DNA of 64,000 nucleotides from NCBI RefSeq assembly GCF_024494595.1, contig NZ_JANHDI010000010.1, forward strand, positions 62,001 to 126,000. The letters are read 5' to 3'. Below are positions 1 to 64,000 of the stretch, in pieces. The translations under genes were made by a program, and so were the position numbers. The number at the start of each line of letters is the position of its first letter. Position 1 is the stretch's first letter. The notes below the pieces were generated by a model. The model was not told where the DNA came from. It did not search any database and worked only from the letters and a program-made list of their open reading frames with translations. The DNA comes from Halobellus rarus (lineage in GTDB: Archaea; Halobacteriota; Halobacteria; Halobacteriales; Haloferacaceae).

Positions 1-172
1 CCAGATGGCTGTTGTCGAGTTCGAGTTGGAACTTCACGTGGTCGGGGTTCTCGCGGGGCGACGTGACGTTCAGGACGGCGACGGCCTCGTCCTCGAAGTC
101 GTGGCCGCGCGCCGCGGCGTCGACGAGGTCGAGCGTCGTGTAGGCGTTGACCTTGAGCAGTCGGTTGGGCAT
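1..172 (-). CDS. Hypothetical protein, DUF6360-like (5' part only)
   Basis: The first 57 codons of a minus-strand gene run off the left edge of the window. The protein begins MPNRLLKVNAYTTLDLVD and continues with a stretch containing AVLNVTSPRENPDHV. From memory this resembles the short haloarchaeal family DUF6360, whose function is unknown; the assignment is recall, not a search. The ATG at 172-170 is the only plausible start in view. The next minus-strand gene (nitrite/sulfite reductase) ends 164 bp upstream of it, so the two point the same way, but the tandem repeat between them makes co-transcription uncertain. Confidence 0.7.
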   Translation of the reverse strand, partial: MPNRLLKVNAYTTLDLVDAAARGHDFEDEAVAVLNVTSPRENPDHVKFQLELDNSHL

Positions 173-233
173 AGGTGAGATCAGGGGAGCGAGCGGGAAG
201 TCTGTACCGCCAGAGGGAGGAGAGGTCAGCGGC

Positions 234-358
234 GCTCAGTCGTCGGCGGGCGCCGGTAGCTCAGTCGTCGGCCGGCGCCGGTAGCTCAGTCGTCGGCCGG
301 CGCCGGCAGCTCAGTCGTCGGCTGGCGTCGGCGGCTCAGTCGTCGGCCGGCGCCGGCG
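234..358. repeat. Five tandem copies of a 25-bp unit across a stop codon
   Basis: Five head-to-tail units of exactly 25 bp lie at 234-258, 259-283, 284-308, 309-333 and 334-358. The unit begins GCTCAGTCGTCGGC and the copies differ by only a few bases. The rightmost unit contains the real stop codon (336-338) of the nitrite/sulfite reductase gene on the minus strand and encodes its last residues, PAPADD. The other four units lie downstream of that stop and carry the same coding end in shifted frames, because 25 is not a multiple of three. This looks like replication-slippage expansion of a gene terminus. Confidence 0.95.
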
Positions 359-2084
359 GCTTCGCGTCCATCGAGTCGTCCTCGGCGTAGGGGTACCACG
401 TCATCTTCGTGTTGTGCATCATCGGGTCCTCGTAATCCGTCTCCTCGGGGTCGACGAACTCGTCGAGTTCCTCGTCGTCGTGACGGGCGACGAACGCGCG
501 GAATGACTCGCCCGCCTCGCGCGCTTCGGCGAAGGAGTCGATGAGGTTCGCGAGCGCGCCGGGGACCTCGTCGACGGGAACCCGCTGGGTGACCCAGCGG
601 GCGAACTGCGGCTCGTCGCCGAGGCCGCCGCCGAGGCCGACGTCGAGCGCCTCGACCGCCTCGCCGTCCTTCCTCGTCTTCATCCCGCGGAGGCTCACGT
701 CGGCGATCTGCGGCTGCGCGCACGACGCGGTGCAGCCGGAGAGGTGGATGTGGAACTCCTCGACGTCCTCGGGGAGGTCGACGTTCTCCTTCAGCCAGCG
801 GGCGAAGCGGACCTGGCGGTTCTTCGTCTCGACGATCGAGAGCGAACAGAATTCCGTGCCCGTACAGGCGATCGAACCGCGCATGAACGGCGACGGCTCG
901 GGCGAGTAGTGTTCGAGGAGGTCCTCCTCGAGGAAGTCGTCGAGTTCGGACTCGGGGACGTCGGTGACGATGACGTTCTGCCGCTGAGAGAGTCGGACCT
1001 CGCCGGAGCCGTACTCCTCGGCGAGGTCGGCCAGTTCGAGGACGTCGTCGGCGCCCATCCGGCCGACGAGGACGTTCAGTCCGACGAAGTACTTTCCATC
1101 TCGCTGCTCGTGGACGCCGACGAGGTCGTTGCGCTCGCCCTCGCCGGTGTTGTACGTGTACTCCTCGCGGACGTCGCGGCCGGCGGTGTGGAGCTCGAAG
1201 TCGACGTACTCGTCCTGGAGGGTCTCGCGGACCTCCTCGGCGCCCCACTCGTCGACGAGGAACTTGATCCGGGCGTTGTAGCGGTCCTCGCGGTCGCCGT
1301 TGTCGCGGAAGAGCGCCGAGAGGCCGCCGGCGACGTCGGAGACGCGGTCCGGAGAGACCCACACGTCGATGTCGCGGGCGAACCGCGGTTCGTTGCGGGC
1401 GAGTCCGCCGCCGACGCGGACGTTGAAGCCGACGACGTCCTCGCCCTCGATCTCCTTGTACGCGGGCTCGAAGGCGAGGTCGTTGATGTCGCCCTGACCG
1501 GACCCGTCCGCGGAACCGGTCACCGAGACTTTCCACTTCCGCGGGAGGTTCGAGTGATCCTCGTCGCCCTTGAACGTCTCGTTGAGGTCGCGGATGACGG
1601 GCCAGGCGTCGATGACTTCCTGTCCGTCCTTGCCGGCGACCGGATTCCCGACGATGTTCCGCCAGGAGTCGCCACACGCTTGCTGGGTGGTGAGCCCGTG
1701 TTTCTCCATCTTCTCGAAGATGTCTGGAACGTCCGAGAGTTCGATCCAGTGCAGCTGGATCGCCTGCCGGGTCGTGTAGTCCGCGTAAGCGTCGCCGAAA
1801 ATCGGGTTCGTGCCCGGACCGCGCGCGTACTCGTCTGCGATCTCGCCGACGACGCGCAGTTGTCCCGGTTCGAGCACGCCGTTCGGCGTTCCGATCCGCA
1901 TCATGAAGTAGCCCTCCTGCCCGTTCCGCTGGTGGTACAGCCCCCACCACTTGAAGCGCTCGAACCACGCGTCTCGCTCGTCGTCGGGAATCGTCTCGAA
2001 GCCCTCCTCGGCGAACCTGAAGAGGTGCTCGCGTATCTCGTTCCCGTAGACCTCCGACTTCCAGTTTTCGACGTCCGTTGGCAT
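336..2084 (-). CDS. Ferredoxin-dependent nitrite/sulfite reductase
   Basis: The 582-residue protein belongs to the siroheme/4Fe-4S assimilatory reductase family, which carries out six-electron reduction of nitrite to ammonia or sulfite to sulfide with ferredoxin as donor. It shows the two-fold repeat of the family, with NGVLEPGQLR and TTRQAIQLHW in the first half. The cluster and siroheme cysteines are seen as CTGTEFC and, about 40 residues later, GCTASCAQ. The ATG at 2084 gives MPTDVENWKSEVYG, a start I associate with haloarchaeal NirA-type proteins; longer upstream frames enter the neighbouring gene. No nitrate reductase or nitrate transporter gene adjoins it, so nitrite versus sulfite cannot be settled here. 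The C-terminus PPAPADD lies in the 25-bp tandem repeat. An inverted repeat sits just before the start codon. Confidence 0.9.
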   Translation of the reverse strand: MPTDVENWKSEVYGNEIREHLFRFAEEGFETIPDDERDAWFERFKWWGLYHQRNGQEGYFMMRIGTPNGVLEPGQLRVVGEIADEYARGPGTNPIFGDAYADYTTRQAIQLHWIELSDVPDIFEKMEKHGLTTQQACGDSWRNIVGNPVAGKDGQEVIDAWPVIRDLNETFKGDEDHSNLPRKWKVSVTGSADGSGQGDINDLAFEPAYKEIEGEDVVGFNVRVGGGLARNEPRFARDIDVWVSPDRVSDVAGGLSALFRDNGDREDRYNARIKFLVDEWGAEEVRETLQDEYVDFELHTAGRDVREEYTYNTGEGERNDLVGVHEQRDGKYFVGLNVLVGRMGADDVLELADLAEEYGSGEVRLSQRQNVIVTDVPESELDDFLEEDLLEHYSPEPSPFMRGSIACTGTEFCSLSIVETKNRQVRFARWLKENVDLPEDVEEFHIHLSGCTASCAQPQIADVSLRGMKTRKDGEAVEALDVGLGGGLGDEPQFARWVTQRVPVDEVPGALANLIDSFAEAREAGESFRAFVARHDDEELDEFVDPEETDYEDPMMHNTKMTWYPYAEDDSMDAKPPAPADD

Positions 2085-2085
2085 C

Positions 2086-2100
2086 GTTGTAGGGTACAAC
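2086..2100 (-). promoter_or_regulatory. Short inverted repeat at the reductase start codon
   Basis: GTTGT AGGGT ACAAC is a perfect 5-bp inverted repeat with a 5-base spacer. It begins one base upstream of the reductase ATG (2084-2082) on the minus strand. Its position in the leader or initiation region could suit an operator or a small mRNA hairpin. Five-base arms can occur by chance, so this is only a candidate. Confidence 0.3.
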
Positions 2101-2152
2101 ACCCCCACCTTCAAAGGGGAACGCGTGCCGTCAACCCTTCCCGCTGCTCCCG

Positions 2153-2485
2153 CTAACCGGAACTTTTTGCTTCTTCTTTGTCGTCGGTCACGCGGAGGAC
2201 GCCCTCGCGGTCGATATCGACGAATTCGCCGTCGACGATCCGGCCCACGGGAATCCAGCCGGTGGTCGATTTCGTCCCGCAGACGATGCACTGCCCGTAG
2301 ACGCGAACCTGGACGGTTCGCCCGTCGACACCCGTCTCCAGGAAGTTCTCGACGACCATATCGGCGAGGTCGCACTCGCAGAAACCCGGCGCGTCGAGCC
2401 GCCAGAGTTCGCTCACGCTCACCCGCCGACTGTCGTCGACAGAGAGCCACGCGCCGTCGTCGAGGATGCGAAGTCGGGTCGTCAT
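2153..2485 (-). CDS. Conserved haloarchaeal hypothetical protein with CxC/CxxC motifs
   Basis: The 110-residue protein starts MTTRLRILDDGAWLSV. It has a cysteine pair FCECD near residue 35 and a second pair CIVCG near residue 68, a spacing that suggests one bound zinc. The tail KEEAKSSG is lysine-rich, which is unusual among these acidic proteins. I do not recognise a named function. It lies 68 bp upstream of the nitrite/sulfite reductase on the same strand and could be co-transcribed with it. The ATG at 2485 was chosen over the longer open frame to 2611 because the conserved-looking sequence begins there. Confidence 0.75.
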   Translation of the reverse strand: MTTRLRILDDGAWLSVDDSRRVSVSELWRLDAPGFCECDLADMVVENFLETGVDGRTVQVRVYGQCIVCGTKSTTGWIPVGRIVDGEFVDIDREGVLRVTDDKEEAKSSG

Positions 2486-2703
2486 ACGCTTCCCTACGCA
2501 CCCGATGGACCCACCTCTGACGGCGGTCACAAACGGCGACGCTGTCGGCGACGCGATGGACCGCATCGATCCACACGCCGTGGGTCGGTTTCGCCGATCG
2601 AAGGCCGTCATAGAAGCCGGAACGGAATTCCGCTATCCGGGAGTAGTGGTTTGATTTACTCCGTAAGAGGCCCTTATGGGGGGAGGATCCAAAGGGGAGT
2701 TCG

Positions 2704-2880
2704 ATGACCGATTCCGTTCGGATGTGCGATGTGGCCCGAATCGACGATGCCGGGGACGAGCGGCGGCAACACGCCTCCGCCGACGTCGCTCCGGAACTGT
2801 ACGATGCACCGAGACGCGACAGCACCCGCGAGCGGGCACCGCAGACCGCGACTGACGGCGCGGCCACGGAGCAAAGATGA
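2704..2880 (+). CDS. Small hypothetical protein (58 aa)
   Basis: An ATG-initiated frame encodes MTDSVRMCDVARIDDAGDER and then a polar, low-complexity tail. Its stop overlaps the start of the next small gene by four bases (ATGA), a common arrangement of translationally coupled haloarchaeal genes. The gene is divergent from the 2153-2485 gene. I do not recognise the family and the sequence is not strongly structured, so coding status rests mainly on the coupling and acidic codon usage. Confidence 0.45.
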   Translation: MTDSVRMCDVARIDDAGDERRQHASADVAPELYDAPRRDSTRERAPQTATDGAATEQR

Positions 2881-3026
2881 CGCTAATGGAACCAGAAACC
2901 GGAGCCGACGAGACGAAGTCGACCGACGACGCAGACGCCGAAGAGTACAGCCACCTCGACGATCTCGCTGACGGGGCGGGCTGCACGGAGATCTGGGAGC
3001 ACCTCTCGGACAGCCGAGAGGAGTGA
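2877..3026 (+). CDS. Small acidic protein (49 aa)
   Basis: The frame begins MTLMEPETGADETKS at the overlapping ATGA. It ends in a compact motif, YSHLDDLADGAGCTEIWEHL, followed by SDSREE. The C-terminal block with one cysteine and two tryptophan/histidine-containing turns looks like a conserved haloarchaeal mini-protein rather than random sequence. No function is known to me. It is probably expressed with the preceding 58-residue frame. Confidence 0.6.
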   Translation: MTLMEPETGADETKSTDDADAEEYSHLDDLADGAGCTEIWEHLSDSREE

Positions 3027-3099
3027 CCGCGCCCGCACCCGCGTTCAGCGCCCGAGGGGGAGAGGCTTTTAATTGCAGCCTCGTTACGTGGATTCGAAG

Positions 3100-3795
3100 A
3101 TGACCGACGACGCCGGCGACCGAACGGGGAGACTCCCCGCAGACCGCGAAGAACCCGTCGGTGAGCCCGTCGTCCGCGCCGATCCCGCCGTCACGGGCGA
3201 ACGGGCCAAAGAGGCCGTCGGGTTCGACCCCGACGACCCCGAGAGCGTCGCCGAGGCCGCCGAGACGGTCCGCGCCTTCTCCGAGAACACCGTCGGTGCC
3301 GCGGACAACGTGTACATGCTCCGCGGCGCGGCCGCCTGCGCGGCGCTCGTCAGAGGTGTCGGCTCGTACAAGGAGGCCGTCGAACGCGCCGGCGGCGACG
3401 TCTCCGTCTCGTTCGTCCGCAAGTGGGCCCGCGTCCACGACCTCCCGCAGGCGATCCGGCGGCACGTCGCCCGCGGCGACATCGCTCCGACGGCCGCGAA
3501 GCACATCGCCCGCGTCTCCGGCGTCGACCGGTTCGACCTCGCGTGGGCGGTCGTCGACGCCGACCTCACGGTTCGGCAGGTGCGTCGAATCGCGAGCGAG
3601 GTCGACGGGGAGACGAGCGCCGCCGAGGCGCTCAGGGCGCGCGGAATCGAACTGGGACGGATGGAGCTGTCGCTCCCCCTCGACGTCTATCGCGAACTCC
3701 GTCGACGCGCCTCGATCGAGAACAGAGCGCCCGGGGAACTGGTCGCCGAAGCGCTCGATGCCTACTTCGCCGAGGAGTCGGTCACTCCCGAGTAG
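3100..3795 (+). CDS. DUF7119-like protein with ParB/KorB-type helix-turn-helix
   Basis: The 231-residue protein starts MTDDAGDRTGRL. An upstream in-frame start adds nine residues, but a TATA-like CTTTTAATT at 3066-3074 favours the ATG at 3100, leaderless or nearly so. The middle region SYKEAVERAGGDVSVSFVRK and AIRRHVARGDIAPTAAKHIA reads as a helical HTH related to ParB-like proteins. The end, GRMELSLPLDVYRELRR, resembles a ribbon-helix-helix segment. I recall this as DUF7119 in haloarchaea. It is probably a DNA-binding regulator. The last 14 bp overlap the convergent histidine kinase gene. Confidence 0.75.
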   Translation: MTDDAGDRTGRLPADREEPVGEPVVRADPAVTGERAKEAVGFDPDDPESVAEAAETVRAFSENTVGAADNVYMLRGAAACAALVRGVGSYKEAVERAGGDVSVSFVRKWARVHDLPQAIRRHVARGDIAPTAAKHIARVSGVDRFDLAWAVVDADLTVRQVRRIASEVDGETSAAEALRARGIELGRMELSLPLDVYRELRRRASIENRAPGELVAEALDAYFAEESVTPE

Positions 3796-6043
3796 CCGCG
3801 TCCGCGGCGGGAAGGTTCAACACGACGACCGAGCCGCCTTCGCTGGACGCGTCTTCGGCGGATTCGAAGCGCAGCGAGCCGCCCGAGCGCCGCGCCACGT
3901 GGTTGACGAACTGCAGACCGAGTCCCGACCCGTGGAACAGCGGCGTGATGTCCGTCGCGCTTCTGGCGGCCTCCCGTTCCATCTCGGGGATTCCGGGACC
4001 GTCGTCGGCGACGGTGACGGCGACAGTGTCGTCCGTTTTCGCGGCTGTCACGGTGACGACGGGATCCCCGCCGGTGTGGATGACGGCGTTTCGAAGGAGT
4101 TCGGTGAACGCCTCTCGAACTTCCGGAATCGCACGGACCTCGAACGGTTCCGGACAGTCGACGGTGATCGACGCCTCGGGGTGGGCCTCGCGAATGTCGG
4201 CGACGACGTCGTCGAGGAGTTCCCGGACGTCGATCCGACGCGGGCCAGATTCGTCGGTGAGTAGTTCGACGATGCGCCGCTCCTTGTCGGCGAGTTCGAC
4301 CAGTTCGTCGCCGGTCTCTCTGATCTGCCGTATCGAGCGCTTTTCGTCTCCACTCGTCCGGTTTTCGAGGATTTCCGCGTGCCCGAGGATCAGATTCATC
4401 TTGTTGTAGAGGTTGTGCCGGAGGATCCTATCGAGGACGCGGAGTTGGTTTTCGCGCTCGGCCTGCTCTGTGATGTCCCGGCAGATCGCGACCGTACCGT
4501 CGATGTCGCCGTCCTCGTCGTAATGCGGGTAGCGGGTCGTGACGAACGAGCGCTCGCCCTTCGTCGGGAACGTCGGCGTGAGTTCGTAGGTGACCGAGCG
4601 CTCCGTTTCGAGGACGCGCGCTTTCTTTTCCTGGATCGTCCGCGCCGCGGAGTCGTCCATAAAGTCGAACTCGTCGCCGCCGATGAGTTCGGACTTGGAC
4701 AGGCCGGCGTACTCGGCGACGGTGTCGTTGACGACCTCGAAGGCGCCGTCGCGGTCCTGCAGCATTATGGGATCCTCGAGGCGGTTGACGATCTCCCGGA
4801 ACGTTTCGAGCCGCTCGCGCGCGTGGACCTGATCGGTGATGTCGGTCTGGATCGCGACGAACCCCTGAATCGTCCCGTCGTCGACCGTGATCGGCGCGAT
4901 GGTCTCGGAGGCGTGATAGTGCTCGCCCGATTTCCGCTTGTTGACGATCGGCTCGGACCACACTTCGCCGGAGAGCACGGTGCTCCAGAGGCTCCGGTAG
5001 TACTCTCGATCCATTTTCCCGGATTTCAGGATCGACGGATCGCGGCCGATGGCCTCCTCAGCGTCGTAGCCGGTGATGGCCTCGAAGGCCGGGTTGACGT
5101 ACTCGATCGTCCCGTTCCGCTCGGTGATGAAGATCGCGTGACCGGCGGCCTCGACGGCCCGCTTGAACTGCCGGATGTCGTCCTCGCGTCGCTTCGCCTC
5201 GGTGACGTCCTGAAACGAGCCGCGGACGCCGACGATCGACCCGTCCTCGACGGTCGGGACCCCCTTCGAGCGGACCCAGCGAACGTCGCCGTCGGCCCGG
5301 AACAGTCGGTACATCGAGTCGAACGATTCCCCCTGCAGGGCGGACTCGACGTCCTCGCGAACCGCGTCCCTGTCGTCGGGGTGGTAGAACTCGATCGCGT
5401 TTTCGATCGTCGGCTCGAAAGACTCCGAAACCCCGTGGAGGCGACGCGTCTCCGCGGTCCAGACGAGCGACTCGGTGTCGGCGTCGAGTTCCCACCCGCC
5501 GACGTTCGCGAGCGAGGACATCTGGACGAGGAGGTCGCGCTCGGCCGCGTGGGCTCTGAGTTCCCGTTCGCGCGCACGGTGTCCGATGGCCTCTCTGATA
5601 GCGTCGACGAGCAGCGTGCGGTCCTCGGTGTCGATCGACTGCGGGACGTATCGGATCGCCTCCGAGTCGGTCGACCGACGCGCCAGTTCGTCCGTCGGGG
5701 TCGCCGGATACAACACCAGCGGAACGGTCAGGCCACCGGACTCTCCAGCGGCGACAGTCTGTGGCCCCACCGAGTCGTCTTCGGGACTCGGCGTCGTCTT
5801 CGGATCGGAGACGGCCACTCCGTCGGGTGAACCGCGGGGAGAAACTCCGTCCAGCGGTGGCAGCCGTCGGGCGACGAGGCAGTCGATCGGACGGCGCTCC
5901 ACCGCTCGTTCGCACTCCTCGGCCGTCGCCGCAGTGGCGATCAGGATCGTCGTCGGGTCGTCGGCGAGGATCGCTCGGAGCGACGACGCGAGCGCTTCGT
6001 CGTCGAAGATCAGGACGGCGGGGGGATCTATGCGATCACTCAT
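3782..6043 (-). CDS. PAS-domain sensor histidine kinase
   Basis: The 753-residue soluble protein has no membrane segment. Residues 1-130 resemble a degenerate receiver domain (VLIFDDEALASSLRAIL). Three PAS regions follow, near 185-290, 295-405 and 410-525, with typical phrases such as VNPAFEAITGYDAEEAIG and a PAC-like GFVAIQTDITDQ. The kinase core has the H-box ILRHNLYNKMNLILGHAEIL (phosphoacceptor His near 545), the N-box ELLRNAVIHTGG, and the G-boxes DDGPGIP and GSGLGLQF. The family autophosphorylates and passes phosphate to a response regulator; no partner regulator gene adjoins it. The ligand is unknown. The start at 6043 is the first ATG of the conserved N-terminal domain. Confidence 0.92.
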   Translation of the reverse strand: MSDRIDPPAVLIFDDEALASSLRAILADDPTTILIATAATAEECERAVERRPIDCLVARRLPPLDGVSPRGSPDGVAVSDPKTTPSPEDDSVGPQTVAAGESGGLTVPLVLYPATPTDELARRSTDSEAIRYVPQSIDTEDRTLLVDAIREAIGHRARERELRAHAAERDLLVQMSSLANVGGWELDADTESLVWTAETRRLHGVSESFEPTIENAIEFYHPDDRDAVREDVESALQGESFDSMYRLFRADGDVRWVRSKGVPTVEDGSIVGVRGSFQDVTEAKRREDDIRQFKRAVEAAGHAIFITERNGTIEYVNPAFEAITGYDAEEAIGRDPSILKSGKMDREYYRSLWSTVLSGEVWSEPIVNKRKSGEHYHASETIAPITVDDGTIQGFVAIQTDITDQVHARERLETFREIVNRLEDPIMLQDRDGAFEVVNDTVAEYAGLSKSELIGGDEFDFMDDSAARTIQEKKARVLETERSVTYELTPTFPTKGERSFVTTRYPHYDEDGDIDGTVAICRDITEQAERENQLRVLDRILRHNLYNKMNLILGHAEILENRTSGDEKRSIRQIRETGDELVELADKERRIVELLTDESGPRRIDVRELLDDVVADIREAHPEASITVDCPEPFEVRAIPEVREAFTELLRNAVIHTGGDPVVTVTAAKTDDTVAVTVADDGPGIPEMEREAARSATDITPLFHGSGLGLQFVNHVARRSGGSLRFESAEDASSEGGSVVVLNLPAADAATRE

Positions 6044-6238
6044 CGCTCGAAGCGCTCCCGTGGCCGGCCGTCGCGCTGGCGGGAGCTATCGACAGAAGCG
6101 TCGCCAGTTCCTGTTGGATCCCTCGACACGCGATTATGTCCAGGTATCCGCGCGCGGTGGATATATCTTCTTCTACGCCGCTGTCGTCGCACACCGAGAG
6201 TAAACGCTTATCACGGCCGACCAGTTAGGCCTCAGTGC

Positions 6239-6290
<52 letters not shown>

Positions 6291-6312
<22 letters not shown>

Positions 6313-6341
6313 TGAGCCGTCTCTGAACGAAGTGAAGAGCG
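6291..6341 (+). repeat. tRNA-Lys 3'-end repeat, copy 1 (native)
   Basis: This 51-bp block covers the last 22 bases of tRNA-Lys and 29 bases of its downstream flank, through GTGAAGAGCG. The identical 51 bases recur at 6523-6573. The tRNA part alone recurs at 6404-6425. Tandem tRNA 3' ends are the usual footprint of site-specific integration at a tRNA gene. Confidence 0.9.
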
Positions 6342-6403
6342 GCGCGAGTATCCGGGAGGCTTGAGCCAGGGAGCGACGCTCGTGGAACGAGCAGAGCGAC
6401 CGC

Positions 6404-6425
6404 GGTTCAAGTCCCTCCCGGCCCG
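6404..6425 (+). repeat. tRNA-Lys 3'-end repeat, copy 2
   Basis: Twenty-two bases identical to the tRNA-Lys 3' end, beginning GGTTCAAGTCCCTCCCGG, without the rest of the tRNA. The sequence after it (TCCCCATCG) differs from the native flank. A 12-bp inverted piece, GGGACTTGAACC, lies at 6472-6483. Confidence 0.9.
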
Positions 6426-6522
6426 TCCCCATCGTCTCCGAGCGACAGCGAGGAGCGATGCGGCTACCCGAGGGACTTGAACCCGACTGGGCGCGCGCAG
6501 CGAAGCGAGCACGTCCAGGCTC

Positions 6523-6573
6523 GGTTCAAGTCCCTCCCGGCCCGTGAGCCGTCTCTGAACGAAGTGAAGAGCG
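6523..6573 (+). repeat. tRNA-Lys 3'-end repeat, copy 3, with native flank
   Basis: A perfect 51-bp duplicate of 6291-6341, including the bases downstream of the tRNA. The 232-bp offset between the two could be an insertion bounded by att-like repeats or a local duplication. No integrase gene is near. Confidence 0.9.
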
Positions 6574-6797
6574 ATGCGGCTACGCAGGGATTGGACGACG
6601 CTTCGCAGCGTCCTCTCGGTGCGAGATGACTCCTGCAAGCCCCCGGCCCCTCGCGATCCCCCCGACGGCACCGCACAGCCACGTCCTCCCCAGCCGACTC
6701 CTCGCTCGCAGCGCTCGCTCGTCGTCCCTCGCGTGGCGTGGACGCGCGACGGAGCGCGCGGCAGCACGCGCCGTGGTGTTCCGTTCCAGGGCGTCGA

Positions 6798-8228
6798 CTA
6801 CGGCAGCGAGCCGTTCAGCACCTTCGCGGCGACGAGGACGGGATCCCAGACGGGGCTGAACGGCGGCGCGTAGCCGAGGTCCTGCCGTTCGAGTTCGGCG
6901 ACGGTCATCTCCCCGCCGAGCGCGGTCGCGAGCGTGTCGATCCGGATCGCCGCGCGATCGGTCCCGACGATGCTCCCGCCGAGGAGTCGACCGGTGTCGC
7001 GGTCGGCGGTGAGCGTGACGGTGGTCTCAGCCGCACCCGGGTAGTAGCCCGACCGCGACCCGGCGGTGATCGTCTCGGAGACGGGGTCGAACCCGGCCTG
7101 TCGGGCGCGGTCGTGGTCCAGAACTCCCGTTCGACCGCATTCGAGGTCGAACGCCTTCACCATCGCCGTGCCCGCGACGCTGCCGACGGGTGTGGGATCG
7201 CCGCCGACCGTCGCCCCGATGGCCCGACCGGCGCGGTTCGCGGGGAGCCCCAGCGGGTCCCACGTCGCCTCACCGGTGACCGTGTGCGGTATCTCCGCGG
7301 CGTCGCCCGCGGCGTAGACGTTTGTCACCGACGTCCGGCCGTGATCGTCGGCGGCGACCGCTCCCGACGGACCGAGCTCGACCGGCGTGTCGTCGAGGAG
7401 TGCCGTGTTCGGCCGAATACCGATCCCGACGAGCGCGGCGTCGACCGCGAGTTCGGACCCGCTCTCGCAGACGACGCGGCCGACGTGCCCCGACTCGCCG
7501 TCGAGTCGGACGACCTCCTCGCCGAAGTGTAGGGTGACGCCCGACTCGCGGAGGTGTTCTGTGACCGCGTCGCCGACAGCGTCGCCGAACCCCGGGACCG
7601 GACGCTGGGAGCGCTGGAACAGGTGGACGTCGAGGTCCCAGGCGTCGAACGCCTCGGCCATCTCGACGCCCACGTAGCCCGCGCCGACGATCGCGACGGT
7701 CTCCGGAGGCGTCATCGCGCCGTAGCGCTCGACTTCCGGTTCGTTCAGGGCGTCGCCCCCACCGAGGTCCGCCACGTCGAACGCCGACGGCGGCGTCAGA
7801 TACGCCCGGATCGCGGCGGCGTGATCGAGACCGTGGAGCGTGAAGACGCCGTCGAGCGTCGTTCCCTCGATCGGATCAGAGACGGCACTGGCACCCGTCG
7901 CGACCAGCAGGTCGCCGTAGGGCTGCTCGAACGTCGTTCCGTCGACGTCGACGGTGACCGTCTCCGCGTCGGTGTCGACGCCGACGACCTCGTGGCCGCG
8001 CCGGACGTCGATGCCGCGCTCTTCGGCGGCCTCCGGGGAGAGCGAGAGGAGGTCTTCGAGCCGGTCGACCTCGCCTTTCACGAAGTAGGGCGTCCCGCAG
8101 TGAGCGTAGGAGATCCACGCGCCCTTCTCGAAGACGACGACGTCGCGCTCGGGGTCGGTCCGTCGGCACTTGCTCGCCGCGGAGAGTCCAGCAGCGTCAC
8201 CGCCGACGACGACGAACGGTTTCGACAT
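6798..8228 (-). CDS. FAD-dependent NAD(P)H oxidoreductase, CoA-disulfide reductase/NADH oxidase-like
   Basis: The 476-residue protein starts MSKPFVVVGGDAAGLSAA, a flavin-binding dinucleotide fold. The motif SYAHCGTPYF near residue 44 holds the single redox cysteine typical of CoA-disulfide reductases and related NADH oxidases. A second Rossmann motif, VAIVGAGYVGVEMAEA, binds NAD(P)H. YAAGDAAE near residue 310 is the FAD ribityl motif. The C-terminal third is the dimerisation domain. The likely role is reduction of CoA disulfide or another low-molecular-weight disulfide, or oxygen reduction; these cannot be told apart by eye. The gene is divergent from glpK. Confidence 0.88.
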   Translation of the reverse strand: MSKPFVVVGGDAAGLSAASKCRRTDPERDVVVFEKGAWISYAHCGTPYFVKGEVDRLEDLLSLSPEAAEERGIDVRRGHEVVGVDTDAETVTVDVDGTTFEQPYGDLLVATGASAVSDPIEGTTLDGVFTLHGLDHAAAIRAYLTPPSAFDVADLGGGDALNEPEVERYGAMTPPETVAIVGAGYVGVEMAEAFDAWDLDVHLFQRSQRPVPGFGDAVGDAVTEHLRESGVTLHFGEEVVRLDGESGHVGRVVCESGSELAVDAALVGIGIRPNTALLDDTPVELGPSGAVAADDHGRTSVTNVYAAGDAAEIPHTVTGEATWDPLGLPANRAGRAIGATVGGDPTPVGSVAGTAMVKAFDLECGRTGVLDHDRARQAGFDPVSETITAGSRSGYYPGAAETTVTLTADRDTGRLLGGSIVGTDRAAIRIDTLATALGGEMTVAELERQDLGYAPPFSPVWDPVLVAAKVLNGSLP

Positions 8229-8441
8229 ACACCCACGTGCAGTCGCCGGAGGTAGATAGCTTTCGCCGGACGGCGCTTGTCACACACGGGCGAAGAGACA
8301 ACCCAGGTTTTAGCATCCCCGGCGTCGGACCTGTACCGACAACTCGCAGACCGGGCCGCCGGTTCGACGCCGCTGCTCGACGAACACCGGCGGCACCGGC
8401 GGCGAATCGACGGCCGAACGAAACACATCGAACACACGAGT

Positions 8442-9977
8442 ATGAAAGCACGCACCTACGTCGGCGCGATCGATCAGGGAACGACCGGAACGAGATTCAT
8501 CGTCTTCGACCACGGCGGCCAGCCCGTCGCGAACGCCTACGAGACGCACGAGCAGATCTACCCCGAGCCCGGGTGGGTCGAGCACGACCCCGAGGAGATC
8601 TGGGAGAACACCACGGCGGTCATCCGCCGCGCACTCGACGACGCCGGGATCGACGCCTCGCAGCTGGCGGCGCTCGGTATCACGAACCAGCGCGAGACGA
8701 CGGTCGTCTGGGACCGCGAGTCGGGGACGCCGGTGTACAACGCCATCGTCTGGCAGGACCGGCGGACGACGGACCGAATCGAGGCGCTCGAACGGGAGGG
8801 AAAAGACGCGTGGATCCGAGAGACGACCGGCCTCGAACCGGACGCGTACTTCGCCGCGACGAAGGCCGAGTGGCTCCTGAACAACGCCGACCCGATCAAA
8901 CTCCAGCGGATGCGCCCCGAAGACGTCCGAGATCGTGCCAGGGACGGCGAACTCTGCTTCGGGACGATCGACTCCTGGCTGATCTACAAACTGACCGGCG
9001 AGCACGTCACCGACGTGACGAACGCCTCGCGGACGATGCTGTTCGACATCCACGACCTGTCGTGGGACGACGACCTCCTCGCGGAGTTCGACGTCCCGCG
9101 AGCGATGCTCCCGGAGGTTCATCCCTCCTCAGACGACGACTACTACGGGACGACGGACCCCGAGGGGTTCCTCGGGGCCGAAGTCCCGGTCGCGGGCGCG
9201 CTCGGCGACCAGCAGGCGGCCCTGTTCGGGCAGACCTGCTTCGACGCCGGCGACGCGAAGAACACCTACGGGACGGGGTCGTTTATGCTGATGAACACGG
9301 GCGAGGAGGCCGTCGCGTCCGAGAACGGCCTGCTCACCACCGTCGGATTCCAACGGTCGGGCGAACCGGCGCAGTACGCCCTGGAGGGGTCGATCTTCAT
9401 CACCGGCGCGGCCATCGAGTGGCTCGAAGATCTGACGCTCATCGACGATCCCGCCGAGAGCGAAGCGCTCGCGCGCTCCGTGGACTCGACGGACGGCGTC
9501 TACGTCGTCCCGGCGTTCACCGGACTCGGCGCGCCGCACTGGGACCAGCGCGCCCGGGGCACGATCGTCGGGATGACCCGCGGGACGCGGCGCGAACACG
9601 TCGTGCGCGCGACGCTGGAGTCGATCGCCTACCAGACGCGGGACGTCGCCGAGGCGATGACGGAGGACAGCGGCATCGAACTCACGGACCTGCGCGTCGA
9701 CGGCGGCGCGGTGAAGAACAACTTCCTCTGTCAGCTGCAGGCGGACGTCGTCGGCACGGAGATCGTCCGACCTGAGGTCGACGAGACGACCGCGCTCGGC
9801 GCGGCCTACGCGGCCGGTCTCGCGGTCGACTACTGGAAATCGCCGGACGAACTCCGCGAGAACTGGCACGTCGATCGCGAGTTCGAGCCGGATCGGGCCG
9901 ACGACGTCGAGGAGCGGTACGGCCGCTGGCAGGAGGCCGTCGAGCGCTCGCTCGACTGGGCCAGAGACGAGGAGTGA
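8442..9977 (+). CDS. glpK: Glycerol kinase
   Basis: The 511-residue FGGY-family kinase phosphorylates glycerol to sn-glycerol 3-phosphate, the main entry of glycerol into haloarchaeal metabolism. Visible signatures are GAIDQGTTGTRF (phosphate loop), GITNQRETTVVWD, the conserved YFAATKAEWLL, GTGSFMLMNTG, and the C-terminal DGGAVKNNFLCQLQADV. The ATG at 8442 gives MKARTYVGAIDQG, the family N-terminus; the frame stays open upstream but without homologous sequence. Length matches the family. No glp dehydrogenase genes adjoin it in this window. A nitrilase-family gene follows after five bases and is probably co-transcribed. Confidence 0.97.
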   Translation: MKARTYVGAIDQGTTGTRFIVFDHGGQPVANAYETHEQIYPEPGWVEHDPEEIWENTTAVIRRALDDAGIDASQLAALGITNQRETTVVWDRESGTPVYNAIVWQDRRTTDRIEALEREGKDAWIRETTGLEPDAYFAATKAEWLLNNADPIKLQRMRPEDVRDRARDGELCFGTIDSWLIYKLTGEHVTDVTNASRTMLFDIHDLSWDDDLLAEFDVPRAMLPEVHPSSDDDYYGTTDPEGFLGAEVPVAGALGDQQAALFGQTCFDAGDAKNTYGTGSFMLMNTGEEAVASENGLLTTVGFQRSGEPAQYALEGSIFITGAAIEWLEDLTLIDDPAESEALARSVDSTDGVYVVPAFTGLGAPHWDQRARGTIVGMTRGTRREHVVRATLESIAYQTRDVAEAMTEDSGIELTDLRVDGGAVKNNFLCQLQADVVGTEIVRPEVDETTALGAAYAAGLAVDYWKSPDELRENWHVDREFEPDRADDVEERYGRWQEAVERSLDWARDEE

Positions 9978-9982
9978 GGCCG

Positions 9983-10765
9983 ATGAACGTCGCTGTCGTC
10001 CAACTCCCGGCGGAAGCCGATCCCGAAGCCAACCGCGAACGGGCGGAATCGCGAATCCGCGCGGCCGCCGCCGACGGGGCGGATCTCGTCGCCCTCCCGG
10101 AGATGTGGCCGGTCGGCTACTTCGCGTTCGACGCCTACCGCGACGCCGCGGAGTCGGTTCCGAGTCCGACGACGGATCTGCTCGCCGCGCTCGCGGACGA
10201 ACTGTCGATTCACCTCCACGGCGGCAGTCTCGTCGAGCGCGACGGCGACGGCGACGACGCCGCCTTCTACAACACCTCCGTGCTGTTCGGTCCCGACGGC
10301 GCGCTCCTCGACACCTACCGGAAGATCCACCTGTTCGGCTACGAGTCGAAGGAGTCGAAACTGCTCACCCCCGGTTCACAGGTCTGCGCCGTCGAAACCG
10401 ATCTCGGCACGCTCGGACTGACGACCTGCTACGACCTCCGATTCCCGGAACTCTACCGCTCGCTCGTCGATCACGGCGTCGAGATACTGCTCGTCACGTC
10501 GGCGTGGCCCAGAGAGCGGATCGACCACTGGCACCTGTTCACCCGAACCCGGGCCGTCGAGAATCAGGCGATCGTCGTCGCTGCGAACCTCACCGGATCG
10601 GTCCGCGGGGTCGAACTCGGCGGCGAGAGCGTCGTCGTCGATCCGTGGGGAATCGAACGGGCGAACGCCGGAACCGAAGCCCGAACGGCTCACGCGAACG
10701 TCGACCTCGACGAGGTCCGCGAGACGCGCGAGTCGTTTCCGGCGCTCGCGGACCGCCGGCTCTGA
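9983..10765 (+). CDS. Carbon-nitrogen hydrolase (nitrilase superfamily)
   Basis: The 260-residue protein carries the Glu-Lys-Cys triad of nitrilase-fold amidases: LPEMWPVGYF (Glu near 40), YRKIHLFGYE (Lys near 113) and LTTCYDLRFPELYR (Cys near 149). The pattern most resembles omega-amidase or general C-N hydrolases that deaminate small amides. The ATG at 9983 gives MNVAVVQLPAEAD, the usual strand-one start. It lies five bases after glpK, so an operon is likely although no metabolic link is obvious. The substrate is not predictable. A structured-RNA element follows within 100 bp. Confidence 0.9.
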   Translation: MNVAVVQLPAEADPEANRERAESRIRAAAADGADLVALPEMWPVGYFAFDAYRDAAESVPSPTTDLLAALADELSIHLHGGSLVERDGDGDDAAFYNTSVLFGPDGALLDTYRKIHLFGYESKESKLLTPGSQVCAVETDLGTLGLTTCYDLRFPELYRSLVDHGVEILLVTSAWPRERIDHWHLFTRTRAVENQAIVVAANLTGSVRGVELGGESVVVDPWGIERANAGTEARTAHANVDLDEVRETRESFPALADRRL

Positions 10766-10817
10766 GGTCACCACCAATCACGGACCGCCGGCTCCGAGCG
10801 GAGGATCGGCGCGAGTG

Positions 10818-10824
10818 TTTATAT
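10818..10824 (+). promoter_or_regulatory. TATA box of structured RNA element 1
   Basis: TTTATAT lies exactly 30 bp upstream of the conserved GTGACGT that begins the RNA element. The same spacing is seen in all four copies in the window. The sequence between (CCGAT, then GGGACCAG) is partly conserved as well. Confidence 0.75.
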
Positions 10825-10847
10825 CCGATGGCGGGACCAGCGTCTCC

Positions 10848-10958
10848 GTGACGTGAACTTCGCCCCGCGTCGGGCAGCGGGTGTCCGGCACGTCGGCGCG
10901 GGAACCGAGAGCGACGGGCGGTCGAACCGGCCCGCCGCAGTGGGTGCCGGCTGTTCGC
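10848..10958 (+). ncRNA. Structured RNA element, copy 1 (unrecognised family)
   Basis: This 111-nt element begins GTGACGT and ends CTGTTCGC. A hairpin, CCCGCGTC (10864-10871) with GGCGCGGG (10895-10902), encloses a loop that holds CCGGCAC (10885-10891). That loop segment pairs with GTGCCGG (10944-10950), which implies a pseudoknot-like or alternative fold. Other copies keep the pairing with different bases, which is the main evidence for RNA function. It lies between the nitrilase gene and the 3' end of the convergent dihydroorotase gene. No credible protein is encoded. I do not recognise the family. Confidence 0.65.
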
Positions 10959-10998
10959 AAGCGGCTTCGGGCCAGAGAAACGTCGCTCCCGATTCCGC

Positions 10999-12297
10999 TT
11001 ACCGGCGGACGTTCCGCCCCTTCGGTTCGCCGACGACCTCCTCGCCGTCGTAGACGACCTCGCCACGGACCAGCGTCAGCGCTGGGAAGACGCCGGACAG
11101 TCCCTCGAACGGCGTCCACCCGCACTTCGAGTGGAGGTCGTCGCCGCGGATCTCCCGCTCGTGTTCCGGATCGACGAGCACCACGTCCGCGTCGTAGCCC
11201 TCGGCGACGCGGCCCTTGGTCGGAAGTCCGAATATCTCCGCGACGTTCGTCGACGTGACGTCGCGAACGCGCTCGTGAGTGATCGCTCCCCGTCGCGCTC
11301 GCGACAGGAGCAGCGGAAGCATCGTCTCGACGCCGGGAACGCCGCTCGGTGCGTCCCACAGACCCACCTCCTTTTCTTCGACGGTGTGCGGGGCGTGATC
11401 GGTCGCGACGATGTCGACGTCGCCGTCGACGAGCCGTTGCCACAGCGCCCGTCGGCGTTCCTCGCTCCGGAGGGGCGGATTCATCCGCCCGTACGTGCCG
11501 AGTTCGGTCGCGTCATCTCGGGAGAGAAACAGGTGATGCGGCGTCACCTCGCAGGTCGCGCCGCCGGCGACGGCGGCGTCGACGCCCTCGGGCGTGCTCG
11601 TGTGCGCGATGTGGATCGACGCGTCGGTCTCGGCACCGACCTCGATGGCGCGCTCGACGGCCGCCGCCTCGGCCTCGGCACGCCGGTACTGGCTCCAGAC
11701 GTCGGCGTCGGCGTCGCGGCCCACGCCGCCGGCGTCGCGCTCCCGCGCCGCCTCGTCGAACAGGTCGGCGTCCTCGGCGTGCACAGTGACGACGACGTCC
11801 GCCTCGCCCGCGCGCTCGACGGCTTCGGCGAAGAGCTCGGCGTCGATACCCATATCGCCCGTGGAATCGGCGAGAAACACCTCGCCGAGGGCGAACAGCG
11901 GCCGATCGAACAGCGAGTCGGGGTCCCAGTCGCGCGTGACGCCGCCGTTGACGCCGTAGTCGACGTGCGAGTCGGCGGCGAGCGACGCCTTCTCGTCGAA
12001 CGCACTCCCCGTGACCGTCGGCGGCGTCGTGTTCGGCTGATCGACGACCGTGGTCACGCCGCCGGCCGCCGCGCTCTGTGAGCCGGTGCGCCAGGTCTCC
12101 TTCTGGGAGTGACCGGGCTCCCGAAAGTGAACGTGCGCGTCGATCGCACCCGGGAGGAGCAGTCGTTCGTCGGCGTCGATAACGCGGTCTCCGGCGTCGC
12201 CGTCCGCGTCGCCGACGTCGGTGATCGTTCCGGACTCGATCCGGACGTCGCAGATCCGGCCGTCGGCGAGTCGCGCGTCGCGAAAGAGCGTCGACAT
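10999..12297 (-). CDS. pyrC: Dihydroorotase
   Basis: The 432-residue amidohydrolase interconverts N-carbamoyl-aspartate and dihydroorotate in pyrimidine synthesis. The metal-binding motif DAHVHFREPGHSQKE lies near residue 53. The later histidines are seen in VTVHAEDADLF and SIHIAHTSTPEG, and the catalytic aspartate is in VATDHAPHTVEEK near 302. The class I layout and length fit the family. The ATG at 12297 gives MSTLFRDARLADGRICDVRI, the normal first beta strands. The 3' end converges with RNA element 1, about 40 bp away. No other pyr genes adjoin it, although pyrH lies 40 kb away. Confidence 0.95.
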   Translation of the reverse strand: MSTLFRDARLADGRICDVRIESGTITDVGDADGDAGDRVIDADERLLLPGAIDAHVHFREPGHSQKETWRTGSQSAAAGGVTTVVDQPNTTPPTVTGSAFDEKASLAADSHVDYGVNGGVTRDWDPDSLFDRPLFALGEVFLADSTGDMGIDAELFAEAVERAGEADVVVTVHAEDADLFDEAARERDAGGVGRDADADVWSQYRRAEAEAAAVERAIEVGAETDASIHIAHTSTPEGVDAAVAGGATCEVTPHHLFLSRDDATELGTYGRMNPPLRSEERRRALWQRLVDGDVDIVATDHAPHTVEEKEVGLWDAPSGVPGVETMLPLLLSRARRGAITHERVRDVTSTNVAEIFGLPTKGRVAEGYDADVVLVDPEHEREIRGDDLHSKCGWTPFEGLSGVFPALTLVRGEVVYDGEEVVGEPKGRNVRR

Positions 12298-12368
12298 ACT
12301 CCGGTGTCTCGCGCGGGCGACCTAAGCGCGACGGTTCAGGGAAGCGCAGCGGTACTGTGCGATCGGCG

Positions 12369-13112
12369 TCACACGCGAGCGTCGCCGTATTCGTCGAGCA
12401 GCGAGGCGAGAGAGACCGACCGTCTGGGGCGGTCGCCGCAGAAGGAGTCACAGAGCGCGTCGGCCACGGCATCGGGAGCCACCGCACCACCGCTGCGGGC
12501 GACGCTTCCGACCGAATCGGGGTCGAACGGCACGTCGAGCGCCTCGTAGATCGGAGCGAGGACCGACGCGAGCTCGTCGTGGGAATCGACCACGACGACG
12601 CCCGCCACGAGCGCCGTTTCGCGCCGGACCCGCTGGGCGATCCCGGAGATCTTTCCGCGGGCCTGCACGGAGTGCTCGCCCGGGCAGAACGACGCCTCCG
12701 GCTCGCCGCGGCGCGCGGGGACCCCGATCGACCGCAGGGCCCGTACCACGGCTGTCGTCGCGGCGTCGTACCGGGATTCGAGCCCGCGCCGGTTGTCTTC
12801 CGTCGGGACCGCGACGGCGAACGCGACCGTGGTGCCCGTATACGCGACTGCGCGTCCGCCGACGCTCCGTTCGACGGCCGGATAGCCGCGGGACTCGGCC
12901 GCCGCTTTCGCCCGTTCGTATCCCGCGGACCGCGCGTCGCGGCGGCCGAAGGCCACGTGGCGGTGCGGCGTCCAGACGCGGACAGTCGGGGCACCGGATT
13001 CGGCCGTCAGAGTGAGCATCGCGTCGGTCCCAGTCCGGTCGGTGTCGAGCGTGGACGCCCGTCCGCGAACGACTCGGACGTCCTCCCCGTCGGGTGTGAT
13101 CTCTTCGAGCAC
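12369..13112 (-). CDS. Lipoate-protein ligase A family protein
   Basis: The 247-residue BPL/LplA-fold protein carries WTPHRHVAFGRRDA (nucleotide-binding region), ERSVGGRAVAYTGTTVAFAV (the family's RRxSGG-like loop, here RSVGG) and VQARGKISGIAQR, with the conserved lysine that contacts lipoyl-AMP. The family attaches lipoate or octanoate to 2-oxoacid dehydrogenase or glycine-cleavage proteins. I chose the GTG at 13112 (VLEEITPDGEDVRVVRGRAS) because similar proteins begin with a VFRGRAS-like strand and no ATG fits between it and that strand. Divergent from the 13184 gene. Confidence 0.85.
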   Translation of the reverse strand: MLEEITPDGEDVRVVRGRASTLDTDRTGTDAMLTLTAESGAPTVRVWTPHRHVAFGRRDARSAGYERAKAAAESRGYPAVERSVGGRAVAYTGTTVAFAVAVPTEDNRRGLESRYDAATTAVVRALRSIGVPARRGEPEASFCPGEHSVQARGKISGIAQRVRRETALVAGVVVVDSHDELASVLAPIYEALDVPFDPDSVGSVARSGGAVAPDAVADALCDSFCGDRPRRSVSLASLLDEYGDARV

Positions 13113-13183
13113 GTCGTGAGGAGATTGGGCCGACGAACCTAAGCGCTCTCGGTCCCCCGAGAGCGTATGATCGGTGGTCGCGA

Positions 13184-14161
13184 GTGACGGTGGACGCCAC
13201 CGTCCACGTACCGGCGTCGACGCTCCGTGCGTACGATCGCTTCTCGCTGTACAACTCGCCGTATCCCGCCCACGACGCCGGATGTGCGATCGATCTCTAC
13301 CCGGAGGACAACGTCGGACGCTCGCCGGTCGCCGGCGTCGTGCGAGAGACCCGTACCGTGCGTGCGCCGGGAAAGCCGTACGCGGCCGACGAGGAGTACC
13401 TCGTTCTCGTCGACGTCGACTGCGAGCGCAGCGGGGTTCGCGTCGAGGGGACCGACGAGGAGGGGCTCGTGGCACGGATCCTCCACGTCCAGCCAGCGGT
13501 CGACCCGGGCGAAACCGTCGCCGTCGGCGACCCGCTCGGTCCGATGATCCGCTCGGGGTTCTTCGCGCCCTGGGTCGCGAACCACGTCCACGTGGGGTTC
13601 CGGCGGGCCGAACAGAACCTCCACCGCGCGGGCGGATCGCTTCCGGTCGTCGCCGACGTCGACGTCGAATCGGTGTCGTGGAACGGGATCGGAACCGTCG
13701 TCGACGTCGGGGACACCTACGCGCTCCTCGACAGCCCGGCCCATCCGGATCCTGGCGAGCGGTTCGTCGGCATCGCCGGGAGCCTCTCCGGAGCGGCGGA
13801 AGCGGCCGCGGGAGGTCCGTCTCCGGCCAACGACACCGCCGAAAATCGGATCGCCCTCGACGGCGGGCTGGCCCACTACGCGGCCGGGGGTGCGCTGGGC
13901 GGCGATCCGAGCTCCGCTGTCGCCGAGCGCACTCCGGTGTCCTTTCTCGGCCAGCGGGTCGGCGACGCGGACGGGCGAGACGTTGCCTGGCGCGACATCG
14001 ACGTCGTCGCGAACGGCGAGCGAATCACCGGACTCTCCCTCTTCGTCAGCCTCGGTCCGGCGTGCGGGGCGAAACTCGTCTGTCCGGATCGGGAGTTCGA
14101 GGTCGGCGAGCGCGTCGAGGTGTCCCTCCGGGAGAGCGAGGAGCCGATCCGTCTGGGTTAG
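13184..14161 (+). CDS. Hypothetical protein with M23/LytM-like domain
   Basis: The 325-residue protein starts at a GTG (MTVDATVHVPASTL). The first half reads like a LytM/M23 or lipoyl-type beta domain: SPVAGVVRETRTVR, ILHVQPAVDPGETVAVGDPL, and ANHVHVGFRRAEQ, where HVH occupies the usual metal HxH position. The rest is a second beta-rich domain without a family I recognise. No signal peptide is evident, so a peptidoglycan-hydrolase-like role outside the cell is unlikely. Haloarchaea lack murein, so a carbohydrate- or cofactor-binding role is possible. It is divergent from the lipoate ligase gene. Confidence 0.7.
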   Translation: MTVDATVHVPASTLRAYDRFSLYNSPYPAHDAGCAIDLYPEDNVGRSPVAGVVRETRTVRAPGKPYAADEEYLVLVDVDCERSGVRVEGTDEEGLVARILHVQPAVDPGETVAVGDPLGPMIRSGFFAPWVANHVHVGFRRAEQNLHRAGGSLPVVADVDVESVSWNGIGTVVDVGDTYALLDSPAHPDPGERFVGIAGSLSGAAEAAAGGPSPANDTAENRIALDGGLAHYAAGGALGGDPSSAVAERTPVSFLGQRVGDADGRDVAWRDIDVVANGERITGLSLFVSLGPACGAKLVCPDREFEVGERVEVSLRESEEPIRLG

Positions 14162-14220
14162 CGGCGACGACCGGAAAGCAGCCCGGCGACGCGCGGGCTA
14201 TGGAAGTAGCGTGGCGGGGC

Positions 14221-14802
14221 CTACTCGAACGTGATCTCTTCGCGCGTCGCCACCTCGCCGAAGAGCCAGTCGGCGTGTCCTAAGGCGTACTCCTTGTGCT
14301 CTTCCTCGATCGCGCCGACGGCGTCCTCGACGAGCACCGGCCGGTAGTCACGGAGCCCGGCGCTCCCCGCGGTGTGGAGGACGCAGACGTTCGCGAGCGT
14401 TCCGCAGACGAGGAGGTCGTCGACGCCGCGAGCCGACAGCCAGCCGTCGAGTTCGGTCTCGTAGAAGGCGTCGTAGGTGTGCTTCTCGACGACGTGGTCG
14501 GCCTCGCGGACGTCGAGCTCTTCGACGAGTTCCGCCTCCCAACTCCCCTCGACGACGTGTTCGCCCCAGCGGTCGAACTCGTCGTAGTAGTGCGCGTCCT
14601 CGAACTGCTCGGGCGGGTGGACGTCGCGGGTGTAGACGACGCTCGCGCCGGCGGCGCGGGCCTCCTCGACCAGGTCGGTCACGTCGTCGATCACGGCCTC
14701 GCTGGCCGGCGCGTGCAGGCTCCCGTCGGGGTGACAGAAGCCGTTCTGCATATCGACGACGACGACGGCGGTACGCGCGGGATCGAACGCAGCGATAGCC
14801 AT
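14221..14802 (-). CDS. Isochorismatase-family cysteine hydrolase, nicotinamidase-like
   Basis: The 193-residue protein has the full catalytic set of the family: Asp in VVVDMQNGF (residue 17), Lys in VVEKHTYDAFYETEL, and Cys in CGTLANVCVLHTA with the preceding cis-peptide turn. Metal-site residues are visible as YTRDVHPP. The family includes nicotinamidase (nicotinamide to nicotinate). The nicotinate phosphoribosyltransferase gene 1.7 kb away makes NAD salvage the likely role, though this is inference. The ATG at 14802 gives MAIAAFDPARTAVVVVD; longer starts add unrelated sequence. Confidence 0.88.
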   Translation of the reverse strand: MAIAAFDPARTAVVVVDMQNGFCHPDGSLHAPASEAVIDDVTDLVEEARAAGASVVYTRDVHPPEQFEDAHYYDEFDRWGEHVVEGSWEAELVEELDVREADHVVEKHTYDAFYETELDGWLSARGVDDLLVCGTLANVCVLHTAGSAGLRDYRPVLVEDAVGAIEEEHKEYALGHADWLFGEVATREEITFE

Positions 14803-14935
14803 ATCGGACCGTAGCTCCGCGGGCGACAAAGGCGTTCTCCCGGCGGGCACAGGGGTCCTACAGAGTCAGAGACGGAAGGGAGGAGAGAGGGTCGATGCGG
14901 AAAGGTACTTCCCCGCGTGGTCCCTTCCCCCGGCA

Positions 14936-16393
14936 ATGACGCGGAAACGCGGCCTCGCCGTCCCGGCGGTGGCCCTTTTGCTCGTCCTCGCTGGGTGCAG
15001 CGCGCCGGCGTTAGACTCGGGCGCTTCGGCCCCGCCCGCAGCGGGCGGAGGCGACGCCGTCGCGACGCCGAACGCCGACTTCGACGACCCCGAGCGCGAC
15101 GTCCTCGGCTGGGAAGACGGCTACTGGTACAACGAATCGATCGACGTGAATCAGTCCGACGGCCTCTCCGACGAGGAGTTGGACGCCTACGTCGGGCGGG
15201 CGATGGCGAGGGTCGAGTACGTCCGCGGGGAGGAGTTCGACTCGCGCGTGCCGGTGAACGTGATCTCCCGCGAGGAGTACCGGAACCGATCGTCCGGCGG
15301 GTCGAGCGGCGGCGGACCGAGCGAGTACGAGCGCTGGAACGATCAGGTGTGGGAGGCGCTGTTCGTGACCGGCGAGACCGAGAGCAGCGGCGAGGCGATC
15401 GGCGAGACCAGAAGCTCCTCCGTCGCCGGCTTTTACTCCCCCTCCGACGACGAGATCAAGATCATCACCGACACCCCCGAGTCGCCGACGATCAACAACG
15501 CGACGCTCGTTCACGAACTCGTCCACGCCCTTCAGGACCAGCGCTACGATCTGACGAAGGCGAAGTACGGCGGCGACACCCAGGACGAGCAGCTCGCGAC
15601 CGACGGCCTCGTCGAGGGCGACGCGAAGTACGTCGAACAGCGGTACGCCCAGCGCTGTGGCGGCGCGTGGGAGTGCGTCGCCACGCCGTCGAGCGGCGGC
15701 GGAGGCGGCGGTAGCGGTGGAACGCCGAACCTGGGTATCTTCCTGACGATCTTCCAGCCCTACTCCGACGGGCCGGTCTACGTCCACGACCTCGTCAGTA
15801 GCGAGGGGTGGGACGCCGTCGACGAGCGCTTCGAGAACCCGCCGGCCTCCTCCGAGCAGATCATCCACCGGACCGACGAGGAACCGGTTCCCGTCGACTA
15901 CCGCGATCGGGCGCGGAACGGCTGGGACACGTTCTCCGAGCAGGGCGAAGACGGCTCCGACACCGTCGGCGAGGCCTCGATGTACGTGATGTTCTGGTAC
16001 CAGGCGCGAACGTACGACGCGGAGACGATCGACCCGCGGAGCATCGGGAACGTCCAGAGTCGGTACGACACGTACAACTACGAGTCCGAGCCCTCTGCGG
16101 GCTGGGGGAACGACCGACTCTACCCGTACCAGAAGGGGACCGACGCCGAGGCCGAGTACGGCTACGTCTGGGTGACCGAGTGGGACACCGAGGAAGACGC
16201 GAGGGAGTTCCAGCGGGCCTACCGCGCGATACTCGACGCCCACGACGCGGAACAGCGCGCCGAGCGCACCTACGTGGTCCCCGACGGCGAGTTCGAGGAC
16301 GCCTTCCGGGTGACGCGCTCGGGGACGCGCGTGACCGTCGTGAACGGACCGACCGTCGACGACCTCGACGACATCCGGCCGCGGCGGTCCTGA
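14936..16393 (+). CDS. Secreted lipoprotein, HExxH metalloprotease-like (Hvo_1808-type surface protein)
   Basis: The 485-residue protein has an N-terminal signal with lipobox LVLAGCSAP (lipid-modified Cys near 22) and no twin arginine. A spacer rich in Ser, Gly and Pro follows. The zinc-peptidase motif HELVHALQD lies near residue 197, preceded by GFYSPSDDEIKI and followed by LVEGDAKYVEQRY, which supplies a plausible third ligand. I recall this architecture as the Hvo_1808 family of haloarchaeal surface proteins. It is probably anchored outside the cell. A glycine-serine run lies near residues 251-261. Substrate unknown. Confidence 0.85.
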   Translation: MTRKRGLAVPAVALLLVLAGCSAPALDSGASAPPAAGGGDAVATPNADFDDPERDVLGWEDGYWYNESIDVNQSDGLSDEELDAYVGRAMARVEYVRGEEFDSRVPVNVISREEYRNRSSGGSSGGGPSEYERWNDQVWEALFVTGETESSGEAIGETRSSSVAGFYSPSDDEIKIITDTPESPTINNATLVHELVHALQDQRYDLTKAKYGGDTQDEQLATDGLVEGDAKYVEQRYAQRCGGAWECVATPSSGGGGGGSGGTPNLGIFLTIFQPYSDGPVYVHDLVSSEGWDAVDERFENPPASSEQIIHRTDEEPVPVDYRDRARNGWDTFSEQGEDGSDTVGEASMYVMFWYQARTYDAETIDPRSIGNVQSRYDTYNYESEPSAGWGNDRLYPYQKGTDAEAEYGYVWVTEWDTEEDAREFQRAYRAILDAHDAEQRAERTYVVPDGEFEDAFRVTRSGTRVTVVNGPTVDDLDDIRPRRS

Positions 16394-16469
16394 GGCGGTC
16401 GCGGCCGCCTGGTTCGACGAGCGGTCCCGACTTTGAAGAGGAATCCCCTTCGGAAAACGGGGCCGAACG

Positions 16470-16482
16470 AGTGTATTTTTCA
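16470..16482 (+). promoter_or_regulatory. Probable TATA promoter of nicotinate phosphoribosyltransferase
   Basis: GTGTATTTTTC lies about 30 bp before the ATG at 16505. This is the usual distance for a leaderless haloarchaeal transcript, and no Shine-Dalgarno sequence is seen. Confidence 0.5.
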
Positions 16483-16504
16483 ACGCGCGCGGCGAACGCC
16501 GCGT

Positions 16505-17671
16505 ATGGAGTTCGACATCGTCGGTCCCGACGCCATCGCCGAGGGGTCGGCGACCGACGCGTACTTCGATCGGACGGAGACGACGCTCCGCCACGCCGAG
16601 CGGAACCCCCACGTCGTCGCCGAGGTGACCGCCGACCAGTTCCCCGACGGCGACTTCGAGCTGCTGGCGGGCGTGAAAGACGCCGCAGCGCTTCTGGAGG
16701 GCCGCGACGTCGACGTCGACGCCGTCCCGCCGGGGCGGCTGTTCGACGGCGGTCCCGTGATGCGGATCGAGGGCGATTACCTGGCGTTCGCCCGGCTGGA
16801 AACGTCGCTTCTGGGCTTTCTCTCGCACGCCTCGGGCGTCGCGACCGCCGCCCTCGACGTCAGGGTGGCGGCGCCGGAGTCGACGGTGCTCTCGTTCGGC
16901 GCGCGCCACGTTCACCCGTCCATCGCGGCGATGATCGAACGGGGCGCGCTCGTCGCCGGCCTCGACGGGTTCTCGCACGTCGCCGCCGGCGAGGTCATCG
17001 GCCGGGAGGCGGGCGGGACGATGCCGCACGCGCTGCTCATCTGTTTCGGCCGCGGGAACCAAGAGCAGGCCTGGCGGGCGTTCGACGAGGCGGTCGACGA
17101 AGACGTTCCCCGAGTAGCGCTGTGTGACACCTACTCCGACGAGGCCGACGAGGCCCTCCGCGCCGCGGAGGCGCTCGGCGACCGACTCGACAGCGTCCGA
17201 CTCGACACGACCGGTTCGCGACGGGGAGACTTCCGACACATACTCAGAGAGGTTCGGTGGACGCTCGACGCGCACGGACACGAGGACGTCGACATCTTCG
17301 CGTCCGGGGGGCTCGGCCCCGCGGAGCTACGCGAGCTCCGCGACGTCGCCGACGGCTTCGGCGTCGGGGGCCACGTCTCCAACGCCGACCCCGTCGACTT
17401 CGCGCTCGACATCGTGGAGGTCGACGGGGAACCGGCGGCCAAGCGCGGCAAGCTCACCGGCGCGAAGCAGAGTTACCGGACGGCCGACGGCGGCCACCAC
17501 GTCGGACTGCGGGACCGCGCGGGGCCGGAGAACGGCGAGGCGCTGCTGCGGCCGCTCGTCCGAGACGGAGAAATCGTCGACGACGTCGATCTCGGCATCG
17601 ACGCGGCCGCCGAGCGGGCCGCCCGGGACGCGGAGCTGTGTGGGTACGGCGACGCCGACACCGGTGAGTAA
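16505..17671 (+). CDS. Nicotinate phosphoribosyltransferase
   Basis: The 388-residue type II phosphoribosyltransferase converts nicotinate and PRPP to nicotinate mononucleotide in NAD salvage. Family features include FARLETSLLGFLSHASGVAT, SFGARHVHPSIA (substrate-loop histidine), GTMPHALLICFG, LCDTYSDEADE, and the PRPP-binding strands VRLDTTGSRRGDF and IFASGGLGPAELREL. The ATG at 16505 directly follows a TATA element. The length fits archaeal members. The nicotinamidase-like gene at 14221-14802 would supply its substrate, although the two genes are on opposite strands. Confidence 0.93.
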   Translation: MEFDIVGPDAIAEGSATDAYFDRTETTLRHAERNPHVVAEVTADQFPDGDFELLAGVKDAAALLEGRDVDVDAVPPGRLFDGGPVMRIEGDYLAFARLETSLLGFLSHASGVATAALDVRVAAPESTVLSFGARHVHPSIAAMIERGALVAGLDGFSHVAAGEVIGREAGGTMPHALLICFGRGNQEQAWRAFDEAVDEDVPRVALCDTYSDEADEALRAAEALGDRLDSVRLDTTGSRRGDFRHILREVRWTLDAHGHEDVDIFASGGLGPAELRELRDVADGFGVGGHVSNADPVDFALDIVEVDGEPAAKRGKLTGAKQSYRTADGGHHVGLRDRAGPENGEALLRPLVRDGEIVDDVDLGIDAAAERAARDAELCGYGDADTGE

Positions 17672-17713
17672 CGGGTCGGTCTGAACGCGTATCGGACCGT
17701 TCGGGTCCGTCGC

Positions 17714-18316
17714 TTACAGTTCTTCGACGCTGCCGCCGTCGGCGCGCTCGCGGAATACCTGTCCGTCGAACAGCGTGACGGTCGTGTCGTCGTCCTGCCA
17801 CGCGAGCGGGGAGAGGCCGGCCTTCCGGCAGGCGTGCGTGAGGAATTGCTGTTCGTTCCAGCCGTTTTCGACCGGGATGGTCGGGTAGAGCCAGCCGTGG
17901 TCGTCACCGTTGTCGATCACGACCCCGTGTGTGCCCAGTTCGAGATCGTCAAGCGGGCTGTCGGTCTGGACGTAGTCGCAGACGACGCAGACCGAGATGG
18001 TGAGATTCGAGAGTTCGGGCTGTTCGATCTCCGAGCCACAGGAGTTCTCCGAGGCCGCCTGGATCGCCGCGTCGACGATGGCGTGTCCCAGTTGGTCGCT
18101 ACCGCGATAGGCCCCCGCACAGCCGCGGAGACGCCCGCGTCCGCGCGTCGATCGAATTCGGACGAACGCACCGGTGCGCGCGTAGAAGGCGTCGCGCATA
18201 CTTCCCGGCTGTTCGCGTTGACCGTGTAAAACGTACGATTCGACCGACTCACGCGCTAACTCGACCGCCCTCGCCCCATCGTCGTAGGTGAGACGAACGG
18301 TCTGCGCCTCGGACAT
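17714..18316 (-). CDS. AMMECR1 domain protein (TIGR00296 family)
   Basis: The 200-residue protein contains the family hallmark RLRGCAGAYRGS (LRGCxG-type motif), then HAIVDAAIQAASEN and HGVVIDNGDDHGWLYP. AMMECR1 proteins occur in archaea and eukaryotes. Their function is unsettled; some archaeal members sit beside MEMO1-like or radical SAM genes, which is not the case here. The ATG at 18316 gives MSEAQTVRLTYDDGAR. The gene diverges from the RNase P RNA gene. Confidence 0.9.
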   Translation of the reverse strand: MSEAQTVRLTYDDGARAVELARESVESYVLHGQREQPGSMRDAFYARTGAFVRIRSTRGRGRLRGCAGAYRGSDQLGHAIVDAAIQAASENSCGSEIEQPELSNLTISVCVVCDYVQTDSPLDDLELGTHGVVIDNGDDHGWLYPTIPVENGWNEQQFLTHACRKAGLSPLAWQDDDTTVTLFDGQVFRERADGGSVEEL

Positions 18317-18494
18317 ATCTCTGTGAAAGCCCTCCGCTGACTTGAACGCTTCCCTTCTATCTGCGGCGTATACGGCCCCAGAAGTCCGTTCGAGCGGTCC
18401 GATATGGTTTATGATGATACTTGAGGCTGTGTTCGTCCACGCGCACATCGACGGACACATCCCTCCTTTCTCCGCCCGCGAATCGAACGACCGA

Positions 18495-18506
18495 ACGCCT
18501 TATTGG
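18495..18506 (+). promoter_or_regulatory. rnpB: Probable promoter of RNase P RNA
   Basis: ACGCCTTATTGG lies about 28-30 bp upstream of the inferred 5' end of the RNase P RNA (near 18530), the expected TATA distance. Confidence 0.45.
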
Positions 18507-18532
18507 ACACTATCGCCTCGAATCGAACGGCA

Positions 18533-18968
18533 GAGAGAGCTCGGCTCCCGTCGGTCCACCCCGGACTGACGAGGAAAGTCCCCCCACCGTCCGGACGGGT
18601 GACCGGGCGCAAGCCCGGAGTCGGAGACGACTGGCTCTGGAACAGAGACGAGACCCCTCGACCCGACCGATGAGACGCGAGCGGCGGATTCCGCCGCCGG
18701 CGCTCGCGGGGCGACCCGCGAGCGCGCGAACCGACCCGCGAGGGGAGGGAGTTGACCCGTCGAGGGCAGCGCAGTCGCAACGCGACCGCAGAAAGTGAGC
18801 GGCGTCAGCCGCGAACGGCGCAGTCGCGACACGACCGCCGACGGTCGAGAACGGATGGAACGGCGAATCCTCACCGGTGCAAGTCCGCGCCGCCAAGGTA
18901 GTCCGGACAGGGCGCGGCCGCTCAGCCGAATGCCGAGACGAACAGAAGGGGGCTTACTCCTCTCAGCC
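18533..18968 (+). ncRNA. rnpB: RNase P RNA (archaeal type A)
   Basis: Universal RNase P RNA blocks are present in order. GAGGAAAGTCC (conserved region I) is at 18571-18581. ACCGGGCGCAAGCCCGG (P-stem with a GCAA loop) is at 18602-18618, followed by CTGGAACAGAGACGAGACC. The 3' conserved region AACAGAAGGGGGCTTAC is at 18941-18957 and would pair back to region I as helix P4. Length near 435 nt suits haloarchaea. The ends are approximate, set by a possible P1 pairing of GAGAG near 18535 with CTCTC near 18963. The RNA cleaves 5' leaders of pre-tRNAs with Rpp proteins. Confidence 0.88.
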
Positions 18969-19070
18969 GCTTCGGACGCCCGAGCGACGGCTACGATTGG
19001 ATGACAACGGAGAGATGCGTCTCCGGCGCGTTGCCGAACCTTCTTGTTCGTCAGCGTTCTCGGAGCGGCT

Positions 19071-20171
19071 ATGTCGAACCGGTCGCGTCGACTCGCCGCC
19101 GCCTCGCTGGCGCTCCTGCTCGCGCTCTCGGGGTGCGTCGGGCCAGTGATCGACTTCCCCTCGCCGACGACGGTCGAGGGAGGATCACAGGAGACGCCGG
19201 GAGAGCGCGGGACGGAGACGGCTCCCCGGACCACATCGGGGGCGTCGATCGACGGAGAGACGCCGACGGCCACAGCCGTTCCCGACGCGACGAACCCGTG
19301 GGGGACGGAACCGATCGTCGTCGCCGTCCGCGACACCGCGGGGACGGGGAGGGAGTGGACGCCCCTCGTCCGGGAGGCGACCGAGTTCTGGGAGTCCAAC
19401 GCGGAGCGCTTCGCGGGCTTCCCGGTCGACTACGAGGTCCGACCCGACGCCTCGGATCCCGATCTGATCGTCGAGTTCGTCGACGAGGTGCCAGAGTGCG
19501 ACGGAGCGACGGATGCGGCAGGCTGTGCGCCCCTGATCGAGGATCGACGACAGATCGATCGCCCGCAGACGGTGTCCGTCAAGACGGGCTTTTCGGACGA
19601 ATCGACCGTGCTGGTGACCGAACACGAACTCGGACACACGCTCGGGCTCACGCACGACGACGCGCCGGCGGACGTGATGGCCAGCCGCTCGGTCCTCTAC
19701 ACGGAACCGCAACCGAACGCGACCGAGCGAGCGTTCCCGTGGGACGACGCCGAGTTCACCGTCTACGTCGACACCGCGAACGCGTCGGACCCCGAGGAGG
19801 CGCGCCAGCAGATCGATCACGCGCTGGAGCACTACGAGGACGGGGCGGAAGGGATGCCGACGAACCTCTCGTTCACGACCGTCGGCGACCCCGAAGAGGC
19901 CGAGATCGTCGTTCGGTCGGTCGAGACGTCGCCGTGCGGTGAGGGTGCCGCCTCCTGCGGTGCGACCGCCGGAACGGACACCGACGGCGACGGGGAGATC
20001 GAGACGTACTCGCGCCTGCGGATCTCGCTCGTCGACCTCGACACCGACGCCGTCGCGTGGCACGTCGGCTACTGGCTGGCGTACGGGTTCGGAGCCGAAG
20101 ACGACGCCGAAAAGCCGCCGCCGTTCCGCGACGCTTCCTACGATGACCGTCGCAGCGAGTGGTGGGAGTGA
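19071..20171 (+). CDS. Secreted lipoprotein, matrixin-like metalloprotease
   Basis: The 366-residue protein has a signal with lipobox LLLALSGCVGP (Cys near 23) and a Thr/Pro-rich spacer. The motif EHELGHTLGLTHDDAP near residue 184 is the extended HExxHxxGxxH zinc site of matrixins and other metzincins. A methionine follows in VMASRSV, where a Met-turn is expected. The N-terminal part of the domain contains TEFWESNAERFAGF. The C-terminal 150 residues form a second domain without a family I recognise. It is probably a surface-anchored protease. The ATG at 19071 opens the signal peptide. Confidence 0.85.
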   Translation: MSNRSRRLAAASLALLLALSGCVGPVIDFPSPTTVEGGSQETPGERGTETAPRTTSGASIDGETPTATAVPDATNPWGTEPIVVAVRDTAGTGREWTPLVREATEFWESNAERFAGFPVDYEVRPDASDPDLIVEFVDEVPECDGATDAAGCAPLIEDRRQIDRPQTVSVKTGFSDESTVLVTEHELGHTLGLTHDDAPADVMASRSVLYTEPQPNATERAFPWDDAEFTVYVDTANASDPEEARQQIDHALEHYEDGAEGMPTNLSFTTVGDPEEAEIVVRSVETSPCGEGAASCGATAGTDTDGDGEIETYSRLRISLVDLDTDAVAWHVGYWLAYGFGAEDDAEKPPPFRDASYDDRRSEWWE

Positions 20172-20320
20172 GCCCAGCGAGAGAAGCAGCGCGTCGCGGT
20201 GGGCGGAGGGAGGAAGTGTTGTCAGTGGGCGACAGTGAGCGGGGACGCGACGATACGGGTCGGGCGAGACGGGCGGACATCACCGGCGGATTCTTTTTCC
20301 TCGGGAACGAACGTCCGAGT

Positions 20321-20653
20321 ATGACGGGGAACAGCAACGTCGGCGGCGACACCGCACTGGAAACAGCGGGGTTCACCGCCGACGAACTGGCCGAAGCACT
20401 CGAAGCGGCGTTCGAGGGCGACCCCGCGGAGTACCGCGTCGTCGCCCGGCAGGCGCGCGACCTCGCCGACGCCGGCATCGTCGCCGACGACCGGGGAGAG
20501 CCCCTCACGGTCGAGGAGGTCGTCCGCAATCTGGAGGACGCCCCCGACGAGTCGAGCGTCGCCGACCGCTGGAACTGGTGGCTGGGAGCGCTCGAGACGG
20601 CCTACGGCGGCTACCGCGAGTTCGAGGTCCGGGCTGTGCCGACAGAGGAGTAG
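20321..20653 (+). CDS. Conserved haloarchaeal hypothetical protein
   Basis: The 110-residue acidic protein starts MTGNSNVGGDTALETAGFTA. It contains a helix-rich middle, ADELAEALEAAFEGD and ARQARDLADAGIVADDRG, and a tryptophan cluster, RWNWWLGALE. No cysteine pairs or membrane segments are present. I cannot name the family. A T-rich TTCTTTTTCC, 30 bp upstream at 20291-20300, could serve as its promoter. The frame stays open further upstream but lacks matching codon pattern. Confidence 0.7.
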   Translation: MTGNSNVGGDTALETAGFTADELAEALEAAFEGDPAEYRVVARQARDLADAGIVADDRGEPLTVEEVVRNLEDAPDESSVADRWNWWLGALETAYGGYREFEVRAVPTEE

Positions 20654-20847
20654 TCTCGCGACGGCGAGAAAAGGCAGTTTGAGCCCGTCGCGGCGTCGGC
20701 ACACCGACGTGTGCGCCAGGGCGCGATTCTGCGACTCGCGCCGACGCGGGTCACACTATGTTGCTGCTTTCCTGAGCGTTGTTCTGCGCCCATCGAAGGT
20801 CCGCACCGTCGCGATTGGCGCGACGGGAGCGGAGAGACCGGAAGGAG

Positions 20848-22146
20848 TCAGTTCCCGACGGCCGTGGCCCGCTCGACGACGTCCTCGCTGTACAGTTCGA
20901 CCAGTTCCTCGTGTTGGTCCGGACGGTGTTCGTAGACGTCCTGGAACAGTTCGATGGGCGTCATCGCGGCCTGGTACGTCGCTTCGTCCCACATCCGGTC
21001 GGATTCGATGTCGATCTCGATGCCGTCGAGGCGGAGCGTGGCCGCGCGAGTCATCGCGATGGCGCCCTTGCCGGCTTCCTTCGCCGCCTCGAACTCCTCC
21101 ATCGAGTCGACGGCGTCGTCCAGACTCGGGATGTAGGCGGTGCGGTCGAGCAGTTCCTCTCGCAGTTCGTCCTCATCGACGTCGAGTTCCTCGTTGCCCA
21201 CGGTGAGGTGATAGCCGTCGGGCGTCTCGACGAGCGAGAGGTGGTCGCCGTCGTACACCTGTGCGTCCCCGGCGTCTTCGAGTTCGACTTCACGGCTTCC
21301 CAGATCGAGCAGCCAGCTTCCGGTCTTCGGTGGAAGCGGGGCCGTGTTGGCCTCTTCGACCTGCCCGGGGGTGAGCGACCAGATGCCGTTCATCCCCTTG
21401 GCCCGGTTCGCAGTCATCCGTTCGCGGTACCCCTCGACGTCGCGAATGTCGTCGTAGGGGCCGTCGACGGCGATACAGCCGGCGGCACTCGCCCCGCGCG
21501 AGGTGTTGTGACGGAGTTCCGGCCAGGCCGGGAGTTCGCCAGTCGGCGTCATTGCGCGCATGTCCTTGGTGTAGTCGACCTCACCGTCGACGAGGAGGAA
21601 CAGGCGTTCGAGGTTGTTCGAGGGCTTGCCCATCTCCTCGCGGAGATCGCCCATCGCCAGTTCGGCCGCGCCGCTCTCGACGATGACCGACATCGTGAGG
21701 CCTCCCTCTTCGAGGTCGTTCTCGGTCTCGACCCAGGTGATGGCTTCGTCGGCCTTCTTCCAGTCGTCGATGTCGCCGACTTCGGGGATGACGAAGCCGT
21801 CGATGTGTTCTGCGGCGCCGCCCGCTGGGTCGGTGATCGTGAGCATCTGCTGGAGCCCCTGATACCGGGTGGCGGGGCGGTCGCGGTGCCACACGACGCG
21901 TGGGTGGATCTCACCGGGGAAGTCCGCGCCGTGTTCGGCGACTGCCTCGACGATGTTCTCGGCGCCCTCCTCGCGCATCGAGGGCGCGGTGGCGTCTTCG
22001 TTGTCGGGGACCCAGACGTCCGGTGCCTGGAGTCCACGCAGCGTTGCGGCTCCTTCGAGCATCTTCGCGCTGTTGTCTTCGCCCTCGACCGCCGTCGGCG
22101 AGGTGAAGAACGTCCGCACGAACTGCCTGTCGTGTCTTCGTTCCAT
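20848..22146 (-). CDS. aceB: Malate synthase (haloarchaeal AceB type)
   Basis: The 432-residue protein condenses glyoxylate and acetyl-CoA to malate in the glyoxylate shunt. It matches my memory of the short haloarchaeal malate synthase first described in Haloferax, which differs from bacterial A and G types. It starts MERRHDRQFVRTFFTSPTAV and carries VWVPDNEDATAPSMREEGAE (CitE/HpcH-like barrel strand), VIPEVGDIDDWKKADEAITW, and the acidic metal residues of that fold. It lies downstream of aceA on the same strand, separated by 146 bp that contain a long hairpin. Co-regulation on acetate is expected from the pathway. Confidence 0.93.
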   Translation of the reverse strand: MERRHDRQFVRTFFTSPTAVEGEDNSAKMLEGAATLRGLQAPDVWVPDNEDATAPSMREEGAENIVEAVAEHGADFPGEIHPRVVWHRDRPATRYQGLQQMLTITDPAGGAAEHIDGFVIPEVGDIDDWKKADEAITWVETENDLEEGGLTMSVIVESGAAELAMGDLREEMGKPSNNLERLFLLVDGEVDYTKDMRAMTPTGELPAWPELRHNTSRGASAAGCIAVDGPYDDIRDVEGYRERMTANRAKGMNGIWSLTPGQVEEANTAPLPPKTGSWLLDLGSREVELEDAGDAQVYDGDHLSLVETPDGYHLTVGNEELDVDEDELREELLDRTAYIPSLDDAVDSMEEFEAAKEAGKGAIAMTRAATLRLDGIEIDIESDRMWDEATYQAAMTPIELFQDVYEHRPDQHEELVELYSEDVVERATAVGN

Positions 22147-22225
22147 AATCGTGGGGTGGGTGAATATCTGTGGAGGGTGCTATCGGGTCGTCAGAGAGAC
22201 CGGCGGATGTACTGATCCGTCCAAA

Positions 22226-22290
22226 CTGTCGGAGTGCGTGAGAAGCGTCGGCACTCCGAAGTGCCGAAGTCATTCACGCCCGTCCGACAG
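22226..22290 (-). terminator. Two-part hairpin between aceA and aceB
   Basis: The intercistronic DNA forms CTGTCGGA (22226-22233) with TCCGACAG (22283-22290), an inner CGTGA/TCACG, and a tip stem CGGCACT/AGTGCCG (22249-22255 with 22260-22266) around CCGA. It begins two bases after the aceA stop. It could terminate aceA transcripts, stabilise their 3' end, or bind a regulator. No long T-run follows on the minus strand, so a classic terminator is not certain. Confidence 0.55.
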
Positions 22291-22292
22291 GA

Positions 22293-23324
22293 TCAGTCGT
22301 CGGACTGGAGCGGTTCGGACTCTTCCTCGGTGAAGCCTGCGCTGGACTCCATCCGGCGCTGGGCCTCGGGGTCGAACTCGGTCTCGATGTCCTGGAACCG
22401 AGAGACGAACGAGAGTTCGTGGTGGGACTCGGTCTCGTGACCGAGATACCGGTCTTCGAGTTCGATCTGGGCCTGCTCGTCGCCTTCGGCCAGTCGCTCG
22501 AAGTCTTCGTAGACGCTGTGGGCGCCCGAGTGCAGGCCGAAGAGCGTGATGAAGATGTACTTGTAACCCAGTTCGCCGAGTTCCCGGAACGTCAGCGGAT
22601 CTTCCTCTTCGGACCACGCGAACGACGAGGAGTAGTTGAACGCAAGGTCGAGGTCGGGGTGCGTCTCGTGGATCGTCTCGGCGTAGTTGATGGCGTCCTC
22701 GCGGCTCGGGTCCGGCATCTCGGGCCAGACCAGGTCGGCCCCGGCGTCGGCGTAGATGCGCCCGCGTTCGAGGTGTTCCTCCCAGTCGCCGTTGGCCGAG
22801 CCGTAGGCGTCGGTCCGGGCGATAATGACGGTGTCGTCGCACTGCTTCGCGTCGACGGCGGCCTCGAAACGTGAGCGGGCGGTCTCGCGGTCCTCGATCT
22901 GCTTGCCCGCGATGTGGCCGCAGCGCTTCGGCGAGGTCTGGTCCTCGATGTGGATGGCGGCGACGCCGGCCTTCTCGTACTCCCGAACGGCCCGGCGGAC
23001 GTTGTGGACGCCGCCGTAACCGGTGTCACAGTCGGCGATGACGGGGAGCGTGGTCGACTCGACAATTCGCTTCGCGTTCTCGACCATCTCGGACATCGTC
23101 ACCATCTCCAGGTCCGGGAAACCGAACTGGCCGAGGACGGTGGAGTACCCAGACATATAGGCGGCGTCGAGGCCGGCCATCTCAGCGAGACGGGCATCGA
23201 GCGCGTGATAGATGCCCGGCGCGAAGGTGAACGTCTGCTCGTCGAGCATCTCGCGGAACTCGCGGGCCGCAGGGTTGTCGAGGTCCTCGCGGATATAGGG
23301 ATCAGACGGAATATCGAGCGGCAT
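22293..23324 (-). CDS. aceA: Isocitrate lyase
   Basis: The 343-residue PEP-mutase-superfamily enzyme splits isocitrate into glyoxylate and succinate. The active-site loop [13 protein letters not shown] (catalytic Cys near 125) is intact. Other barrel motifs are [34 protein letters not shown] and [12 protein letters not shown]. The ATG at 23324 gives [14 protein letters not shown]. The preceding 136-residue frame ends one base before it, which suggests translational coupling. Together with aceB this completes the glyoxylate bypass. Confidence 0.96.
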
Positions 23325-23325
23325 C

Positions 23326-23736
23326 TCAGCGGCCCTCCTGCGTCGTCGAGCGGCTGTCGGTTGTCGTGCGAGTCGTCTGCGTGTCGGTCGACGCATCAAT
23401 ATGTCGTGTCATCGAATCTGATCGAGAGTTTGAGTCGGATCGGTCGGTCGTCTCGCGAGTCTCAGAACGTAGCGTAGTCGACGTCGGCTGGCCGTCCTGG
23501 ATCCCGCGGAGATCGGGGACCAGCGGCGCGTCGCGTTCGTCCTCGGCACGGGGGTACTGAGGTATCGATTGGGCCGTGCGGGTCGTCGTCTCGATTGACG
23601 TCGGCTGGCCGTCCTGGATCCTACGGAGGTCGGGGACCAGCGGCGCATCGCGCTCGGCGTCGGTTCGAGGGGCGTTCGTGGTCGGTGATCGGTTCCGTTC
23701 GTCGGTCGTCGTCTCGTGCTCGTTCGAGCGTGTCAT
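23326..23736 (-). CDS. Disordered repeat protein upstream of isocitrate lyase (136 aa)
   Basis: The frame starts [18 protein letters not shown] and is rich in Thr, Ser, Arg and Asp with no hydrophobic core. It contains the motif [20 protein letters not shown] twice, 39 residues apart. Between the two copies the underlying DNA differs at mostly synonymous positions (four silent changes to one replacement in the 20-codon core), which argues for selection on the protein. Its stop lies one base before the aceA ATG, so it is likely translated with aceA. I know no family. A regulator, carrier or enzyme-tethering peptide are open possibilities. Alternatively the stretch is a long untranslated leader. 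Confidence 0.55.
23480..23539. repeat. 60-bp direct repeat, copy A
   Basis: This copy begins GACGTCGGCTGGCCGTCCTG and encodes the second 20-residue motif of the 136-residue protein on the minus strand. Its partner lies 117 bp away at 23597-23656, exactly 39 codons. Confidence 0.9.
23597..23656. repeat. 60-bp direct repeat, copy B
   Basis: Partner of 23480-23539, encoding the first motif copy. The first 24 bases are identical; later differences fall mostly in third codon positions of the minus-strand frame. Confidence 0.9.
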
Positions 23737-24147
23737 GTCGGTGGATTCGGGGGTTGTGTCGGCGAGTTCGGTCGTCTGTTGCGGTCCAAAGAGGCGTGCT
23801 CCGGATTGGAGTGAGAGATCCCGGAACTGGGTACGTGTTTCATCGTTCAGCGCTCGATGTATCGTGACTGGTGGCAGGAAATAAATATTATGATTTATAA
23901 TGATAATATTCTATAATGAGTTTATCCAGTGCAATTGAATATGAGGAATATAATTGGGTGGTGTTCTCTAGCATAGTGTGGGCGACAGCGACATCTGTCA
24001 TCGTCGACCGGGCATCGCAAGCCACCGACACACCGACGGCCGGGCCGTGAGCCACACACCGAACGAACAGGCAGTGAGGCTGCAGGTGTCCGAGCGGGCT
24101 ACCCGAAAGCGACGAGGCCAAACGGATGGCCTCTATAGAACCCGAAA
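23737..24147. other. AT-rich divergent intergenic region
   Basis: About 410 bp between the aceA-side genes (minus) and the beta-CASP gene (plus). The core at 23880-23960 is strikingly AT-rich for this genome and must hold the promoter of the minus-strand operon, leaving a leader of roughly 100-150 nt before 23736. No credible gene is seen. CTCTATAG at 24131-24138 is close to the beta-CASP start. Confidence 0.7.
23886..23908. promoter_or_regulatory. AT-rich near-palindrome, candidate operator/promoter of the aceA operon
   Basis: The 23-bp sequence begins TATTATGATT and ends ATGATAATA. Its arms match over nine of ten positions around a three-base centre. It overlaps the likely TATA region for leftward transcription towards aceA. 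A dimeric regulator site is plausible, but AT-rich sequence makes palindromes easier to find. Confidence 0.4.
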
Positions 24148-25380
24148 ATGGATATTCGCTTTCTCGGCGGAACGCGCGAGGTCGGCCGCAGCGCCATCCT
24201 CGTGAACGACCGCCTGCTGCTCGATTACGGGATGTTGACCGGAACCCCCCCACAGTTTCCGGTCGAAACGCCGGAACCGGAGGCGGTCGTCGTCAGTCAC
24301 GGCCACCTCGACCACGTCGGTGCGATTCCATCGCTGCTCTCCGGCGACCGCCGGCCACCGATCCACTGGACCCCACCGACCCGCGAACTGGCGTTGACGC
24401 TCGCTCGCGACACGCTCAAACTCCACGGCGGGACCTACGACTGCCCGTTTACCGAGGAGGAGGTCCGCCGGGTCACACAGGTCTCGGAGACGCACGGCTA
24501 CCGGGAGTCGTTCGAGGCAGCAGGCCACGAGGTGACGTTCTACAACGCCGGTCACATTCCCGGGAGCGCGCACGTCCTCGTCGACGACGGCGACACGCGG
24601 CTGTTCTACACCGCCGACTTCCACACCGAGGATCAGCGACTGGTGGCAGCCTCCACGGCCCGCCCCGACGCCGACGTCGTGATCTGCGAGAGCACGTACT
24701 CCGATGTCGAACACGACCCGCGCCAACGGATCGAAGGCCAGTTCGTCGAGAGCGTCCGCACGACAGTCTGGGAGGGTGGCACCGTGGTCGTACCCGCGTT
24801 CGCCATCGGCCGGACACAAGAGATGCTACTCGTCTGCGCCGCGAACGATATCGACTGCTACGCCGACGGAATGGGAACGCGAGTGACGAAGATGCTCCGG
24901 CAACACCCGTCGTTCGTGCGGGACGAGGAGGCCCTCCGACGAGCGAAGTCGAACGCCCGCTTCGTCACCGGCCGAGACGGACAGCGAAGGCGCATCGCGG
25001 CCCAGAACACGGTGATCGTCACGACCAGCGGGATGCTCTCAGGGGGGCCAGCGATGACCTACATCCCGGAGATTCGCTCGAATCCGACGAACAAGGTCAC
25101 GCTCACGGGGTACCAAGTCGAGGGGACGCCCGGACGCTCGTTGCTCGAGACGGGACGCGCGGAGATCGATGGTCGGGTGATGCCGGTTAGCGCGCGCGTC
25201 GAATGGTACGACTTCTCCGCACACGCAGATCGGCAGGGGCTGCTGGACCTCCTTGGGGAGTACGAGGGAGCCCAAATACTCGTCAACCACGGCGACCGGT
25301 GTGCGGCGTTCGCTGACGAACTCGCCACCGAGGGGTTCGATGCCTCGGCACCGAAACTGGGTCACGAAGTAGTCGTGTAA
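24148..25380 (+). CDS. Beta-CASP metallo-beta-lactamase fold hydrolase (RNase-like)
   Basis: The 410-residue protein has the zinc motif VSHGHLDHVGAIPSLL near residue 52, then NAGHIPGSAH, the metal aspartate in FYTADFHTED, and the beta-CASP part with ICESTYSD, VVPAFAIGRTQEMLL, TTSGMLSGGP and FSAHADRQGLLDLL. The set matches archaeal CPSF/RNase J-related nucleases and short single-domain beta-CASP proteins. No KH domain is present, unlike aCPSF1. RNA processing or decay is the likely role. The ATG at 24148 gives MDIRFLGGTREVGRS, the normal first strand. Confidence 0.92.
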   Translation: MDIRFLGGTREVGRSAILVNDRLLLDYGMLTGTPPQFPVETPEPEAVVVSHGHLDHVGAIPSLLSGDRRPPIHWTPPTRELALTLARDTLKLHGGTYDCPFTEEEVRRVTQVSETHGYRESFEAAGHEVTFYNAGHIPGSAHVLVDDGDTRLFYTADFHTEDQRLVAASTARPDADVVICESTYSDVEHDPRQRIEGQFVESVRTTVWEGGTVVVPAFAIGRTQEMLLVCAANDIDCYADGMGTRVTKMLRQHPSFVRDEEALRRAKSNARFVTGRDGQRRRIAAQNTVIVTTSGMLSGGPAMTYIPEIRSNPTNKVTLTGYQVEGTPGRSLLETGRAEIDGRVMPVSARVEWYDFSAHADRQGLLDLLGEYEGAQILVNHGDRCAAFADELATEGFDASAPKLGHEVVV

Positions 25381-25532
25381 CACACTGTCGGAGCGACGGT
25401 CAGCACCAACACCGAAAAAGACTTTCTCGTCGTTTCTGAGCCCTCTATCCCCTGTATCTGACCGGTTCGAGAGACACCCCTCCCACCGACCACGAGAATA
25501 CTTAACATAGTTCACACGAAAGATAATATACA

Positions 25533-26837
25533 ATGTCTCAGCAAGTCGTCTCCGAACTCGACGTCGACGAGTACACGCTCGGTCTGGTCGGTCCGGACCA
25601 GGAGTGGGCGGGAACCGTCGCCGACGGCGGCACCGTGCGGACACACACCCCGCCGGCGTGCTGGGGACCGATGATCACGCCGAAGTTCCGCGGCGGCCAC
25701 GAGGTCACCAAGCCCATCGCCGTCGAGGGCGCGGAGGTCGGCGACGCCGTCGCGATCAAGATCCGCGACGTCGAGGTGACGAGCGTCGCGACGAGCACCG
25801 GTTCGATGGACGAACGCGAGGGGGCCTTCGGCGACGACCCCTTCGTCGATCACAAGTGTCCCGAGTGCGGCACCGAGTGGCCCGAGAGCGTCGTCGAGGG
25901 GACCGGCGAGGAGTCGATCCGGTGTGCGGAGTGCGGCGCGAACGCCTCGTCGTTCGCCTTCGAGTACGGCATCACGACCGTGTTCGACGACGACTACGAG
26001 GTCGGGATCACGGTCGACGAGGCGGCGGCTCACGACCTCGCCGAGCGCGCCGGGGAGGCGAGCGCCCTCCCGGAGAACTCGCGGCAACACCCCATTCTCC
26101 TCTATGAGCCCTCGGAGATGCCCGGCACGCTCGGTCACCTCCGACCGTTCGTCGGGAACATCGGGACGACGCCACCGATCGAACTCCCGGACTCGCACAA
26201 CGCCGGCGACTTCGGCCAGTTCCTCATCGGTGCCGATCACGACTGGGGGCTCGACAGCGAGGCGGAACTCGACGCCCGCACCGACGGCCACATGGACATC
26301 AACGCGGTACGCGAGGGATCGGTCCTGATCTGTCCCGTGAAGGTCGACGGCGGCGGCATCTACGTCGGCGATCTGCACGCCAATCAGGGCGACGGCGAAC
26401 TCGCCCTACACACGACGGACGTCAGCGGACGTACCGAGTTCGAGGTCGAACTCATCAAGGACCTCGAGATCGGGGGGCCGCTCCTCCTCCCCAACGAGGA
26501 AGACCTCTCGCACATCAGCAAGCCGTACACGGACGGAGACAAAGCGCGCGGCCGCGAACTCGGCGCGGAGTACGGCGTCGACGTCGAGACGGATATGGGA
26601 CCGATCCAGGTGATCGGCTCGGGCGCGACCGTCAACGACGCCACCGACAACGCCTTCGACCGCGCCGGCGACCTCCTCGGGATGAGCGAGGGCGAGGTCC
26701 GCACCCGGTGCACGTTCACCGGCGGCGTCGAGATCGGTCGACTCCCGGGCGTGGTTCAGCTCACGATGCTCGCGCCGATGGACGTCCTCGACGACCGCGG
26801 GCTGGCACACCTCGTGCGCGAGCAGTACGGGCTCTAG
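25533..26837 (+). CDS. Acetamidase/formamidase family protein with zinc-ribbon insert
   Basis: The 434-residue protein belongs to the FmdA/AmdA family, which hydrolyses short amides to ammonia and acid. Recognisable parts are HTPPACWGPMITPKFRGG, GHLRPFVGNIGTTPP, DSHNAGDFG, INAVREGSVLICPVKVDGGG and YVGDLHANQGDGEL. An insert at roughly residues 109-135 carries CPECG and CAECG, a four-cysteine zinc ribbon that I do not associate with standard family members. The ATG at 25533 follows an AT-rich promoter (ACGAAAGATAATATACA). No amide transporter adjoins it. Confidence 0.88.
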   Translation: MSQQVVSELDVDEYTLGLVGPDQEWAGTVADGGTVRTHTPPACWGPMITPKFRGGHEVTKPIAVEGAEVGDAVAIKIRDVEVTSVATSTGSMDEREGAFGDDPFVDHKCPECGTEWPESVVEGTGEESIRCAECGANASSFAFEYGITTVFDDDYEVGITVDEAAAHDLAERAGEASALPENSRQHPILLYEPSEMPGTLGHLRPFVGNIGTTPPIELPDSHNAGDFGQFLIGADHDWGLDSEAELDARTDGHMDINAVREGSVLICPVKVDGGGIYVGDLHANQGDGELALHTTDVSGRTEFEVELIKDLEIGGPLLLPNEEDLSHISKPYTDGDKARGRELGAEYGVDVETDMGPIQVIGSGATVNDATDNAFDRAGDLLGMSEGEVRTRCTFTGGVEIGRLPGVVQLTMLAPMDVLDDRGLAHLVREQYGL

Positions 26838-26888
26838 GCGGGGCCGACCACCGGGGGCGGTCGCTCGACCGAAGACCGCGAGGGAGCG

Positions 26889-27149
26889 TCACCCACCCCG
26901 CATCGCGGGATGGACGCTGAGCGAGGCGTCCGCCGGACAGGGATCGTCGGGCTCGGCGGAGGCGCCGTCCACAGAGAGGCGAACGCTCGACGCGAGTCGC
27001 CCGTCGTCGCCGAACAGGTGCCCCTCGGCGCGCGGATACGCGTCGACGAACGCGTCGACGGCGTCCCGCACGGTTCCGCCGCCGAAGTCGACGCTGACGC
27101 GTTTGCCGCCGGTCGAACTTCGGAGCGGGCCGTATATGGTCACGTCCAT
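26889..27149 (-). CDS. Ubiquitin-like small modifier / MoaD-ThiS family protein
   Basis: The 86-residue beta-grasp protein starts MDVTIYGPLRSSTGGKRVSV and ends AMRGG. The terminal di-glycine is the activation site of archaeal small modifier proteins (SAMPs), MoaD and ThiS, which are adenylated by an E1-like enzyme and used for protein conjugation or sulfur transfer. The VRDAVDAFVDAYPRAEGHLFG helix region fits MoaD-like members. Whether it modifies proteins, carries sulfur, or both is not decided by sequence. A MoaE fusion gene lies 24 kb away, not adjacent. Confidence 0.82.
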   Translation of the reverse strand: MDVTIYGPLRSSTGGKRVSVDFGGGTVRDAVDAFVDAYPRAEGHLFGDDGRLASSVRLSVDGASAEPDDPCPADASLSVHPAMRGG

Positions 27150-27262
27150 AGCCAGTTGTTCGCGTTCGAGACAGTTGGATGCTTCCACGTCGCCGGCGTT
27201 CGAGTGTCCCTGCGGAACCCGGCCGACCGGGCGAGGAGACGCAGCCGCGAATTCGGAGAATA

Positions 27263-27568
27263 TCAGAAAGAGACGTTGGCGTCGTCTTTCGGAGCGGATT
27301 CGGACTCCGCGGGATTGCCACCTCGATCGTCGTAGTACTTGCGCCCGATGTACTCGTCGCTCACGTTACCGATGATGGTCTTGTACAACTCGTCGGCCGA
27401 GCCGTACGTCTCCTGACCGACGCCGCTGACGATCGTCGAAACCGTGTCGCTCTTTTGATCGGCGGGCGTCCCGATTTCGACGTCCCCGATCCGCTCGATC
27501 ATCGCGTCGTGGTCGATCGGATACTCGAGTTCGTCGTCGAGGAAGTCGAACAGCTCGTTAATCTTCAT
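27263..27568 (-). CDS. DUF5789-like small haloarchaeal protein
   Basis: The 101-residue protein starts MKINELFDFLDDELEYPID. The middle carries SGVGQETYGSADELYKTI and GNVSDEYIGRKYYDDRGG. The pattern of an ETY-SADE-GRKxYxDRG sequence resembles DUF5789 as I recall it. No function is known. A TATA-like GGTTATTTCC (rightward reading of the minus strand) about 30 bp upstream of the ATG at 27568 suggests a leaderless transcript. It stands alone between two unrelated genes. Confidence 0.8.
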   Translation of the reverse strand: MKINELFDFLDDELEYPIDHDAMIERIGDVEIGTPADQKSDTVSTIVSGVGQETYGSADELYKTIIGNVSDEYIGRKYYDDRGGNPAESESAPKDDANVSF

Positions 27569-27751
27569 AATTAATGATTCATCTATGCGGAAATAACCCT
27601 TGTGGTGTTAGAGTACCGCCGGCTCTCAGCGAGGAGACAGGGGGAGCCGACAGTACGATCCGGACGGTTGTAACTATGTACCGGCGATCGCGAGACCTCG
27701 CGGGAACGGACGCGCGAGGCGTTCGACGGGAAGAGACGACGACACTCCGTA

Positions 27752-28525
27752 TCAGTCGTCGCCGGCATCGGCGTCTGACCCGATGCCGTCCTCGCCGGCC
27801 AACTCGTCGGCGCGGAGGTCCGCGCTCGCCTCTCTGACCTCCCGCATCACGCTCGAGATCCGTTCTTCGGCCTCCATCTCCTCCTCGACGGAGAGGTCGA
27901 CGCCCTCGACTTCGAGCAGGAACTTCGCGATCTCGGTCACCTCGTACATCAGTTCGTCGAGTTCCTCGGCGGTGAAGAAGCCGGACATCGCGCCGTAGAG
28001 GAAGGTCGCGCCCGACTTCCGGATCTTGTCCTCGAACGACGACCGCGCCTGATTGACGGCCTGCGGCGTGTACGTGTCGGTCATAAACGGCACGAGTTCG
28101 GGGAGGTTCTCTCCGATCTTAGTCATCTCGACGCCCGTCTCGGTTCGGAAGTCCGCACACAGTCGGGCGATGGCCCACTCCCTCGCGGTGATGTACGTCC
28201 GGTCCCGGAGGAAGTCGTTGACGCGGTCGTACTGCGCGCCGTCGACCTTCTTGAACCGCGCGTACTTCCGCACGTCCGCCGGCGTTTCGGACCCCTCATC
28301 GACGGATTCAGACGCCGGGTCGGGGTTCTGTGCGCTCTCATCGGCAGATGCCGAATCCGGCTCAACGCCCGCTGGACCGCCACCGGAATTTGTGCCTCCG
28401 ACGGCGTCCGCCTCTCCGGCGTCGCCCCCGTCAGATTGGTCCGAGCGCTCCGACTCCGCTCTCGACGCGTCGACGTCGGTCTGTGACGCGTCCGGCGTCG
28501 ACGCCTCGGCGTCGTCGTCTTCCAT
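27752..28525 (-). CDS. DUF5806-like protein
   Basis: The 257-residue protein has a disordered acidic N-terminal third (about 85 residues of Asp, Ser, Glu and Ala). A highly ordered domain follows, beginning KYARFKKVDGAQYDRVNDFL and including RTYITAREWAIARLCADFRT, GENLPELVPFMTDTYTPQAV and FLYGAMSGFFTAEELDELMY. This core matches my memory of haloarchaeal DUF5806, whose function is unknown. The order-to-disorder layout suggests a halophilic adaptor or nucleic-acid-linked protein, but that is a guess. The ATG at 28525 starts MEDDDAEAS. Confidence 0.8.
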   Translation of the reverse strand: MEDDDAEASTPDASQTDVDASRAESERSDQSDGGDAGEADAVGGTNSGGGPAGVEPDSASADESAQNPDPASESVDEGSETPADVRKYARFKKVDGAQYDRVNDFLRDRTYITAREWAIARLCADFRTETGVEMTKIGENLPELVPFMTDTYTPQAVNQARSSFEDKIRKSGATFLYGAMSGFFTAEELDELMYEVTEIAKFLLEVEGVDLSVEEEMEAEERISSVMREVREASADLRADELAGEDGIGSDADAGDD

Positions 28526-28744
28526 ACTGCCGCGTGTCGCTCCGAACGCAAAAAGCGTTCTGTCGGCGTGTTCTCGGTCGGTCCGAATCGGATCGCCGGT
28601 GAATTCCCGGGAAAACGTCGGGCACTCCGAAGACGCATAGGGTGTCTCCGTCCCGGCCGACGGTTCAATCTCGGCGCGGTCTTGACGGATCCGTCGGTGA
28701 CCACACCCGACGATTTTTCTACTCCCGCGATGACTTCCCGGCAT

Positions 28745-29113
28745 ATGAGAATCCTCTTGGGCGTCGGCGGCTCTGACGACTCCCTCCGGGCGCTGGAACG
28801 GACGATCGAACGGGCGAACGAGGCGGGCGACGACCTGACGGTCGCGATCCTCGACGAGGGCGGCACCGACCGCACCGTCGACGATATCGAAGCCGACGTC
28901 AAGGAGGCGCTCGACTCCGGCGGTATCGAGGCCGACATTCGGTACGTCGAAGGCGACCCGGGAAGCAAACTCGTCGACATCGCCGAGTCTGAGGGCTTCG
29001 ACCGGATCGCGCTCAGCGGCGGGACGACCAGCCCGATGGGGAAGATTCAACTCGGCAGCACCGCGGAGTTCGTCCTGCTGAACTCGCACGTCAGCGTCTC
29101 ACTTATCCGATGA
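28745..29113 (+). CDS. Universal stress protein family, short
   Basis: The 122-residue Usp-fold protein starts MRILLGVGGSDDSLRALERT. Later segments are VAILDEGGTDRTVDDIEADV and RIALSGGTTSPMGKIQLGST, where the ATP-loop form GxxGxxxxxxxGS is only partly kept. Its stop overlaps the next ATG (ATGA), so it is translated with the acetyltransferase. It is one of four Usp-type genes in the window. Role in stress is family inference only. Confidence 0.85.
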   Translation: MRILLGVGGSDDSLRALERTIERANEAGDDLTVAILDEGGTDRTVDDIEADVKEALDSGGIEADIRYVEGDPGSKLVDIAESEGFDRIALSGGTTSPMGKIQLGSTAEFVLLNSHVSVSLIR

Positions 29114-29664
29114 GTCGAGACCGACGGTTCCCCGACGAGGTCGCCGGCCCGTTCGAGAGTCCGCCGCGGCGGTTCGAAGACCGCGAAGGCCGCGAGATCG
29201 AGATCCGGGCACACGACGGAAGCGAGCGGGAGTACGAGGCGCTCGCGTCGATGTACGGCGAATTCGACCCTGCCGACCGGGCTCAGGGAATCCCCCCGAG
29301 CGACGATCGCCGCATCCGAGAGTGGCTCGACAACATCTTCTGCGACGCGTGTCTGAACGTCATCGCGTGGGACGGCGACACCGCCGCGGGACACGCCACG
29401 CTCGTCCCCGACGACGACGCCCACGAGCTGGCGATCTTCGTGCTACAGGAGTACCAGGAGGCCGGAATCGGCACGCATCTGATGGAAGCGCTGCTCGGCC
29501 ACGGCGCAGAGTCGGGCGTCGGGAAGGTGTGGCTCACGGTCGAGCGATGGAACCAGCCCGCCGTGGGACTCTACAAGAAGATCGGCTTCGAGATCAGCGA
29601 TTCCGAGAGCTTCGAGATGGAAATGGCGATCCGCCTGACGGACGGCAGCGACGAGGGCGGATAG
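29110..29664 (+). CDS. GNAT-family N-acetyltransferase
   Basis: The 184-residue protein has the acetyl-CoA motif LQEYQEAGIGTHLMEALL (Q/RxxGxG/A type) near residue 118 and the following VWLTVERWNQPAVGLYKKIG strand-helix that is standard in GNAT proteins. The N-terminal 30 residues are extra and charged. The substrate, a small molecule or a protein N-terminus or lysine, is unknown. It is coupled to the Usp gene through an ATGA overlap, so a shared stress context is possible. Confidence 0.88.
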   Translation: MSRDRRFPDEVAGPFESPPRRFEDREGREIEIRAHDGSEREYEALASMYGEFDPADRAQGIPPSDDRRIREWLDNIFCDACLNVIAWDGDTAAGHATLVPDDDAHELAIFVLQEYQEAGIGTHLMEALLGHGAESGVGKVWLTVERWNQPAVGLYKKIGFEISDSESFEMEMAIRLTDGSDEGG

Positions 29665-29708
29665 GAGATCGGACGCGTCGAAAGTCTCCGCGACGGCGGG
29701 GTCGAATC

Positions 29709-30167
29709 TCAGACGGACAGCACGGGCTGGCTCGCGTACAGCAGCACGTACTCCGCGGCCTTCGCGAGCACTTCGCCGGGGTCGCCCGAAACCGGCTCTC
29801 GGGGGACGACGAGGAAGTCGGCGTCGAGTTCCTCGGCGGTGTCGAGGACGACGCTCCCGGGGTGTCTGAGCTTCATTTTCGTCGAGAACCCGTACGCGAC
29901 AGACGTCGACAACGGGACCTCGTGCTCCGCGGCGATCCGCTCGGCCGCCTCCATAATCGCTTCGCCGTCAGCGGCGACCTGCGCGTCGTCGACGACCCCC
30001 TCTTCGATCTCGCGGACGACCTCCTCGCCCAGGACGTGGACGACGTGGACCGTCGCGTCGTACTTGGAAGCGATCGCAGCGGCGTACGCTACCGCGTCGG
30101 TCGACTCGTCGCTCGCGTCGACCGGAGCGAGCACGAGGTCGACGGACAGCGGTCGGCGGTCGGTCAT
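29709..30167 (-). CDS. Universal stress protein family
   Basis: The 152-residue protein starts MTDRRPLSVDLVLAPVDASD and follows the Usp fold (AVAYAAAIASKYDATVHVVH, then EELDADFLVVPREPVSGDPG, and AEYVLLYASQPVLSV). The usual ATP-binding GxxGxxxxxxxxGS loop is altered to PREPVSGDPG, so it may not bind ATP. The longer frame to 30194 adds nine residues; the ATG at 30167 was chosen for fold fit. It converges with the acetyltransferase gene. Confidence 0.82.
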   Translation of the reverse strand: MTDRRPLSVDLVLAPVDASDESTDAVAYAAAIASKYDATVHVVHVLGEEVVREIEEGVVDDAQVAADGEAIMEAAERIAAEHEVPLSTSVAYGFSTKMKLRHPGSVVLDTAEELDADFLVVPREPVSGDPGEVLAKAAEYVLLYASQPVLSV

Positions 30168-30274
30168 ACCCGCACCTGCAACGTCCGACGGCAAAAATCC
30201 TCACTTCCGAGACGGCCACCGACCATCCGCGTCAGGGGTCCCGCGGATTCCGAGATCCTCGAAGGGAGCGATCG

Positions 30275-30281
30275 TTTAAAT
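30275..30281 (+). promoter_or_regulatory. TATA box of structured RNA element 2
   Basis: TTTAAAT lies exactly 30 bp upstream of GTGACGT. The intervening sequence shares TACGATCG and GGCCA with the other copies. Confidence 0.72.
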
Positions 30282-30304
30282 ACGATCGGGCGGCCACCGA
30301 CGCT

Positions 30305-30420
30305 GTGACGTGAGTGAGGTCCCGCGTCGAAACGCGGTTGTTCGGCACAGTGACGCGGGGCGGCGACGACCACCGGGAGGCGGGGGTCCGGCCGTCGGGC
30401 GGTGTGCCGACTGTTCGCCA
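30305..30420 (+). ncRNA. Structured RNA element, copy 2
   Basis: The 116-nt element begins GTGACGT and ends CTGTTCGCCA. The hairpin is CCCGCGTC (30321-30328) with GACGCGGG (30352-30359). The loop segment TCGGCAC (30342-30348) pairs with GTGCCGA (30404-30410). This copy lies in open intergenic space between divergent genes, so it is not simply the 3' untranslated region of a neighbour. Confidence 0.65.
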
Positions 30421-30591
30421 TCCGTCGAATTCGACCGCATTCGGGAGAACGCCACTCCGACCGGAGGGGGAGATAGGGTATCCTGTCGGACGAAAGGCCC
30501 GATACTTCGGCTCGCTCTCCCGGGCGGGGTGAGCGAACGTAGTGACACTTTCGTCCGAAAAGATATGTATTCTGATGAGTGATGTGTACCC

Positions 30592-31824
30592 GTGCGGTAT
30601 CGCTGGACAGTCGCCTTCGCCGTGCTCGTCGCCGCCGGGGTACTGGGAAGTGCGTTTATCGGCCCGGGGGGAGTCGAGAACGGCGGCGATCCACCGCGGG
30701 AGCAGCTGCTTCAGCCGGGGCAGGGAGCGGACTACGTCTGGCCGTACACGAGCCGGAGCCAGTCGATCGACGGGCGAACGCTCGCGCTGAACGTCGTGAT
30801 CGTCGGGACGCCGGCGGAGGTTCGCGCCGTGCTCACCGATCAGTCCGAACTAGAGTGGGCCGCCGCCGAGAGCGATCAGGGTCTCAACGAGTCGGTGTCG
30901 GTCTCACAGCTCGACGAGCCGGTGTCGATCTCGCCGTGGCGGTCGGCACGCGGGGCGGCACGCTACACCTACGTGGCGGAGCGCCCCGGCTCCGGCGAGT
31001 GGGTCGAATCCGACTACCAGCTCGCGACCGGCACGTACCTCGGCAGTCGGACGCACATCCGCGCGTATCCCGGTCCGTCGGACAACTGGACGGCGCTGCA
31101 GGCGCACACCGAGTACTGGGACTGGTTCCGCCTGCGACACTCCGTGACGGGCATCGCGGAGGGGAGTCGGACCGTCGAGCGCGACCTCCGTGACGAGCGG
31201 TTCGTCGACGAGGTCAGCCGCGTCTACCACGGTCACGCGGGCGGCGGCAGCGACGGCTGGATCTCGGTGATCAGGCTCACGTCCGCGACGGACGTGTCCC
31301 CCGGATCGATCGACGAGGCACCCGGTCCCGGGTCGACGCTGGGGCTCCTGAGCGTCGTCCCAGCCGTGGCGGTGCTGGCCGCCGCCGTCCCGCCGGTTCG
31401 GCGACGGGACCTCTGGGACGCCGCGCTCCCGCTGTCGATCGTCGTCGTGGTCCTCGGGGTCCGATCGGTCGGGATCGCCGCAGAAGGACTGTTTCCGGCG
31501 GCGAATCCGAAAATATTCGCCGGGGTTCTCTATCCGATGCTGGTCGTCGGGCCGCTCCTCGCGACCGCGCTCTTGGCCCGGGGTCGCCCAGCGACGCGGA
31601 TGGCGCTCCTCGCCGCCGCGGGACTGGGTGCCGGGTTCGTGCTCGACCTGAGCGGCGTCGGGGTGAGGACCGTCCCGATTCGGCTCGTGCTACACCGAAC
31701 GGCGCTCGTCGGCGTCATCGGACTATTCGCGCTGGGCGTCGCCAGCGAGGAGCGCCGGGTAGCCAGTGCGGGCGCGGTGCTCTGGGTGGCGATCCTCGCC
31801 GCGACCCTCCTCGGGATGGTGTGA
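30592..31824 (+). CDS. Membrane protein with LssY-like N-terminal domain
   Basis: The 410-residue protein starts at a GTG and opens with a signal-anchor (FAVLVAAGVLGSAFIGPGG). The outer domain of about 210 residues has VVIVGTPAEVRAVLTDQSEL and the block HTEYWDWFRLRHSVTGIAEG followed by TVERDLRDERFVD. These resemble the LssY C-terminal domain often linked to PAP2 or DedA membrane proteins. The C-terminal 150 residues form five or six hydrophobic helices. Function unknown; an envelope or lipid role is suggested by the domain and by the neighbouring envelope cluster. Confidence 0.72.
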   Translation: MRYRWTVAFAVLVAAGVLGSAFIGPGGVENGGDPPREQLLQPGQGADYVWPYTSRSQSIDGRTLALNVVIVGTPAEVRAVLTDQSELEWAAAESDQGLNESVSVSQLDEPVSISPWRSARGAARYTYVAERPGSGEWVESDYQLATGTYLGSRTHIRAYPGPSDNWTALQAHTEYWDWFRLRHSVTGIAEGSRTVERDLRDERFVDEVSRVYHGHAGGGSDGWISVIRLTSATDVSPGSIDEAPGPGSTLGLLSVVPAVAVLAAAVPPVRRRDLWDAALPLSIVVVVLGVRSVGIAAEGLFPAANPKIFAGVLYPMLVVGPLLATALLARGRPATRMALLAAAGLGAGFVLDLSGVGVRTVPIRLVLHRTALVGVIGLFALGVASEERRVASAGAVLWVAILAATLLGMV

Positions 31825-31888
31825 CCGCGCGGGAGTCGGTGCGTGTCCACGAGCCGGGGGCGTCGGCCCGCAGACCGGCGGTATCGAT

Positions 31889-33586
31889 TCACGAACCGTC
31901 GGTGTCGGTCGCGCGATAGATCACGACACCGTCGTTCTCGTAGGCGCGTTCCCAGCGATCAGAGCGCTCGAAAGAGCGTTCGATCGTTCCGAACTGGGCG
32001 GCGTTCTCACCTCGGATCGTGTACTGTCCCTTCGGGACGTACACGTGCGTCGGGCGCTCGCCGACGTCGGCCGCGACGCTCTCGACGCACTCGGCGCGCT
32101 GACACGTCGAGACCGTCTCGTACGCCGTCATCTGTCGATCGAACGCGTCGGCTCCGACCCACTCCACGCCCCAGTAGCCGACGAGGAGCGTGCGGTCCGT
32201 CAGCGCCGGGAGCCACTCGGCGGCGTCACCGACGACGACGAATCTGGCCCCGGGATCGGTCTCGGCCGCGATCCACGCCATCGCCTCGTCGTCGTCCTCG
32301 TCGAGGAACTCCGGCGTCGACGGGTCCGTCACGAGCGTCGTCTCGTAGGCGAAGTACGCCCCGCCGACGAGCGTTCCGAGGAGAAGCACGGCCGCGGCCG
32401 CCGCGGCACGGCGGTCGATATCGGGTCCGACGCGTCGGCGTCGCGGCTCCGATTCGGAGCGCTCTCGCTCCTGTTTCCGCTCGGAGCCGTCTCCCGCTCG
32501 CTCCGGTATCGCCTCCGACTCGCTCTCCCGAGCGCGTACCAGTACCACGACAGCCACGGGGACCAACACCGCGCTCACCGCGTAGGCGAACCGGGGCTGT
32601 CTGAACAGCAGTTCGGCGACGACGAGCCAGACCGGAAGGAGGTACTCGCGCCGAAGCAGAAGGTAGACCGCGGGCACCAGGGCGACGGCGACGCCCGGGG
32701 AGATCGCTCCCGCGAGCGCGTTCGCTCCGCCACCGACGCCGCCGTGCGTTCCCGACGCCGCGGCGAACACGCCGATGCCGTGCGTCGTGAGGACCCACAC
32801 CAACCACGGAGACGCGAGCAGCGCACCGCCGAGACCGACCGCCAGCCCCGAGGCGAATCCCGACAGCGACCGGTCGCGGACGAGCCAGAAGAGGACGTAG
32901 CTCACGACGACGAAGAGCGAGTACACCGGGTGCGTGAGCACCGTCAGGCCGAACGCGATCGCGCCGAGGGCGACCGCGCGACGTCCGCCGACGCCGTCGT
33001 GGACGAAGACGCGGTAGCCGGCGTAGATGGACGTCGTCGCGTAAAGAAAGGCGAACGCGCGGACCACACCGCCCGCAGAGAGGTGCCACTCCAGGATCTG
33101 CGGGTTCAGCGCCACGAGCGCAGCCGCCGCGGTTCCCGCGGGTCGCGAGTCGGCGGCGTCGCGGCCGAGCAGGTAGATCGGAACCAGCGCGAAAAGCATC
33201 CCGAGACTGGGGAGAAACCGGGAGACTGTGACGGGATCACCGCCGAGATCTACGAGGAGGGCATATAGATAGAACTGAAGCGGGGGGTAGGCGAACGGCA
33301 CCCCATCGGCCGTGTACCCCGGAATCCACGCGGGGAGCGAGTACCCGTTCGCGACGATCTCGGCCGCGATCTTCGCGTACAATCCCGCTCCGTACGCGGG
33401 GTAGGGGTTCGTCGCGAGGTAGATCGCGACGGCGACGACGCCCGGCAGCAATCCGAGAGCGAGCCAGAGCCGGTCGTCGTCGTCGATCGGGACGGCTGCT
33501 CGTGTATCGGCGGCGACGGAGCGGAGTCGGGCGAGCAGCCACCGACGCCCCCGGCCGGGGGGGTCCGGAGAGTTGCTCCCGGTCAT
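31889..33586 (-). CDS. Polytopic membrane protein, GT-C glycosyltransferase-like
   Basis: The 565-residue protein has about eleven hydrophobic helices up to residue 370 and then a soluble outer domain. After the first helix it reads AIYLATNPYPAYGAGLYAKI and AWIPGYTADGVPFAYPPLQF, a loop layout typical of GT-C enzymes that use dolichyl-phosphate sugars. The outer part contains DPGARFVVVGDAAEWLP and GYWGVEWVG. The ATG at 33586 overlaps the upstream gene's stop by four bases (ATGA), so it forms an operon with the arylsulfotransferase-like gene. The acceptor and sugar are unknown; surface glycan assembly is inferred. Confidence 0.75.
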   Translation of the reverse strand: MTGSNSPDPPGRGRRWLLARLRSVAADTRAAVPIDDDDRLWLALGLLPGVVAVAIYLATNPYPAYGAGLYAKIAAEIVANGYSLPAWIPGYTADGVPFAYPPLQFYLYALLVDLGGDPVTVSRFLPSLGMLFALVPIYLLGRDAADSRPAGTAAAALVALNPQILEWHLSAGGVVRAFAFLYATTSIYAGYRVFVHDGVGGRRAVALGAIAFGLTVLTHPVYSLFVVVSYVLFWLVRDRSLSGFASGLAVGLGGALLASPWLVWVLTTHGIGVFAAASGTHGGVGGGANALAGAISPGVAVALVPAVYLLLRREYLLPVWLVVAELLFRQPRFAYAVSAVLVPVAVVVLVRARESESEAIPERAGDGSERKQERERSESEPRRRRVGPDIDRRAAAAAAVLLLGTLVGGAYFAYETTLVTDPSTPEFLDEDDDEAMAWIAAETDPGARFVVVGDAAEWLPALTDRTLLVGYWGVEWVGADAFDRQMTAYETVSTCQRAECVESVAADVGERPTHVYVPKGQYTIRGENAAQFGTIERSFERSDRWERAYENDGVVIYRATDTDGS

Positions 33587-34974
33587 CGTCGCTCGAATCG
33601 CAGTGGAGACCTGATTTCGAGAGTCAGCGACGCTCTCCGGTACTCGATGATCGACCACGCGGGGATCGCGACGGCCAGCACGAGAAGCGCTAGTCCCTCG
33701 GGTACGCCGATCCACCGCGGGAGCAGATACGAGACACCGTTCACGACCTTCGACGGAAGTGCGCCGGCGAGACGGTCGAGCGCGGACCCACCGGCGGAGT
33801 CTGCGGATCGAGACGGCAGGCCGAGCGACGCAGCGCTCTCGCCACCGGAGCTCTCGTCGCCCGTGCCGAGCCGTTCGGCCTCGTACGGGAAGCCGACCGT
33901 CGCAGACCAGACGACCTCACCGTCGGTGTCGATCTCGAAGACGCGGTCGCCGTTCGAGTCGGTCACGAGGGTGTGTCCGTTCGGGAGTCGGTCGGCGTCG
34001 CGCGCCCACTGCATCCGCTGATCGCTCCACGTCCACGAGCGCTCCCACGACCCGTTCGCGCGCTGGTACTCGACGATCCGGCTGTTTTCGGAGTCGGCGA
34101 CGAGCACTGCAGGCCCGCCGCGTTCCGGCGGGATGTAGTCGGGGTTGTGCTGTTCGTACAGCGTGTCGTAGTCGCCGTCGGAGCCGAGCGTCCAGTCGTC
34201 CAGCAGTCCGCGCTCAAAGTCGACGAACGCGACCTGATCCTGGTTGCGGAGGCTCACCATCGCCGCCTCGCGACCGTCGACTTCCACGTACTCGACGTCG
34301 TTGACGTGCGTCCAGTCGTCGGGGAACGGGCCGCCGCTCGCGACGTCGTAGTCCGACTGCGCATCCCACTCCCACACGGTGAGCTCCGTCGTCGTGTTCA
34401 CGACGAAGACGCGGTCGCGGTCGATGTCCGCCACGAGCAGTCGCTCCTCGTCGATGCGGTCGACGTCGTGCCACCGCGTGGAGTGCTTTCCGGGCGTGAT
34501 CCGGCTGAAGACGGCCGTCCGCTCGCCGGTCGTGAGGTTGACCCGCTCGACGCCGTTCCTGGTGCAGACGGAGTCGCCGCCGCACGCGTCGGCCTCCAGA
34601 TGATCGGCGTAGACGAACTCGACGGTGGCGTCGGTTCCGGAGACGGGATCGACGTCCCAGTAGCGCGTGTGTCGATTCTCGTAGTAGCGGATGCGGCCGT
34701 CGGGCGCGAACGCGACGAGTTCGGCCTGCGCCCGCGGGGCGTCGTTCTCGTCGGTCACGAACGCGTTCGAGTCCGTGGCGACGACCGTGCCGTTCGGTCG
34801 GGGCTCGGCGACGGGTGATCGATCGCCGGTTCGGAACGCCTGTTCGACGCCGGGGTCGCCGGTCACCTGGTCGCTCGTCCGCTCGGCTTCGACGTAGCCG
34901 CCGACGAGCGTGACGGCCGAGAGCAACACGAGGACGGCGAAGAGTCCTCGACTGATCCGGTGAGGGAGGGCCAT
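33583..34974 (-). CDS. Membrane-anchored arylsulfotransferase-like beta-propeller protein
   Basis: The 463-residue protein has an N-terminal membrane segment (GLFAVLVLLSAVTLVGGYV), an outer beta-propeller, and a C-terminal membrane helix (GLALLVLAVAIPAWSIIEY). Propeller phrases such as WHDVDRIDEERLLVADIDRD, TELTVWEWDAQSDY, DDWTHVNDVEYVE, NSRIVEYQRANG and RLPNGHTLVTDSNGDRVFEI resemble the ASST family. The catalytic histidine of true aryl-sulfate sulfotransferases could correspond to H in DWTHVNDVEY; this is not certain. Gene order with the GT-C-like gene (ATGA overlap) suggests joint work on a surface glycan or lipid. Confidence 0.78.
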   Translation of the reverse strand: MALPHRISRGLFAVLVLLSAVTLVGGYVEAERTSDQVTGDPGVEQAFRTGDRSPVAEPRPNGTVVATDSNAFVTDENDAPRAQAELVAFAPDGRIRYYENRHTRYWDVDPVSGTDATVEFVYADHLEADACGGDSVCTRNGVERVNLTTGERTAVFSRITPGKHSTRWHDVDRIDEERLLVADIDRDRVFVVNTTTELTVWEWDAQSDYDVASGGPFPDDWTHVNDVEYVEVDGREAAMVSLRNQDQVAFVDFERGLLDDWTLGSDGDYDTLYEQHNPDYIPPERGGPAVLVADSENSRIVEYQRANGSWERSWTWSDQRMQWARDADRLPNGHTLVTDSNGDRVFEIDTDGEVVWSATVGFPYEAERLGTGDESSGGESAASLGLPSRSADSAGGSALDRLAGALPSKVVNGVSYLLPRWIGVPEGLALLVLAVAIPAWSIIEYRRASLTLEIRSPLRFERR

Positions 34975-35064
34975 AGCGAAGGGTCGAACGCGGTGGTAAT
35001 ATACTGCCCGCTCCGACGGGAAGAGACCCAAGCGCTATTATTGTCGTGCAGCTATGAAATAGAT

Positions 35065-36906
35065 ATGTCGCAGTCAGCGAACGGGAAAAGTATCCGCCGT
35101 CGGGCGGTGCTCGGAGCGCTCGGTGCGGGCGCCTCCGCGAGCCTCGGCGGCTGTCTCCGCCGCGCCCGTTCGGTCGCCGGATGGGATTCGATGGATCCCG
35201 TATCGCTCCGGATCAAGACGCTCCCGGCCGATTCGGATCCCTACGCGCTCCACGCGGCCAGAACGATCACGTCGTGGTACCGAGCGGCTGGCATCGACGC
35301 ACAGGTCGTCCCGGTTTCCGAGGAAGAACTCCTCCGACAGGTGCTTCTCGGAACGGATTTCGACGCCTTCCTCGTTCGGACGGCGAGTCTGCAGCGGGAC
35401 CCAGACCTCTTTTACGGACTGTTGCACTCGCAGTTCGCCGACGCGCGGGGCTGGCAGAACCCCTTCGGATACACCAACCTCGACGTCGACGAGTGGCTGG
35501 AGACCCAGCGTCGCGCGACAGGTGACCGGAGGCGGGAAGTTGTCGCCGAGTTACAGTGGTCGATCGCCCGCTCCCAACCGTTCACCGTCGTCGGATTCCC
35601 CGACGAGATCCGGGCCGCACGAAGAGAGAACTACACGAACTGGCGGAGCGCGAACCTCCGGTCGCCACAGGGGTATCTGGCGCTCAGGCGAGTTGCCGGA
35701 GGGACCACTGAACGGACCAGCGACGACGACTCCGACGAGGAGTCGGTGCTCCGGGTCGTGGGGACCGATCGCCGAGCGACGGAGAACCTGAACCCGCTCT
35801 CCGTGGAGTACCGGCGCTCCGGCGTGCTGACGGGCTTGCTGTACGACGCTATCGGACACGTCACGTCCGAAGGAATGGCACCGTGGCTCGCGGAGTCCTG
35901 GGCGTTCGCCGATAGCGACGGGAATCCGCGCGCGACGGTTCGACTGCGCTCGGGTCAGACGTGGCACGACGGCGAACCCGTGACTGCCGGGGACGTCGCC
36001 TTCACGTACGCGCTGCTCGCGGACACGTCGCTCGGCTCGTCGGAAGGGCAGGACGGCGAGACGGCCGCGGAAACACGGGTCCCCGCGCCGCGTTTTCAGG
36101 GCCGGAGTGGACTCGTCGACGACGTTCGAGTCCTCGACGACGACGTCGTGGTCTTCCGGTTCGGCGACTGCTCTCCGCGAGTGGCGACGCGTGCGTTCAC
36201 CGTACCGATCCTGCCGAAACACGTCTGGCAGGAGCGGACGGATCCAGCCTCGATCAGCGGCATCGAGGTCGGGAGTGCGACGGAGGCGCTCGTGACGAAC
36301 AACATTCCACCGGTCGGGAGCGGACCGCTCCGGTTCGTCCAGAATACGCCTCGGGAATCGTTGCGCCTCGAGGCGGACGAGAGCCACTTCCTCTTCGACG
36401 GTGAGTCCGTGGGCGTGCGACAGGGCATCGGCCCGCCGGAGTTCGACCGACTGGAGCTTCAGGTGGTCGGCTCCGACGACGCCGCCGTCGGGGTCGTCGC
36501 CGAAAGCGGTGCCGACGTGACCTGGACGCCGGCCGGCGCGGATACGGTCCCGCGGATCGGGCGGACGGCAGGCCTCGGACTTCTCGTCCACCGATCGACG
36601 TCGCCCTACCTCGTGGGTTACAACACGCAAACGCCGCCGCTCACGAACCCCCGGTTCAGGCATACCCTAGCGCGCCTGGTGGACCGGTCGTATCTCTCGA
36701 CGGAGGTATTCGACGGCTACGCGCGTCCCGCGGTAAGCCTCCTCGAGGGGACCGAGTGGGTCCCGGAGGAACTCAGGTGGGGCGGAACCGATCCGGTGAC
36801 GCCGTTCCTCGGCACGGAGGGTGAACTGGACGTCGAGCGAGCGAGAGAAGAGTTCCGAAACGCCGGATTCCAGTACGATGACGGACGGCTCGTGAGGGGA
36901 ACGTAA
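35065..36906 (+). CDS. Solute-binding lipoprotein (SBP family 5, DppA/OppA-like) with permuted domain order
   Basis: The 613-residue protein has a twin-arginine signal (SIRRRAVLGALGAG) and lipobox SLGGC (Cys 30). Residues 46-215, with TSWYRAAGIDAQVVPVSEEE, DPDLFYGLLHSQFADARGW and GYTNLDVDEWLETQRRATGD, match what is normally the C-terminal part of family 5 binding proteins. Residues 225-613 then run through the normal N-terminal part (LSVEYRRSGVLTGLLYDAIG, SGQTWHDGEPVTAGDVAFTY) and end at EEFRNAGFQYDDGRLVRGT, just where the missing part would follow. This is a circular permutation. No ABC permease or ATPase adjoins it. It overlaps the PAP2 gene (TAATG). Confidence 0.82.
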   Translation: MSQSANGKSIRRRAVLGALGAGASASLGGCLRRARSVAGWDSMDPVSLRIKTLPADSDPYALHAARTITSWYRAAGIDAQVVPVSEEELLRQVLLGTDFDAFLVRTASLQRDPDLFYGLLHSQFADARGWQNPFGYTNLDVDEWLETQRRATGDRRREVVAELQWSIARSQPFTVVGFPDEIRAARRENYTNWRSANLRSPQGYLALRRVAGGTTERTSDDDSDEESVLRVVGTDRRATENLNPLSVEYRRSGVLTGLLYDAIGHVTSEGMAPWLAESWAFADSDGNPRATVRLRSGQTWHDGEPVTAGDVAFTYALLADTSLGSSEGQDGETAAETRVPAPRFQGRSGLVDDVRVLDDDVVVFRFGDCSPRVATRAFTVPILPKHVWQERTDPASISGIEVGSATEALVTNNIPPVGSGPLRFVQNTPRESLRLEADESHFLFDGESVGVRQGIGPPEFDRLELQVVGSDDAAVGVVAESGADVTWTPAGADTVPRIGRTAGLGLLVHRSTSPYLVGYNTQTPPLTNPRFRHTLARLVDRSYLSTEVFDGYARPAVSLLEGTEWVPEELRWGGTDPVTPFLGTEGELDVERAREEFRNAGFQYDDGRLVRGT

Positions 36907-37769
36907 TGGCGCTCGTTGACGTACTGCTCCAAGTCGGCGTCGTGGTGATCGTCGGTCACCTCCTGACGATGCTGCTCGTCGTCGAGAGAACCGATCGCCG
37001 TCGGGACCCGGAACGCCTCTCGGCGGTCGGCCGAATCCGATCGAACCTGACGTCGGTCGCGCCGACGCTCGGCGTCCTCGCCGCCGTCCTCGCGATCAAC
37101 AAGGTTGTCCGCGACATCGGCGTCGAGCTATCGTGGCTCATTGGCGTCAACCTGACGGGGTACATCTACCTAGTCGAATCACAGTTCGTCGCGACGGTCC
37201 AGAGTTTCGCACACCCGGCCCTGACGACGTACTTCGGTTTCGTGTACGTGTTCGGCTACACCTTCCTCCTGACGTTCCCCGTGCTCGCGTACGCGATCTG
37301 CGAGCGGGCACGGCCGCTGCGCGTCCTGTTTCTCACGTACATCCTGAACTACGGGTTCGGCCTCCTCTGTTACGTCCTGGTCGTCGCGTACGGCCCACGG
37401 AATTTTATGCCGGAACTGGTCGATCCGCTGTTGTACTCGAGTTGGCCGCAGTCGCAGTTGCTCGTCCAGCAGGTCAACGTGAACACGAACGTCTTTCCGT
37501 CGCTGCACACGTCGCTGTCGGCGACGGTCGCGCTCCTCGCGTACCGGTTCCGAGCGCTGTATCCTCGCTGGCTTCCGATCGCGACCGTCCTCTCCGTCTC
37601 CATCATCGTCTCGACGATGTACCTCGGCATCCACTGGGCGACGGACGTCGTTGCCGGCGTCGCCGTCGCCTGGGCGAGCGTCGAACTCGCAGAGCGGATC
37701 GACGACGGGACGCTCTCGGGATCGTTGCGTCGCTGGCAGCGGCGCGGGGCGGACGCCATCCGGAAGTGA
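36906..37769 (+). CDS. PAP2-superfamily membrane phosphatase
   Basis: The 287-residue protein has six or so membrane helices and the PAP2 signatures: the first, near residue 155, with YGPRNFMPEL; PSLHTSLSATVALL near 197; and GIHWATDVVAG near 244. The family removes phosphate from lipid phosphates or polyprenyl diphosphates at the membrane. Its start codon overlaps the stop of the solute-binding lipoprotein gene (TAATG), so the two are translated together. A role in recycling a lipid carrier or in lipid remodelling is inferred from the family and the opposing glycan genes. Confidence 0.88.
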   Translation: MALVDVLLQVGVVVIVGHLLTMLLVVERTDRRRDPERLSAVGRIRSNLTSVAPTLGVLAAVLAINKVVRDIGVELSWLIGVNLTGYIYLVESQFVATVQSFAHPALTTYFGFVYVFGYTFLLTFPVLAYAICERARPLRVLFLTYILNYGFGLLCYVLVVAYGPRNFMPELVDPLLYSSWPQSQLLVQQVNVNTNVFPSLHTSLSATVALLAYRFRALYPRWLPIATVLSVSIIVSTMYLGIHWATDVVAGVAVAWASVELAERIDDGTLSGSLRRWQRRGADAIRK

Positions 37770-38001
37770 GTGGGGCCCAAGAAGTGAGCGAGGTCGTCCA
37801 AGAATGGGGGATCGGGCGAAGCGAACGGACCTGGCGGGGATTCGCCACGAAGCGAGACAACGCTCGTTCACACGGAAACGCCACAAAACGGATCCGACGG
37901 GACTCCCACGAGCCGGGCGAGTGGGAGGTCGTCGGGGGAGTGAGGCCGAAGGCCGAACGGACCCGACGGGATTTATCCGGGATCGAAGCGAACGGGGGAG
38001 T

Positions 38002-38469
38002 ATGTTCGAGACGATCGTCGTCGCCACGGACGGCTCCGAGAGCGTCAGACGGGCCGTCGACGTGGCGCTCGACCTCGCGGATCGATTCGACGCCGAGGTG
38101 CACTGCCTGTACGTCGTCGACGAGGGCGACGTGGCGTCCTCGCCGGAGCGCCTCCGCGACGAGATGGAAGACGCGCTGGTCGAACGCGGCCAAGAGGCGA
38201 TCGACGAGGTCCGCGACTCGACCGATCGAGACGTCGTCGCTGCCGTCAACGAGGGCCATCCGCCCTCCGAAATCGACGAGTACGCCCGCGACGTCGACGC
38301 CGACGTCGTCGTGATGGGGACCCGGGGAAGACACGGCGAGAACCGGTTTCTCCTCGGCTCGGTCGCAGAACGCGTGGTCCGGACGTGTCCGATCCCGGTG
38401 CTGACGGTCCGACAACTCGCCGACGACGAGGGGGAAGCGGAGTTGACCGGGACGCCGGAGACGGCCTGA
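38002..38469 (+). CDS. Universal stress protein (UspA family)
   Basis: The 155-residue protein starts MFETIVVATDGSESVRRAVD. It keeps the ATP-binding motif VVMGTRGRHGENRFLLGSVA (GxxGxxxxxxxGS type) and ends with VVRTCPIPVLTVR. It is therefore likely to bind ATP, unlike the 29709 homologue. ATTTATCC about 27 bp before the ATG is a good TATA candidate. The upstream 230 bp hold a 7-bp perfect hairpin (CTCCCAC/GTGGGAG at 37903-37927) and a repeated ACGGAYCCGACGGGA. Confidence 0.92.
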   Translation: MFETIVVATDGSESVRRAVDVALDLADRFDAEVHCLYVVDEGDVASSPERLRDEMEDALVERGQEAIDEVRDSTDRDVVAAVNEGHPPSEIDEYARDVDADVVVMGTRGRHGENRFLLGSVAERVVRTCPIPVLTVRQLADDEGEAELTGTPETA

Positions 38470-38577
38470 TCGGTTCGATAACCGTTTCTGACCGGTCCGA
38501 ACCCAACAGATAGCGACCGCGAACTCCGCGGCTGCGGAACCACGGCGGTTTTCACCGGGGCTCCCGTCGGTGTGGCT

Positions 38578-39828
38578 ATGGAAGACGAACTCATCGACAG
38601 CGGAAACCTCTCGCTGTCTCGGAAGTCCCAGCTTCCCGGGACGGGCTTCTTTTACCCCGACTCCCTCGACGAGGACCGGGCGGAAGAACGGGTCGCAGAA
38701 GCCGTCGACGGCGCGGAAGCCGTCGTCGTCGCGGACACCGACGCCGACGGTCTCGGGTGCGTCGCGCTGATCCGCGAGGTGTACGACGCGACGCTCGAAT
38801 GGGCGAGCTTCGAGGACGACCTCTCCGACCGCGTCGGTCGATGGGGGGCCGACGGAGCGACCGAGGACACAGATTCCGAGGACGACACCGATGCGACCGA
38901 AAACGAGCCTGACGAGGACCCCCGGTCCACTGTCGCTCTCGTCGGTGCCGGGCCGTACTCGCTGGACGAGGCGCTCGAAAACGTCGCCGAGCACGCTCCC
39001 GAAGGGATCGACCTCTACGTCTGCGACCTCTGTCCCGACGAGTACGAGTGGATCGCCGAGGAGCTCGACGCCGCCGTCTCGGTCGCGTCGTCGGTGGCGT
39101 GGTACGATCACCACCAGTGGAACGACGCCGCCGCCGCGGCGGTCCGCGACGTGGGCGTCGACCTCGTCGTCGGCGAGTCCGACGAGGAGTGCACGGTCGA
39201 CGTGGCGCTGCGATCGCTCGATCACGACTTCGACGAGCGGTGGGCCGAACTCGCGGCAGTCACGCGCGATCACGACCTCTGGCTGAAGGAGGACCCCCGC
39301 AGCGACGACCTCGCGGACTACGCCTACTGGACGGACCCCGAGGAGTACGTCACGGTCGTCGGGCGGTTCGGCGTCGACCTCCCCGAGGTCGTCGAGGAGT
39401 ACATCGAACTCCGTCGCGTCGAGAAGGAGGACCTGATCGAGGCGGCCGTCTCCCGGGCCGAGACGAAGCAGGTCGGCCCGTGGACGGTCGGCGTCACCTA
39501 CGGTCGGTGCTCGCAGAACGAGGTCGCCGAGGCGCTCCGAAAGGACGGTGCAGACGCCGCGGTCGTCGTCAAGCCCGCCGGCAGCGCGAGCATCCGCGGC
39601 TCGGAGGGGTTCGAGCGCGCCCACGAGGTCGCCGGCCACGTCAACGGCGGCGGTCACCCGAAGGCCGCGGGCTGCAAGCCGGACATCTACGACGATATGC
39701 TGGACTACGCCCATCACTGGACGACACAAGGTGCGACGACGAAACGCGTCATCCTCCGCGCGTTCGAGCGGGTCGCCGCGGAAGCCGAAGCCGAAGCGGA
39801 CGAAAATGAGGAGGGCGGGGACGAATAG
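38578..39828 (+). CDS. DHH-family phosphoesterase
   Basis: The 416-residue protein carries the DHH motifs VVVADTDADGLG (near 50), YDHHQWND (near 178) and the DHHA1 motif HVNGGGHPKAAGCKP (near 362). The family includes RecJ/GAN nucleases, nanoRNases and cyclic-dinucleotide phosphodiesterases. An acidic insert of about 25 residues (TEDTDSEDDTDATENEPDED) lies in the first domain. With no OB or S1 domain visible, the substrate cannot be chosen. RNA element 3 begins about 100 bp downstream. Confidence 0.9.
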   Translation: MEDELIDSGNLSLSRKSQLPGTGFFYPDSLDEDRAEERVAEAVDGAEAVVVADTDADGLGCVALIREVYDATLEWASFEDDLSDRVGRWGADGATEDTDSEDDTDATENEPDEDPRSTVALVGAGPYSLDEALENVAEHAPEGIDLYVCDLCPDEYEWIAEELDAAVSVASSVAWYDHHQWNDAAAAAVRDVGVDLVVGESDEECTVDVALRSLDHDFDERWAELAAVTRDHDLWLKEDPRSDDLADYAYWTDPEEYVTVVGRFGVDLPEVVEEYIELRRVEKEDLIEAAVSRAETKQVGPWTVGVTYGRCSQNEVAEALRKDGADAAVVVKPAGSASIRGSEGFERAHEVAGHVNGGGHPKAAGCKPDIYDDMLDYAHHWTTQGATTKRVILRAFERVAAEAEAEADENEEGGDE

Positions 39829-39897
39829 ACGAAATCGAAAACGGACCGAAACGAAGCCGAAACGGGGATAGCGAACGAGTGGTTCTCCGGGCGGACG

Positions 39898-39904
39898 TTT
39901 ATAT
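39898..39904 (+). promoter_or_regulatory. TATA box of structured RNA element 3
   Basis: TTTATAT lies exactly 30 bp before GTGACGT. The next bases, ACGATCGCGGGGCCAGAG, nearly match copy 4. Confidence 0.75.
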
Positions 39905-39927
39905 ACGATCGCGGGGCCAGAGCCCGC

Positions 39928-40020
39928 GTGACGTAGCGTTCGCCCCGCGTCGGTCAGCGGTTGCCCGACACGCCGTCGTGGGTCTCGCGTCGATAGCGGC
40001 CGCCCGTGTCGGCTGTTCGC
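39928..40020 (+). ncRNA. Structured RNA element, copy 3 (shortest)
   Basis: The 93-nt element begins GTGACGT and ends CTGTTCGC. The hairpin is CCCGCG (39944-39949) with CGTGGG (39977-39982, one wobble). The loop segment CCGACAC (39965-39971) pairs with GTGTCGG (40006-40012). Two positions have changed together relative to copy 4 (TCGGCAC/GTGCCGA), the best compensatory evidence in the set. The 3' end abuts the stop of the convergent DUF5807-like gene. Confidence 0.65.
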
Positions 40021-40021
40021 C

Positions 40022-40528
40022 CTATTCGGCTCCCTCGGCCGGTTCCGACTCGCCGGGTTGAACCCCCGTCTCGGTCTCCTCGCCGACGACCCACTTGTCC
40101 GAGTAACTCGCCCCGCAGGCGCAGTGGGCGTAGGCGTGAACGACCGCACCGCGGGCGTAGAGCCCGCCGACCTCCTCGTTTTGCGCCTCCGAGAACGCGA
40201 AGATGAACTCGACCGCGTGGTCGCCGTCGGCGTCCTCGCCGGAGTCCCCGTCGGTAGCGTCGGCCTCGGGGCACTCGCCGCCGTCAAGGTCGCGAGAGAT
40301 GTGCCCCTGCGACTCCATCGCCCCGCGGGCGAACTCCATCGCGTCCATCCCCGTCCCGGCGGCGAACGCGCGTCGGCCGTCGTCGCCCGGGACGACGAGC
40401 ACGTAGCCCGATTCGACCGCTTCGCCCATCTTCGGGAGTTTCCCCTGACTGTCGAGGTAGTCCTCGGTCAGATACAGCGCGACGTCGTCGTGGCGCTCGC
40501 CGGCGAGGAACGCGTCGAGTTGGCTCAT
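40022..40528 (-). CDS. DUF5807-like haloarchaeal protein
   Basis: The 168-residue protein starts MSQLDAFLAGERHDDVALYL. It carries GYVLVVPGDDGRRAFAAGTG, an acidic insert, HAVEFIFAFSEAQNEEVGGL and HAYAHCACGASYSDKWVVG, with a CxCG pair and several histidines that may bind zinc. The layout matches my memory of DUF5807; the function is unknown. Its stop codon is immediately next to RNA element 3 on the other strand, so the two transcripts would overlap at their 3' ends if either runs on. Confidence 0.82.
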   Translation of the reverse strand: MSQLDAFLAGERHDDVALYLTEDYLDSQGKLPKMGEAVESGYVLVVPGDDGRRAFAAGTGMDAMEFARGAMESQGHISRDLDGGECPEADATDGDSGEDADGDHAVEFIFAFSEAQNEEVGGLYARGAVVHAYAHCACGASYSDKWVVGEETETGVQPGESEPAEGAE

Positions 40529-40598
40529 GGCGTCGAGACGTCGCGGAGAGGGAAAAGCCGCGTGAAATTCGACTCTCGGTATCGACCCGACCGCAGTG

Positions 40599-40754
40599 TC
40601 AGTGTCTCGTGGCGCGCGCCTCGCGGACGTCGGCCCCGTCGCGGACCTTGTCCTCGCAGTTCGGACAGACCCGGGGATGGTCCATCCCGTTCGGTGCGAA
40701 CACCCGGACGTACTCCGCAGTGACGAACGACCCGCAGTTCTCGCATGTCGGCAT
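40599..40754 (-). CDS. Small zinc-ribbon protein (51 aa, DUF7563-like)
   Basis: A short gene encodes MPTCENCGSFVTAEYVRVFA, then VCPNCEDKVRDGAD, and ends ARATRH. The two CxxC knuckles (CENC, CPNC) form a complete zinc ribbon. The sequence resembles haloarchaeal DUF7563 micro-proteins. An AT-rich ATATTATTTTG about 30 bp upstream on the minus strand serves as a good TATA region. Such zinc-finger micro-proteins are often regulators in haloarchaea; here that is inference. Confidence 0.82.
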   Translation of the reverse strand: MPTCENCGSFVTAEYVRVFAPNGMDHPRVCPNCEDKVRDGADVREARATRH

Positions 40755-40935
40755 CGGTCAGATATTTGTATTGAATCAAAATAATATTTCGGGGGAGATA
40801 TCACGACTGATCACACGGGCGGGAGCGGAGCAGTCCCCCGACACGGATCCGGAGGGTTGTACGGTCGTCACAACGGTATCAGGGAGGACGTGACCGCGGG
40901 AGAGCCATCAGTGGCGGGTGACGATGCCGTCCATC

Positions 40936-41199
40936 TCAGTTCTCGATCGACGGGTCAGCTGTCTCAGCGATCGCGTGACGAACGAGGAGGTCGATCCCGC
41001 GAGCGACCTCGATGCCGCCGTAGTAGACGCCGAGCAGCGAGACCAGGACACTCACGACGATGCCGTAGGGGCCGAAGAGCAGCGCGACGAGCGAGCCGAG
41101 ACCGGAGACGACAGCGAAGTAGAGCGCGCCGACGGCGAAGCGGTAGGCCGCGTCTCGGTGTGCCTGTGCGGTCGAGGGGAGCGGGGTGGCGGCGGACAT
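40936..41199 (-). CDS. Small membrane protein (87 aa)
   Basis: The protein starts MSAATPLPSTAQAHRDAAYR and has two hydrophobic helices, FAVGALYFAVVSGLGSLVAL and YGIVVSVLVSLLGVYYGGIE, then an amphipathic tail. No catalytic motif is seen. The longer frame to 41226 adds nine polar residues, and the ATG at 41199 is preferred. It lies 34 bp downstream of truA on the same strand and may share its transcript. Function unknown. Confidence 0.72.
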   Translation of the reverse strand: MSAATPLPSTAQAHRDAAYRFAVGALYFAVVSGLGSLVALLFGPYGIVVSVLVSLLGVYYGGIEVARGIDLLVRHAIAETADPSIEN

Positions 41200-41232
41200 A
41201 CGTCCGGGGTCGGCCACGGCGGGCATAAGCTT

Positions 41233-42150
41233 TCACCGGTCGGCACAGTCGGTTGCTTCCTCGCTGTCGACGCCGTCGACGACCCGACCGGCGACCCGAG
41301 CGCGGGCGAGCGCATCACGCCGACGGGCGGCGAACACGTCGACGGCGCTCCCGACGCCGCGTTCGTCGCGCTCGAAGTCGAGCGTCGGGTAGACGACGTC
41401 CGCGAGGAGGAGCGGTTCCGGCGGTGCCGAGGGGACCCCCTCGGGACCGTCGCGCGGTTCCGAACCGAGGAGTCGACGCGCGTCCTCGACGGTCCGATCG
41501 CCGGCGGCGACCCCCCGGACCACCGACGCGAGTCGGCGAACGAGCGCACGCGGGAAGCCGCCGGCGACGACGCGCAGCGACAGGAAGTCGCCGTCGCGGG
41601 AGAGGTCGATCGAAACCTCGCGGACCGTTCCTCGATCGTCCGGCGTGAGGTTGTGGAAGTCGTGTTCGCCGCTGAGCGCCGCGGCGGCAGCGGCGGCGCG
41701 CTCGTCGTCGAGCGTCGGCCCGTAGAGGTCGTAGACGTACTCGCGGCGGACCGCGTCGTGCGTGGCGTGGAAGTCGTCCGGCGCGTCCGCGGCGGCCCAC
41801 GCGCGGACGTCGGCGGGCAGTTCCCCGTTCAGCGCCCGGGGCGTACACCACTCGGGACACTCGAACGCGACGGTCTGTGCGAGCGCCGAGACGCCCGCGT
41901 CCGTCCGACCGGCGGCGGCGTACCCCGGCGGTCGGTGCCGAGCCGTCCGGTCGAACACGCCGAGCGCGTCGAGCGCGTCGAAGATCGCGTCCTCGACGGT
42001 CGGGACCGACGGCTGGCGCTGGAAACCGTGGAACGGTCGCCCGTCGTAGGCGATTCGAAAGGCGCGCAGGCGACCGTCGGTAGGGCGTTCTCCGTCCTCG
42101 GGAGTCCGTTCCCGACCGTCGCTGCGTTCACGCCCGTCCCGGCTACTCAT
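41233..42150 (-). CDS. truA: tRNA pseudouridine(38-40) synthase
   Basis: The 305-residue protein has the catalytic-aspartate motif AAGRTDAGVSALAQTVAF and the opening FRIAYDGRPFHGFQRQP, which are typical of TruA. The archaeal DFHNLTPDDRG loop and GGFPRALVRRLASVV are also present. It isomerises uridines in the anticodon stem-loop of tRNAs. The ATG at 42150 overlaps the stop of the upstream Usp gene by eight bases, indicating coupled translation. The N-terminal 30 residues are a charged extension. Confidence 0.94.
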   Translation of the reverse strand: MSSRDGRERSDGRERTPEDGERPTDGRLRAFRIAYDGRPFHGFQRQPSVPTVEDAIFDALDALGVFDRTARHRPPGYAAAGRTDAGVSALAQTVAFECPEWCTPRALNGELPADVRAWAAADAPDDFHATHDAVRREYVYDLYGPTLDDERAAAAAAALSGEHDFHNLTPDDRGTVREVSIDLSRDGDFLSLRVVAGGFPRALVRRLASVVRGVAAGDRTVEDARRLLGSEPRDGPEGVPSAPPEPLLLADVVYPTLDFERDERGVGSAVDVFAARRRDALARARVAGRVVDGVDSEEATDCADR

Positions 42151-42622
42151 CGACCGAATCGTCTCGCTCGCCCGCATCGGGATCCTGATAGTCCCCCTCG
42201 TCGCTGCGGAGGACGAGCACCGGGGCCGGAGAGAGTCTGAGAACGCGCTCGGTCGTGCTCCCGAGGAGGTAGCGTTCGAGGCCGCGTCGGCCGTGACTGC
42301 CCATCACGACCAGGTCGGCGTCGACGGCCTCGGCCCGGTCGAGGATGGCCCGGTACGGCGCGCCGCGGAGGACGGCGGTTTCGACGTCGACACCCGACTC
42401 GCGGGCGCGGTCGGCGACCGCCGCGACGTGGCGTTCGGCCTCGGCCTCGTAGCCGTCGAGCAGGGCCTTCGTGTCGAGTTTGGCCGCGGAGAGCGCCTCG
42501 ACGTCGACGACGGAGACGACAGAGAGCGTCGCGTCGGCGTCCCGCGCGAGTCTGATCGCGTGGTCGGCGGCTGTCTCGCTCGGTGCGCTCCCGTCGACGG
42601 GCGTGAGGATCGTCTCGTACAT
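42143..42622 (-). CDS. Universal stress protein (UspA family)
   Basis: The 159-residue protein starts MYETILTPVDGSAPSETAAD and keeps the ATP loop VVMGSHGRRGLERYLLGSTT and the end VLRLSPAPVLVLRSDEG. The C-terminal tail DPDAGERDDSVDE is acidic. It is upstream of, and overlaps by eight bases with, truA. It is one of four Usp genes in the window and one of the two with an intact ATP-binding motif. Confidence 0.93.
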   Translation of the reverse strand: MYETILTPVDGSAPSETAADHAIRLARDADATLSVVSVVDVEALSAAKLDTKALLDGYEAEAERHVAAVADRARESGVDVETAVLRGAPYRAILDRAEAVDADLVVMGSHGRRGLERYLLGSTTERVLRLSPAPVLVLRSDEGDYQDPDAGERDDSVDE

Positions 42623-42705
42623 AGTCGTAGATACGGCACTGAGGGTAAAACAGCACCGTCGAGATCGGCGGTCCCTGCCTCTCGCCCAGCGTCGGTCCGC
42701 GGAGG

Positions 42706-44001
42706 TTACCTGAGATCCGCGAACGTCGGGGAGTCGCGGTCGCCGGGGAACTCCTCGACGGGGACGGTCGTCTGGTCGCCCGACTCCATGTCCTTCACCG
42801 TCACCTCGCCGTTCGCGAGGTCCTGCTCGCCGACGATCACGACCGTCTCGGCGTTGACGCTGTCGGCGTAACCCATCTGTGCGCCGAAGCTCCGGTCGGA
42901 GACGTCGGCCTCGACGACGTTCCCCGCCGCGCGGAGGTCGCGGGCGATCCGCGCGGCGACGTCGCGGGTGTCGCCGACGGTCAGAACGTAGTAGTCGGTC
43001 GTGAGCGCCTCCTCGGGCCAGACACCCGCCCGTTGACAGAGCAGCGAGAGCGGGGCGAGGCCGGGCGCGACGCCGACAGCGGGCGTGGACTGCCCGCCGA
43101 AGCTCTCGATGAGATCGTCGTAGCGGCCGCCGCCGAACACCGATCTGGAGATCTCGCCGGTCGAGTCGAAGCACTCGAAGACGACTCCCGTGTAGTAATC
43201 CAGCCCGCGGGCGGTCGTCAGCGACACCTCGCAGAACTCCCGCGCGCCGAAGTCCTCGGCGGCGGCGAGGACCTCGCGGAGGTTCTCGACCGCCGATTCG
43301 ACCTCGTCACCGCCGAACGCTGCGATCTCGTCGAGGTCGCCCGTCGTCACGAGGTCGTCGAACTCCTCCGCCTGTTCGTAGGCGAGTCCGGCGTCGGAGA
43401 GGAGACCGAGATACTCGGTCTCCTCGACCTTCGCGCGCTTGTCGACCGCCCGGATGGCCGCGTGGGTGTCGACGTCGGCGTCGAAAGATCTCAGCAGGCC
43501 GCCGAGGATGTCGCGGTGAGAGACCCGGAACTCGAAGTCCTCGCCCGTGAGTCCGAGGTCGGTGAGCGCGTCGGCCGCGAAGGCGAGGATCTCCGCGTCG
43601 GCCTCGGGCTCCGATGAACCGAAGATGTCCACGTTCGTCTGGTAAAACTCCCTGAATCTCCCTTGCTGGACCTGTTCGAAGCGCCAGAACGGCCGCGTCG
43701 AGTACCACTTGATCGGCTTCGAGAGCGCTTGCTGCTTGGCGACGACCATCCGCGCGACCGTCGGCGTCAGCTCCGGCGTCAGCGACACCTCGCGGCCGCC
43801 CTTGTCCTCGAAGGCGTACAGTTCCTCGACGATCTCCTCGCCGCTCTTGTCGACGTACATCTCCGTCCGTTCGAGCGCGGGCGTCGAGATCTCCCGGAAG
43901 CCGTAGCGCGCGGCGGCGTCCTCCAGCGTGTCGATGACCTGCCGCCGGGGGGTCATCTCCTCGGGGTAGAAGTCCCGAAAGCCCTTGAGTCGGTCGTACA
44001 T
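42706..44001 (-). CDS. hisS: Histidyl-tRNA synthetase
   Basis: The 431-residue class II synthetase attaches histidine to tRNA-His. Motif 1 lies in the GFRDFYPEEMTPRRQVIDTL region, motif 2 in RPFWRFEQVQQGRFREFYQT, and motif 3 near APGLAPLSLLCQRAG. The histidine-binding strand LDYYTGVVFECFD and GGGRYDDLIESFGG are intact. A C-terminal anticodon-binding domain follows (YYVLTVGDTRDVAARI). The ATG at 44001 gives MYDRLKGFRDF. The gene stands 83 bp downstream from the 3' side of none of the biosynthetic his genes; no such genes are near. Confidence 0.96.
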   Translation of the reverse strand: MYDRLKGFRDFYPEEMTPRRQVIDTLEDAAARYGFREISTPALERTEMYVDKSGEEIVEELYAFEDKGGREVSLTPELTPTVARMVVAKQQALSKPIKWYSTRPFWRFEQVQQGRFREFYQTNVDIFGSSEPEADAEILAFAADALTDLGLTGEDFEFRVSHRDILGGLLRSFDADVDTHAAIRAVDKRAKVEETEYLGLLSDAGLAYEQAEEFDDLVTTGDLDEIAAFGGDEVESAVENLREVLAAAEDFGAREFCEVSLTTARGLDYYTGVVFECFDSTGEISRSVFGGGRYDDLIESFGGQSTPAVGVAPGLAPLSLLCQRAGVWPEEALTTDYYVLTVGDTRDVAARIARDLRAAGNVVEADVSDRSFGAQMGYADSVNAETVVIVGEQDLANGEVTVKDMESGDQTTVPVEEFPGDRDSPTFADLR

Positions 44002-44120
44002 ACCCCGGGATTCGGCGGTGCCGCGCTTGAAACTGTTGAAGCGGGAGCGACGAGCGGCCGCTCTCCGATCGTCGCGGCCACGGCACGAGGTGGCGCTTCG
44101 GTAGCCACGGACTACGCCGT

Positions 44121-45002
44121 CTACGCCGCGATCAGACCGACGCCGACGACGGCGAGCGCGGCGGCGACGAGGCGGATCCCGAAGGAGTCCTCCCGGAGCA
44201 GGATCCCGCCGAGGAGCACCGCGACGACCGCCTGGGTGTTGATGATCGGCGACGCGATCGACGCCGGGACGGTCGAAAAGGCCAGCGACGTGACGTGCTC
44301 GCCGACCGCGACGCCGCCGCCCGCGAGGACGAACTTCGGCAGGGCGTCGCGGATCGGGACCCACTCGCGGGCCGCGAGCGGAAGGACCACGACGAGGACC
44401 CCGCCGAGCACCGTCGGGACCCACAGTTCCAGGGGGATCGCGAGTTCCTGCAGCGCGACTCGCTTGCCCACGTCGCTGACGGCGAAGAACGCCGCGCTCA
44501 GCAGGCCGAACTGCGCCGCCCGCGACGACGCCGCTTTCCGGATCGGATCAAGGAGCGATCCCGTCCGGTAGTTCGCGACGTACACCGCGAGCGTGGCGAC
44601 GACGACCCCCGTGATCTGGATCGGGGTGAGCCGCTCCTGCAGGAAGAGCACCTCTATCGGGAGGACGAACACGGGGACGATCTTGCTGATCGGCGCGACG
44701 TAGGAGACGTCGCCGAGACCGAGCGCCCAGAGGAACACGAGAAACGCCGCCGCGGTCGCGACGATCGTCCCGAGGACGAGCAGCCCCTCCAAGAGGCCGA
44801 ACCCCGAGAGCGAGGGGAGGTCAGCCGGGTCCGTGCGCCGCACCGTGAGCGGGAGATACCACAGAACCGCAGCGGCGTTGACGCCGACGGTCACGACCGT
44901 GCTGGGGTACTCCTCGAAGTACTGCTTGAGGACGAAGATGTACGTCCCCCAGACGAGCGCCGCCGCGAGAGAGTAGCCGATTCCGGGAGGGAGAGAGAAC
45001 AC
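44121..45002 (-). CDS. EamA/DMT-family transporter
   Basis: The 293-residue protein shows ten hydrophobic helices in two repeated halves of five, the DMT superfamily layout. The start MFSLPPGIGYSLAAALVWGT and the mid-repeat RAAQFGLLSAAFFAVSDVG each begin a half. It is probably an exporter or importer of small metabolites such as amino acids or sugars; no substrate is predictable. It lies on the same strand as, and 91 bp downstream of, the PP-loop gene. Confidence 0.88.
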   Translation of the reverse strand: MFSLPPGIGYSLAAALVWGTYIFVLKQYFEEYPSTVVTVGVNAAAVLWYLPLTVRRTDPADLPSLSGFGLLEGLLVLGTIVATAAAFLVFLWALGLGDVSYVAPISKIVPVFVLPIEVLFLQERLTPIQITGVVVATLAVYVANYRTGSLLDPIRKAASSRAAQFGLLSAAFFAVSDVGKRVALQELAIPLELWVPTVLGGVLVVVLPLAAREWVPIRDALPKFVLAGGGVAVGEHVTSLAFSTVPASIASPIINTQAVVAVLLGGILLREDSFGIRLVAAALAVVGVGLIAA

Positions 45003-45092
45003 GTTCGGAGGTGGCCGCCAACCGGAGAAATGTGTTCGGATTCGGTTTTCGGGGCGGCGCTCGACACCGGAGCGCGGCGTCGGTCCGAAGTG

Positions 45093-45692
45093 TCAACCGT
45101 CGTCCCGGAGCCCGCGGACGTAGGACTGTTCGTGCGCCGGAAACACCGATTCGACGGCGTCCTCACCGTTTCGCTCGGCGATCAGCGCTCGGAGCTCGGT
45201 CTCGTAGTCGCCCTTCGGGATCGTCTCGGACGGACCCGTCTCGACGGTCAGCGTCTCCTCGACGAGCCGATCGACCGCGTTCCGTCCCAGTCCCGCGAGC
45301 GGCGAGAGGTAGTCGACGCCGTGTCTGTCTTCGAGGCTCTGCGCCTGCGCCCGCGAGATGGTCGGGACTCGGTCGTCCCGGCGGCTCCCGTCGGCGACGG
45401 CCTGGAAGTCGAGTTCGGCCACGGTTTCGAGCGCGTGCTCGTGGACGCGCTGGATGCCGTTCCGGGGGTAGCCGTCGTCGATCATCTCCTCGACTGCCGC
45501 CTCGGCGACGGAGCGGTCGAGGTCGACGGCCTCGAACGAGTAGCCGAGGCGGTCGGCCGCGGCCTCGGCGTGCTCCCAGTCGTCTGTGACGCCGAAGCGG
45601 CCGGTCACGAGCGTCACGTCGTAGAAGGAGTCGAGAAACAGCGCGGCGAGCGTCGAGTCCTTCCCGCCGCTGTAGAGGAGCGCGAGATCCAC
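45093..45692 (-). CDS. PP-loop ATP-pyrophosphatase-like protein (DUF7411-like)
   Basis: The 199-residue protein starts MDLALLYSGGKDSTLAALFL, the PP-loop SGGKDS that binds ATP for adenylation. Later HEHALETVAELDFQAVADGS and RRDDRVPTISRAQAQSLED provide conserved charged residues. Related enzymes include tRNA thiolases and diphthine-ammonia ligase. Haloarchaeal members beside S19e and PDCD5 are usually labelled alpha hydrolase or DUF7411. Seven bases separate it from the PDCD5-family gene, so this is part of that operon. Substrate unknown, with an RNA-linked role likely from context. Confidence 0.85.
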   Translation of the reverse strand: MDLALLYSGGKDSTLAALFLDSFYDVTLVTGRFGVTDDWEHAEAAADRLGYSFEAVDLDRSVAEAAVEEMIDDGYPRNGIQRVHEHALETVAELDFQAVADGSRRDDRVPTISRAQAQSLEDRHGVDYLSPLAGLGRNAVDRLVEETLTVETGPSETIPKGDYETELRALIAERNGEDAVESVFPAHEQSYVRGLRDDG

Positions 45693-45699
45693 GGTTCCG

Positions 45700-46059
45700 C
45701 TACCGCCGACGGATGTCGAAGCTCTTCGATTCGGGCTGCAGTTCGCGGAGCAGGTCCTTCATCTGGTCCTCGTCGATGCGGTCCTGAATCCGGCCGCTCT
45801 GCGCGAGGGCCACGACCTGCTTTTTCACCGACTCCGCGAAGTCGGGCTTCGACATCTCGACGGCGTTGAGCCGCTGGCGCGCGCCGTCGGTCAGATACTG
45901 CTTCAGCATCGCTTCCTGTTTGGCCTCCGCCTGCTGGCGGGCGGCCTCCTGTGACTCGCGGTTCTGCCCGCCCTGTTGCCCCTCGGCCTGGTCGCGGAGC
46001 TCCTGCATCTTCTTTTCGCGCAGTTCCTCCAGTCGGTCGTCGTCGGGGGTTCCACTCAT
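45700..46059 (-). CDS. PDCD5-family DNA-binding protein
   Basis: The 119-residue protein has a long charged helix ([20 protein letters not shown], then a Gln/Glu/Ala-rich stretch) and the triple-helix core beginning [20 protein letters not shown]. It closes with [13 protein letters not shown], as in archaeal PDCD5 homologues. Archaeal members bind DNA or associate with ribosome-related genes. It sits between S19e and the PP-loop gene on the same strand, a conserved archaeal arrangement. Confidence 0.92.
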
Positions 46060-46127
46060 CGTCGTAGGATTCTGTCGCGGCGCTAAAAACGGTTACGTCG
46101 TTCGGCCTCGACGCGCGAATCTGCGCG

Positions 46128-46583
46128 TTACGCGTAGCGTTCGAGTTCCGGCCGGTCGAGATCCGCGAGCACGTCGTCCGCGGCGTTGTCGAGGAAGCTC
46201 TGCCCCTCGCTGGTGATGCGGCGGCCCTGGCCCTTCGCCGTCTCGACGAGGCCCTCCTCTTCGAGCTGTTGGAGCGCCGTCCGGATGATCTTCTTGCTGC
46301 CGGGCGCGGAGCTGTTTCCGGAGACGCGGTAGCGGGTGGAGCCGCGCTTGCGGCCGCCGTACTCCGTGGAGAGCCGGTCGACGCCGATCGGGCCTTCCTT
46401 GGCGACCTTGCGGAGCAGCGACGCCGCGCGGACGTGCCAGAAGTCGTCCTGTTCGGGCGGGAGTTCGCGGGTCTGTCCGGTCTTGGCGAACTCGATCCAG
46501 TCGGGCTCCTCGATTCGATCCGCGAGGCGGTCGGCGACGTCCTCAATGAGGGCGTCGGCCGGAACGTCGTAGACGCTTACCAT
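46128..46583 (-). CDS. rps19e: 30S ribosomal protein S19e
   Basis: The 151-residue protein starts MVSVYDVPADALIEDVADRL and contains FWHVRAASLLRKVAKEGPIG, YGGRKRGSTRYRVSGNSSAP and KIIRTALQQLEEEGLVETAK, all standard S19e sequence. It is a component of the small subunit head needed for 16S rRNA maturation. The ATG at 46583 was taken; a GTG two codons upstream is possible. It heads the S19e-PDCD5-PP-loop cluster. Confidence 0.96.
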   Translation of the reverse strand: MVSVYDVPADALIEDVADRLADRIEEPDWIEFAKTGQTRELPPEQDDFWHVRAASLLRKVAKEGPIGVDRLSTEYGGRKRGSTRYRVSGNSSAPGSKKIIRTALQQLEEEGLVETAKGQGRRITSEGQSFLDNAADDVLADLDRPELERYA

Positions 46584-46716
46584 ACGCACTGATTCCCGTC
46601 CGCGTCGTTTAAAGCCATCGTATCGGGCCTACGACGCGTGAGACGGTTCCTCAGTCGATTCGGGAACGGGCGTCGTCGGAACCCGGGGCAGGTTCGGAGC
46701 AGCCCCGAAACGGCAG

Positions 46717-47766
46717 TCATCCGCCGTCGGATCCGATCCCGAGGCCGGATCCGAGCCAGCCGACGACGATCCCGCCGAGGATCGTCGGGATCCAGTAGAC
46801 CGCTCCCCGGAAGATGACCACCGCCGCCACCGCGACCGGCTCCGAGACCCCTGGGAGCGGCGCGGCGAGCAGCAATAGTACCAGAACCGTCTCGATGCCG
46901 CCGGCCCCGCCGGGAAGCGGCGTCACGCCGGCGATGGCGGCGATGGGGACGACGATCAGCGCGATCGAGAGCCGCACGTCGACGCCGATGGCCGCGAACG
47001 ACAGCCAGAGCGCGATCATCTGACAGAGCCATCCGAAGCTGGACGCGCCGAGCGCGAGCGCCAGCCCTCGCGGGTTCGATGCGACCCGTTCGATCGCCCG
47101 GAAGAACCCGTTGATGCGCTCTTCGATCCCTTCGGGCGTGGGCACGGGGACCCGAGGGAGCCGGTCGGCGATCGCCCTGATAACCGGCGTCAGCGCGTCG
47201 ATGACTCGGGCTTCGAGCCGGTAGCGTCGCGTCCAGCCGAGGTAGACGGCCGTCGGGACGATCACCGCGAGGGCGACCACCGCGCCGATCGCCGCGAGGA
47301 GGTTCTCGTTGGCTCCCAGGGCGACCTCCGAAGCGAAGTACCCCGCGCCCGCGAGTGCGAGCGTGATCGACGGCACGAAATTCAGCGTGTCCACGCTGGC
47401 GATGGCCGCGAGGCTCCGCTCGTACTCGGCGTCGGCCGCCCGGGAGATCAGATACGCCGTCACCGGCTCGCCGCCGGCCTGCCCGAACGGCGTGATGTTG
47501 TTCGAGAACGTCGCGCCCGCGAAGACGAGAAAGGACGTTCCGTACGAGAGGTCGACGCCGAGGACGTCCAGGACGGTGTTCAGAGAGACGCTCCACGCCG
47601 CGAGCCACGCCAGCGTCGCGAGGACGACGAGGGCGACGTACCCGGGGTCGGCGCTCTGGAGCGTCGCGAGGAGTTCGTCGACGCCCGCGAAGTAGAACAG
47701 GAGCGCGAAGACACCGACGGCCGCGAGGAACCCGAGCACGGTGGCGCGAAGGTTCTCGCGGGCCAT
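46717..47766 (-). CDS. Flippase-like membrane protein (UPF0104/LPG synthase TM family)
   Basis: The 349-residue protein starts MARENLRATVLGFLAAVGVF and has about eight hydrophobic helices. Family blocks are visible: FLVFAGATFSNNITPFGQAGGEP, abbreviated here as SNNITPFGQAGGEP, and VTPLPGGAGGIETVLVLLL. The family includes the membrane part of lysylphosphatidylglycerol synthases and AglD/AglR-like archaeal proteins involved in lipid-linked sugar handling. The role in this organism is not determined. It diverges from thiL; a tandem CCACCGCCA repeat lies between. Confidence 0.88.
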   Translation of the reverse strand: MARENLRATVLGFLAAVGVFALLFYFAGVDELLATLQSADPGYVALVVLATLAWLAAWSVSLNTVLDVLGVDLSYGTSFLVFAGATFSNNITPFGQAGGEPVTAYLISRAADAEYERSLAAIASVDTLNFVPSITLALAGAGYFASEVALGANENLLAAIGAVVALAVIVPTAVYLGWTRRYRLEARVIDALTPVIRAIADRLPRVPVPTPEGIEERINGFFRAIERVASNPRGLALALGASSFGWLCQMIALWLSFAAIGVDVRLSIALIVVPIAAIAGVTPLPGGAGGIETVLVLLLLAAPLPGVSEPVAVAAVVIFRGAVYWIPTILGGIVVGWLGSGLGIGSDGG

Positions 47767-47822
47767 ACCCGGGGGTAGATCCGTCCGGCAATCAAGCCAT
47801 CGAAACCGACCCAAAGCAGCGA

Positions 47823-47858
47823 CCACCGCCACTACCGCCACCACCGCCACCACTGCCG
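47823..47858. repeat. Four imperfect 9-bp tandem units
   Basis: CCACCGCCA, CTACCGCCA, CCACCGCCA and CCACTGCCG follow each other in the gap between the flippase-like gene and thiL, with degenerate continuation to about 47875. It is a low-complexity microsatellite; no coding or regulatory role is evident. Confidence 0.85.
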
Positions 47859-47944
47859 TCGCCTCCGCATCCACCGCGGCCCGTCCGAGCGAGACCCCCC
47901 GGACGTGACGCCGACTTTTTGCCCGCCCGGAACGCACGAGCGCT

Positions 47945-48817
47945 ATGGACGAACGCTCGGCGCTCCGACGGCTCGCGGCCGCGCTCCCGGCGGCGGGCGA
48001 CGACGCGGCCGTCGTCGACGGCCTCGTCGTGACGACGGATATGCTCCACGAGTCGACGGACTTCCCGGCGGGGACGACCCGGTACACGGCGGGCTGGCGG
48101 GCCGTCGCTGCGTCGCTCTCGGACGTCGCCGCGATGGGGGCAGCGGCGACGGCCGCGGTCGCCGCGTACGCCGCGCCGACGCTCGACGAGGCCGAACTCG
48201 ACGCCTTTCTCGACGGGGCGGTGGACGTCTGCGAGGCGGTCGACGCCGAGTACGTCGGCGGCGACCTCGACACGACGAGCGAGTTCACGGTCGCGACGAC
48301 CGCGCTGGGAGAGACGGACGCGCCGGTGCGCCGCTCCGGCGCGAACGTCGGCGATGTCGTCTGCGTAACTGGCGCACTCGGTCGAACGGCGGCGGGACTC
48401 CACGCGTTCGACGCCGGCGACGCGGAGCGCGGAAACGCGCTCTTTCAGTTCACCCCCCGCATCGCTTCGGGCCTCGCGCTCGCCCCGCACGCGACCGCGA
48501 TGATGGACTCCTCGGACGGCCTCGCGCGGTCGCTCCACCAGCTCGCGGAGGCCTCCGACGTCGGCTTCGACGTCTCCTGGGACGCGGTCCCGGTTCACGG
48601 CGCCGTCGATCGCTACGCCGACGACGAGGCCGACCGTCGGTCGATGGCGACCACCGTCGGCGAGGACTTCGAACTCGTGTGTACGCTCCCGGCGGACGCC
48701 GTCGACGACGCACGGGCGGACTCGCCCGTCTCTCTCTCGATCGTCGGCGACGTCGTCGAGAGCGGGATCCGTCTCGACGGCGACCCGCTCGCGGACGAGG
48801 GATACACTCACGAGTGA
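47945..48817 (+). CDS. thiL: Thiamine-monophosphate kinase
   Basis: The 290-residue protein phosphorylates thiamine monophosphate to thiamine diphosphate. The metal and substrate motifs are GDDAAVVDGLVVTTDMLHES, GWRAVAASLSDVAAMGA, GGDLDTTSEFTV, and MMDSSDGLARSLHQLAEAS, all of the PurM/ThiL fold. VGEDFELVCTLP is the C-terminal signature. The N-terminus is short (MDERSALRRLAAAL), as in haloarchaeal members. No other thi gene is adjacent. Confidence 0.95.
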   Translation: MDERSALRRLAAALPAAGDDAAVVDGLVVTTDMLHESTDFPAGTTRYTAGWRAVAASLSDVAAMGAAATAAVAAYAAPTLDEAELDAFLDGAVDVCEAVDAEYVGGDLDTTSEFTVATTALGETDAPVRRSGANVGDVVCVTGALGRTAAGLHAFDAGDAERGNALFQFTPRIASGLALAPHATAMMDSSDGLARSLHQLAEASDVGFDVSWDAVPVHGAVDRYADDEADRRSMATTVGEDFELVCTLPADAVDDARADSPVSLSIVGDVVESGIRLDGDPLADEGYTHE

Positions 48818-48871
48818 GACGGGATCGGAAGTTACCGAGGATTCTTATTTCCGCCGGCCGAGCGACGACGT

Positions 48872-49300
48872 ATGTCCTCCAGACGCCCGTTTATCGACGT
48901 CGAGAGCGGGACGCTCGACAGGAGTCAGATACTCGTAGAAGCCGTCCCACTGGCCAGGCTCGTGCTGTACGTCGGTCTGATCGCGCTCGTTCCCTTCGCG
49001 CTCGCGTTCTTCTTCGGCGGGTCGATCGTGGGGACGCTCCTGGCCGCCGTCGGACAGTTCGTCCTCGCGGTCGGGGCGGGGATCGTCCTCATCTACGTGG
49101 TCGTTCGCGGCATCGACATCGCCGGTGTGTCTCGACTGGACGGCGACAGCAGCGTCCCGCGGCGCAGTAGTGGCGAGCGCGAGCACCCGGACGAGCCCCG
49201 CTCAGACGGACATCACTTCGACCGGGACGAGCAGGAAACAGAGCGCGCCGAGCGCGAACGTCGCGATCCCGACGGCGATTCGGACGGATCCGAGCGGTGA
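48872..49300 (+). CDS. Small membrane protein with charged tail
   Basis: The 142-residue protein starts MSSRRPFIDVESGTLDRSQI. It has two hydrophobic helices, LVLYVGLIALVPFALAFFFG and VGQFVLAVGAGIVLIYVVVR, then a disordered charged tail (EQETERAERERRDPDGDSD). The last 99 bp overlap the 3' end of the convergent site-2 protease gene. The tail has no earlier stop, so the overlap appears real. Function unknown. Confidence 0.72.
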   Translation: MSSRRPFIDVESGTLDRSQILVEAVPLARLVLYVGLIALVPFALAFFFGGSIVGTLLAAVGQFVLAVGAGIVLIYVVVRGIDIAGVSRLDGDSSVPRRSSGEREHPDEPRSDGHHFDRDEQETERAERERRDPDGDSDGSER

Positions 49301-50341
49301 GTCGTCGACGGGGTTCGCCGGCCCCTTGAACGCGACCACCGCCGAGAGCAGTCCCCAGAAGCCCCACAGGCCGACCGACTCGTTCAGCCCGTAGCCGAGC
49401 ACGTAATGGAGGTAGGCGGCGAGACCGAACAGCACGGCGGGGACGACCGCCGCGATGCGTTCCTGGGACTCGCCCACCATCGCCCGGAGGATGTGTCCGC
49501 CGTCGAGTTGGCCGACCGGGAGGAGGTTCAACACGGTGAAGAACATCCCCACCCAGCCCCCGATGATCACCGGATTGACTGCGACGGCGGGTTCGGAGTA
49601 CTCGGTCGGCCGCCCCAGGACCCCCGCGATGAGGTCCAGAAGCGGCGGGTTGTTGAAGACGATCACCTGTCCCGTTCCCTGAATCGCCCACTCGGGAACC
49701 GTGATCGGCGGGAGCGAGAGGCCGATCGCGGTGACGACGACCGTCGCTGCCAACCCCGCGAGCGGCCCCGCGACGCCGATGTCGAACAGCGCCCTCCGGT
49801 CGGGCATCTGCCCGCGCATCCGGATGACCGCGCCGAGCGTCCCGAACGGGAAGATGAACGGGAGCACGTACGGCAGCGACACGTCGACGCCGTGGTATCG
49901 GCCCATCGCGTAGTGGCCGAGTTCGTGCGTCGCGAGGACGCCGAGCACGGCCGCGGTGAAGGGCCAGGCCTGTAGCACGACCAGCGGGTTAGCGAGCAGT
50001 TCCGAGAGCGGCGTGTAGTACCAGGTCAGCGATCCGACGAGGAGCGTCGAGACGACCGTCGCGAGGAACAGCCCGAGGTTCTTCCAGGGGATTCCGTCGA
50101 TGCCCTGGCTGACGGGGCGAGCGATCACGACGTCCTCGCGGCCGCCCCGCGTGCTCGCGACCTGTATCTCGTAGCCCGCCTCGCGGAACGCTCCCCACAC
50201 CTCCCGCACCAGCATCCGCTCGGGTACCAACGACTCGCCGTAAAAGAGCAACCGGTCGTCGTCGCGGCGGGTCTCGCGGAGGTGAAAGACCGACTGCAGG
50301 GCCTCGATCGGCGGTTCGGCCGCCGAGTCCGGGGAATCCAT
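49202..50341 (-). CDS. Site-2 protease family membrane metalloprotease
   Basis: The 379-residue protein has a soluble N-terminal domain of about 100 residues, then six or so membrane helices. The zinc motif THELGHYAMGRYHGVD lies near residue 155 and the second ligand motif LNLLPVGQLDGGHILRAM near 278. VLPFIFPFGTLGAVIRMRGQ and FDIGVAGPLAGLAA are also family sequence. It cleaves substrates within the membrane; the target is unknown. The ATG at 50341 (MDSPDSAAEPPIEALQSVF) is preferred over the longer open frame. Overlaps the preceding convergent gene by 99 bp. Confidence 0.92.
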   Translation of the reverse strand: MDSPDSAAEPPIEALQSVFHLRETRRDDDRLLFYGESLVPERMLVREVWGAFREAGYEIQVASTRGGREDVVIARPVSQGIDGIPWKNLGLFLATVVSTLLVGSLTWYYTPLSELLANPLVVLQAWPFTAAVLGVLATHELGHYAMGRYHGVDVSLPYVLPFIFPFGTLGAVIRMRGQMPDRRALFDIGVAGPLAGLAATVVVTAIGLSLPPITVPEWAIQGTGQVIVFNNPPLLDLIAGVLGRPTEYSEPAVAVNPVIIGGWVGMFFTVLNLLPVGQLDGGHILRAMVGESQERIAAVVPAVLFGLAAYLHYVLGYGLNESVGLWGFWGLLSAVVAFKGPANPVDDSPLGSVRIAVGIATFALGALCFLLVPVEVMSV

Positions 50342-50567
50342 CGGAACACCGTACGAGATACGACCGGATAAACGCCACGACGGGGGAACGACGGGACCCC
50401 GCGCAGGCTTCGGTCGGACCAATGCCGATAGAGAGACGGCGAGCGGAGTGACGATGTCGAGAAACGAGGGGCTATACGAGAAATCTCCGGCAGAAGGGGG
50501 AATTCTCAGGGCGGTGCGAAGACGGTACACCGCGTCGGGATCGTTCGGGCGGCGATACAGGACGCGC

Positions 50568-50837
50568 TCAGGCCGTGTCCTGTGCGGGTTCGATCCGCCA
50601 CGTGGTCGCACTCGTGTACGACCACTTCTCGACGGTCAGCTCGGAAGCGGAGTCGCTGAGTTTCACCATCAGCGCGCCGATCTCTTTCGGGGAGAGGCCG
50701 ACCTCGTCGGCGATGAACTTCGATTTGAAGTACATCTCGCCGTCCTGCGCCTTCGTGAGCAGGTACGACTTCAGCCGCTCCTCTTTGGACATCTCGTCGC
50801 TGGCGGACTCGGTGGAGGGTGTCGCGGTTGCGCTCAT
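50568..50837 (-). CDS. DUF7123-like winged-helix protein
   Basis: The 89-residue protein has a disordered start (MSATATPSTESASDEMSKEE) and a compact domain including MYFKSKFIADEVGLSPKEIG, a clear helix-turn-helix, and ELTVEKWSYTSATTWRIEP as a wing. It matches my memory of DUF7123. It is probably a DNA-binding regulator. A Shine-Dalgarno-like GAGGTGA lies six bases before the ATG, and TTTATATA lies 37 bp upstream, so the transcript has a short leader. Confidence 0.82.
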   Translation of the reverse strand: MSATATPSTESASDEMSKEERLKSYLLTKAQDGEMYFKSKFIADEVGLSPKEIGALMVKLSDSASELTVEKWSYTSATTWRIEPAQDTA

Positions 50838-50873
50838 CTATGTCACCTCGATCCTGCCTTGTCGTCGGGAGAG

Positions 50874-50881
50874 TATATAAA
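50874..50881 (-). promoter_or_regulatory. TATA box for the DUF7123-like gene
   Basis: TTTATATA (minus strand) is 37 bp upstream of the ATG. Initiation about 26 bp downstream would give a leader of around 12-15 nt that just includes GAGGTGA, a ribosome-binding site, which is uncommon in haloarchaea. Confidence 0.6.
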
Positions 50882-51187
50882 CGGAGGAACGTTAGGGGGA
50901 ATTCGGCTCTATTTACTCGTCGTAGACCGTTTAACCGATACTTCAGTGGCGAGGGAAATTCTTTTAGAAATTTTATAACCGTCTCTAAGTGTTTATTTCT
51001 AAGTATTATATATTGAGTTAAAAACCCGAGGACCGGCGGTTATTCGGGCGTTTTGCACCCCGAGATGAAGCAACAATCGCCGTGAAACCGACGGCGCGCG
51101 GTCGTCGCATCGTCCGAGAATTCTCGCTCAGGGACGTACGTCCGACAGTGTCAGTGGTGGTCGAGCGGCGGTAGACCGCAAACGTTG

Positions 51188-51247
51188 CGACAGTTCGTCG
51201 ACCGAGGCGACAGTTCGTCGACCGAGGCGACAGTTCGTCGACCGAGG
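51188..51247. repeat. Three tandem copies of a 20-bp unit after the MoaE stop codon
   Basis: CGACAGTTCGTCGACCGAGG is repeated three times without change (51188-51207, 51208-51227, 51228-51247). It ends seven bases from the moaE stop codon on the minus strand. As at the reductase gene, the repeat sits immediately 3' of a coding region. Confidence 0.95.
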
Positions 51248-51253
51248 TCGTGG

Positions 51254-52066
51254 TCACTGTCGGTCGTGGACCCAGAAGTCCTCTTCGACCGTCGTCTCGC
51301 GTTTGAAGATCGGGACCTCGTCCTTCAGGCGGTCGATCCCGTCGGAGACCGTCTCGAAGGCCTCGTCGCGGTGGCCGGCGAGGACGACGACGAAGACGAT
51401 GTCCTCGCCCGCTTCGAGCGTGCCGGTCCGGTGAAAGAGCGCGACCTCCTGGACGCCCTCCCGCTCCATCAGTTCCGATTCGATGGTCCGCAGTCGGTCG
51501 TCGGCGACGCCCTCGTACTTCTCGAAGGTGAGTTCGAGCGTCTCGGAGTCGTCCGGGTCGTCTCTGGCTCGTACGCGCCCCGTGAACGTCGCGATGGCCC
51601 CCGCGCGTTCGGCCCGCGGCGATTCCTTGACCCGTTCGACGAGCGTCTCGAGCGTCACGTGGGGAGTCGCGTCCGCGAGCGCGTCCAGCGCGTCTTCGGT
51701 GTCGACATCGCCGACGGAGTCGGCCTCGATGACGATCTCTTCCGCCTCCGTGCCGTCGAGCGAGACAGTCGGGACGTCTGCCTCGGGGTATCCGACGAGC
51801 AGCGCGTGGTCGTACGTCGCCGCGAGGTCGTCGAGCACGTCGTCGAGGTCGCGGCCGTCGCCGGTGGCGGCCCACGCTCCGTCCTCGCCGAGTTCGTACG
51901 CGGCGTCGACGCCCTCGACTCGCTCCGATCCGCTCGGCAGCGTACCGTCCGCCGAGAGGTCTTCTTCGGGGTGCCGTTCGACGAGCGCGACCTTCCCGTC
52001 CAGATGCGGACTCATTCGCTCACAGAGCGTTCGCGCCTCCGGACCGACGACTCCGAGCAGTTGCAT
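51254..52066 (-). CDS. moaE: Molybdopterin synthase large subunit MoaE, with N-terminal MobB-like domain
   Basis: The 270-residue protein has two parts. Residues 1-130 begin MQLLGVVGPEARTLCERMSP, like a MobB P-loop strand, but the GxxGxGKT nucleotide loop is lost. Residues 140-270 are MoaE: GAIATFTGRVRARDDPDD, LTFEKYEGVADDRLRTIESE, VALFHRTGTLEAGEDIVFVV, and KDEVPIFKRETTVEEDFWV with the catalytic lysines. MoaE takes sulfur from a MoaD-type carrier to make molybdopterin. I recall this fusion in other haloarchaea. A start 21 codons earlier is possible. The MoaD/SAMP-like gene lies 24 kb away. Confidence 0.9.
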   Translation of the reverse strand: MQLLGVVGPEARTLCERMSPHLDGKVALVERHPEEDLSADGTLPSGSERVEGVDAAYELGEDGAWAATGDGRDLDDVLDDLAATYDHALLVGYPEADVPTVSLDGTEAEEIVIEADSVGDVDTEDALDALADATPHVTLETLVERVKESPRAERAGAIATFTGRVRARDDPDDSETLELTFEKYEGVADDRLRTIESELMEREGVQEVALFHRTGTLEAGEDIVFVVVLAGHRDEAFETVSDGIDRLKDEVPIFKRETTVEEDFWVHDRQ

Positions 52067-52206
52067 ACCCGAAATCGGGGCGTCGATCGGCTTGATACTT
52101 ACTGTCGGCTGGGACGGATCCGACGCCATCGGCTGAGGTTTCTCTGCATATCGCGGTCGTACTCGGTTGACAACCCTTAAGCCCGGTTCGCGGCAACGAC
52201 GGAGCA

Positions 52207-52926
52207 ATGAGAGTCGTCGTTTCTATCGGCGGGAGCGTGCTCGCTCCCGACCTCGACGCCGAACGCGTCGAGGGTCACGCAGCGGTCGTCGAGACGCTCG
52301 CCGACGAGGGATGCGAGATCGGGGCCGTCGTCGGCGGCGGGGGCGTCGCCCGCGACTACATCGAGACCGCCCGCGATCTGGGCGCGAACGAGGTCCAGTT
52401 GGACCAGATCGGGATCGACGTGACCCGAATCAACGCCCGCCTGCTCATCGCCGCGCTCGGGCCGCGAGTCGACCCGAAAGTCGCCCACGACTACGAGGAC
52501 GCCGGCGACGCGATCCGGCGGGGCGACGTCTCGGTGATGGGCGGCGTGATGCCCGGCCAGACGACCGACGCGGTCGCGGCGGCGCTCGCCGAGTACGTCG
52601 GTGCCGACCTGCTCGTCTACGCGACGAGCGTCGACGGCGTCTACAGCGCCGATCCGGGCACCGACGCCGACGCCGAGAAGTACGACCGCCTGACCGGCAG
52701 CGAACTCGTCGACGTGATCGCGCCGATGAGCCGCGACGCGGGGGCGTCCGCGCCGGTCGACCTCCTCGCGGCGAAACTGATCGAGCGCGCTGGGATGCGG
52801 ACGATCGTCCTCGACGGTACCGATCCCCAACGGATCGAGGACGCCGTGCTCCGCGGCGAGCACGACGGCACCGACGTGGTCCCCACCGCCGCCGAGGGCG
52901 AACCGACCTACTGGGTACAGGGATAA
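52207..52926 (+). CDS. pyrH: UMP kinase
   Basis: The 239-residue amino-acid-kinase-fold protein starts MRVVVSIGGSVLAPDLDAER and contains VGGGGVARDYIETARDLGAN, GVMPGQTTDAVAAALAEYVG and YATSVDGVYSADPGTDADAE. These are the archaeal PyrH motifs. It converts UMP to UDP. GGAG five bases before the ATG may act as a ribosome-binding site, and CCCTTAAGCC is a possible TATA element. Three bases separate it from lysS, so the two form an operon. Confidence 0.95.
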   Translation: MRVVVSIGGSVLAPDLDAERVEGHAAVVETLADEGCEIGAVVGGGGVARDYIETARDLGANEVQLDQIGIDVTRINARLLIAALGPRVDPKVAHDYEDAGDAIRRGDVSVMGGVMPGQTTDAVAAALAEYVGADLLVYATSVDGVYSADPGTDADAEKYDRLTGSELVDVIAPMSRDAGASAPVDLLAAKLIERAGMRTIVLDGTDPQRIEDAVLRGEHDGTDVVPTAAEGEPTYWVQG

Positions 52927-52929
52927 GCG

Positions 52930-54627
52930 ATGACCGAGGAATCCGATCCCGACGACGGCGCGAACGCTGGTGCTCTCGATGTCGAGACGGATATCGATGC
53001 CGATGCAGAGAGCGACGGTTCCGGCGAACCGCGCCGCGCGTTCTGGGCCGACGAGGTCGCAGACGAGATCGAGGCGCGCGATCCGGAGGAACCGATCGTG
53101 ATCAAAGGCGGCGTCTCCCCCTCCGGGGTCGCCCACCTCGGGAACTTCAACGAGATTATGCGCGGGTACTTCGTCGCCGAAGTCCTCCGCGAGCGCGGCC
53201 ACGAGGTCCGGCAGGTCTTCACGAGCGACGATCGGGATCCCCTTCGGAAACTGCCCCGAAAGCTCGCGGACGTCGACGGGAAGATCGTCGGCCTCGGCGA
53301 CGTCGACGCGGGTGCGCTCGGACGGAACCTGGGGAGACCGTACACGGACATCCCCGATCCGTTCGGCGAGTCCGAGTCGTACGCGGCGCACTTCGCCGCG
53401 CTGCTGAAGGCCGACGCCGACCGACTCGACGTTCCGGTCGAGATGCTCTCGAACACCGAGATGTACGAGGCGGGCGAGTTCGACGAGGTCGTCGCGCACG
53501 TCCTCGAACGCGCCGACGTCGCCCGCGAAGTCCTCTCGGGGTACCAGTCGAAGATCGACGAGGACTACGTCCCGTTCAACCCGATCTGTGGGGACTGCGG
53601 GAAGATCACCGAGACGGTCACCTCGGTCGACGTCGACGCGGGCACCGTCGAGTACGTCTGTACGGACATGACCGTCGGCGACGAGACGATCGAGGGCTGC
53701 GGTCACGAGGGGACGGCGACCTTCCGCGAGGGGAAGCTCCCCTGGCGCTTCGAGTGGCCCGCGCAGTGGCAGATCCTCGGCGTCGACTTCGAGCCGTTCG
53801 GCAAGGACCACGCCGAGGGGTCGTGGCCCTCCGGCGCGGACATCGCCCGAAACGTCCTCGAGATCGAACCCCCGGTGCCGATGGTCTACGAGTGGTTCAC
53901 GCTCAACGGCGAGGCGCTCTCCTCTTCGGCGGGTAACATCGTCACCGTCGCGGAGATGCTGGAACTCCTCGAGCCCGAGGTCCTCCGGTACTTCTTCGCG
54001 CTGAACCCGCGGAAGGCGCGGGACTTCGACGTCTCCCGGCTGGATCAGTTCGTCGACGACTTCGATCGCTTCGAGCGGGCGTACTTCGGCGGCGTCGACG
54101 ACGAGTCGCTGACGGCGTTCGCCGAGCGGGCGTACCCGTTCGTGGTCGACGAGATCCGGGAAGATCGCATCCGCCTGCCGTACACGTTCGCGGCCGTCCT
54201 CGGGATGACCGACAATCGGGACCTCCGGATCGAGATGGCCCGAAACGAGGGGTACTTCGACGACGACACCCCCGAGTGGGCGATCGAGGAGGCCCTCGAA
54301 CGGGTCGATCGAGCGCGGGCGTGGGCCGAGCGCGAGGACAACGAGTACAACTACCGCATCCAGGAGAGCCTCCCGGACGTCGATCTCGACGACGACGTGG
54401 AAGCCGCGCTCGACGAACTCGCGGACTTCGTCGAAACGGGTCAGGACGGCGAAGAGATCCAGGGCGAGATGTACGAGACCGCCCGCCGACACGACGTCGA
54501 GGTCGGCGACTTCTTCGAGGCGGGCTACCTGCTCTTCTTCGATCAGCCGCAGGGGCCCAGACTGGGCGAGTTCCTCGGCGAACTCGACACGGAGTTCGTG
54601 GTCGCCAGACTGCGGCGCAAATCGTAA
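52930..54627 (+). CDS. lysS: Lysyl-tRNA synthetase, class I
   Basis: The 565-residue protein is the archaeal class I enzyme. The HIGH-type motif is GVSPSGVAHLGNFNEI near residue 65, and the KMSKS position reads LNGEALSSSAGNIVTV. A zinc-binding region is visible as NPICGDCGKITETVTSV and YVCTDMTVGDETIEGCGH. An acidic, disordered extension covers the first 35 residues. The signature AEGSWPSGADIARNVL is also present. It charges tRNA-Lys; a tRNA-Lys(TTT) gene lies at 6.2 kb. It follows pyrH in the same operon. A long inverted repeat follows about 105 bp after the stop. Confidence 0.96.
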   Translation: MTEESDPDDGANAGALDVETDIDADAESDGSGEPRRAFWADEVADEIEARDPEEPIVIKGGVSPSGVAHLGNFNEIMRGYFVAEVLRERGHEVRQVFTSDDRDPLRKLPRKLADVDGKIVGLGDVDAGALGRNLGRPYTDIPDPFGESESYAAHFAALLKADADRLDVPVEMLSNTEMYEAGEFDEVVAHVLERADVAREVLSGYQSKIDEDYVPFNPICGDCGKITETVTSVDVDAGTVEYVCTDMTVGDETIEGCGHEGTATFREGKLPWRFEWPAQWQILGVDFEPFGKDHAEGSWPSGADIARNVLEIEPPVPMVYEWFTLNGEALSSSAGNIVTVAEMLELLEPEVLRYFFALNPRKARDFDVSRLDQFVDDFDRFERAYFGGVDDESLTAFAERAYPFVVDEIREDRIRLPYTFAAVLGMTDNRDLRIEMARNEGYFDDDTPEWAIEEALERVDRARAWAEREDNEYNYRIQESLPDVDLDDDVEAALDELADFVETGQDGEEIQGEMYETARRHDVEVGDFFEAGYLLFFDQPQGPRLGEFLGELDTEFVVARLRRKS

Positions 54628-54732
54628 CGGGAGAATCGCGGAGGCGGTGCGTCGCGGTCGCGGAGGCGGTGCGGAGCCACCAGCAGTCGAACCGCGAGCG
54701 AGGCCGGAGGTCGAGCGAGCGGCTCTTTTTTC

Positions 54733-54801
54733 CCACCAGGTTTTTTGCGGGGGTTCGAGGCCGCGCTTCGCGCGGCCGAGGACCCCCGATAAAAAAGGTG
54801 G
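54733..54801. terminator. Long inverted repeat with T-runs, lysS terminator candidate
   Basis: From the outside in, the repeat pairs CCACC with GGTGG, TTTTTT with AAAAAA, GGGGGT with ACCCCC, and GGCCGCGC with GCGCGGCC around the tip TTC, with small internal loops. The T-run appears on either strand, so transcripts from left or right would both form a hairpin beside U-rich sequence. It lies between lysS and the next site-2 protease gene. Confidence 0.7.
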
Positions 54802-54841
54802 TTAGGAACACCTTTTGGCGTTCGTCCCTTTCGTCCCCACG

Positions 54842-56662
54842 ATGAACACGCTTCTGTGGGTGCTCGTCGGCCTCGCCGCGTATTCGGCGGCCGCGCTCTT
54901 CCTCTCCCGGCGCGGACTGCTGCCCTCTTCGGTGCGCATCCAGGGACCGTTCACGACCGTGCACACGAAACGGGGGCGGGACTTCATCGACTGGATCGCG
55001 ACGCCGAAGCGCTTCTGGCGCGCGTGGACCAACCTCGGCGTCGGCGCGACGCTCGTGATTATGGCGGGGATGTTCCTCTTCCTCCTGGTGCAGGGCATCG
55101 CCATCGCCCGGAACCCGCCCGCGCCCTCCTCGGTGAACCAGCCGCAGAACTTCCTCGTGATCCCGGGCGTCAACGACTTCCTGCCGCTGTCTGTGGCCCC
55201 GGAGATCGTCTTCGGCCTGCTCGTCGGCCTCGTCGTTCACGAGGGCGGCCACGGGATCCTCTGCCGCGTCGAGGGGATCGACATCGACTCGATGGGTGTC
55301 TTCCTCTTCACGATCATCCCCCTCGGGGCGTTCGTCCAGCCGGACGAGGAGAGTCAGCGCGAGGCGAGTCGCGGCGGCCGCACCCGAATGTTCGCTGCCG
55401 GCGTGACGAACAACTTCTTCGTGACGTTTCTCGCCTTCCTGCTCCTCTTCGGCCCGGTGATCGGGAGCATCGGCGTCGCCTCCGGGATGGCCGTTCAGGG
55501 GGCCTACGACGGTTCGCCCGCGGCCGCTGCGGGCATCGAGCAGGGCGATCGGATCACCGCCGTCGGCGGCGTCCCCGTCGGGAACGAGAGTTCGCTGGAC
55601 TCGGCGCTGCTCGAAAGCGACGACCGGACCGTCGCGGTCGAACTCGACGCAGGTGAGAGCGCCGCCGACAGGGAGTCCAGAACCGTCGACGTCGAGCGCT
55701 CGCTGGTCGTCACCGGCACCGTCGCGGGCAACCCCGCGAACGTCAGTGTCGAGGGGAGCGACGAACCGGTCGCGGTCACGGCCGTGAACGGATCGACCGT
55801 CTACACGCGGGCCGGATTCGGCGAGGCCGTCGGCGAGGAGCGGTACGCGGAACTCGAAACCGATCGCGGGACGGTCACGATCCCCGTCGGCGCGTACCTC
55901 ACGCGAGTGGCGGCGGACGGTCCCTTGGCGCAATCTGGCGCGCCGACAGCGCCGGGCGTGATCGTGACCGCAATCGACGGCCAGCGGATCGTCTCCTCGA
56001 CGGAACTGACCCGGGCACTCGACGGGACCGAACCCGGCGAGACGGTGACGGTCGAACTCTACCACGACGGCCAGATCCAGACGCGCGAGGTGACGCTCAG
56101 CGAGAACCCGCAGGACGGCAGCGGCTTCCTCGGCGTCAACATCTTCCCGGGGACGAGCGGCCTCCTGCTGACTGACTTCGGGACGCAGTCGTATCCCGCC
56201 GGGACGTACATCGAACTGCTCGGCGGCGACGGCGGTCCCGACGCGTCCGGACTCTCCGGAGCGGTCGCCGATTCACCGCTGGCGACCGTCTACGTCTCGC
56301 TCGTGCTTCCGCTCGCCTCCTTGGTGCTCGGAATCCCGAACTTCCCGGGATTCACGGCGAACGTCTTCAACTTCTACAGCGTCGGCGGACCGCTCGGCTT
56401 CCTCGGGACGGGCGTGTTCCTCCTCGCGAACGTCTCTTTCTGGATGGCGTGGATCAACCTCCAGTTGGGACTGTTCAACTGTATCCCCGGCTACCCGCTC
56501 GACGGCGGTCGGATCCTCCGGACGAGCGTGGAGGCGGTGGTCTCGCGGCTGCCCATCGACGATCGCAACCGGGTCGTCAGCACCATCACGACCGGCGTCG
56601 GCGTGACGATGCTGCTGTCGCTCCTGCTCTTGATCTTCGGCCCGACGCTCCTCGGTGGGTGA
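54842..56662 (+). CDS. Site-2 protease family protein with two PDZ domains
   Basis: The 606-residue membrane protease has its zinc motif VVHEGGHGILCRVEGIDIDS near residue 130, a second metal motif FNCIPGYPLDGGRILR near 545, and two PDZ-like regions in between: SPAAAAGIEQGDRITAVGGV and GPLAQSGAPTAPGVIVTAID. Several hydrophobic helices flank the PDZ block (such as FLAFLLLFGPVIGSIGVA). The form resembles eukaryotic-type S2P and archaeal homologues. The substrate is unknown. The ATG at 54842 starts MNTLLWVLVGLAAYSAAALF. The promoter would have to lie in or next to the long inverted repeat. Confidence 0.93.
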   Translation: MNTLLWVLVGLAAYSAAALFLSRRGLLPSSVRIQGPFTTVHTKRGRDFIDWIATPKRFWRAWTNLGVGATLVIMAGMFLFLLVQGIAIARNPPAPSSVNQPQNFLVIPGVNDFLPLSVAPEIVFGLLVGLVVHEGGHGILCRVEGIDIDSMGVFLFTIIPLGAFVQPDEESQREASRGGRTRMFAAGVTNNFFVTFLAFLLLFGPVIGSIGVASGMAVQGAYDGSPAAAAGIEQGDRITAVGGVPVGNESSLDSALLESDDRTVAVELDAGESAADRESRTVDVERSLVVTGTVAGNPANVSVEGSDEPVAVTAVNGSTVYTRAGFGEAVGEERYAELETDRGTVTIPVGAYLTRVAADGPLAQSGAPTAPGVIVTAIDGQRIVSSTELTRALDGTEPGETVTVELYHDGQIQTREVTLSENPQDGSGFLGVNIFPGTSGLLLTDFGTQSYPAGTYIELLGGDGGPDASGLSGAVADSPLATVYVSLVLPLASLVLGIPNFPGFTANVFNFYSVGGPLGFLGTGVFLLANVSFWMAWINLQLGLFNCIPGYPLDGGRILRTSVEAVVSRLPIDDRNRVVSTITTGVGVTMLLSLLLLIFGPTLLGG

Positions 56663-56731
56663 AGAGGCGACGGCGGTCCTGGACGGGTCGTCCCACAGAT
56701 ACTTGCCGTCGCGGTCACGACTTCGGCGGCG

Positions 56732-56968
56732 ATGACCGATTCCGATCTACGGCGATCCGTCCGTCGGAGCGCCGCCGTCCTGCTGGTCCCGCTCTCCCTC
56801 CTGCTTATCCAGATCGAGGTCGTCACGAGGAACCTTCCGGGCGTCGTCGAATCGTCACTCCCCGGGATCTCTCGTGGCATCGGCCTCGTGTTGCTGATCG
56901 TCGCTCTCCTGTACCTCCTCGTGAGCGGGGCGAGACAGCTCTACAGGGCGGCGGATACGCCATTCTAA
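56732..56968 (+). CDS. Small membrane protein (78 aa)
   Basis: The protein starts MTDSDLRRSVRRSAAVLLVP. It has two hydrophobic segments, AAVLLVPLSLLLIQIEVVTR and GIGLVLLIVALLYLLVSGAR. There are no catalytic residues. It lies 69 bp after the site-2 protease gene and 100 bp before pitA on the same strand. Function unknown. Confidence 0.7.
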   Translation: MTDSDLRRSVRRSAAVLLVPLSLLLIQIEVVTRNLPGVVESSLPGISRGIGLVLLIVALLYLLVSGARQLYRAADTPF

Positions 56969-57068
56969 CGCGGGCGAATCGGGCGAAGAACCAAACGGAC
57001 CGACGGACGCTCCCGGAATCTGGGAACGACTCGCAACGTCCATACGGGTGGCGTTCTAACCCGGATCT

Positions 57069-58631
57069 ATGCCAGAGGCCCCACCAACCGACGAGGGCTG
57101 GTTCGTGCTGCACGACTTCCGTACCGTCGACTGGGACGCGTGGCGGGACGCACCCGAACGCGAACGCGAGCGCGCGATCGCGGAGGGCACGGAGTACCTC
57201 CGACGCCACGAAGAGATCGCCGATTCTGACGAGGGCGACTCGGCGGTCTTCTCGGTGCTCGGCCACAAGGCCGACTTACTGGTCGTCCACTTCCGACCGA
57301 CGCTCGACGACCTCTCGCGCGCCGAGCGGCAGTTCGAGGGGACCGCGCTCGCGGCCTTCACCGAACAGCCGACCTCGTACGTCTCCGTGACGGAGATTTC
57401 GGGCTACACCAGTCCCGATTACTTCGAGGACCCCGAATCGGCCGACGCGGGCCTGCGACGCTACATGGAGGGCAAAAAGAAGCCGGAGATGCCCGAGGAC
57501 GAGTACGTCTCCTTCTACCCGATGTCGAAGCGCCGCGGCGAGGAGCACAACTGGTACGACCTCTCGTTCGAGGACCGCGCCGAGATGATGGCGACGCACG
57601 CCGAGACGGGGAAGGAGTACGCCGGGAAGATCGAGCAGGTCATCGCCTCCTCGGTCGGGTTCGACGACTACGAGTGGGGCGTGACGCTGTTCTCCGACGA
57701 CCCGACCCACATCAAGGACATCGTCTACGATATGCGGTTCGACGAGGTCTCCTCGAAGTACGGCGAGTTCGGCCAGTTCTACGTCGGTCGTCGGTTCCCG
57801 CCGAACGACCTCGGCGCGTACCTCGAAGGCGCGGCCGTGCCGACGAGCGAACACGGCGACGAAGCGGGACAGGCCCACGGCGGTCATCCGCACGGCGACA
57901 CCGACGCCCACGGGGAGGCCCACGGCCACGCGCACGGCGACGGCGAGGCCCACGGCGGGTCGGGCGGTCACGGGGGGGCACACGGCGGTGGCAGCGCTCA
58001 CGGCGATTCCCCTCACGGCGACGACGAAGCCGGAGACGCCGACAGCGACGACAGCATCCGCGAGGAACTGGCGGATCTGGACATCTACGCCGGAAAGCCG
58101 CACGGCGAGGACGTCTACGCCACGGTCCTGTACTCGGAGGCCGACACCGACGAACTGTTCGAGGAGGTCGACGGCCTCCGGGGCAACTTCGATCACTACG
58201 ATACGCACGTGAAGACGGCGGTCTACGAGGCCCAAAACGGAAGTCGAAGCGCCGTCGTGAGCATCTGGGACACCCAGTCGGCCGCGGAAACAGCCGCGGG
58301 CTTCCTCTCGGAACTGCCGGGCATCGTCTCCCGCGCCGGCGAGGAGTCCGGCTTCGGGACGATGGGGATGTTCTACACCGTCAAACCCGAGCACCACGGG
58401 GACTTCGTCGACACGTTCGGGACCGTTGGCGACCTCCTCGACGAGATGGAGGGCCACCAGGAGACGGACCTGATGATGAACGTCGAAGACGAGAACGACA
58501 TGTTCATCTCCAGCCAGTGGGACGCCCGCGAGGACGCGATGGAGTTCTTCCGCTCCGAGGAGTTCAGCGAGACGGTCCAGTGGGGTCGCGACGTGCTCGC
58601 CGACCGGCCGCGACACGTCTTCTTGGCGTAG
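57069..58631 (+). CDS. pitA: PitA-type protein: chlorite dismutase/HemQ domain fused to antibiotic-monooxygenase-like domain
   Basis: The 520-residue protein has an N-terminal chlorite-dismutase-family domain (about 1-255, with PMSKRRGEEHNWYDLSFEDR and the proximal-histidine region MATHAETGKEYAGKIEQVIA). A Gly/His-rich linker with repeats such as AHGEAHGHAHGDGEAHGG follows (about 262-325). A C-terminal ABM-like domain ends it (about 340-520, with SIWDTQSAAETAAGFLSELP). The layout matches haloarchaeal PitA. Related HemQ enzymes decarboxylate coproheme to heme b; PitA's own reaction is less clear. The linker may bind metals. Confidence 0.93.
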   Translation: MPEAPPTDEGWFVLHDFRTVDWDAWRDAPERERERAIAEGTEYLRRHEEIADSDEGDSAVFSVLGHKADLLVVHFRPTLDDLSRAERQFEGTALAAFTEQPTSYVSVTEISGYTSPDYFEDPESADAGLRRYMEGKKKPEMPEDEYVSFYPMSKRRGEEHNWYDLSFEDRAEMMATHAETGKEYAGKIEQVIASSVGFDDYEWGVTLFSDDPTHIKDIVYDMRFDEVSSKYGEFGQFYVGRRFPPNDLGAYLEGAAVPTSEHGDEAGQAHGGHPHGDTDAHGEAHGHAHGDGEAHGGSGGHGGAHGGGSAHGDSPHGDDEAGDADSDDSIREELADLDIYAGKPHGEDVYATVLYSEADTDELFEEVDGLRGNFDHYDTHVKTAVYEAQNGSRSAVVSIWDTQSAAETAAGFLSELPGIVSRAGEESGFGTMGMFYTVKPEHHGDFVDTFGTVGDLLDEMEGHQETDLMMNVEDENDMFISSQWDAREDAMEFFRSEEFSETVQWGRDVLADRPRHVFLA

Positions 58632-58690
58632 GCGCGAGAGTCGCGCCTCTCCGACGCGTCTGACGCGCTTGCGACTGCAGCGTCAGACGC
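58631..58690. terminator. Two adjacent hairpins between convergent genes
   Basis: GGCGCGA/TCGCGCC (58631-58647, three-base loop) begins on the last base of the pitA stop codon. It is followed by a perfect 11-bp pair, GCGTCTGACGC/GCGTCAGACGC (58656-58666 with 58680-58690). They separate convergent pitA and the SHOCT-type gene. No T-tract is near, so the role as terminator or transcript-end stabiliser is tentative. Confidence 0.5.
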
Positions 58691-58729
58691 CGCCCAGTGC
58701 GTCGGTTTCGAAGCGAAACGAAGGGGTCG

Positions 58730-59335
58730 CTACCGCTCGCGTTCGACCGACCGGGTGACGTCGTCGCCAAGCGTCACAGAAGTCGATCCCTTCCCGGAGC
58801 GGTCCTCCGTTTCGACGAGCGCCTCGAGGCGACGCTCGAACTCCGCGTGGTCGATTTCTCCCTCCGCGTACCGCGTCCGGAGTCGCTGGATCGGGCGTTC
58901 GTCAACAGCGTCGTCGGACTCCCTCCTTCCGAGGAACCCGGTCGAACCGGTTTCGGTCGTCCCCGTCGCGTCGATCCCCTCGGCTGCGCTGCCACCGCTC
59001 GATTCGGCCGACTGCCGGCGGTACCGTCCGACGGCGAACAGGACGCCGTACCAGAGCAGCATCGTCGCCGGAGCGACGACCAGAAACGCCGTGACCGGGT
59101 TGGCGGCGGTGAACAGCGACAGCAGGGCGAGCCAGACGCCGACGACGATTCCGAGCAGGGGAGGGCTCCGCGCGACGGCGGAAACGTACCCGGAGAGTCG
59201 TCTTCCGAGTCGGTGGAGGGCCGTCGTACCTCGGGATCTGTCGGCCGAGAGAAAAGTCGTTTCGGTCAGTCCGACCGATAGCGTCGGTACGCGAGGGCCC
59301 CGAAGACACCGGTCAGGAGCGTCAGCGCGTCCCAC
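58730..59335 (-). CDS. Membrane protein with C-terminal SHOCT domain
   Basis: The protein of up to 201 residues has two hydrophobic helices (SPPLLGIVVGVWLALLSLF and TAFLVVAPATMLLWYGVLFA), a Ser/Gly/Thr-rich linker, and a SHOCT domain, PIQRLRTRYAEGEIDHAEFE followed by RRLEALVE. SHOCT domains occur at the ends of many small prokaryotic membrane proteins and may aid oligomerisation. The start is uncertain: the ATG at 59335 makes it overlap the next upstream gene by 70 bp, and the first 30 residues look non-conserved, so a later alternative codon is possible. Confidence 0.7.
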   Translation of the reverse strand: MGRADAPDRCLRGPRVPTLSVGLTETTFLSADRSRGTTALHRLGRRLSGYVSAVARSPPLLGIVVGVWLALLSLFTAANPVTAFLVVAPATMLLWYGVLFAVGRYRRQSAESSGGSAAEGIDATGTTETGSTGFLGRRESDDAVDERPIQRLRTRYAEGEIDHAEFERRLEALVETEDRSGKGSTSVTLGDDVTRSVERER

Positions 59336-59457
59336 GGCGAGGGATCGACGTCACGCGCGTCGGCGTCGCGCCTGACCCACGCGGTCAACGCCACGTGGGC
59401 GACTGCGGTGAGTGCGACGAACGCAGTCGTGCGCGAGATCGACGTGTCGGACGGCAC
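59266..59457 (-). CDS. Small membrane protein (63 aa)
   Basis: The protein starts MPSDTSISRTTAFVALTAVA. It has a hydrophobic N-terminal helix, a charged middle WVRRDADARDVDPSPWDALT, and a second helix LLTGVFGALAYRRYRSD. The middle pattern, RRDA-ARD-PxPWxxLT-xGVFGLxAYxRYR, looks conserved in haloarchaeal micro-proteins. It begins one base after the aldo/keto reductase stop codon on the same strand and probably shares its transcript. Function unknown. Confidence 0.68.
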   Translation of the reverse strand: MPSDTSISRTTAFVALTAVAHVALTAWVRRDADARDVDPSPWDALTLLTGVFGALAYRRYRSD

Positions 59458-59458
59458 G

Positions 59459-60541
59459 TCAGTCCGACGACGCGGAGTTCCGCGGCCCCGCCGTCGCCCG
59501 CTTGTCGATCCCGGCGGCGCGGATGTCCTCGCCGCCGACCGAGGAGCGGAGTTCGTCCATCCCGTCGTCGCGGTCGATGCCGAAGTTGTCCTCGTAGAGG
59601 TCGGCGACGCGCGCCATCTCCTCGTCGGAGAGCTTCGGGACCTCCGAGGCCGCGGCCCACTCGGTGATGTCCTCCTTCGTGTGGAACGTCGGCGTCACGC
59701 TCGCGACCGCCTCGTGGCTGAGGAGGTACGCGATGGCGGCCTGGCCCATCGTGCGCTCGCCGTCCCGTTCGAGGAAGCGAAGCGTCTCGAGTTTCTCCCA
59801 GCCCGTCTCGTACCACGCGTCGGGGCGGAAGCCGCGGTGGTCGTCGAGGTCGTGGCCCGTCTCGGGCGTGACCTGCTCGTTCAGGAGGCCCGAGGAGTGC
59901 GGGACGCGCGGGATCAGACTGGTCGACGAGCCCGTCCGCTCGATGGTGTCGAGGAAGTGGTTGCCGACCTCCTGCTCGAAGAGGTTCCAAACCAGTTGGA
60001 CGGAGTCGAACTCCTCCTCGATGGCCATATCGCCCTCGGCGAGCCAGCCGATCGAGGGCCCGAGCGCCCAGCCGATCGATCTGACGAGCCCCTCCTCTTT
60101 GAGTTCGTCCAGCGCTTCCAACACATCCTCGTCGACCTCGTCGACGTTCGCGTTGTGGAGTTGGAGGACGTCGACGTACTCCATCCCCAGTCGGTCGAGG
60201 CTCTTCTCGGTCGCCGAGCGGACCCACTCGCCGGTGATCTCCTTCGGCAGTTCGCCGTGGCCCGCCTGGGGGTGGTTGTAGAAGTCGTAGCCGATCTTCG
60301 TGGCGACGGTGACGTCGTCTCGGTGTCCGTCGAGCGCCTCGCCGAGCAACTCCTCGCTGTCGCCGTGGCCGTAGACGTCGCCGGTGTCGAAGTAGGTGAT
60401 CCCCTCGTCGATGGCGTGGCGGATCAGTTCGATCGAGTCCTCGCGCGTCCGGTCGCCCCACCAGTCGGTGCCGACGACCCACGCGCCGAAGCCGACCTCG
60501 CTCACTTCGACGTCGGAATCGCCCAGCGTCTGGAAGTTCAT
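59459..60541 (-). CDS. Aldo/keto reductase family oxidoreductase
   Basis: The 360-residue NADP-dependent barrel enzyme starts MNFQTLGDSDVEVSEVGFGA. The catalytic residues are visible: Asp and Tyr in ITYFDTGDVYGHGDSEELLG, Lys in VTVATKIGYDF, and His in DVLQLHNANVD. Cofactor-side sequence is AIAYLLSHEAVASVTPTFHT. The substrate could be an aldehyde or sugar. The downstream 63-residue membrane protein gene follows after one base. Confidence 0.92.
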   Translation of the reverse strand: MNFQTLGDSDVEVSEVGFGAWVVGTDWWGDRTREDSIELIRHAIDEGITYFDTGDVYGHGDSEELLGEALDGHRDDVTVATKIGYDFYNHPQAGHGELPKEITGEWVRSATEKSLDRLGMEYVDVLQLHNANVDEVDEDVLEALDELKEEGLVRSIGWALGPSIGWLAEGDMAIEEEFDSVQLVWNLFEQEVGNHFLDTIERTGSSTSLIPRVPHSSGLLNEQVTPETGHDLDDHRGFRPDAWYETGWEKLETLRFLERDGERTMGQAAIAYLLSHEAVASVTPTFHTKEDITEWAAASEVPKLSDEEMARVADLYEDNFGIDRDDGMDELRSSVGGEDIRAAGIDKRATAGPRNSASSD

Positions 60542-60623
60542 ACCCGAACGTTGGGCGGCGATTTATTTAGAGTGTCGCCTGCTCCCGCGGGTCGGGAACG
60601 TCGGGACCGAGACCTCCGGACGA

Positions 60624-60689
60624 CCGCACGTTCGTCGATCGGACGCATTCATCGGTCGCACTCGTTCGTCGATCGGACTCGCTCGTCGA
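60624..60689. repeat. Short direct repeats after the FAD-oxidoreductase stop codon
   Basis: CGTTCGTCGATCGGAC occurs twice and CGCTCGTCGATC once, spaced about 20-30 bp, directly 3' of the minus-strand oxidoreductase. They are less regular than the repeats near 250 and 51200 but sit in the same position relative to a stop codon. Confidence 0.7.
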
Positions 60690-62081
60690 TCACCCGCGCT
60701 CGTACGCGAACAACCCGTCCGGATCGTACGTCTCGCGAACCTCCCGCAGTCGCTCGGCGTTCGCCGCGTACACGTCCTCGGCGTCGGGCGCTCGTCCGCC
60801 GGCGAAGTTCGGGAGCGTCCCGGGGATCGACGTCCGCTCGCGGAACCGACGACAGGTCTCGCGGACCCACTCGACGTTGTCCGTCGTCGCCGTCGGGTCG
60901 TCCCACGCGGCCTCGACGTTCACGACGACGTCGGCGTCGCGTCCGGCGAGCGGGGTCTCCGACTCGGGGGTCCTGCCGACCGCCCCGTGCATCGGCCAGA
61001 CGACGATCGTCGACAGCTCCGAGGGCGCGGCCGCGGCGGCCGTTCGGAGTTCGCCGATGGCGTCGTCGTCGAGCTCGGCCAGCGGCACCGACTTCCAGTA
61101 GTACCGGCGGCCGACCGGGAAGTCCCCGTCCATCATCGACTGGAGATCGGTGTAGGCCATCGTCTCGAACGACTCGGCGAACGCGTCGGGGTGACCGCGG
61201 AACGTCTCGAACTCCCGCCGGCCGACGGCCGGGTCGCCCGCGTGGACGCCGGCGACGACGAGCGCGAGGTCGCCGTGGCGGTCTGCCGGGAACTCGGCGA
61301 TCGCTGGAACGCTCGCGAAGTACGGGAACACGCAGGACTCGTCGGGTGCGTCCCGCTGGTAGCGGCGGTATTCGCGGAGCGCGTCGTCGGCGACCGCAAC
61401 GGGGAGCCACGACTCGAAGTAGGGGACGTCGTGATCGAGCGGGTGCAGGTCGAACTCGAAGGCGGTGACGACGCCGGGCGTACCGCCGCCACGGGCCGCC
61501 CAGAACAAGTCCGCGTGGCGCTCGGCGTCGGCCGTCACGCGTTCACCGCTCCCGGTGACGACCTCGATTTCGCGGAGGTTGTCCGCGGTGAACCCGTGTT
61601 TCGGCGAGAGGTAGCCCGTGCCGCCGCCGAGCGTGAGACCCGCGACGCCGGTGTCGGCGTACACGCCGCCGGGCGTCGCCAGGCCGAACGACTGCGTGGT
61701 GCGGTCGACCGTTCCCCAGGTCGCCCCCGGTCCGACGCGCGCGGTTCCCTTCTCGGGATCGACGCGCACCCACTCCATCCGCGAGCAGTCGACGACGAGG
61801 CCACCCGAGACGACAGAAGCGCCGGAGACGCTGTGACCACCGCTTCTGACCGCGATTTCGAGGTCGTGCTCGCGGGCGAAGCCGACCGCGACCCGCACGT
61901 CGTCGACGGATTCGCAGTAGGTGATCGCCGCCGGATATTCGTTTACCATCCCGTTCCAGACCCGCCGCGCCTCGTCGTAGACGTCGTCCGACGGGGCCAC
62001 GACGTCGCCGCCGAACCGTTCGGAGAGACCCCCGAGCGGGAGGCCGTCCGCGACCCGCCGAGCGTCCCGGTTCGCGTCCAT
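60690..62081 (-). CDS. FAD-linked oxidoreductase (berberine-bridge-enzyme-like)
   Basis: The 463-residue protein binds FAD through the VAO/PCMH fold: IAVRSGGHSVSGASVVSGGL holds the histidine that can be covalently linked to FAD, and VAGLTLGGGTGYLSPKHGFT follows. The cysteine used for a second covalent bond in plant and fungal enzymes is absent there. The C-terminal BBE motif, RLREVRETYDPDGLFAYERG, is typical. Substrates are often sugars or alcohols; none can be chosen. No secretion signal is seen. RNA element 4 lies upstream, divergent. Confidence 0.88.
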   Translation of the reverse strand: MDANRDARRVADGLPLGGLSERFGGDVVAPSDDVYDEARRVWNGMVNEYPAAITYCESVDDVRVAVGFAREHDLEIAVRSGGHSVSGASVVSGGLVVDCSRMEWVRVDPEKGTARVGPGATWGTVDRTTQSFGLATPGGVYADTGVAGLTLGGGTGYLSPKHGFTADNLREIEVVTGSGERVTADAERHADLFWAARGGGTPGVVTAFEFDLHPLDHDVPYFESWLPVAVADDALREYRRYQRDAPDESCVFPYFASVPAIAEFPADRHGDLALVVAGVHAGDPAVGRREFETFRGHPDAFAESFETMAYTDLQSMMDGDFPVGRRYYWKSVPLAELDDDAIGELRTAAAAAPSELSTIVVWPMHGAVGRTPESETPLAGRDADVVVNVEAAWDDPTATTDNVEWVRETCRRFRERTSIPGTLPNFAGGRAPDAEDVYAANAERLREVRETYDPDGLFAYERG

Positions 62082-62132
62082 ACGACTACCAAGCGGTCAC
62101 GTCGTTTACCGATTGGGGCGACGGCACTGAGA

Positions 62133-62139
62133 TTTATAT
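62133..62139 (+). promoter_or_regulatory. TATA box of structured RNA element 4
   Basis: TTTATAT lies exactly 30 bp upstream of GTGACGT. ACGAACGCGGGGCCAGAG follows, nearly as in copy 3. Confidence 0.75.
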
Positions 62140-62162
62140 ACGAACGCGGGGCCAGAGGCCCC

Positions 62163-62328
62163 GTGACGTAGGAGTAGTTCCGCGTCGGGCAGCGGGTGTT
62201 CGGCACGTCGACGCGGGAAGCGGCGACGACGCGGTCGCCCTCGCAGGAGCCGACGGCGCCGGTGAGGACGTCGTCGTGGGGAGTCGAGGGCGTCGCCATC
62301 GTCGCGAGCGGGGTGCCGACTGTTCGCC
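62163..62328 (+). ncRNA. Structured RNA element, copy 4 (longest)
   Basis: The 166-nt element begins GTGACGT and ends CTGTTCGCC. The hairpin is CCGCGTCG (62180-62187) with CGACGCGG (62209-62216). The loop segment TCGGCAC (62200-62206) pairs with GTGCCGA (62313-62319). Pairing can extend outward through GCGGGTG with TGTTCGC, using G-T wobbles. The extra length is a GC-rich insert between the hairpin and the 3' strand. It lies 31 bp from the 3' end of the convergent pepF gene. Confidence 0.68.
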
Positions 62329-62359
62329 AACCCGTCGGATGGCGCGAGGAGCGCCGTCT

Positions 62360-64000
62360 TCACTCCGCCGAGAGCAACTCGTCCATCCGGTCGAGGTACT
62401 CGTCGTAGACGGAGATGGCGGACTCGATCGGTTCCGAGGAGGTCATATCGACGCCGGCGGCCTCGAGGACGTCGATCGGGTACTCCGAGCCGCCGAGCGC
62501 CAGCGCCTCGCGGTAGGCCGTCGCGGCGTCATCGCCCTCTTCCAGGATCTGCTCGACGATCGCGACGGCGGCGGAGATGCCCGTCGCGTACTGGTAGACG
62601 TAGTAGTTGTAGTAGAAGTGGGGGATCCGCATCCACTCGCGGTCGATTCGGTCGTCGAGTTCGGCCGGCGCGTAAAACTCCGACTTCAGGCCGCGGTACT
62701 CCTCGTCGAACCGGTCGGGGGTGAGCGCGCCGTCGGCCTCCGCGATCTCGTGGATCCGGAGCTCGAAGTCCGCGAACATCGCCTGTCGGAACAGCGTCTG
62801 CCGGAAGCGTTCGAGGTACTCGTCGAGCACGTGCATCCGGAGTTCGTCGTCCTCGACGGTCTCGAGGAGGTGATGCGTCAGGAGCGTCTCGTTGACCGTC
62901 GAAGCCACCTCCGCGACGAAGATTGTGTAGTCCGCGTAGTGCCAGGGCTGTGCGTCTTTCGCGAGCTCGGAGTGCAGCGAGTGTCCGAGTTCGTGTGCCA
63001 GCGTGAACATCGAGGCGATGTCGTCCTGGTAGTTCATCAGGACGAACGGCTGGGTGTCGTAGGTGCCCGCGGAGAACGCCCCCGAGCGCTTGCCGCGGTT
63101 CTCGTAGACGTCGACCCAGCGCGATTCCAACCCCTCGGCGACGCGCTCCTGGTAGGCCTCGCCGAGCGGTGCGACCGAGTCCACGATGAACTCCGTCGCC
63201 TCCTCGTAACTGACGTCCAGTCCCTCGTTGCCGGTCATCGACATATACAGGTCCCACATCCGAAGGTCGTCGACGCCGAGCGCCTCCCGTTTCAACTCGG
63301 CGTGTCGGTGGAGGCTGTCGAGGTTCTCGTGCACCGTCTCGATCAGCGTGTCGTACACCTCGTCCGGGACGTTGGGGCCGTCGAGCGCCGCCTCTCGTGC
63401 GGTCTCGTAGCGCCGCGCGCGGGCGTACTTGACGTCCTTGCGGACGCTGCTCTTCAGCGAGGTCCCCACGGTGTTGCGGACCTCCCCCCACTCGTCGTAG
63501 AACCCCTCGTAGACCTCCCGCCGGAACGCGCGGTCGGGGTGCTTCTGGAGCTTCGTGAAGTTCCCCTGCGTGATCTCCACGGGCTCGCCGTCGGGGTGCT
63601 CGACCGTCGGGAACGTCATATCTGCGTTCGAGAGCATCCCGAAGATGTCGGAGGACGCGCCCGCGACCTCGCCGAGTTCAGCCAGCAGTTCCTCGATCTC
63701 CGCCGATCGGGTGTGGGGTTTCGTCCGCAGGACGTCGTCGAAGTAGTGCTCGTACTCGGCGAGTGCGGGTTCTCGATCGACGAACGACTCGACGTCGGAC
63801 TCGTCGAGCCGCTGGAGCTCCGGTTCGAGGAAGCTCACCGCCGACTGCGTCGCCGAAGAGAGGGATTCGGCCTTCGCGCTCATCGCCTGATACTCCTGGT
63901 TCCGCGTGTCCTCGGCGCTCCGCAGGTTGGCGTAACTGACGACCTTCGAGACCTCGCGGAGGAGTTCCTCCCGCAGTTCGAGCAGTTCCAGAAGCGTCTC
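62360..64000 (-). CDS. pepF: Oligoendopeptidase F (5' end outside the window)
   Basis: At least 547 residues of an M3-family zinc oligopeptidase are present; the frame is open to the window edge. The last bases encode RKxASY-like VSKVVSYANLRSAEDTRNQE, typical of residues about 60-85 of PepF, so only a short N-terminal piece is missing. The active site LAHELGHSLHSELAKDAQ and the third ligand region TIFVAEVASTVNETLL are intact, followed by HFYYNYYVYQYATGISAA. It degrades oligopeptides in the cytoplasm. The internal ATG at 63883 is not the real start. Confidence 0.94.
   Translation of the reverse strand, partial: ETLLELLELREELLREVSKVVSYANLRSAEDTRNQEYQAMSAKAESLSSATQSAVSFLEPELQRLDESDVESFVDREPALAEYEHYFDDVLRTKPHTRSAEIEELLAELGEVAGASSDIFGMLSNADMTFPTVEHPDGEPVEITQGNFTKLQKHPDRAFRREVYEGFYDEWGEVRNTVGTSLKSSVRKDVKYARARRYETAREAALDGPNVPDEVYDTLIETVHENLDSLHRHAELKREALGVDDLRMWDLYMSMTGNEGLDVSYEEATEFIVDSVAPLGEAYQERVAEGLESRWVDVYENRGKRSGAFSAGTYDTQPFVLMNYQDDIASMFTLAHELGHSLHSELAKDAQPWHYADYTIFVAEVASTVNETLLTHHLLETVEDDELRMHVLDEYLERFRQTLFRQAMFADFELRIHEIAEADGALTPDRFDEEYRGLKSEFYAPAELDDRIDREWMRIPHFYYNYYVYQYATGISAAVAIVEQILEEGDDAATAYREALALGGSEYPIDVLEAAGVDMTSSEPIESAISVYDEYLDRMDELLSAE

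Follow-up and report, generated by a model that had tools for sequence, protein, structure and literature searches.

Four copies of one element

The window, a stretch of 64,000 nucleotides of Halobellus rarus DNA, carries four copies of one element, all on the + strand, and the sequence re-read at all four agrees with the places given for them in an earlier note. Each copy has TTTATAT or TTTAAAT 30 bp ahead of GTGACGT (10818 to 10848, 30275 to 30305, 39898 to 39928 and 62133 to 62163), as that note described, and a hairpin loop (CCGGCAC, TCGGCAC, CCGACAC and TCGGCAC) that pairs, again as described, with a strand (GTGCCGG, GTGCCGA, GTGTCGG and GTGCCGA) abutting CTGTTCGC on its 5' side. A point absent from that first reading is that GTGACGT together with the next two bases spells a complete two-codon frame, with a start, one sense codon and a stop. 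Measured from GTG through CTGTTCGC, copies 1 to 4 are 111, 114, 93 and 165 nt long. GTGACGT by itself occurs 16 times in the window against 19.2 expected; it is the combination of parts that is unusual. These parts, with the basis of each in brackets, are the following.

10818..10824, +, copy 1, TATA box TTTATAT (sequence; spacing in 151 elements)
-13 to -9, 3' of the TATA box, +, copy 1, GRCCA motif (sequence)
10848..10856, +, copy 1, two-codon open reading frame GTG ACG TGA at the predicted transcription start (sequence; conservation)
10863..10902, +, copy 1, P1 hairpin with arms 10863-10872 and 10894-10902 (sequence; covariation)
10885-10891, +, copy 1, pseudoknot strand CCGGCAC in the P1 loop (sequence)
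10944-10950, +, copy 1, pseudoknot strand GTGCCGG (sequence; compensatory pairs)
10951-10959, +, copy 1, tail CTGTTCGCA, where conservation ends (sequence)
30275..30281, +, copy 2, TATA box TTTAAAT (sequence)
30305..30313, +, copy 2, two-codon frame GTG ACG TGA (sequence)
30320..30360, +, copy 2, P1 hairpin with pseudoknot strand TCGGCAC at 30342-30348 (sequence; covariation)
30404..30419, +, copy 2, pseudoknot strand GTGCCGA and tail CTGTTCGCC (sequence)
39898..39904, +, copy 3, TATA box TTTATAT (sequence)
39928..39936, +, copy 3, two-codon frame GTG ACG TAG (sequence)
39943..39982, +, copy 3, P1 hairpin with pseudoknot strand CCGACAC at 39965-39971 (sequence; covariation)
40006..40021, +, copy 3, pseudoknot strand GTGTCGG and tail CTGTTCGCC (sequence)
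62133..62139, +, copy 4, TATA box TTTATAT (sequence)
62163..62171, +, copy 4, two-codon frame GTG ACG TAG (sequence)
62178..62218, +, copy 4, P1 hairpin with pseudoknot strand TCGGCAC at 62200-62206 (sequence; covariation)
62219..62312, +, copy 4, variable self-folding insert of 94 nt (z about -2.2 against mononucleotide shuffles)
62313..62328, +, copy 4, pseudoknot strand GTGCCGA and tail CTGTTCGCC (sequence)

The tail of copy 3 abuts the end of a predicted convergent gene (40022-40528).

Spread, inheritance and structure of the family

A whole-genome covariance model finds 54 copies in the source genome, which is of Halobellus type, at E <= 4.8e-11, the next match lying at E = 0.008; the dozens of copies proposed earlier are thus borne out. 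The tail motif occurs there without change at 38 sites and with one mismatch at 12 more, the reversed control giving 4, and the whole element is present at 47 of these 50 sites, being absent at L001, L041 and L043. Model searches also match 331 of 391 Halobacteria genomes, so that the family has the relatives elsewhere that the earlier note proposed to look for, and 42 of the 43 genomes with matches in a phylum-wide draw are haloarchaeal. The element is absent from five genomes labelled as the same genus; given a G+C content of 47-51% at the loci sampled in them, this may reflect either loss or strong divergence.

Copy position and orientation are kept between relatives, in one case across three genera; one orthologous site lies between a zinc-ribbon gene and a HAD phosphatase gene. 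Among the copies located in Halobellus limi, 36 of 39 are positional orthologs, with orthologous DNA on both sides for 34, which means that the family is not mobile and, on these alignments, shows that copies are inherited vertically.

The element is structured, as had been claimed, and its covariation persists with more copies: 95.3% of 470 cells in P1 are paired, 7 of 10 pairs have changed on both sides, and 0 of 500 shuffles score as high. The helix between loop and tail-proximal strand carries many compensatory pairs, including some at one orthologous locus, and its crossing of P1 makes the fold an H-type pseudoknot. One element finder demanded both [AG]TG and the pairing, and its counts are no test of either. 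G-U pairs are present in P1 and in the pseudoknot, and pairing persists over an insert whose length varies. Across 27 measured H. limi ortholog pairs, unconstrained flanks diverge by 27-32% and the spacer by 38%, the pseudoknot strands by 2-3%. Insert length differs in 26 of the 27, which leaves no room for a conserved reading frame further on. In the 30 nt 3' of the tail, 240 of 749 sites (0.32) have changed in the same number of pairs, like other flanking DNA, and a guide RNA of the omega RNA type, with a selected guide behind its scaffold, was rejected on this ground.

Several further features were sought around the tail. A T-run behind it is mostly absent (of 47 own copies, 1 has TTTT in the next 80 nt), its full complement is not found on the rRNA strand of the one rRNA stretch searched, and an additional helix between the loop GCGR and the tail is not supported (mutual information at most 0.08 bits over 143 elements). 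The tail CUGUUCGCC resembles what we take to be helix 92 (the A-loop) of 23S rRNA; the 23S rRNA of the source genome reads GGTTGTTCGCC, an agreement of just 8 nt, and elsewhere the tail reads CTGTCAGCC or CTGCAAGCC, so the likeness is rejected as chance.

Independent promotion, predicted in the earlier note, is favoured by flanking genes in all orientations and by promoter spacing: 145 of 151 elements, collected with a finder that accepted about 28-32 nt, have the TATA box 30 nt ahead of the start. Under a strict definition, a near-consensus box begins at -30 in 29 of 47 own copies and in 3 of 137 predicted ordinary genes, a weak comparison given only 3 matches.

The novelty suggested earlier also stands as far as Rfam goes, with no family match at the elements tested: at the gathering threshold, Rfam 15 returns only RNase P and a tRNA in the window, and at E <= 1 six carrier loci give a single mir-598 match (L112, 1564-1650), off the element at 4008-4097. 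C/D-box RNA was considered and dropped, by eye only. A description of the family was not found in the literature searched, whose coverage mostly leaves out subscription journals, and a term search of the main text of Weinberg 2010 (PMC2864571) gave no word beginning halobac or haloarch. These comparisons suggest that Halobacteria hold an apparently undescribed, scattered family of small RNA genes with up to about fifty copies per genome.

A two-codon reading frame at the element start

A frame of the form [G/A]TG-NNN-stop opens 52 of the 54 own copies; the exceptions are L009, without a stop, and L284, with ATC in place of the start. In sister genomes, where copies were found by a pattern blind to this frame, it is present in 116 of 118 copies among the matches listed (118 of 162), the third codon being TGA in 76, TAG in 30, TAA in 10, TGG in 1 and TGT in 1; outside the source genome the rule is broken by a TGG in one copy of H. 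limi and by a TGT in one copy of genome G007. Of 2397 random [AG]TG in the window, 1.1% open a two-codon frame. The middle codon is variable and the stop may be TGA, TAG or TAA.

Orthologs were compared with the alignment anchored on the hairpin alone. Across 36 H. limi pairs, [AG]TG is found in 72 of 72 sequences and a stop at codon three in 71 of 72; the only start changes are two GTG/ATG swaps, and of six pairs that differ in stop type five keep a stop. Judged from these substitutions, the element would qualify as a minigene, with a start, one codon and a stop under selection. The start is GUG in 51 of the 54 own copies, and this weaker start codon argues against efficient translation. The stop lies 6 or 7 nt from P1 in 108 of 151 elements (range 2-8), so that the length from frame to hairpin is held where sequence varies. 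In Haloferax volcanii, according to PMC4983044, 72% of coding transcripts are leaderless, about 80% of leaderless transcripts begin on the start codon, and 118 use GUG.

Candidate roles, known systems and a shared promoter

Sequence evolution demonstrably supports the spacing of the promoter, the start codon and its in-frame stop, the stem, the pseudoknot and the tail. The reading that we prefer, with a probability of roughly one half, is that of a stand-alone RNA on which a ribosome would start, read two codons and terminate at the pseudoknot, while the body acts in trans. Each gene, with its own TATA promoter, would give a predicted RNA of about 76-180 nt whose 5' end is a leaderless two-codon cistron, usually GUG-NNN-stop, followed mostly after 6-7 nt by a hairpin of ~10 bp, whose loop would form the H-type pseudoknot with a near-3' strand, and ended by the conserved tail. 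A 70S ribosome may initiate at this end in the haloarchaeal leaderless mode, form one peptide bond and terminate with its leading edge at the rigid pseudoknot, thus covering and gating the RNA 5' end. The body, which would stay folded, comprises the pseudoknot, the loop GCGRKHGY and the tail, and would act, probably, via protein or ribosome binding. By analogy, the cistron is most likely a ribosome-dependent 5' guard and switch rather than the source of a useful dipeptide, and with about 50 genes in use, dose would seem to matter. Overall, the pattern points to an RNA class that would be contacted by the ribosome but not translated beyond two codons. A more tentative extension is that RNA stability or activity is ribosome-switched throughout the class Halobacteria, in about 50 gene copies, the cistron serving as cap and sensor mechanically coupled at a held distance to the pseudoknot; if true, the RNA would tell the cell how initiation or termination of translation is faring.

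In the bar minigenes of phage lambda, two-codon minigenes of a bacterial phage, a stop following the start after two codons lowers translation. By analogy, the many frames described here could act as a brake, tying up ribosomes, release factor or peptidyl-tRNA under some condition, and the near-universal frame, the 54 copies and the near-consensus TATA boxes would suit this. It is nevertheless unlikely, as a brake needs neither a covarying pseudoknot, a conserved tail nor held spacing, prefers no weak GUG start, and sits poorly with drifting stop types and second codons. Just as doubtful is the proposal that the frame has no positive role and comes with a leaderless-type promoter, its early stop merely keeping ribosomes from unfolding the pseudoknot; the stop does precede P1 and the second codon is free, but the start codon could then be lost, yet it persists in all 72 sequences of the 36 ortholog pairs while neighbouring unconstrained sites differ by 27-38%.

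Slightly less probable still is control of an adjacent gene in cis by antisense or divergent transcription, with the RNA product of little weight. The kept positions and orientations would fit, as would an upstream gene that is divergent in 33 of 47 cases and the antisense crossing of tandem pairs in 21 cases against 7. However, the translated loci show unrelated neighbours in every orientation (the gene 3' of the element is convergent in 28 of 47 own copies and co-directional in 19), and the internal pseudoknot, tail and frame would be superfluous. A riboswitch or attenuator was rejected for want of a common co-directional downstream gene or class. A DNA site for chromosome organisation or protein binding would share the dispersal, the two orientations and the conserved positions, but is very improbable, as G-U pairs, pairing across a variable insert and an in-frame start and stop favour RNA. 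Finally, a dispersed mobile repeat with no cellular role, MITE-like or a transposon guide-RNA gene, would explain tens of similar copies per genome, but can practically be set aside given the orthologous rather than differing sites in a close relative, purifying selection on discrete parts, the lack of a conserved 3' guide and a search of viral contigs with two exact element patterns that found nothing.

The proposed ribosome-gated RNA has partial counterparts in known systems. Viral readthrough and frameshift signals likewise combine a coding event, a short spacer and an H-type pseudoknot, whereas here no conserved frame lies downstream. As described in PMC8708949, mg2 of bacterial axe-txe is built likewise, with a single sense codon between start and stop; it works in cis and may shield its own RNA from cleavage. 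LEE1, cited there, is another two-codon minigene. Both sit in the leader of a downstream gene, whereas the haloarchaeal frame is predicted at the extreme 5' end of a stand-alone pseudoknot RNA, in tens of copies and in an archaeal class. At the AUG-stop uORF (AUGUAA) of Arabidopsis NIP5;1, a ribosome event at a minimal frame similarly decides RNA fate, according to PMC11915504, but that system is eukaryotic and lies upstream of a boron-transport ORF. Haloferax small RNAs are intergenic and independently transcribed as well; a multicopy family with such a structure was not found among them in the accessible portions of PMC4983044, PMC6560208, PMC5892119 and PMC8155600. A small RNA in which leaderless initiation, a stop after a single peptide bond and a rigid pseudoknot come together, as proposed, would be a natural probe of the leaderless 70S initiation complex, and the family makes the role of archaeal intergenic RNAs directly testable.

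The promoter motif is common to these RNAs and a few protein genes, suggesting a possible regulon; the stretch from TATA box to start holds the motif GA-N4-GNGRCCA. Seven further matches to the promoter pattern are protein genes whose start falls on the same base; the gene caller begins five of them there, and at L273 and L277, where it chose an opposite-strand frame, Pfam matches lie on the proposed strand for both. As at least 130 codons follow 35% of the random [AG]TG sites in the window, frame length alone gives no better than about 0.0007; the argument for a promoter class, which is based on these seven genes, gains strength from Pfam matches for five of their proteins. An eighth non-element match (C22:138005) has no TATA box and opens only 19 codons inside a predicted gene on the opposite strand.

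Anatomy, covariation and inheritance of the element

The element nearly certainly represents a family of structured RNA genes with conserved positions. Re-reading of positions and parts in the sequence found the four window copies as the earlier note had described them. From 5' to 3', with the start codon's first base as +1, the parts are:

TATA box, TTTATAT, at -30; the 5'-most part of the element
GRCCA motif, -13 to -9
Start codon, [G/A]TG, at +1; then one codon, then a stop codon
Spacer from stop to P1, not conserved in sequence, 2-8 nt long; 108/151 elements have 6 or 7 nt
P1 stem, about 10 bp, 3' of the spacer
P1 loop, GCGRKHGY and the first pseudoknot strand (7 nt), followed by the 3' arm of P1
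Insert, about 4 to 108 nt in the own genome, between the P1 3' arm and the second pseudoknot strand
Second pseudoknot strand, then the tail CUGUUCGCC(A/C), the last conserved part

Conservation ends behind this tail. The distance from TATA box to start is 30 nt in 145/151 elements (the finder permitted about 28-32), and inserts are often self-folding, with a mean z of -1.8 and 27/42 below -1.5 against mononucleotide shuffles (42 of the 47 own-genome inserts, those of 25 nt or more).

Across the own genome (3.66 Mb, 25 contigs; the window is C24:62001-126000), the tail motif occurs at 38 exact and 12 one-mismatch sites, versus 4 for a reversed control, and a complete element surrounds 47 of these 50. 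These 47 copies trained the covariance model R1, which leans towards [AG]TG because every one of them carries it; scored across the whole genome, R1 returns 54 copies at E <= 4.8e-11, the next match lying only at 0.008.

P1 is paired in 95.3% of 470 cells of the 47 copies, with changes on both sides in 7/10 pairs, and on each of five measures all 500 shuffles scored lower; in slid versions pairing is 31.7-58.1%. The outermost pair is loose, being unpaired in 19/47. Since the pseudoknot finder demands complementarity, the number of pairings found is no test. Behind the pairing it required CTG but left the rest of the tail free, and the pairs vary widely (TCGGCAC/GTGCCGA, CCGGCAC/GTGCCGG, GCGACGC/GCGTCGC, GCGGCTC/GAGCCGC, ACGGCAC/GTGCCGT and others), and they do so also at a single orthologous locus, which bears out the earlier proposal that pairing between the hairpin loop and the segment before the tail is kept by compensatory changes. 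The cleanest case is the amidohydrolase locus of window copy 1, where 8/12 genomes of the genus, the own included, read CCGGCAC/GTGCCGG, and others read CTGGCAC/GTGCCAG (G006), CCGACAC/GTGTCGG (G013), CCGGTAC/GTACCGG (G004) or, with one G-U pair, CCGGCAC/GTGCTGG (G003). A copy at this locus is also found in G091, from another family; directly behind the amidohydrolase gene there is none in three genomes that carry elements at other loci (G020, G025, G031), nor in G017, G023, G036, G038 and five low-G+C genomes.

Positional inheritance is evident in Halobellus limi, where 40 copies were fetched and 39 located; 36 of the latter share flanking DNA and orientation with one of the 47 own copies, 34 of them on both sides. 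In three genera one copy is flanked by the same two genes, one for a zinc-ribbon protein and one for a HAD phosphatase. According to de novo gene calls, a few of them doubtful, the upstream gene is divergent at 33/47 own copies and the downstream gene convergent at 28/47 and co-directional at 19/47; no common function is apparent among the neighbours of translated loci. The window also holds an archaeal RNase P RNA gene at 18529-18968 (Rfam RF00373, 127 bits).

Probable selection on the two-codon ORF

The two-codon ORF is very probably under selection as an ORF (roughly 90%). The 47 analysed own copies start with GTG (45) or ATG (2), and 46 have a stop as third codon (TGA 31, TAG 12, TAA 3); elsewhere in the first twelve codons in-frame stops are scarce (codon 4 in two copies, codon 5 in three). 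Six of seven further own copies have the same form, and one reads ATC at the start. A pattern blind to the ORF, with start and stop left free, gave 162 matches elsewhere in the genus; the 118 listed show GTG 111 and ATG 7 as starts, TGA 76, TAG 30, TAA 10, TGG 1 and TGT 1 as third codons, and 15 kinds of middle codon. TGG is nearly absent given T-R-R among the matches listed (Fisher p = 3e-18, a value that ignores kinship of copies).

To allow for kinship, own copies were paired with their H. limi orthologs, 36 pairs in all, using the hairpin as the only anchor. Each of the 72 sequences retains [AG]TG, GTG and ATG being swapped in two pairs, and 71 have a stop at codon three; stop type is unlike in six pairs, five of which retain a stop, the one loss being TAG to TGG in L011/L216. 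Differences affect 21/108 sites of the second codon and 89/216 of the spacer (L006 counted one base out of register). In 27 pairs measured full length, flanks differ at 274/1015 sites upstream and 240/749 downstream, the pseudoknot strands at 6/189 and 4/189, and the tail at 10/243.

Outside the genus, the top-scoring R1 matches (L060-L077) read GTGACCTGA, GTGCGCTGA, GTGATCTGA, GTGACGTGA, GTGACATGA, GTGCGTTGA and ATGATCTGA; 73 stretches with organism names, picked by a pattern containing GTGACCTGA, were left out of the ORF statistics. At the zinc-ribbon/HAD phosphatase locus the second codon is arginine (CGC, CGT or CGA) in 7/7 copies from three genera (L060, L067, L075, L192, L195, L198, L283), as if the amino acid might matter there.

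Probable leaderless start and possible mechanism

Initiation in Haloferax volcanii is mostly leaderless, such transcripts making up 72% of its coding transcripts (PMC4983044). With up to one mismatch, the promoter pattern TTNAN5GAN4GNGRCCAN8RTG matches 54 sites in the own genome, versus 3 for a reversed control. Eight are not elements: one, without a TATA box, was rejected as a chance match, and seven open frames of 132-569 codons exactly at RTG. Five of the seven proteins have Pfam matches: two are P-loop ATPases of the MinD/ParA type, one is a phosphoglucomutase/phosphomannomutase whose alignment begins at its second residue, one has a phospholipase D domain and one belongs to DUF7382. The other two have no match. 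GRCCA at -13 is otherwise rare (2/160 predicted genes, a set including the loci of the seven). Because these genes start at RTG behind the same promoter, the element's GTG occupies the leaderless start position of that class, and its start codon probably lies at the RNA 5' end. The seven genes (L273-L279) share with the element the GA-N4-GNGRCCA motif downstream of the TATA box and ahead of the start, and could possibly form a regulon with it.

P1 mostly begins near +16, which is the position of the leading edge of an initiating ribosome. The length from stop to P1 is largely held while its sequence is free, as expected if ribosome and pseudoknot must fit together, and this combination favours a ribosome-gated, stand-alone RNA. 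Such an RNA would be transcribed from +1 and its two codons translated, the ribosome would protect or switch it, and its body may act in trans. The constraints are read directly from sequence, and the gating they point to stands at about even odds. GTG starts 51/54 own copies, versus 6% GUG among leaderless H. volcanii transcripts (PMC4983044), which suggests that ribosome loading may be meant to be weak or tunable.

Distribution and possible exchange between copies

Covariance models, the check that the earlier note had proposed, recovered further haloarchaeal copies. R1 matches 59/99 relatives. R2, trained on 82 matches from 79 loci, partly from genomes searched afterwards, matches 331/391 Halobacteria genomes and 72/86 genera; some matches at E of about 1e-4 may be chance, and copy numbers are lower bounds, only 11 candidates being scored per genome. 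A phylum draw of 294 genomes gave matches in 43, of which 42 belong to the same order and one, at E = 2.7e-4, lies elsewhere. All 73 named stretches are haloarchaeal by name, their genera including Halobellus, Halogeometricum, Halobaculum, Halogranum, Halorubrum, Halomarina, Haladaptatus, Halorussus and Natronomonas, among others. Viral contigs searched with two exact patterns gave no match; one match lies in an unannotated gap of H. limi plasmid NZ_CP031312.1. Five genomes labelled as the same genus (G001, G009, G011, G012, G016), with 47-51% G+C at sampled loci, have no detectable element, the amidohydrolase locus included, reflecting either true loss or AT-rich divergence.

Two own copies 11 kb apart, L003 (C2:71033-71120) and L004 (C2:82079-82166), are nearly identical, yet their H. 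limi orthologs differ from both and from one another, a pattern suggestive of recent gene conversion between the two own copies.

Follow-up and report, generated by a model that had tools for sequence, protein, structure and literature searches.

Solute-binding proteins (SBPs) of family 5, or cluster C (OppA, DppA, AppA and NikA; PF00496), have their Pfam match and lipobox, and probably their fold content, in common with the Halobellus rarus lipoprotein analysed here. They differ from it in that its segments follow the order [364-508][52-362] of a profile of ordinary members, its termini lie inside the last lobe, and the permease genes are missing. LpqW has an OppA-like fold, as far as is known in the ordinary segment order, and is not known to serve a transporter. 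This mycobacterial lipoprotein channels PIM4 to lipomannan in envelope lipoglycan synthesis (PMC3229680). Likened by function, LpqW may be considered the closest precedent for the SBP described below; LpqW acts at the branch with PimE, whereas the SBP is paired with a PAP2 enzyme. This enzyme has PF14378, the FPSLH and HWxxD motifs and its best folds in common with known PAP2_3 proteins (IPC synthase/Aur1-like; LpxE, PgpB), but belongs to an archaeal subfamily tied to the SBP and reaches modest TM-scores only. Neither natural permuted family-5 SBPs nor an SBP-PAP2 pair were found in the open literature searched, and natural permutation in this family appears to be undescribed there. The features of the locus are listed in Table 1; the window referred to below is the whole stretch of 64,000 nucleotides that was analysed (G000:C24:62001-126000).

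Table 1. Position of the SBP gene, its segments and the neighbouring genes in the window
Feature	Coordinates	Strand	Evidence or remark
Conserved protein without Pfam match	30592..31824	+	cluster in 21/54 loci
GT-C-type membrane protein (weak PMT_2)	31889..33658	-	PF13231 1.1e-5; cluster in 19/54 loci
Arylsulfotransferase-like protein, divergent from SBP gene	33583..34974	-	PF14269 3.4e-8; cluster in 16/54 related loci
Circularly permuted family-5 SBP lipoprotein, 613 aa	35065..36906	+	
Tat-type signal and lipobox RRRAVLG...LGGC, Cys30	35095..35154	+	sequence; conservation in alignment A2
Moved segment (residues 44-205; profile 364-508), found at the end of an ordinary SBP	35194..35679	+	HMM, AF2 model
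GWQNPFGY motif, residues 129-136	35449..35472	+	
Acidic, fast-evolving linker joining former C- and N-termini, residues 206-228	35680..35748	+	pN/pS, pLDDT
Normally N-terminal part, residues 229-613 (profile ~52-362)	35749..36903	+	Pfam, HMM
PAP2_3-family membrane enzyme, 287 aa	36906..37769	+	PF14378 1e-17

Segment order of the lipoprotein

The reference for the ordinary order was an HMM of 538 positions built from 16 ordinary family-5 SBPs, on which ordinary members are collinear. This canonical order is absent in the lipoprotein: residues 44-187 matched positions 364-508, ahead of residues 237-602, which matched positions 52-362. SBP_bac_5 (PF00496) was the only Pfam family matched, residues 272-608 corresponding to profile positions 3-284 and residues 48-121 to positions 288-361. 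When residues 45-224 were placed at the C-terminus in silico, the two-piece Pfam match of 135.8 bits, itself above the curated cut-off of 32.4 bits, became a single match of 150.1 bits (3-361), and the phmmer match with PDB entry 1vr5 changed from 241-552/30-305 to one alignment spanning 18-540/31-518. That the protein is a family-5 SBP in circularly permuted order is confirmed. The first-pass annotation had proposed this order, its boundaries and a lipid anchor ahead of the normally last segment; all of these were borne out by HMM, Pfam and rotation, and are conserved across haloarchaea. The alternative of a complete, normally ordered SBP behind an unrelated N-terminal domain is ruled out by the rotation and the HMM matches, positions 364-508 being missing C-terminally and present at the N-terminus.

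The AlphaFold2 (AF2) model of the SBP, made from an alignment that left out the plasmid loci, has a pLDDT of 86 and a pTM of 0.83, and its moved segment is confident. All top Foldseek matches were cluster-C SBPs (1xoc AppA, 1dpe DppA, 4oeu NikZ), aligned by this sequence-order aligner over only about 400 columns with a TMq of 0.36-0.44, as a permuted fold would lead one to expect of a sequential method. In the SBP, the aligned position does not keep the Asp with which DppA grips the peptide N-terminus.

The same order was present at more than 50 haloarchaeal loci, each found as one collinear match in one scan of genome contigs, and the permuted SBP was detected in 191 of the 292 sampled Halobacteria genomes and in 58 of 77 genera. 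The SBP is under purifying selection (dN/dS = 0.19), with the strongest constraint on the moved segment. The linker (about residues 206-228) has a pN/pS of 0.72, as compared to 0.16 for the moved part and 0.24 for the rest of the protein, and the pLDDT falls below 50 at residues 217-223. The lipobox LGGC is preceded by a twin-Arg motif, and R12, R13 and C30 are each at least 90% conserved in alignment A2. Residues W130, Q131, P133 and F134 of GWQNPFGY are at least 96% conserved in PAP2-linked SBPs and are absent from the 8 permuted SBPs outside this group with which they were compared. This motif, near-invariant and group-specific, suggests one specific ligand; in ordinary family-5 SBPs, its region is presumably close to the cleft.

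Permuted relatives and origin of the order

Permuted SBPs were also found in complete Opp operons, comprising two permeases and two ATPases, of Alphaproteobacteria and haloarchaea: Acetobacteraceae (L059), Roseomonas (L132), Nitratireductor (L130) and Maritalea (L131), and, on the haloarchaeal side, Haladaptatus (L128), Halalkalicoccus (L129) and Halomarina (L133). Several of them adjoin peptidase genes. Those at L132, L130, L059, L128 and L129 have the permutation and the clade in common with the PAP2-linked SBPs, and the breakpoint is identical on the 16-SBP HMM, but unlike the PAP2-linked proteins they are devoid of GWQNPFGY. A further permuted SBP is encoded in Anaerolineae (L061), where the contig ends ahead of its downstream genes. 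All of these permuted SBPs break at the same point.

In a tree built from de-permuted sequences, the permuted SBPs all fall on one side of a branch with a support of 97/94, forming a clade that spans Bacteria and Archaea, and the PAP2-linked SBPs make up one clade (100/100) nested among the transport-type permuted SBPs. The simplest history would be a single permutation in a transport-type SBP, followed by permease loss and PAP2 capture in haloarchaea. Since permuted SBPs are also part of full Opp operons and the PAP2-linked clade is nested among them, permutation and the departure from transport are separate events. The link between the two that was implied in the first-pass annotation did not hold, since permuted SBPs of the same breakpoint and ancestry are part of complete Opp operons, and the idea that the permutation caused the loss of transport is thereby ruled out.

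At another locus, L137 (G258, C1:344666-346378, minus strand), a family-5 SBP has the order [330-502][50-337], with a break before the helix after which the main permuted clade breaks. An OppB-like permease lies beside it, despite the missing OppC_N match in this genome. L137 is apparently a second case of circular permutation in family-5 SBPs that arose independently, and the loop region may be especially prone to such events.

The PAP2 partner

The start codon of the PAP2 gene overlaps the SBP stop by one base (TAATG), and its product matched PF14378 with 65 bits against a cut-off of 27. A PAP2_3 gene is directly downstream, that is, on the same strand and within about 600 bases, of 90 of the 103 SBP genes surveyed; in 52 of the 55 called pairs the gap between SBP stop and PAP2 start is -8 to +24 bases. 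The 13 SBP genes without a downstream PAP2 include nine second copies in SBP-PAP2-SBP arrays of Natrinema and relatives, which have PAP2 just upstream; the others are two lone SBPs (L013, L120), one at a contig end (L054) and an ordinary bacterial SBP (L063). Across 284 genomes, the SBP and this PAP2 subfamily occur together in 184, only the SBP in 1 (G131, where the match is weak), only PAP2 in 0 and neither in 99. A role of the SBP as PAP2 partner, as had been suggested from the single locus, is well supported by this co-occurrence, whereas the lipid or glycan binding suggested along with it is putative; the same order and PAP2 linkage, sought in other haloarchaea, were found there.

R165, H201, H243 and D247 of PAP2 are invariant in 55 homologues, among them the catalytic His/His/Asp of motifs 2 and 3 (H201, H243, D247). 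In classical PAP2 phosphatases motif 3 reads SR-x5-H-x3-D; the position of its Arg is taken here by Thr237 (STMYLGIHWxxD), also invariant in the 55 homologues. The AF2 model of the enzyme has a pLDDT of 91, and its nearest folds are IPC synthase (9vj4) and Aur1-Kei1, followed by LpxE and PgpB, the matches being modest, with a TM of about 0.44 in the case of IPC synthase and Aur1. These nearest folds point to a lipid phosphotransferase or phosphatase as the probable reaction type. In PgpB-type enzymes, the PAP2 active site faces outwards.

Tandem arrays of the form SBP-PAP2-SBP or SBP-PAP2-SBP-PAP2 were seen in Natrinema, Natronococcus and relatives (L032, L034, L035, L038-L040, L042-L047 and L062), where the second SBP is often without its own PAP2. 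In Halolamina pelagica CDK2 (L052, 6001-7760), the SBP frame is in several pieces, owing to a sequencing error or a pseudogene, and is followed by PAP2.

Proposed role and alternatives

The reading favoured here, to which we assign a moderate probability, is that of a PAP2-coupled, exapted lipoprotein that presents a ligand or has a regulatory function and that stems from a once-permuted, transport-type family-5 SBP. The circular permutation would have occurred once, inside the last lobe, in an Opp/Dpp-type ancestor; in one haloarchaeal branch the permeases would then have been lost and the SBP would have come to depend on a PAP2_3 membrane enzyme as its obligate partner. A Tat substrate with its lipid anchor on the normally last segment, the SBP would accommodate in its cleft a specific ligand from outside the cytoplasm and either present it to the neighbouring PAP2 or regulate the enzyme in response to it. 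PAP2 would dephosphorylate or transfer a lipid head group or a polyprenyl (pyro)phosphate on the outer face. The physical partnership of SBP and PAP2, the nature of the ligand and the direction of the reaction are inferred. More tentatively, as a possibility that is rather less likely than not, the pair may constitute a widespread haloarchaeal two-part system, in which the permuted SBP serves as the subunit that presents the substrate to an outward-facing lipid phosphotransferase or phosphatase and the anchor has been moved to the other lobe.

The partner reading is supported by the co-occurrence of SBP and PAP2 and the short gaps between their genes, by the nesting of the PAP2-linked clade among transport-type SBPs, by the constraint on the SBP and its GWQNPFGY motif, by the nearest folds of the PAP2 model, by the LpqW precedent and by the retention of the pair in four genomes (G086, G098, G149, G230) in which no OppC_N match, oligo_HPY ATPase or other family-5 SBP was found. 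Counting against it are the tandem second copies and the two lone SBPs, which have no PAP2 of their own, the modest fold matches of PAP2 and the presence of importers in most pair-bearing genomes: by OppC_N, Opp/Dpp importers are encoded in 177 of the 185, and there the SBP could feed an unlinked permease. It is conceivable, though unlikely, that the SBP continues to act as a receptor for nutrients and docks on Opp/Dpp permeases whose genes lie elsewhere, with PAP2 as a mere operon neighbour. This would agree with the permuted relatives in complete Opp operons, with the occurrence of OppC in 269 of 284 haloarchaea and with the Opp ATPases of the H. rarus genome itself, but the SBP is present independently of OppC_N (in 8 of the 15 genomes that lack OppC_N and in 177 of the 269 that have it; p = 0.40), and the near-perfect co-occurrence with PAP2 as well as the pair-bearing genomes without a detectable importer also argue against it.

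Locally, none of the 42 PF00528 permease matches of the genome lies within the window, the one nearest to the SBP being at C24:141376, about 42 kb downstream, and Opp-type permease clusters were not found in PAP2-linked loci; the claim that the gene is coupled to PAP2 instead of permeases has thus withstood scrutiny. Elsewhere in the H. rarus genome, an OppD/OppF-like ATPase pair with two oligo_HPY matches (L178, C22:64-2339) is located at a contig start. Neither OppB/OppC N-domain matches nor another family-5 SBP were found in this genome. The Opp operon was probably cut by an assembly gap at this end of contig C22, with the loss of its upstream permeases and SBP, and on account of the two oligo_HPY ATPases H. 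rarus does not count as an importer-free case. Absence of OppC_N alone proved to be an unreliable marker of importer-free genomes, because G258 is without it and yet possesses oligo_HPY ATPases. G068 contains one decayed oligo_HPY fragment.

SBPs serve as extracytoplasmic receptors in some systems, and a sensor would fit that general pattern, the ligand-bound SBP signalling via PAP2 or an unlinked receptor and taking no part in catalysis. Such a role is quite improbable, in that PAP2 and three envelope-type neighbours were the only gene clusters found to recur beside the SBP across lineages and the catalytic residues of PAP2 are intact. We consider it decidedly improbable that the SBP binds no ligand, its cleft binding being vestigial, and merely stabilises or positions PAP2 as a scaffold or chaperone: near-perfect pairing and translational coupling would be in line with it, but not the strong group-specific conservation of features such as GWQNPFGY, with its presumed location near the cleft. 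Misassembly, a pseudogene, a recent accident or a chance order has nothing in its favour among the findings and next to no probability, and is already refuted, because the same order was found in 191 of 292 genomes and 58 of 77 genera, with a dN/dS of 0.19 and a confident fold.

The distribution of the pair suggests that an importer receptor has been recruited, in some two thirds of Halobacteria, as the partner of a lipid enzyme in the membrane; if true, this would be an SBP feeding an enzyme and not a transporter. Where members carried an annotation, it read "ABC transporter substrate-binding protein", a name that misdirects transport predictions. With the two genes so tightly paired, the function of each can be tested directly. 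The recurring arylsulfotransferase-like and GT-C-type neighbours are suggestive of chemistry on envelope lipids or glycans. In Haladaptatus and Haloferax, the SBP-PAP2 pair is near phosphoglucosamine mutase-type genes (glmS and glmM by annotation at L134); by gene cluster, neighbours of this type are also found at loci L023, L026-L028, L030 and L031.
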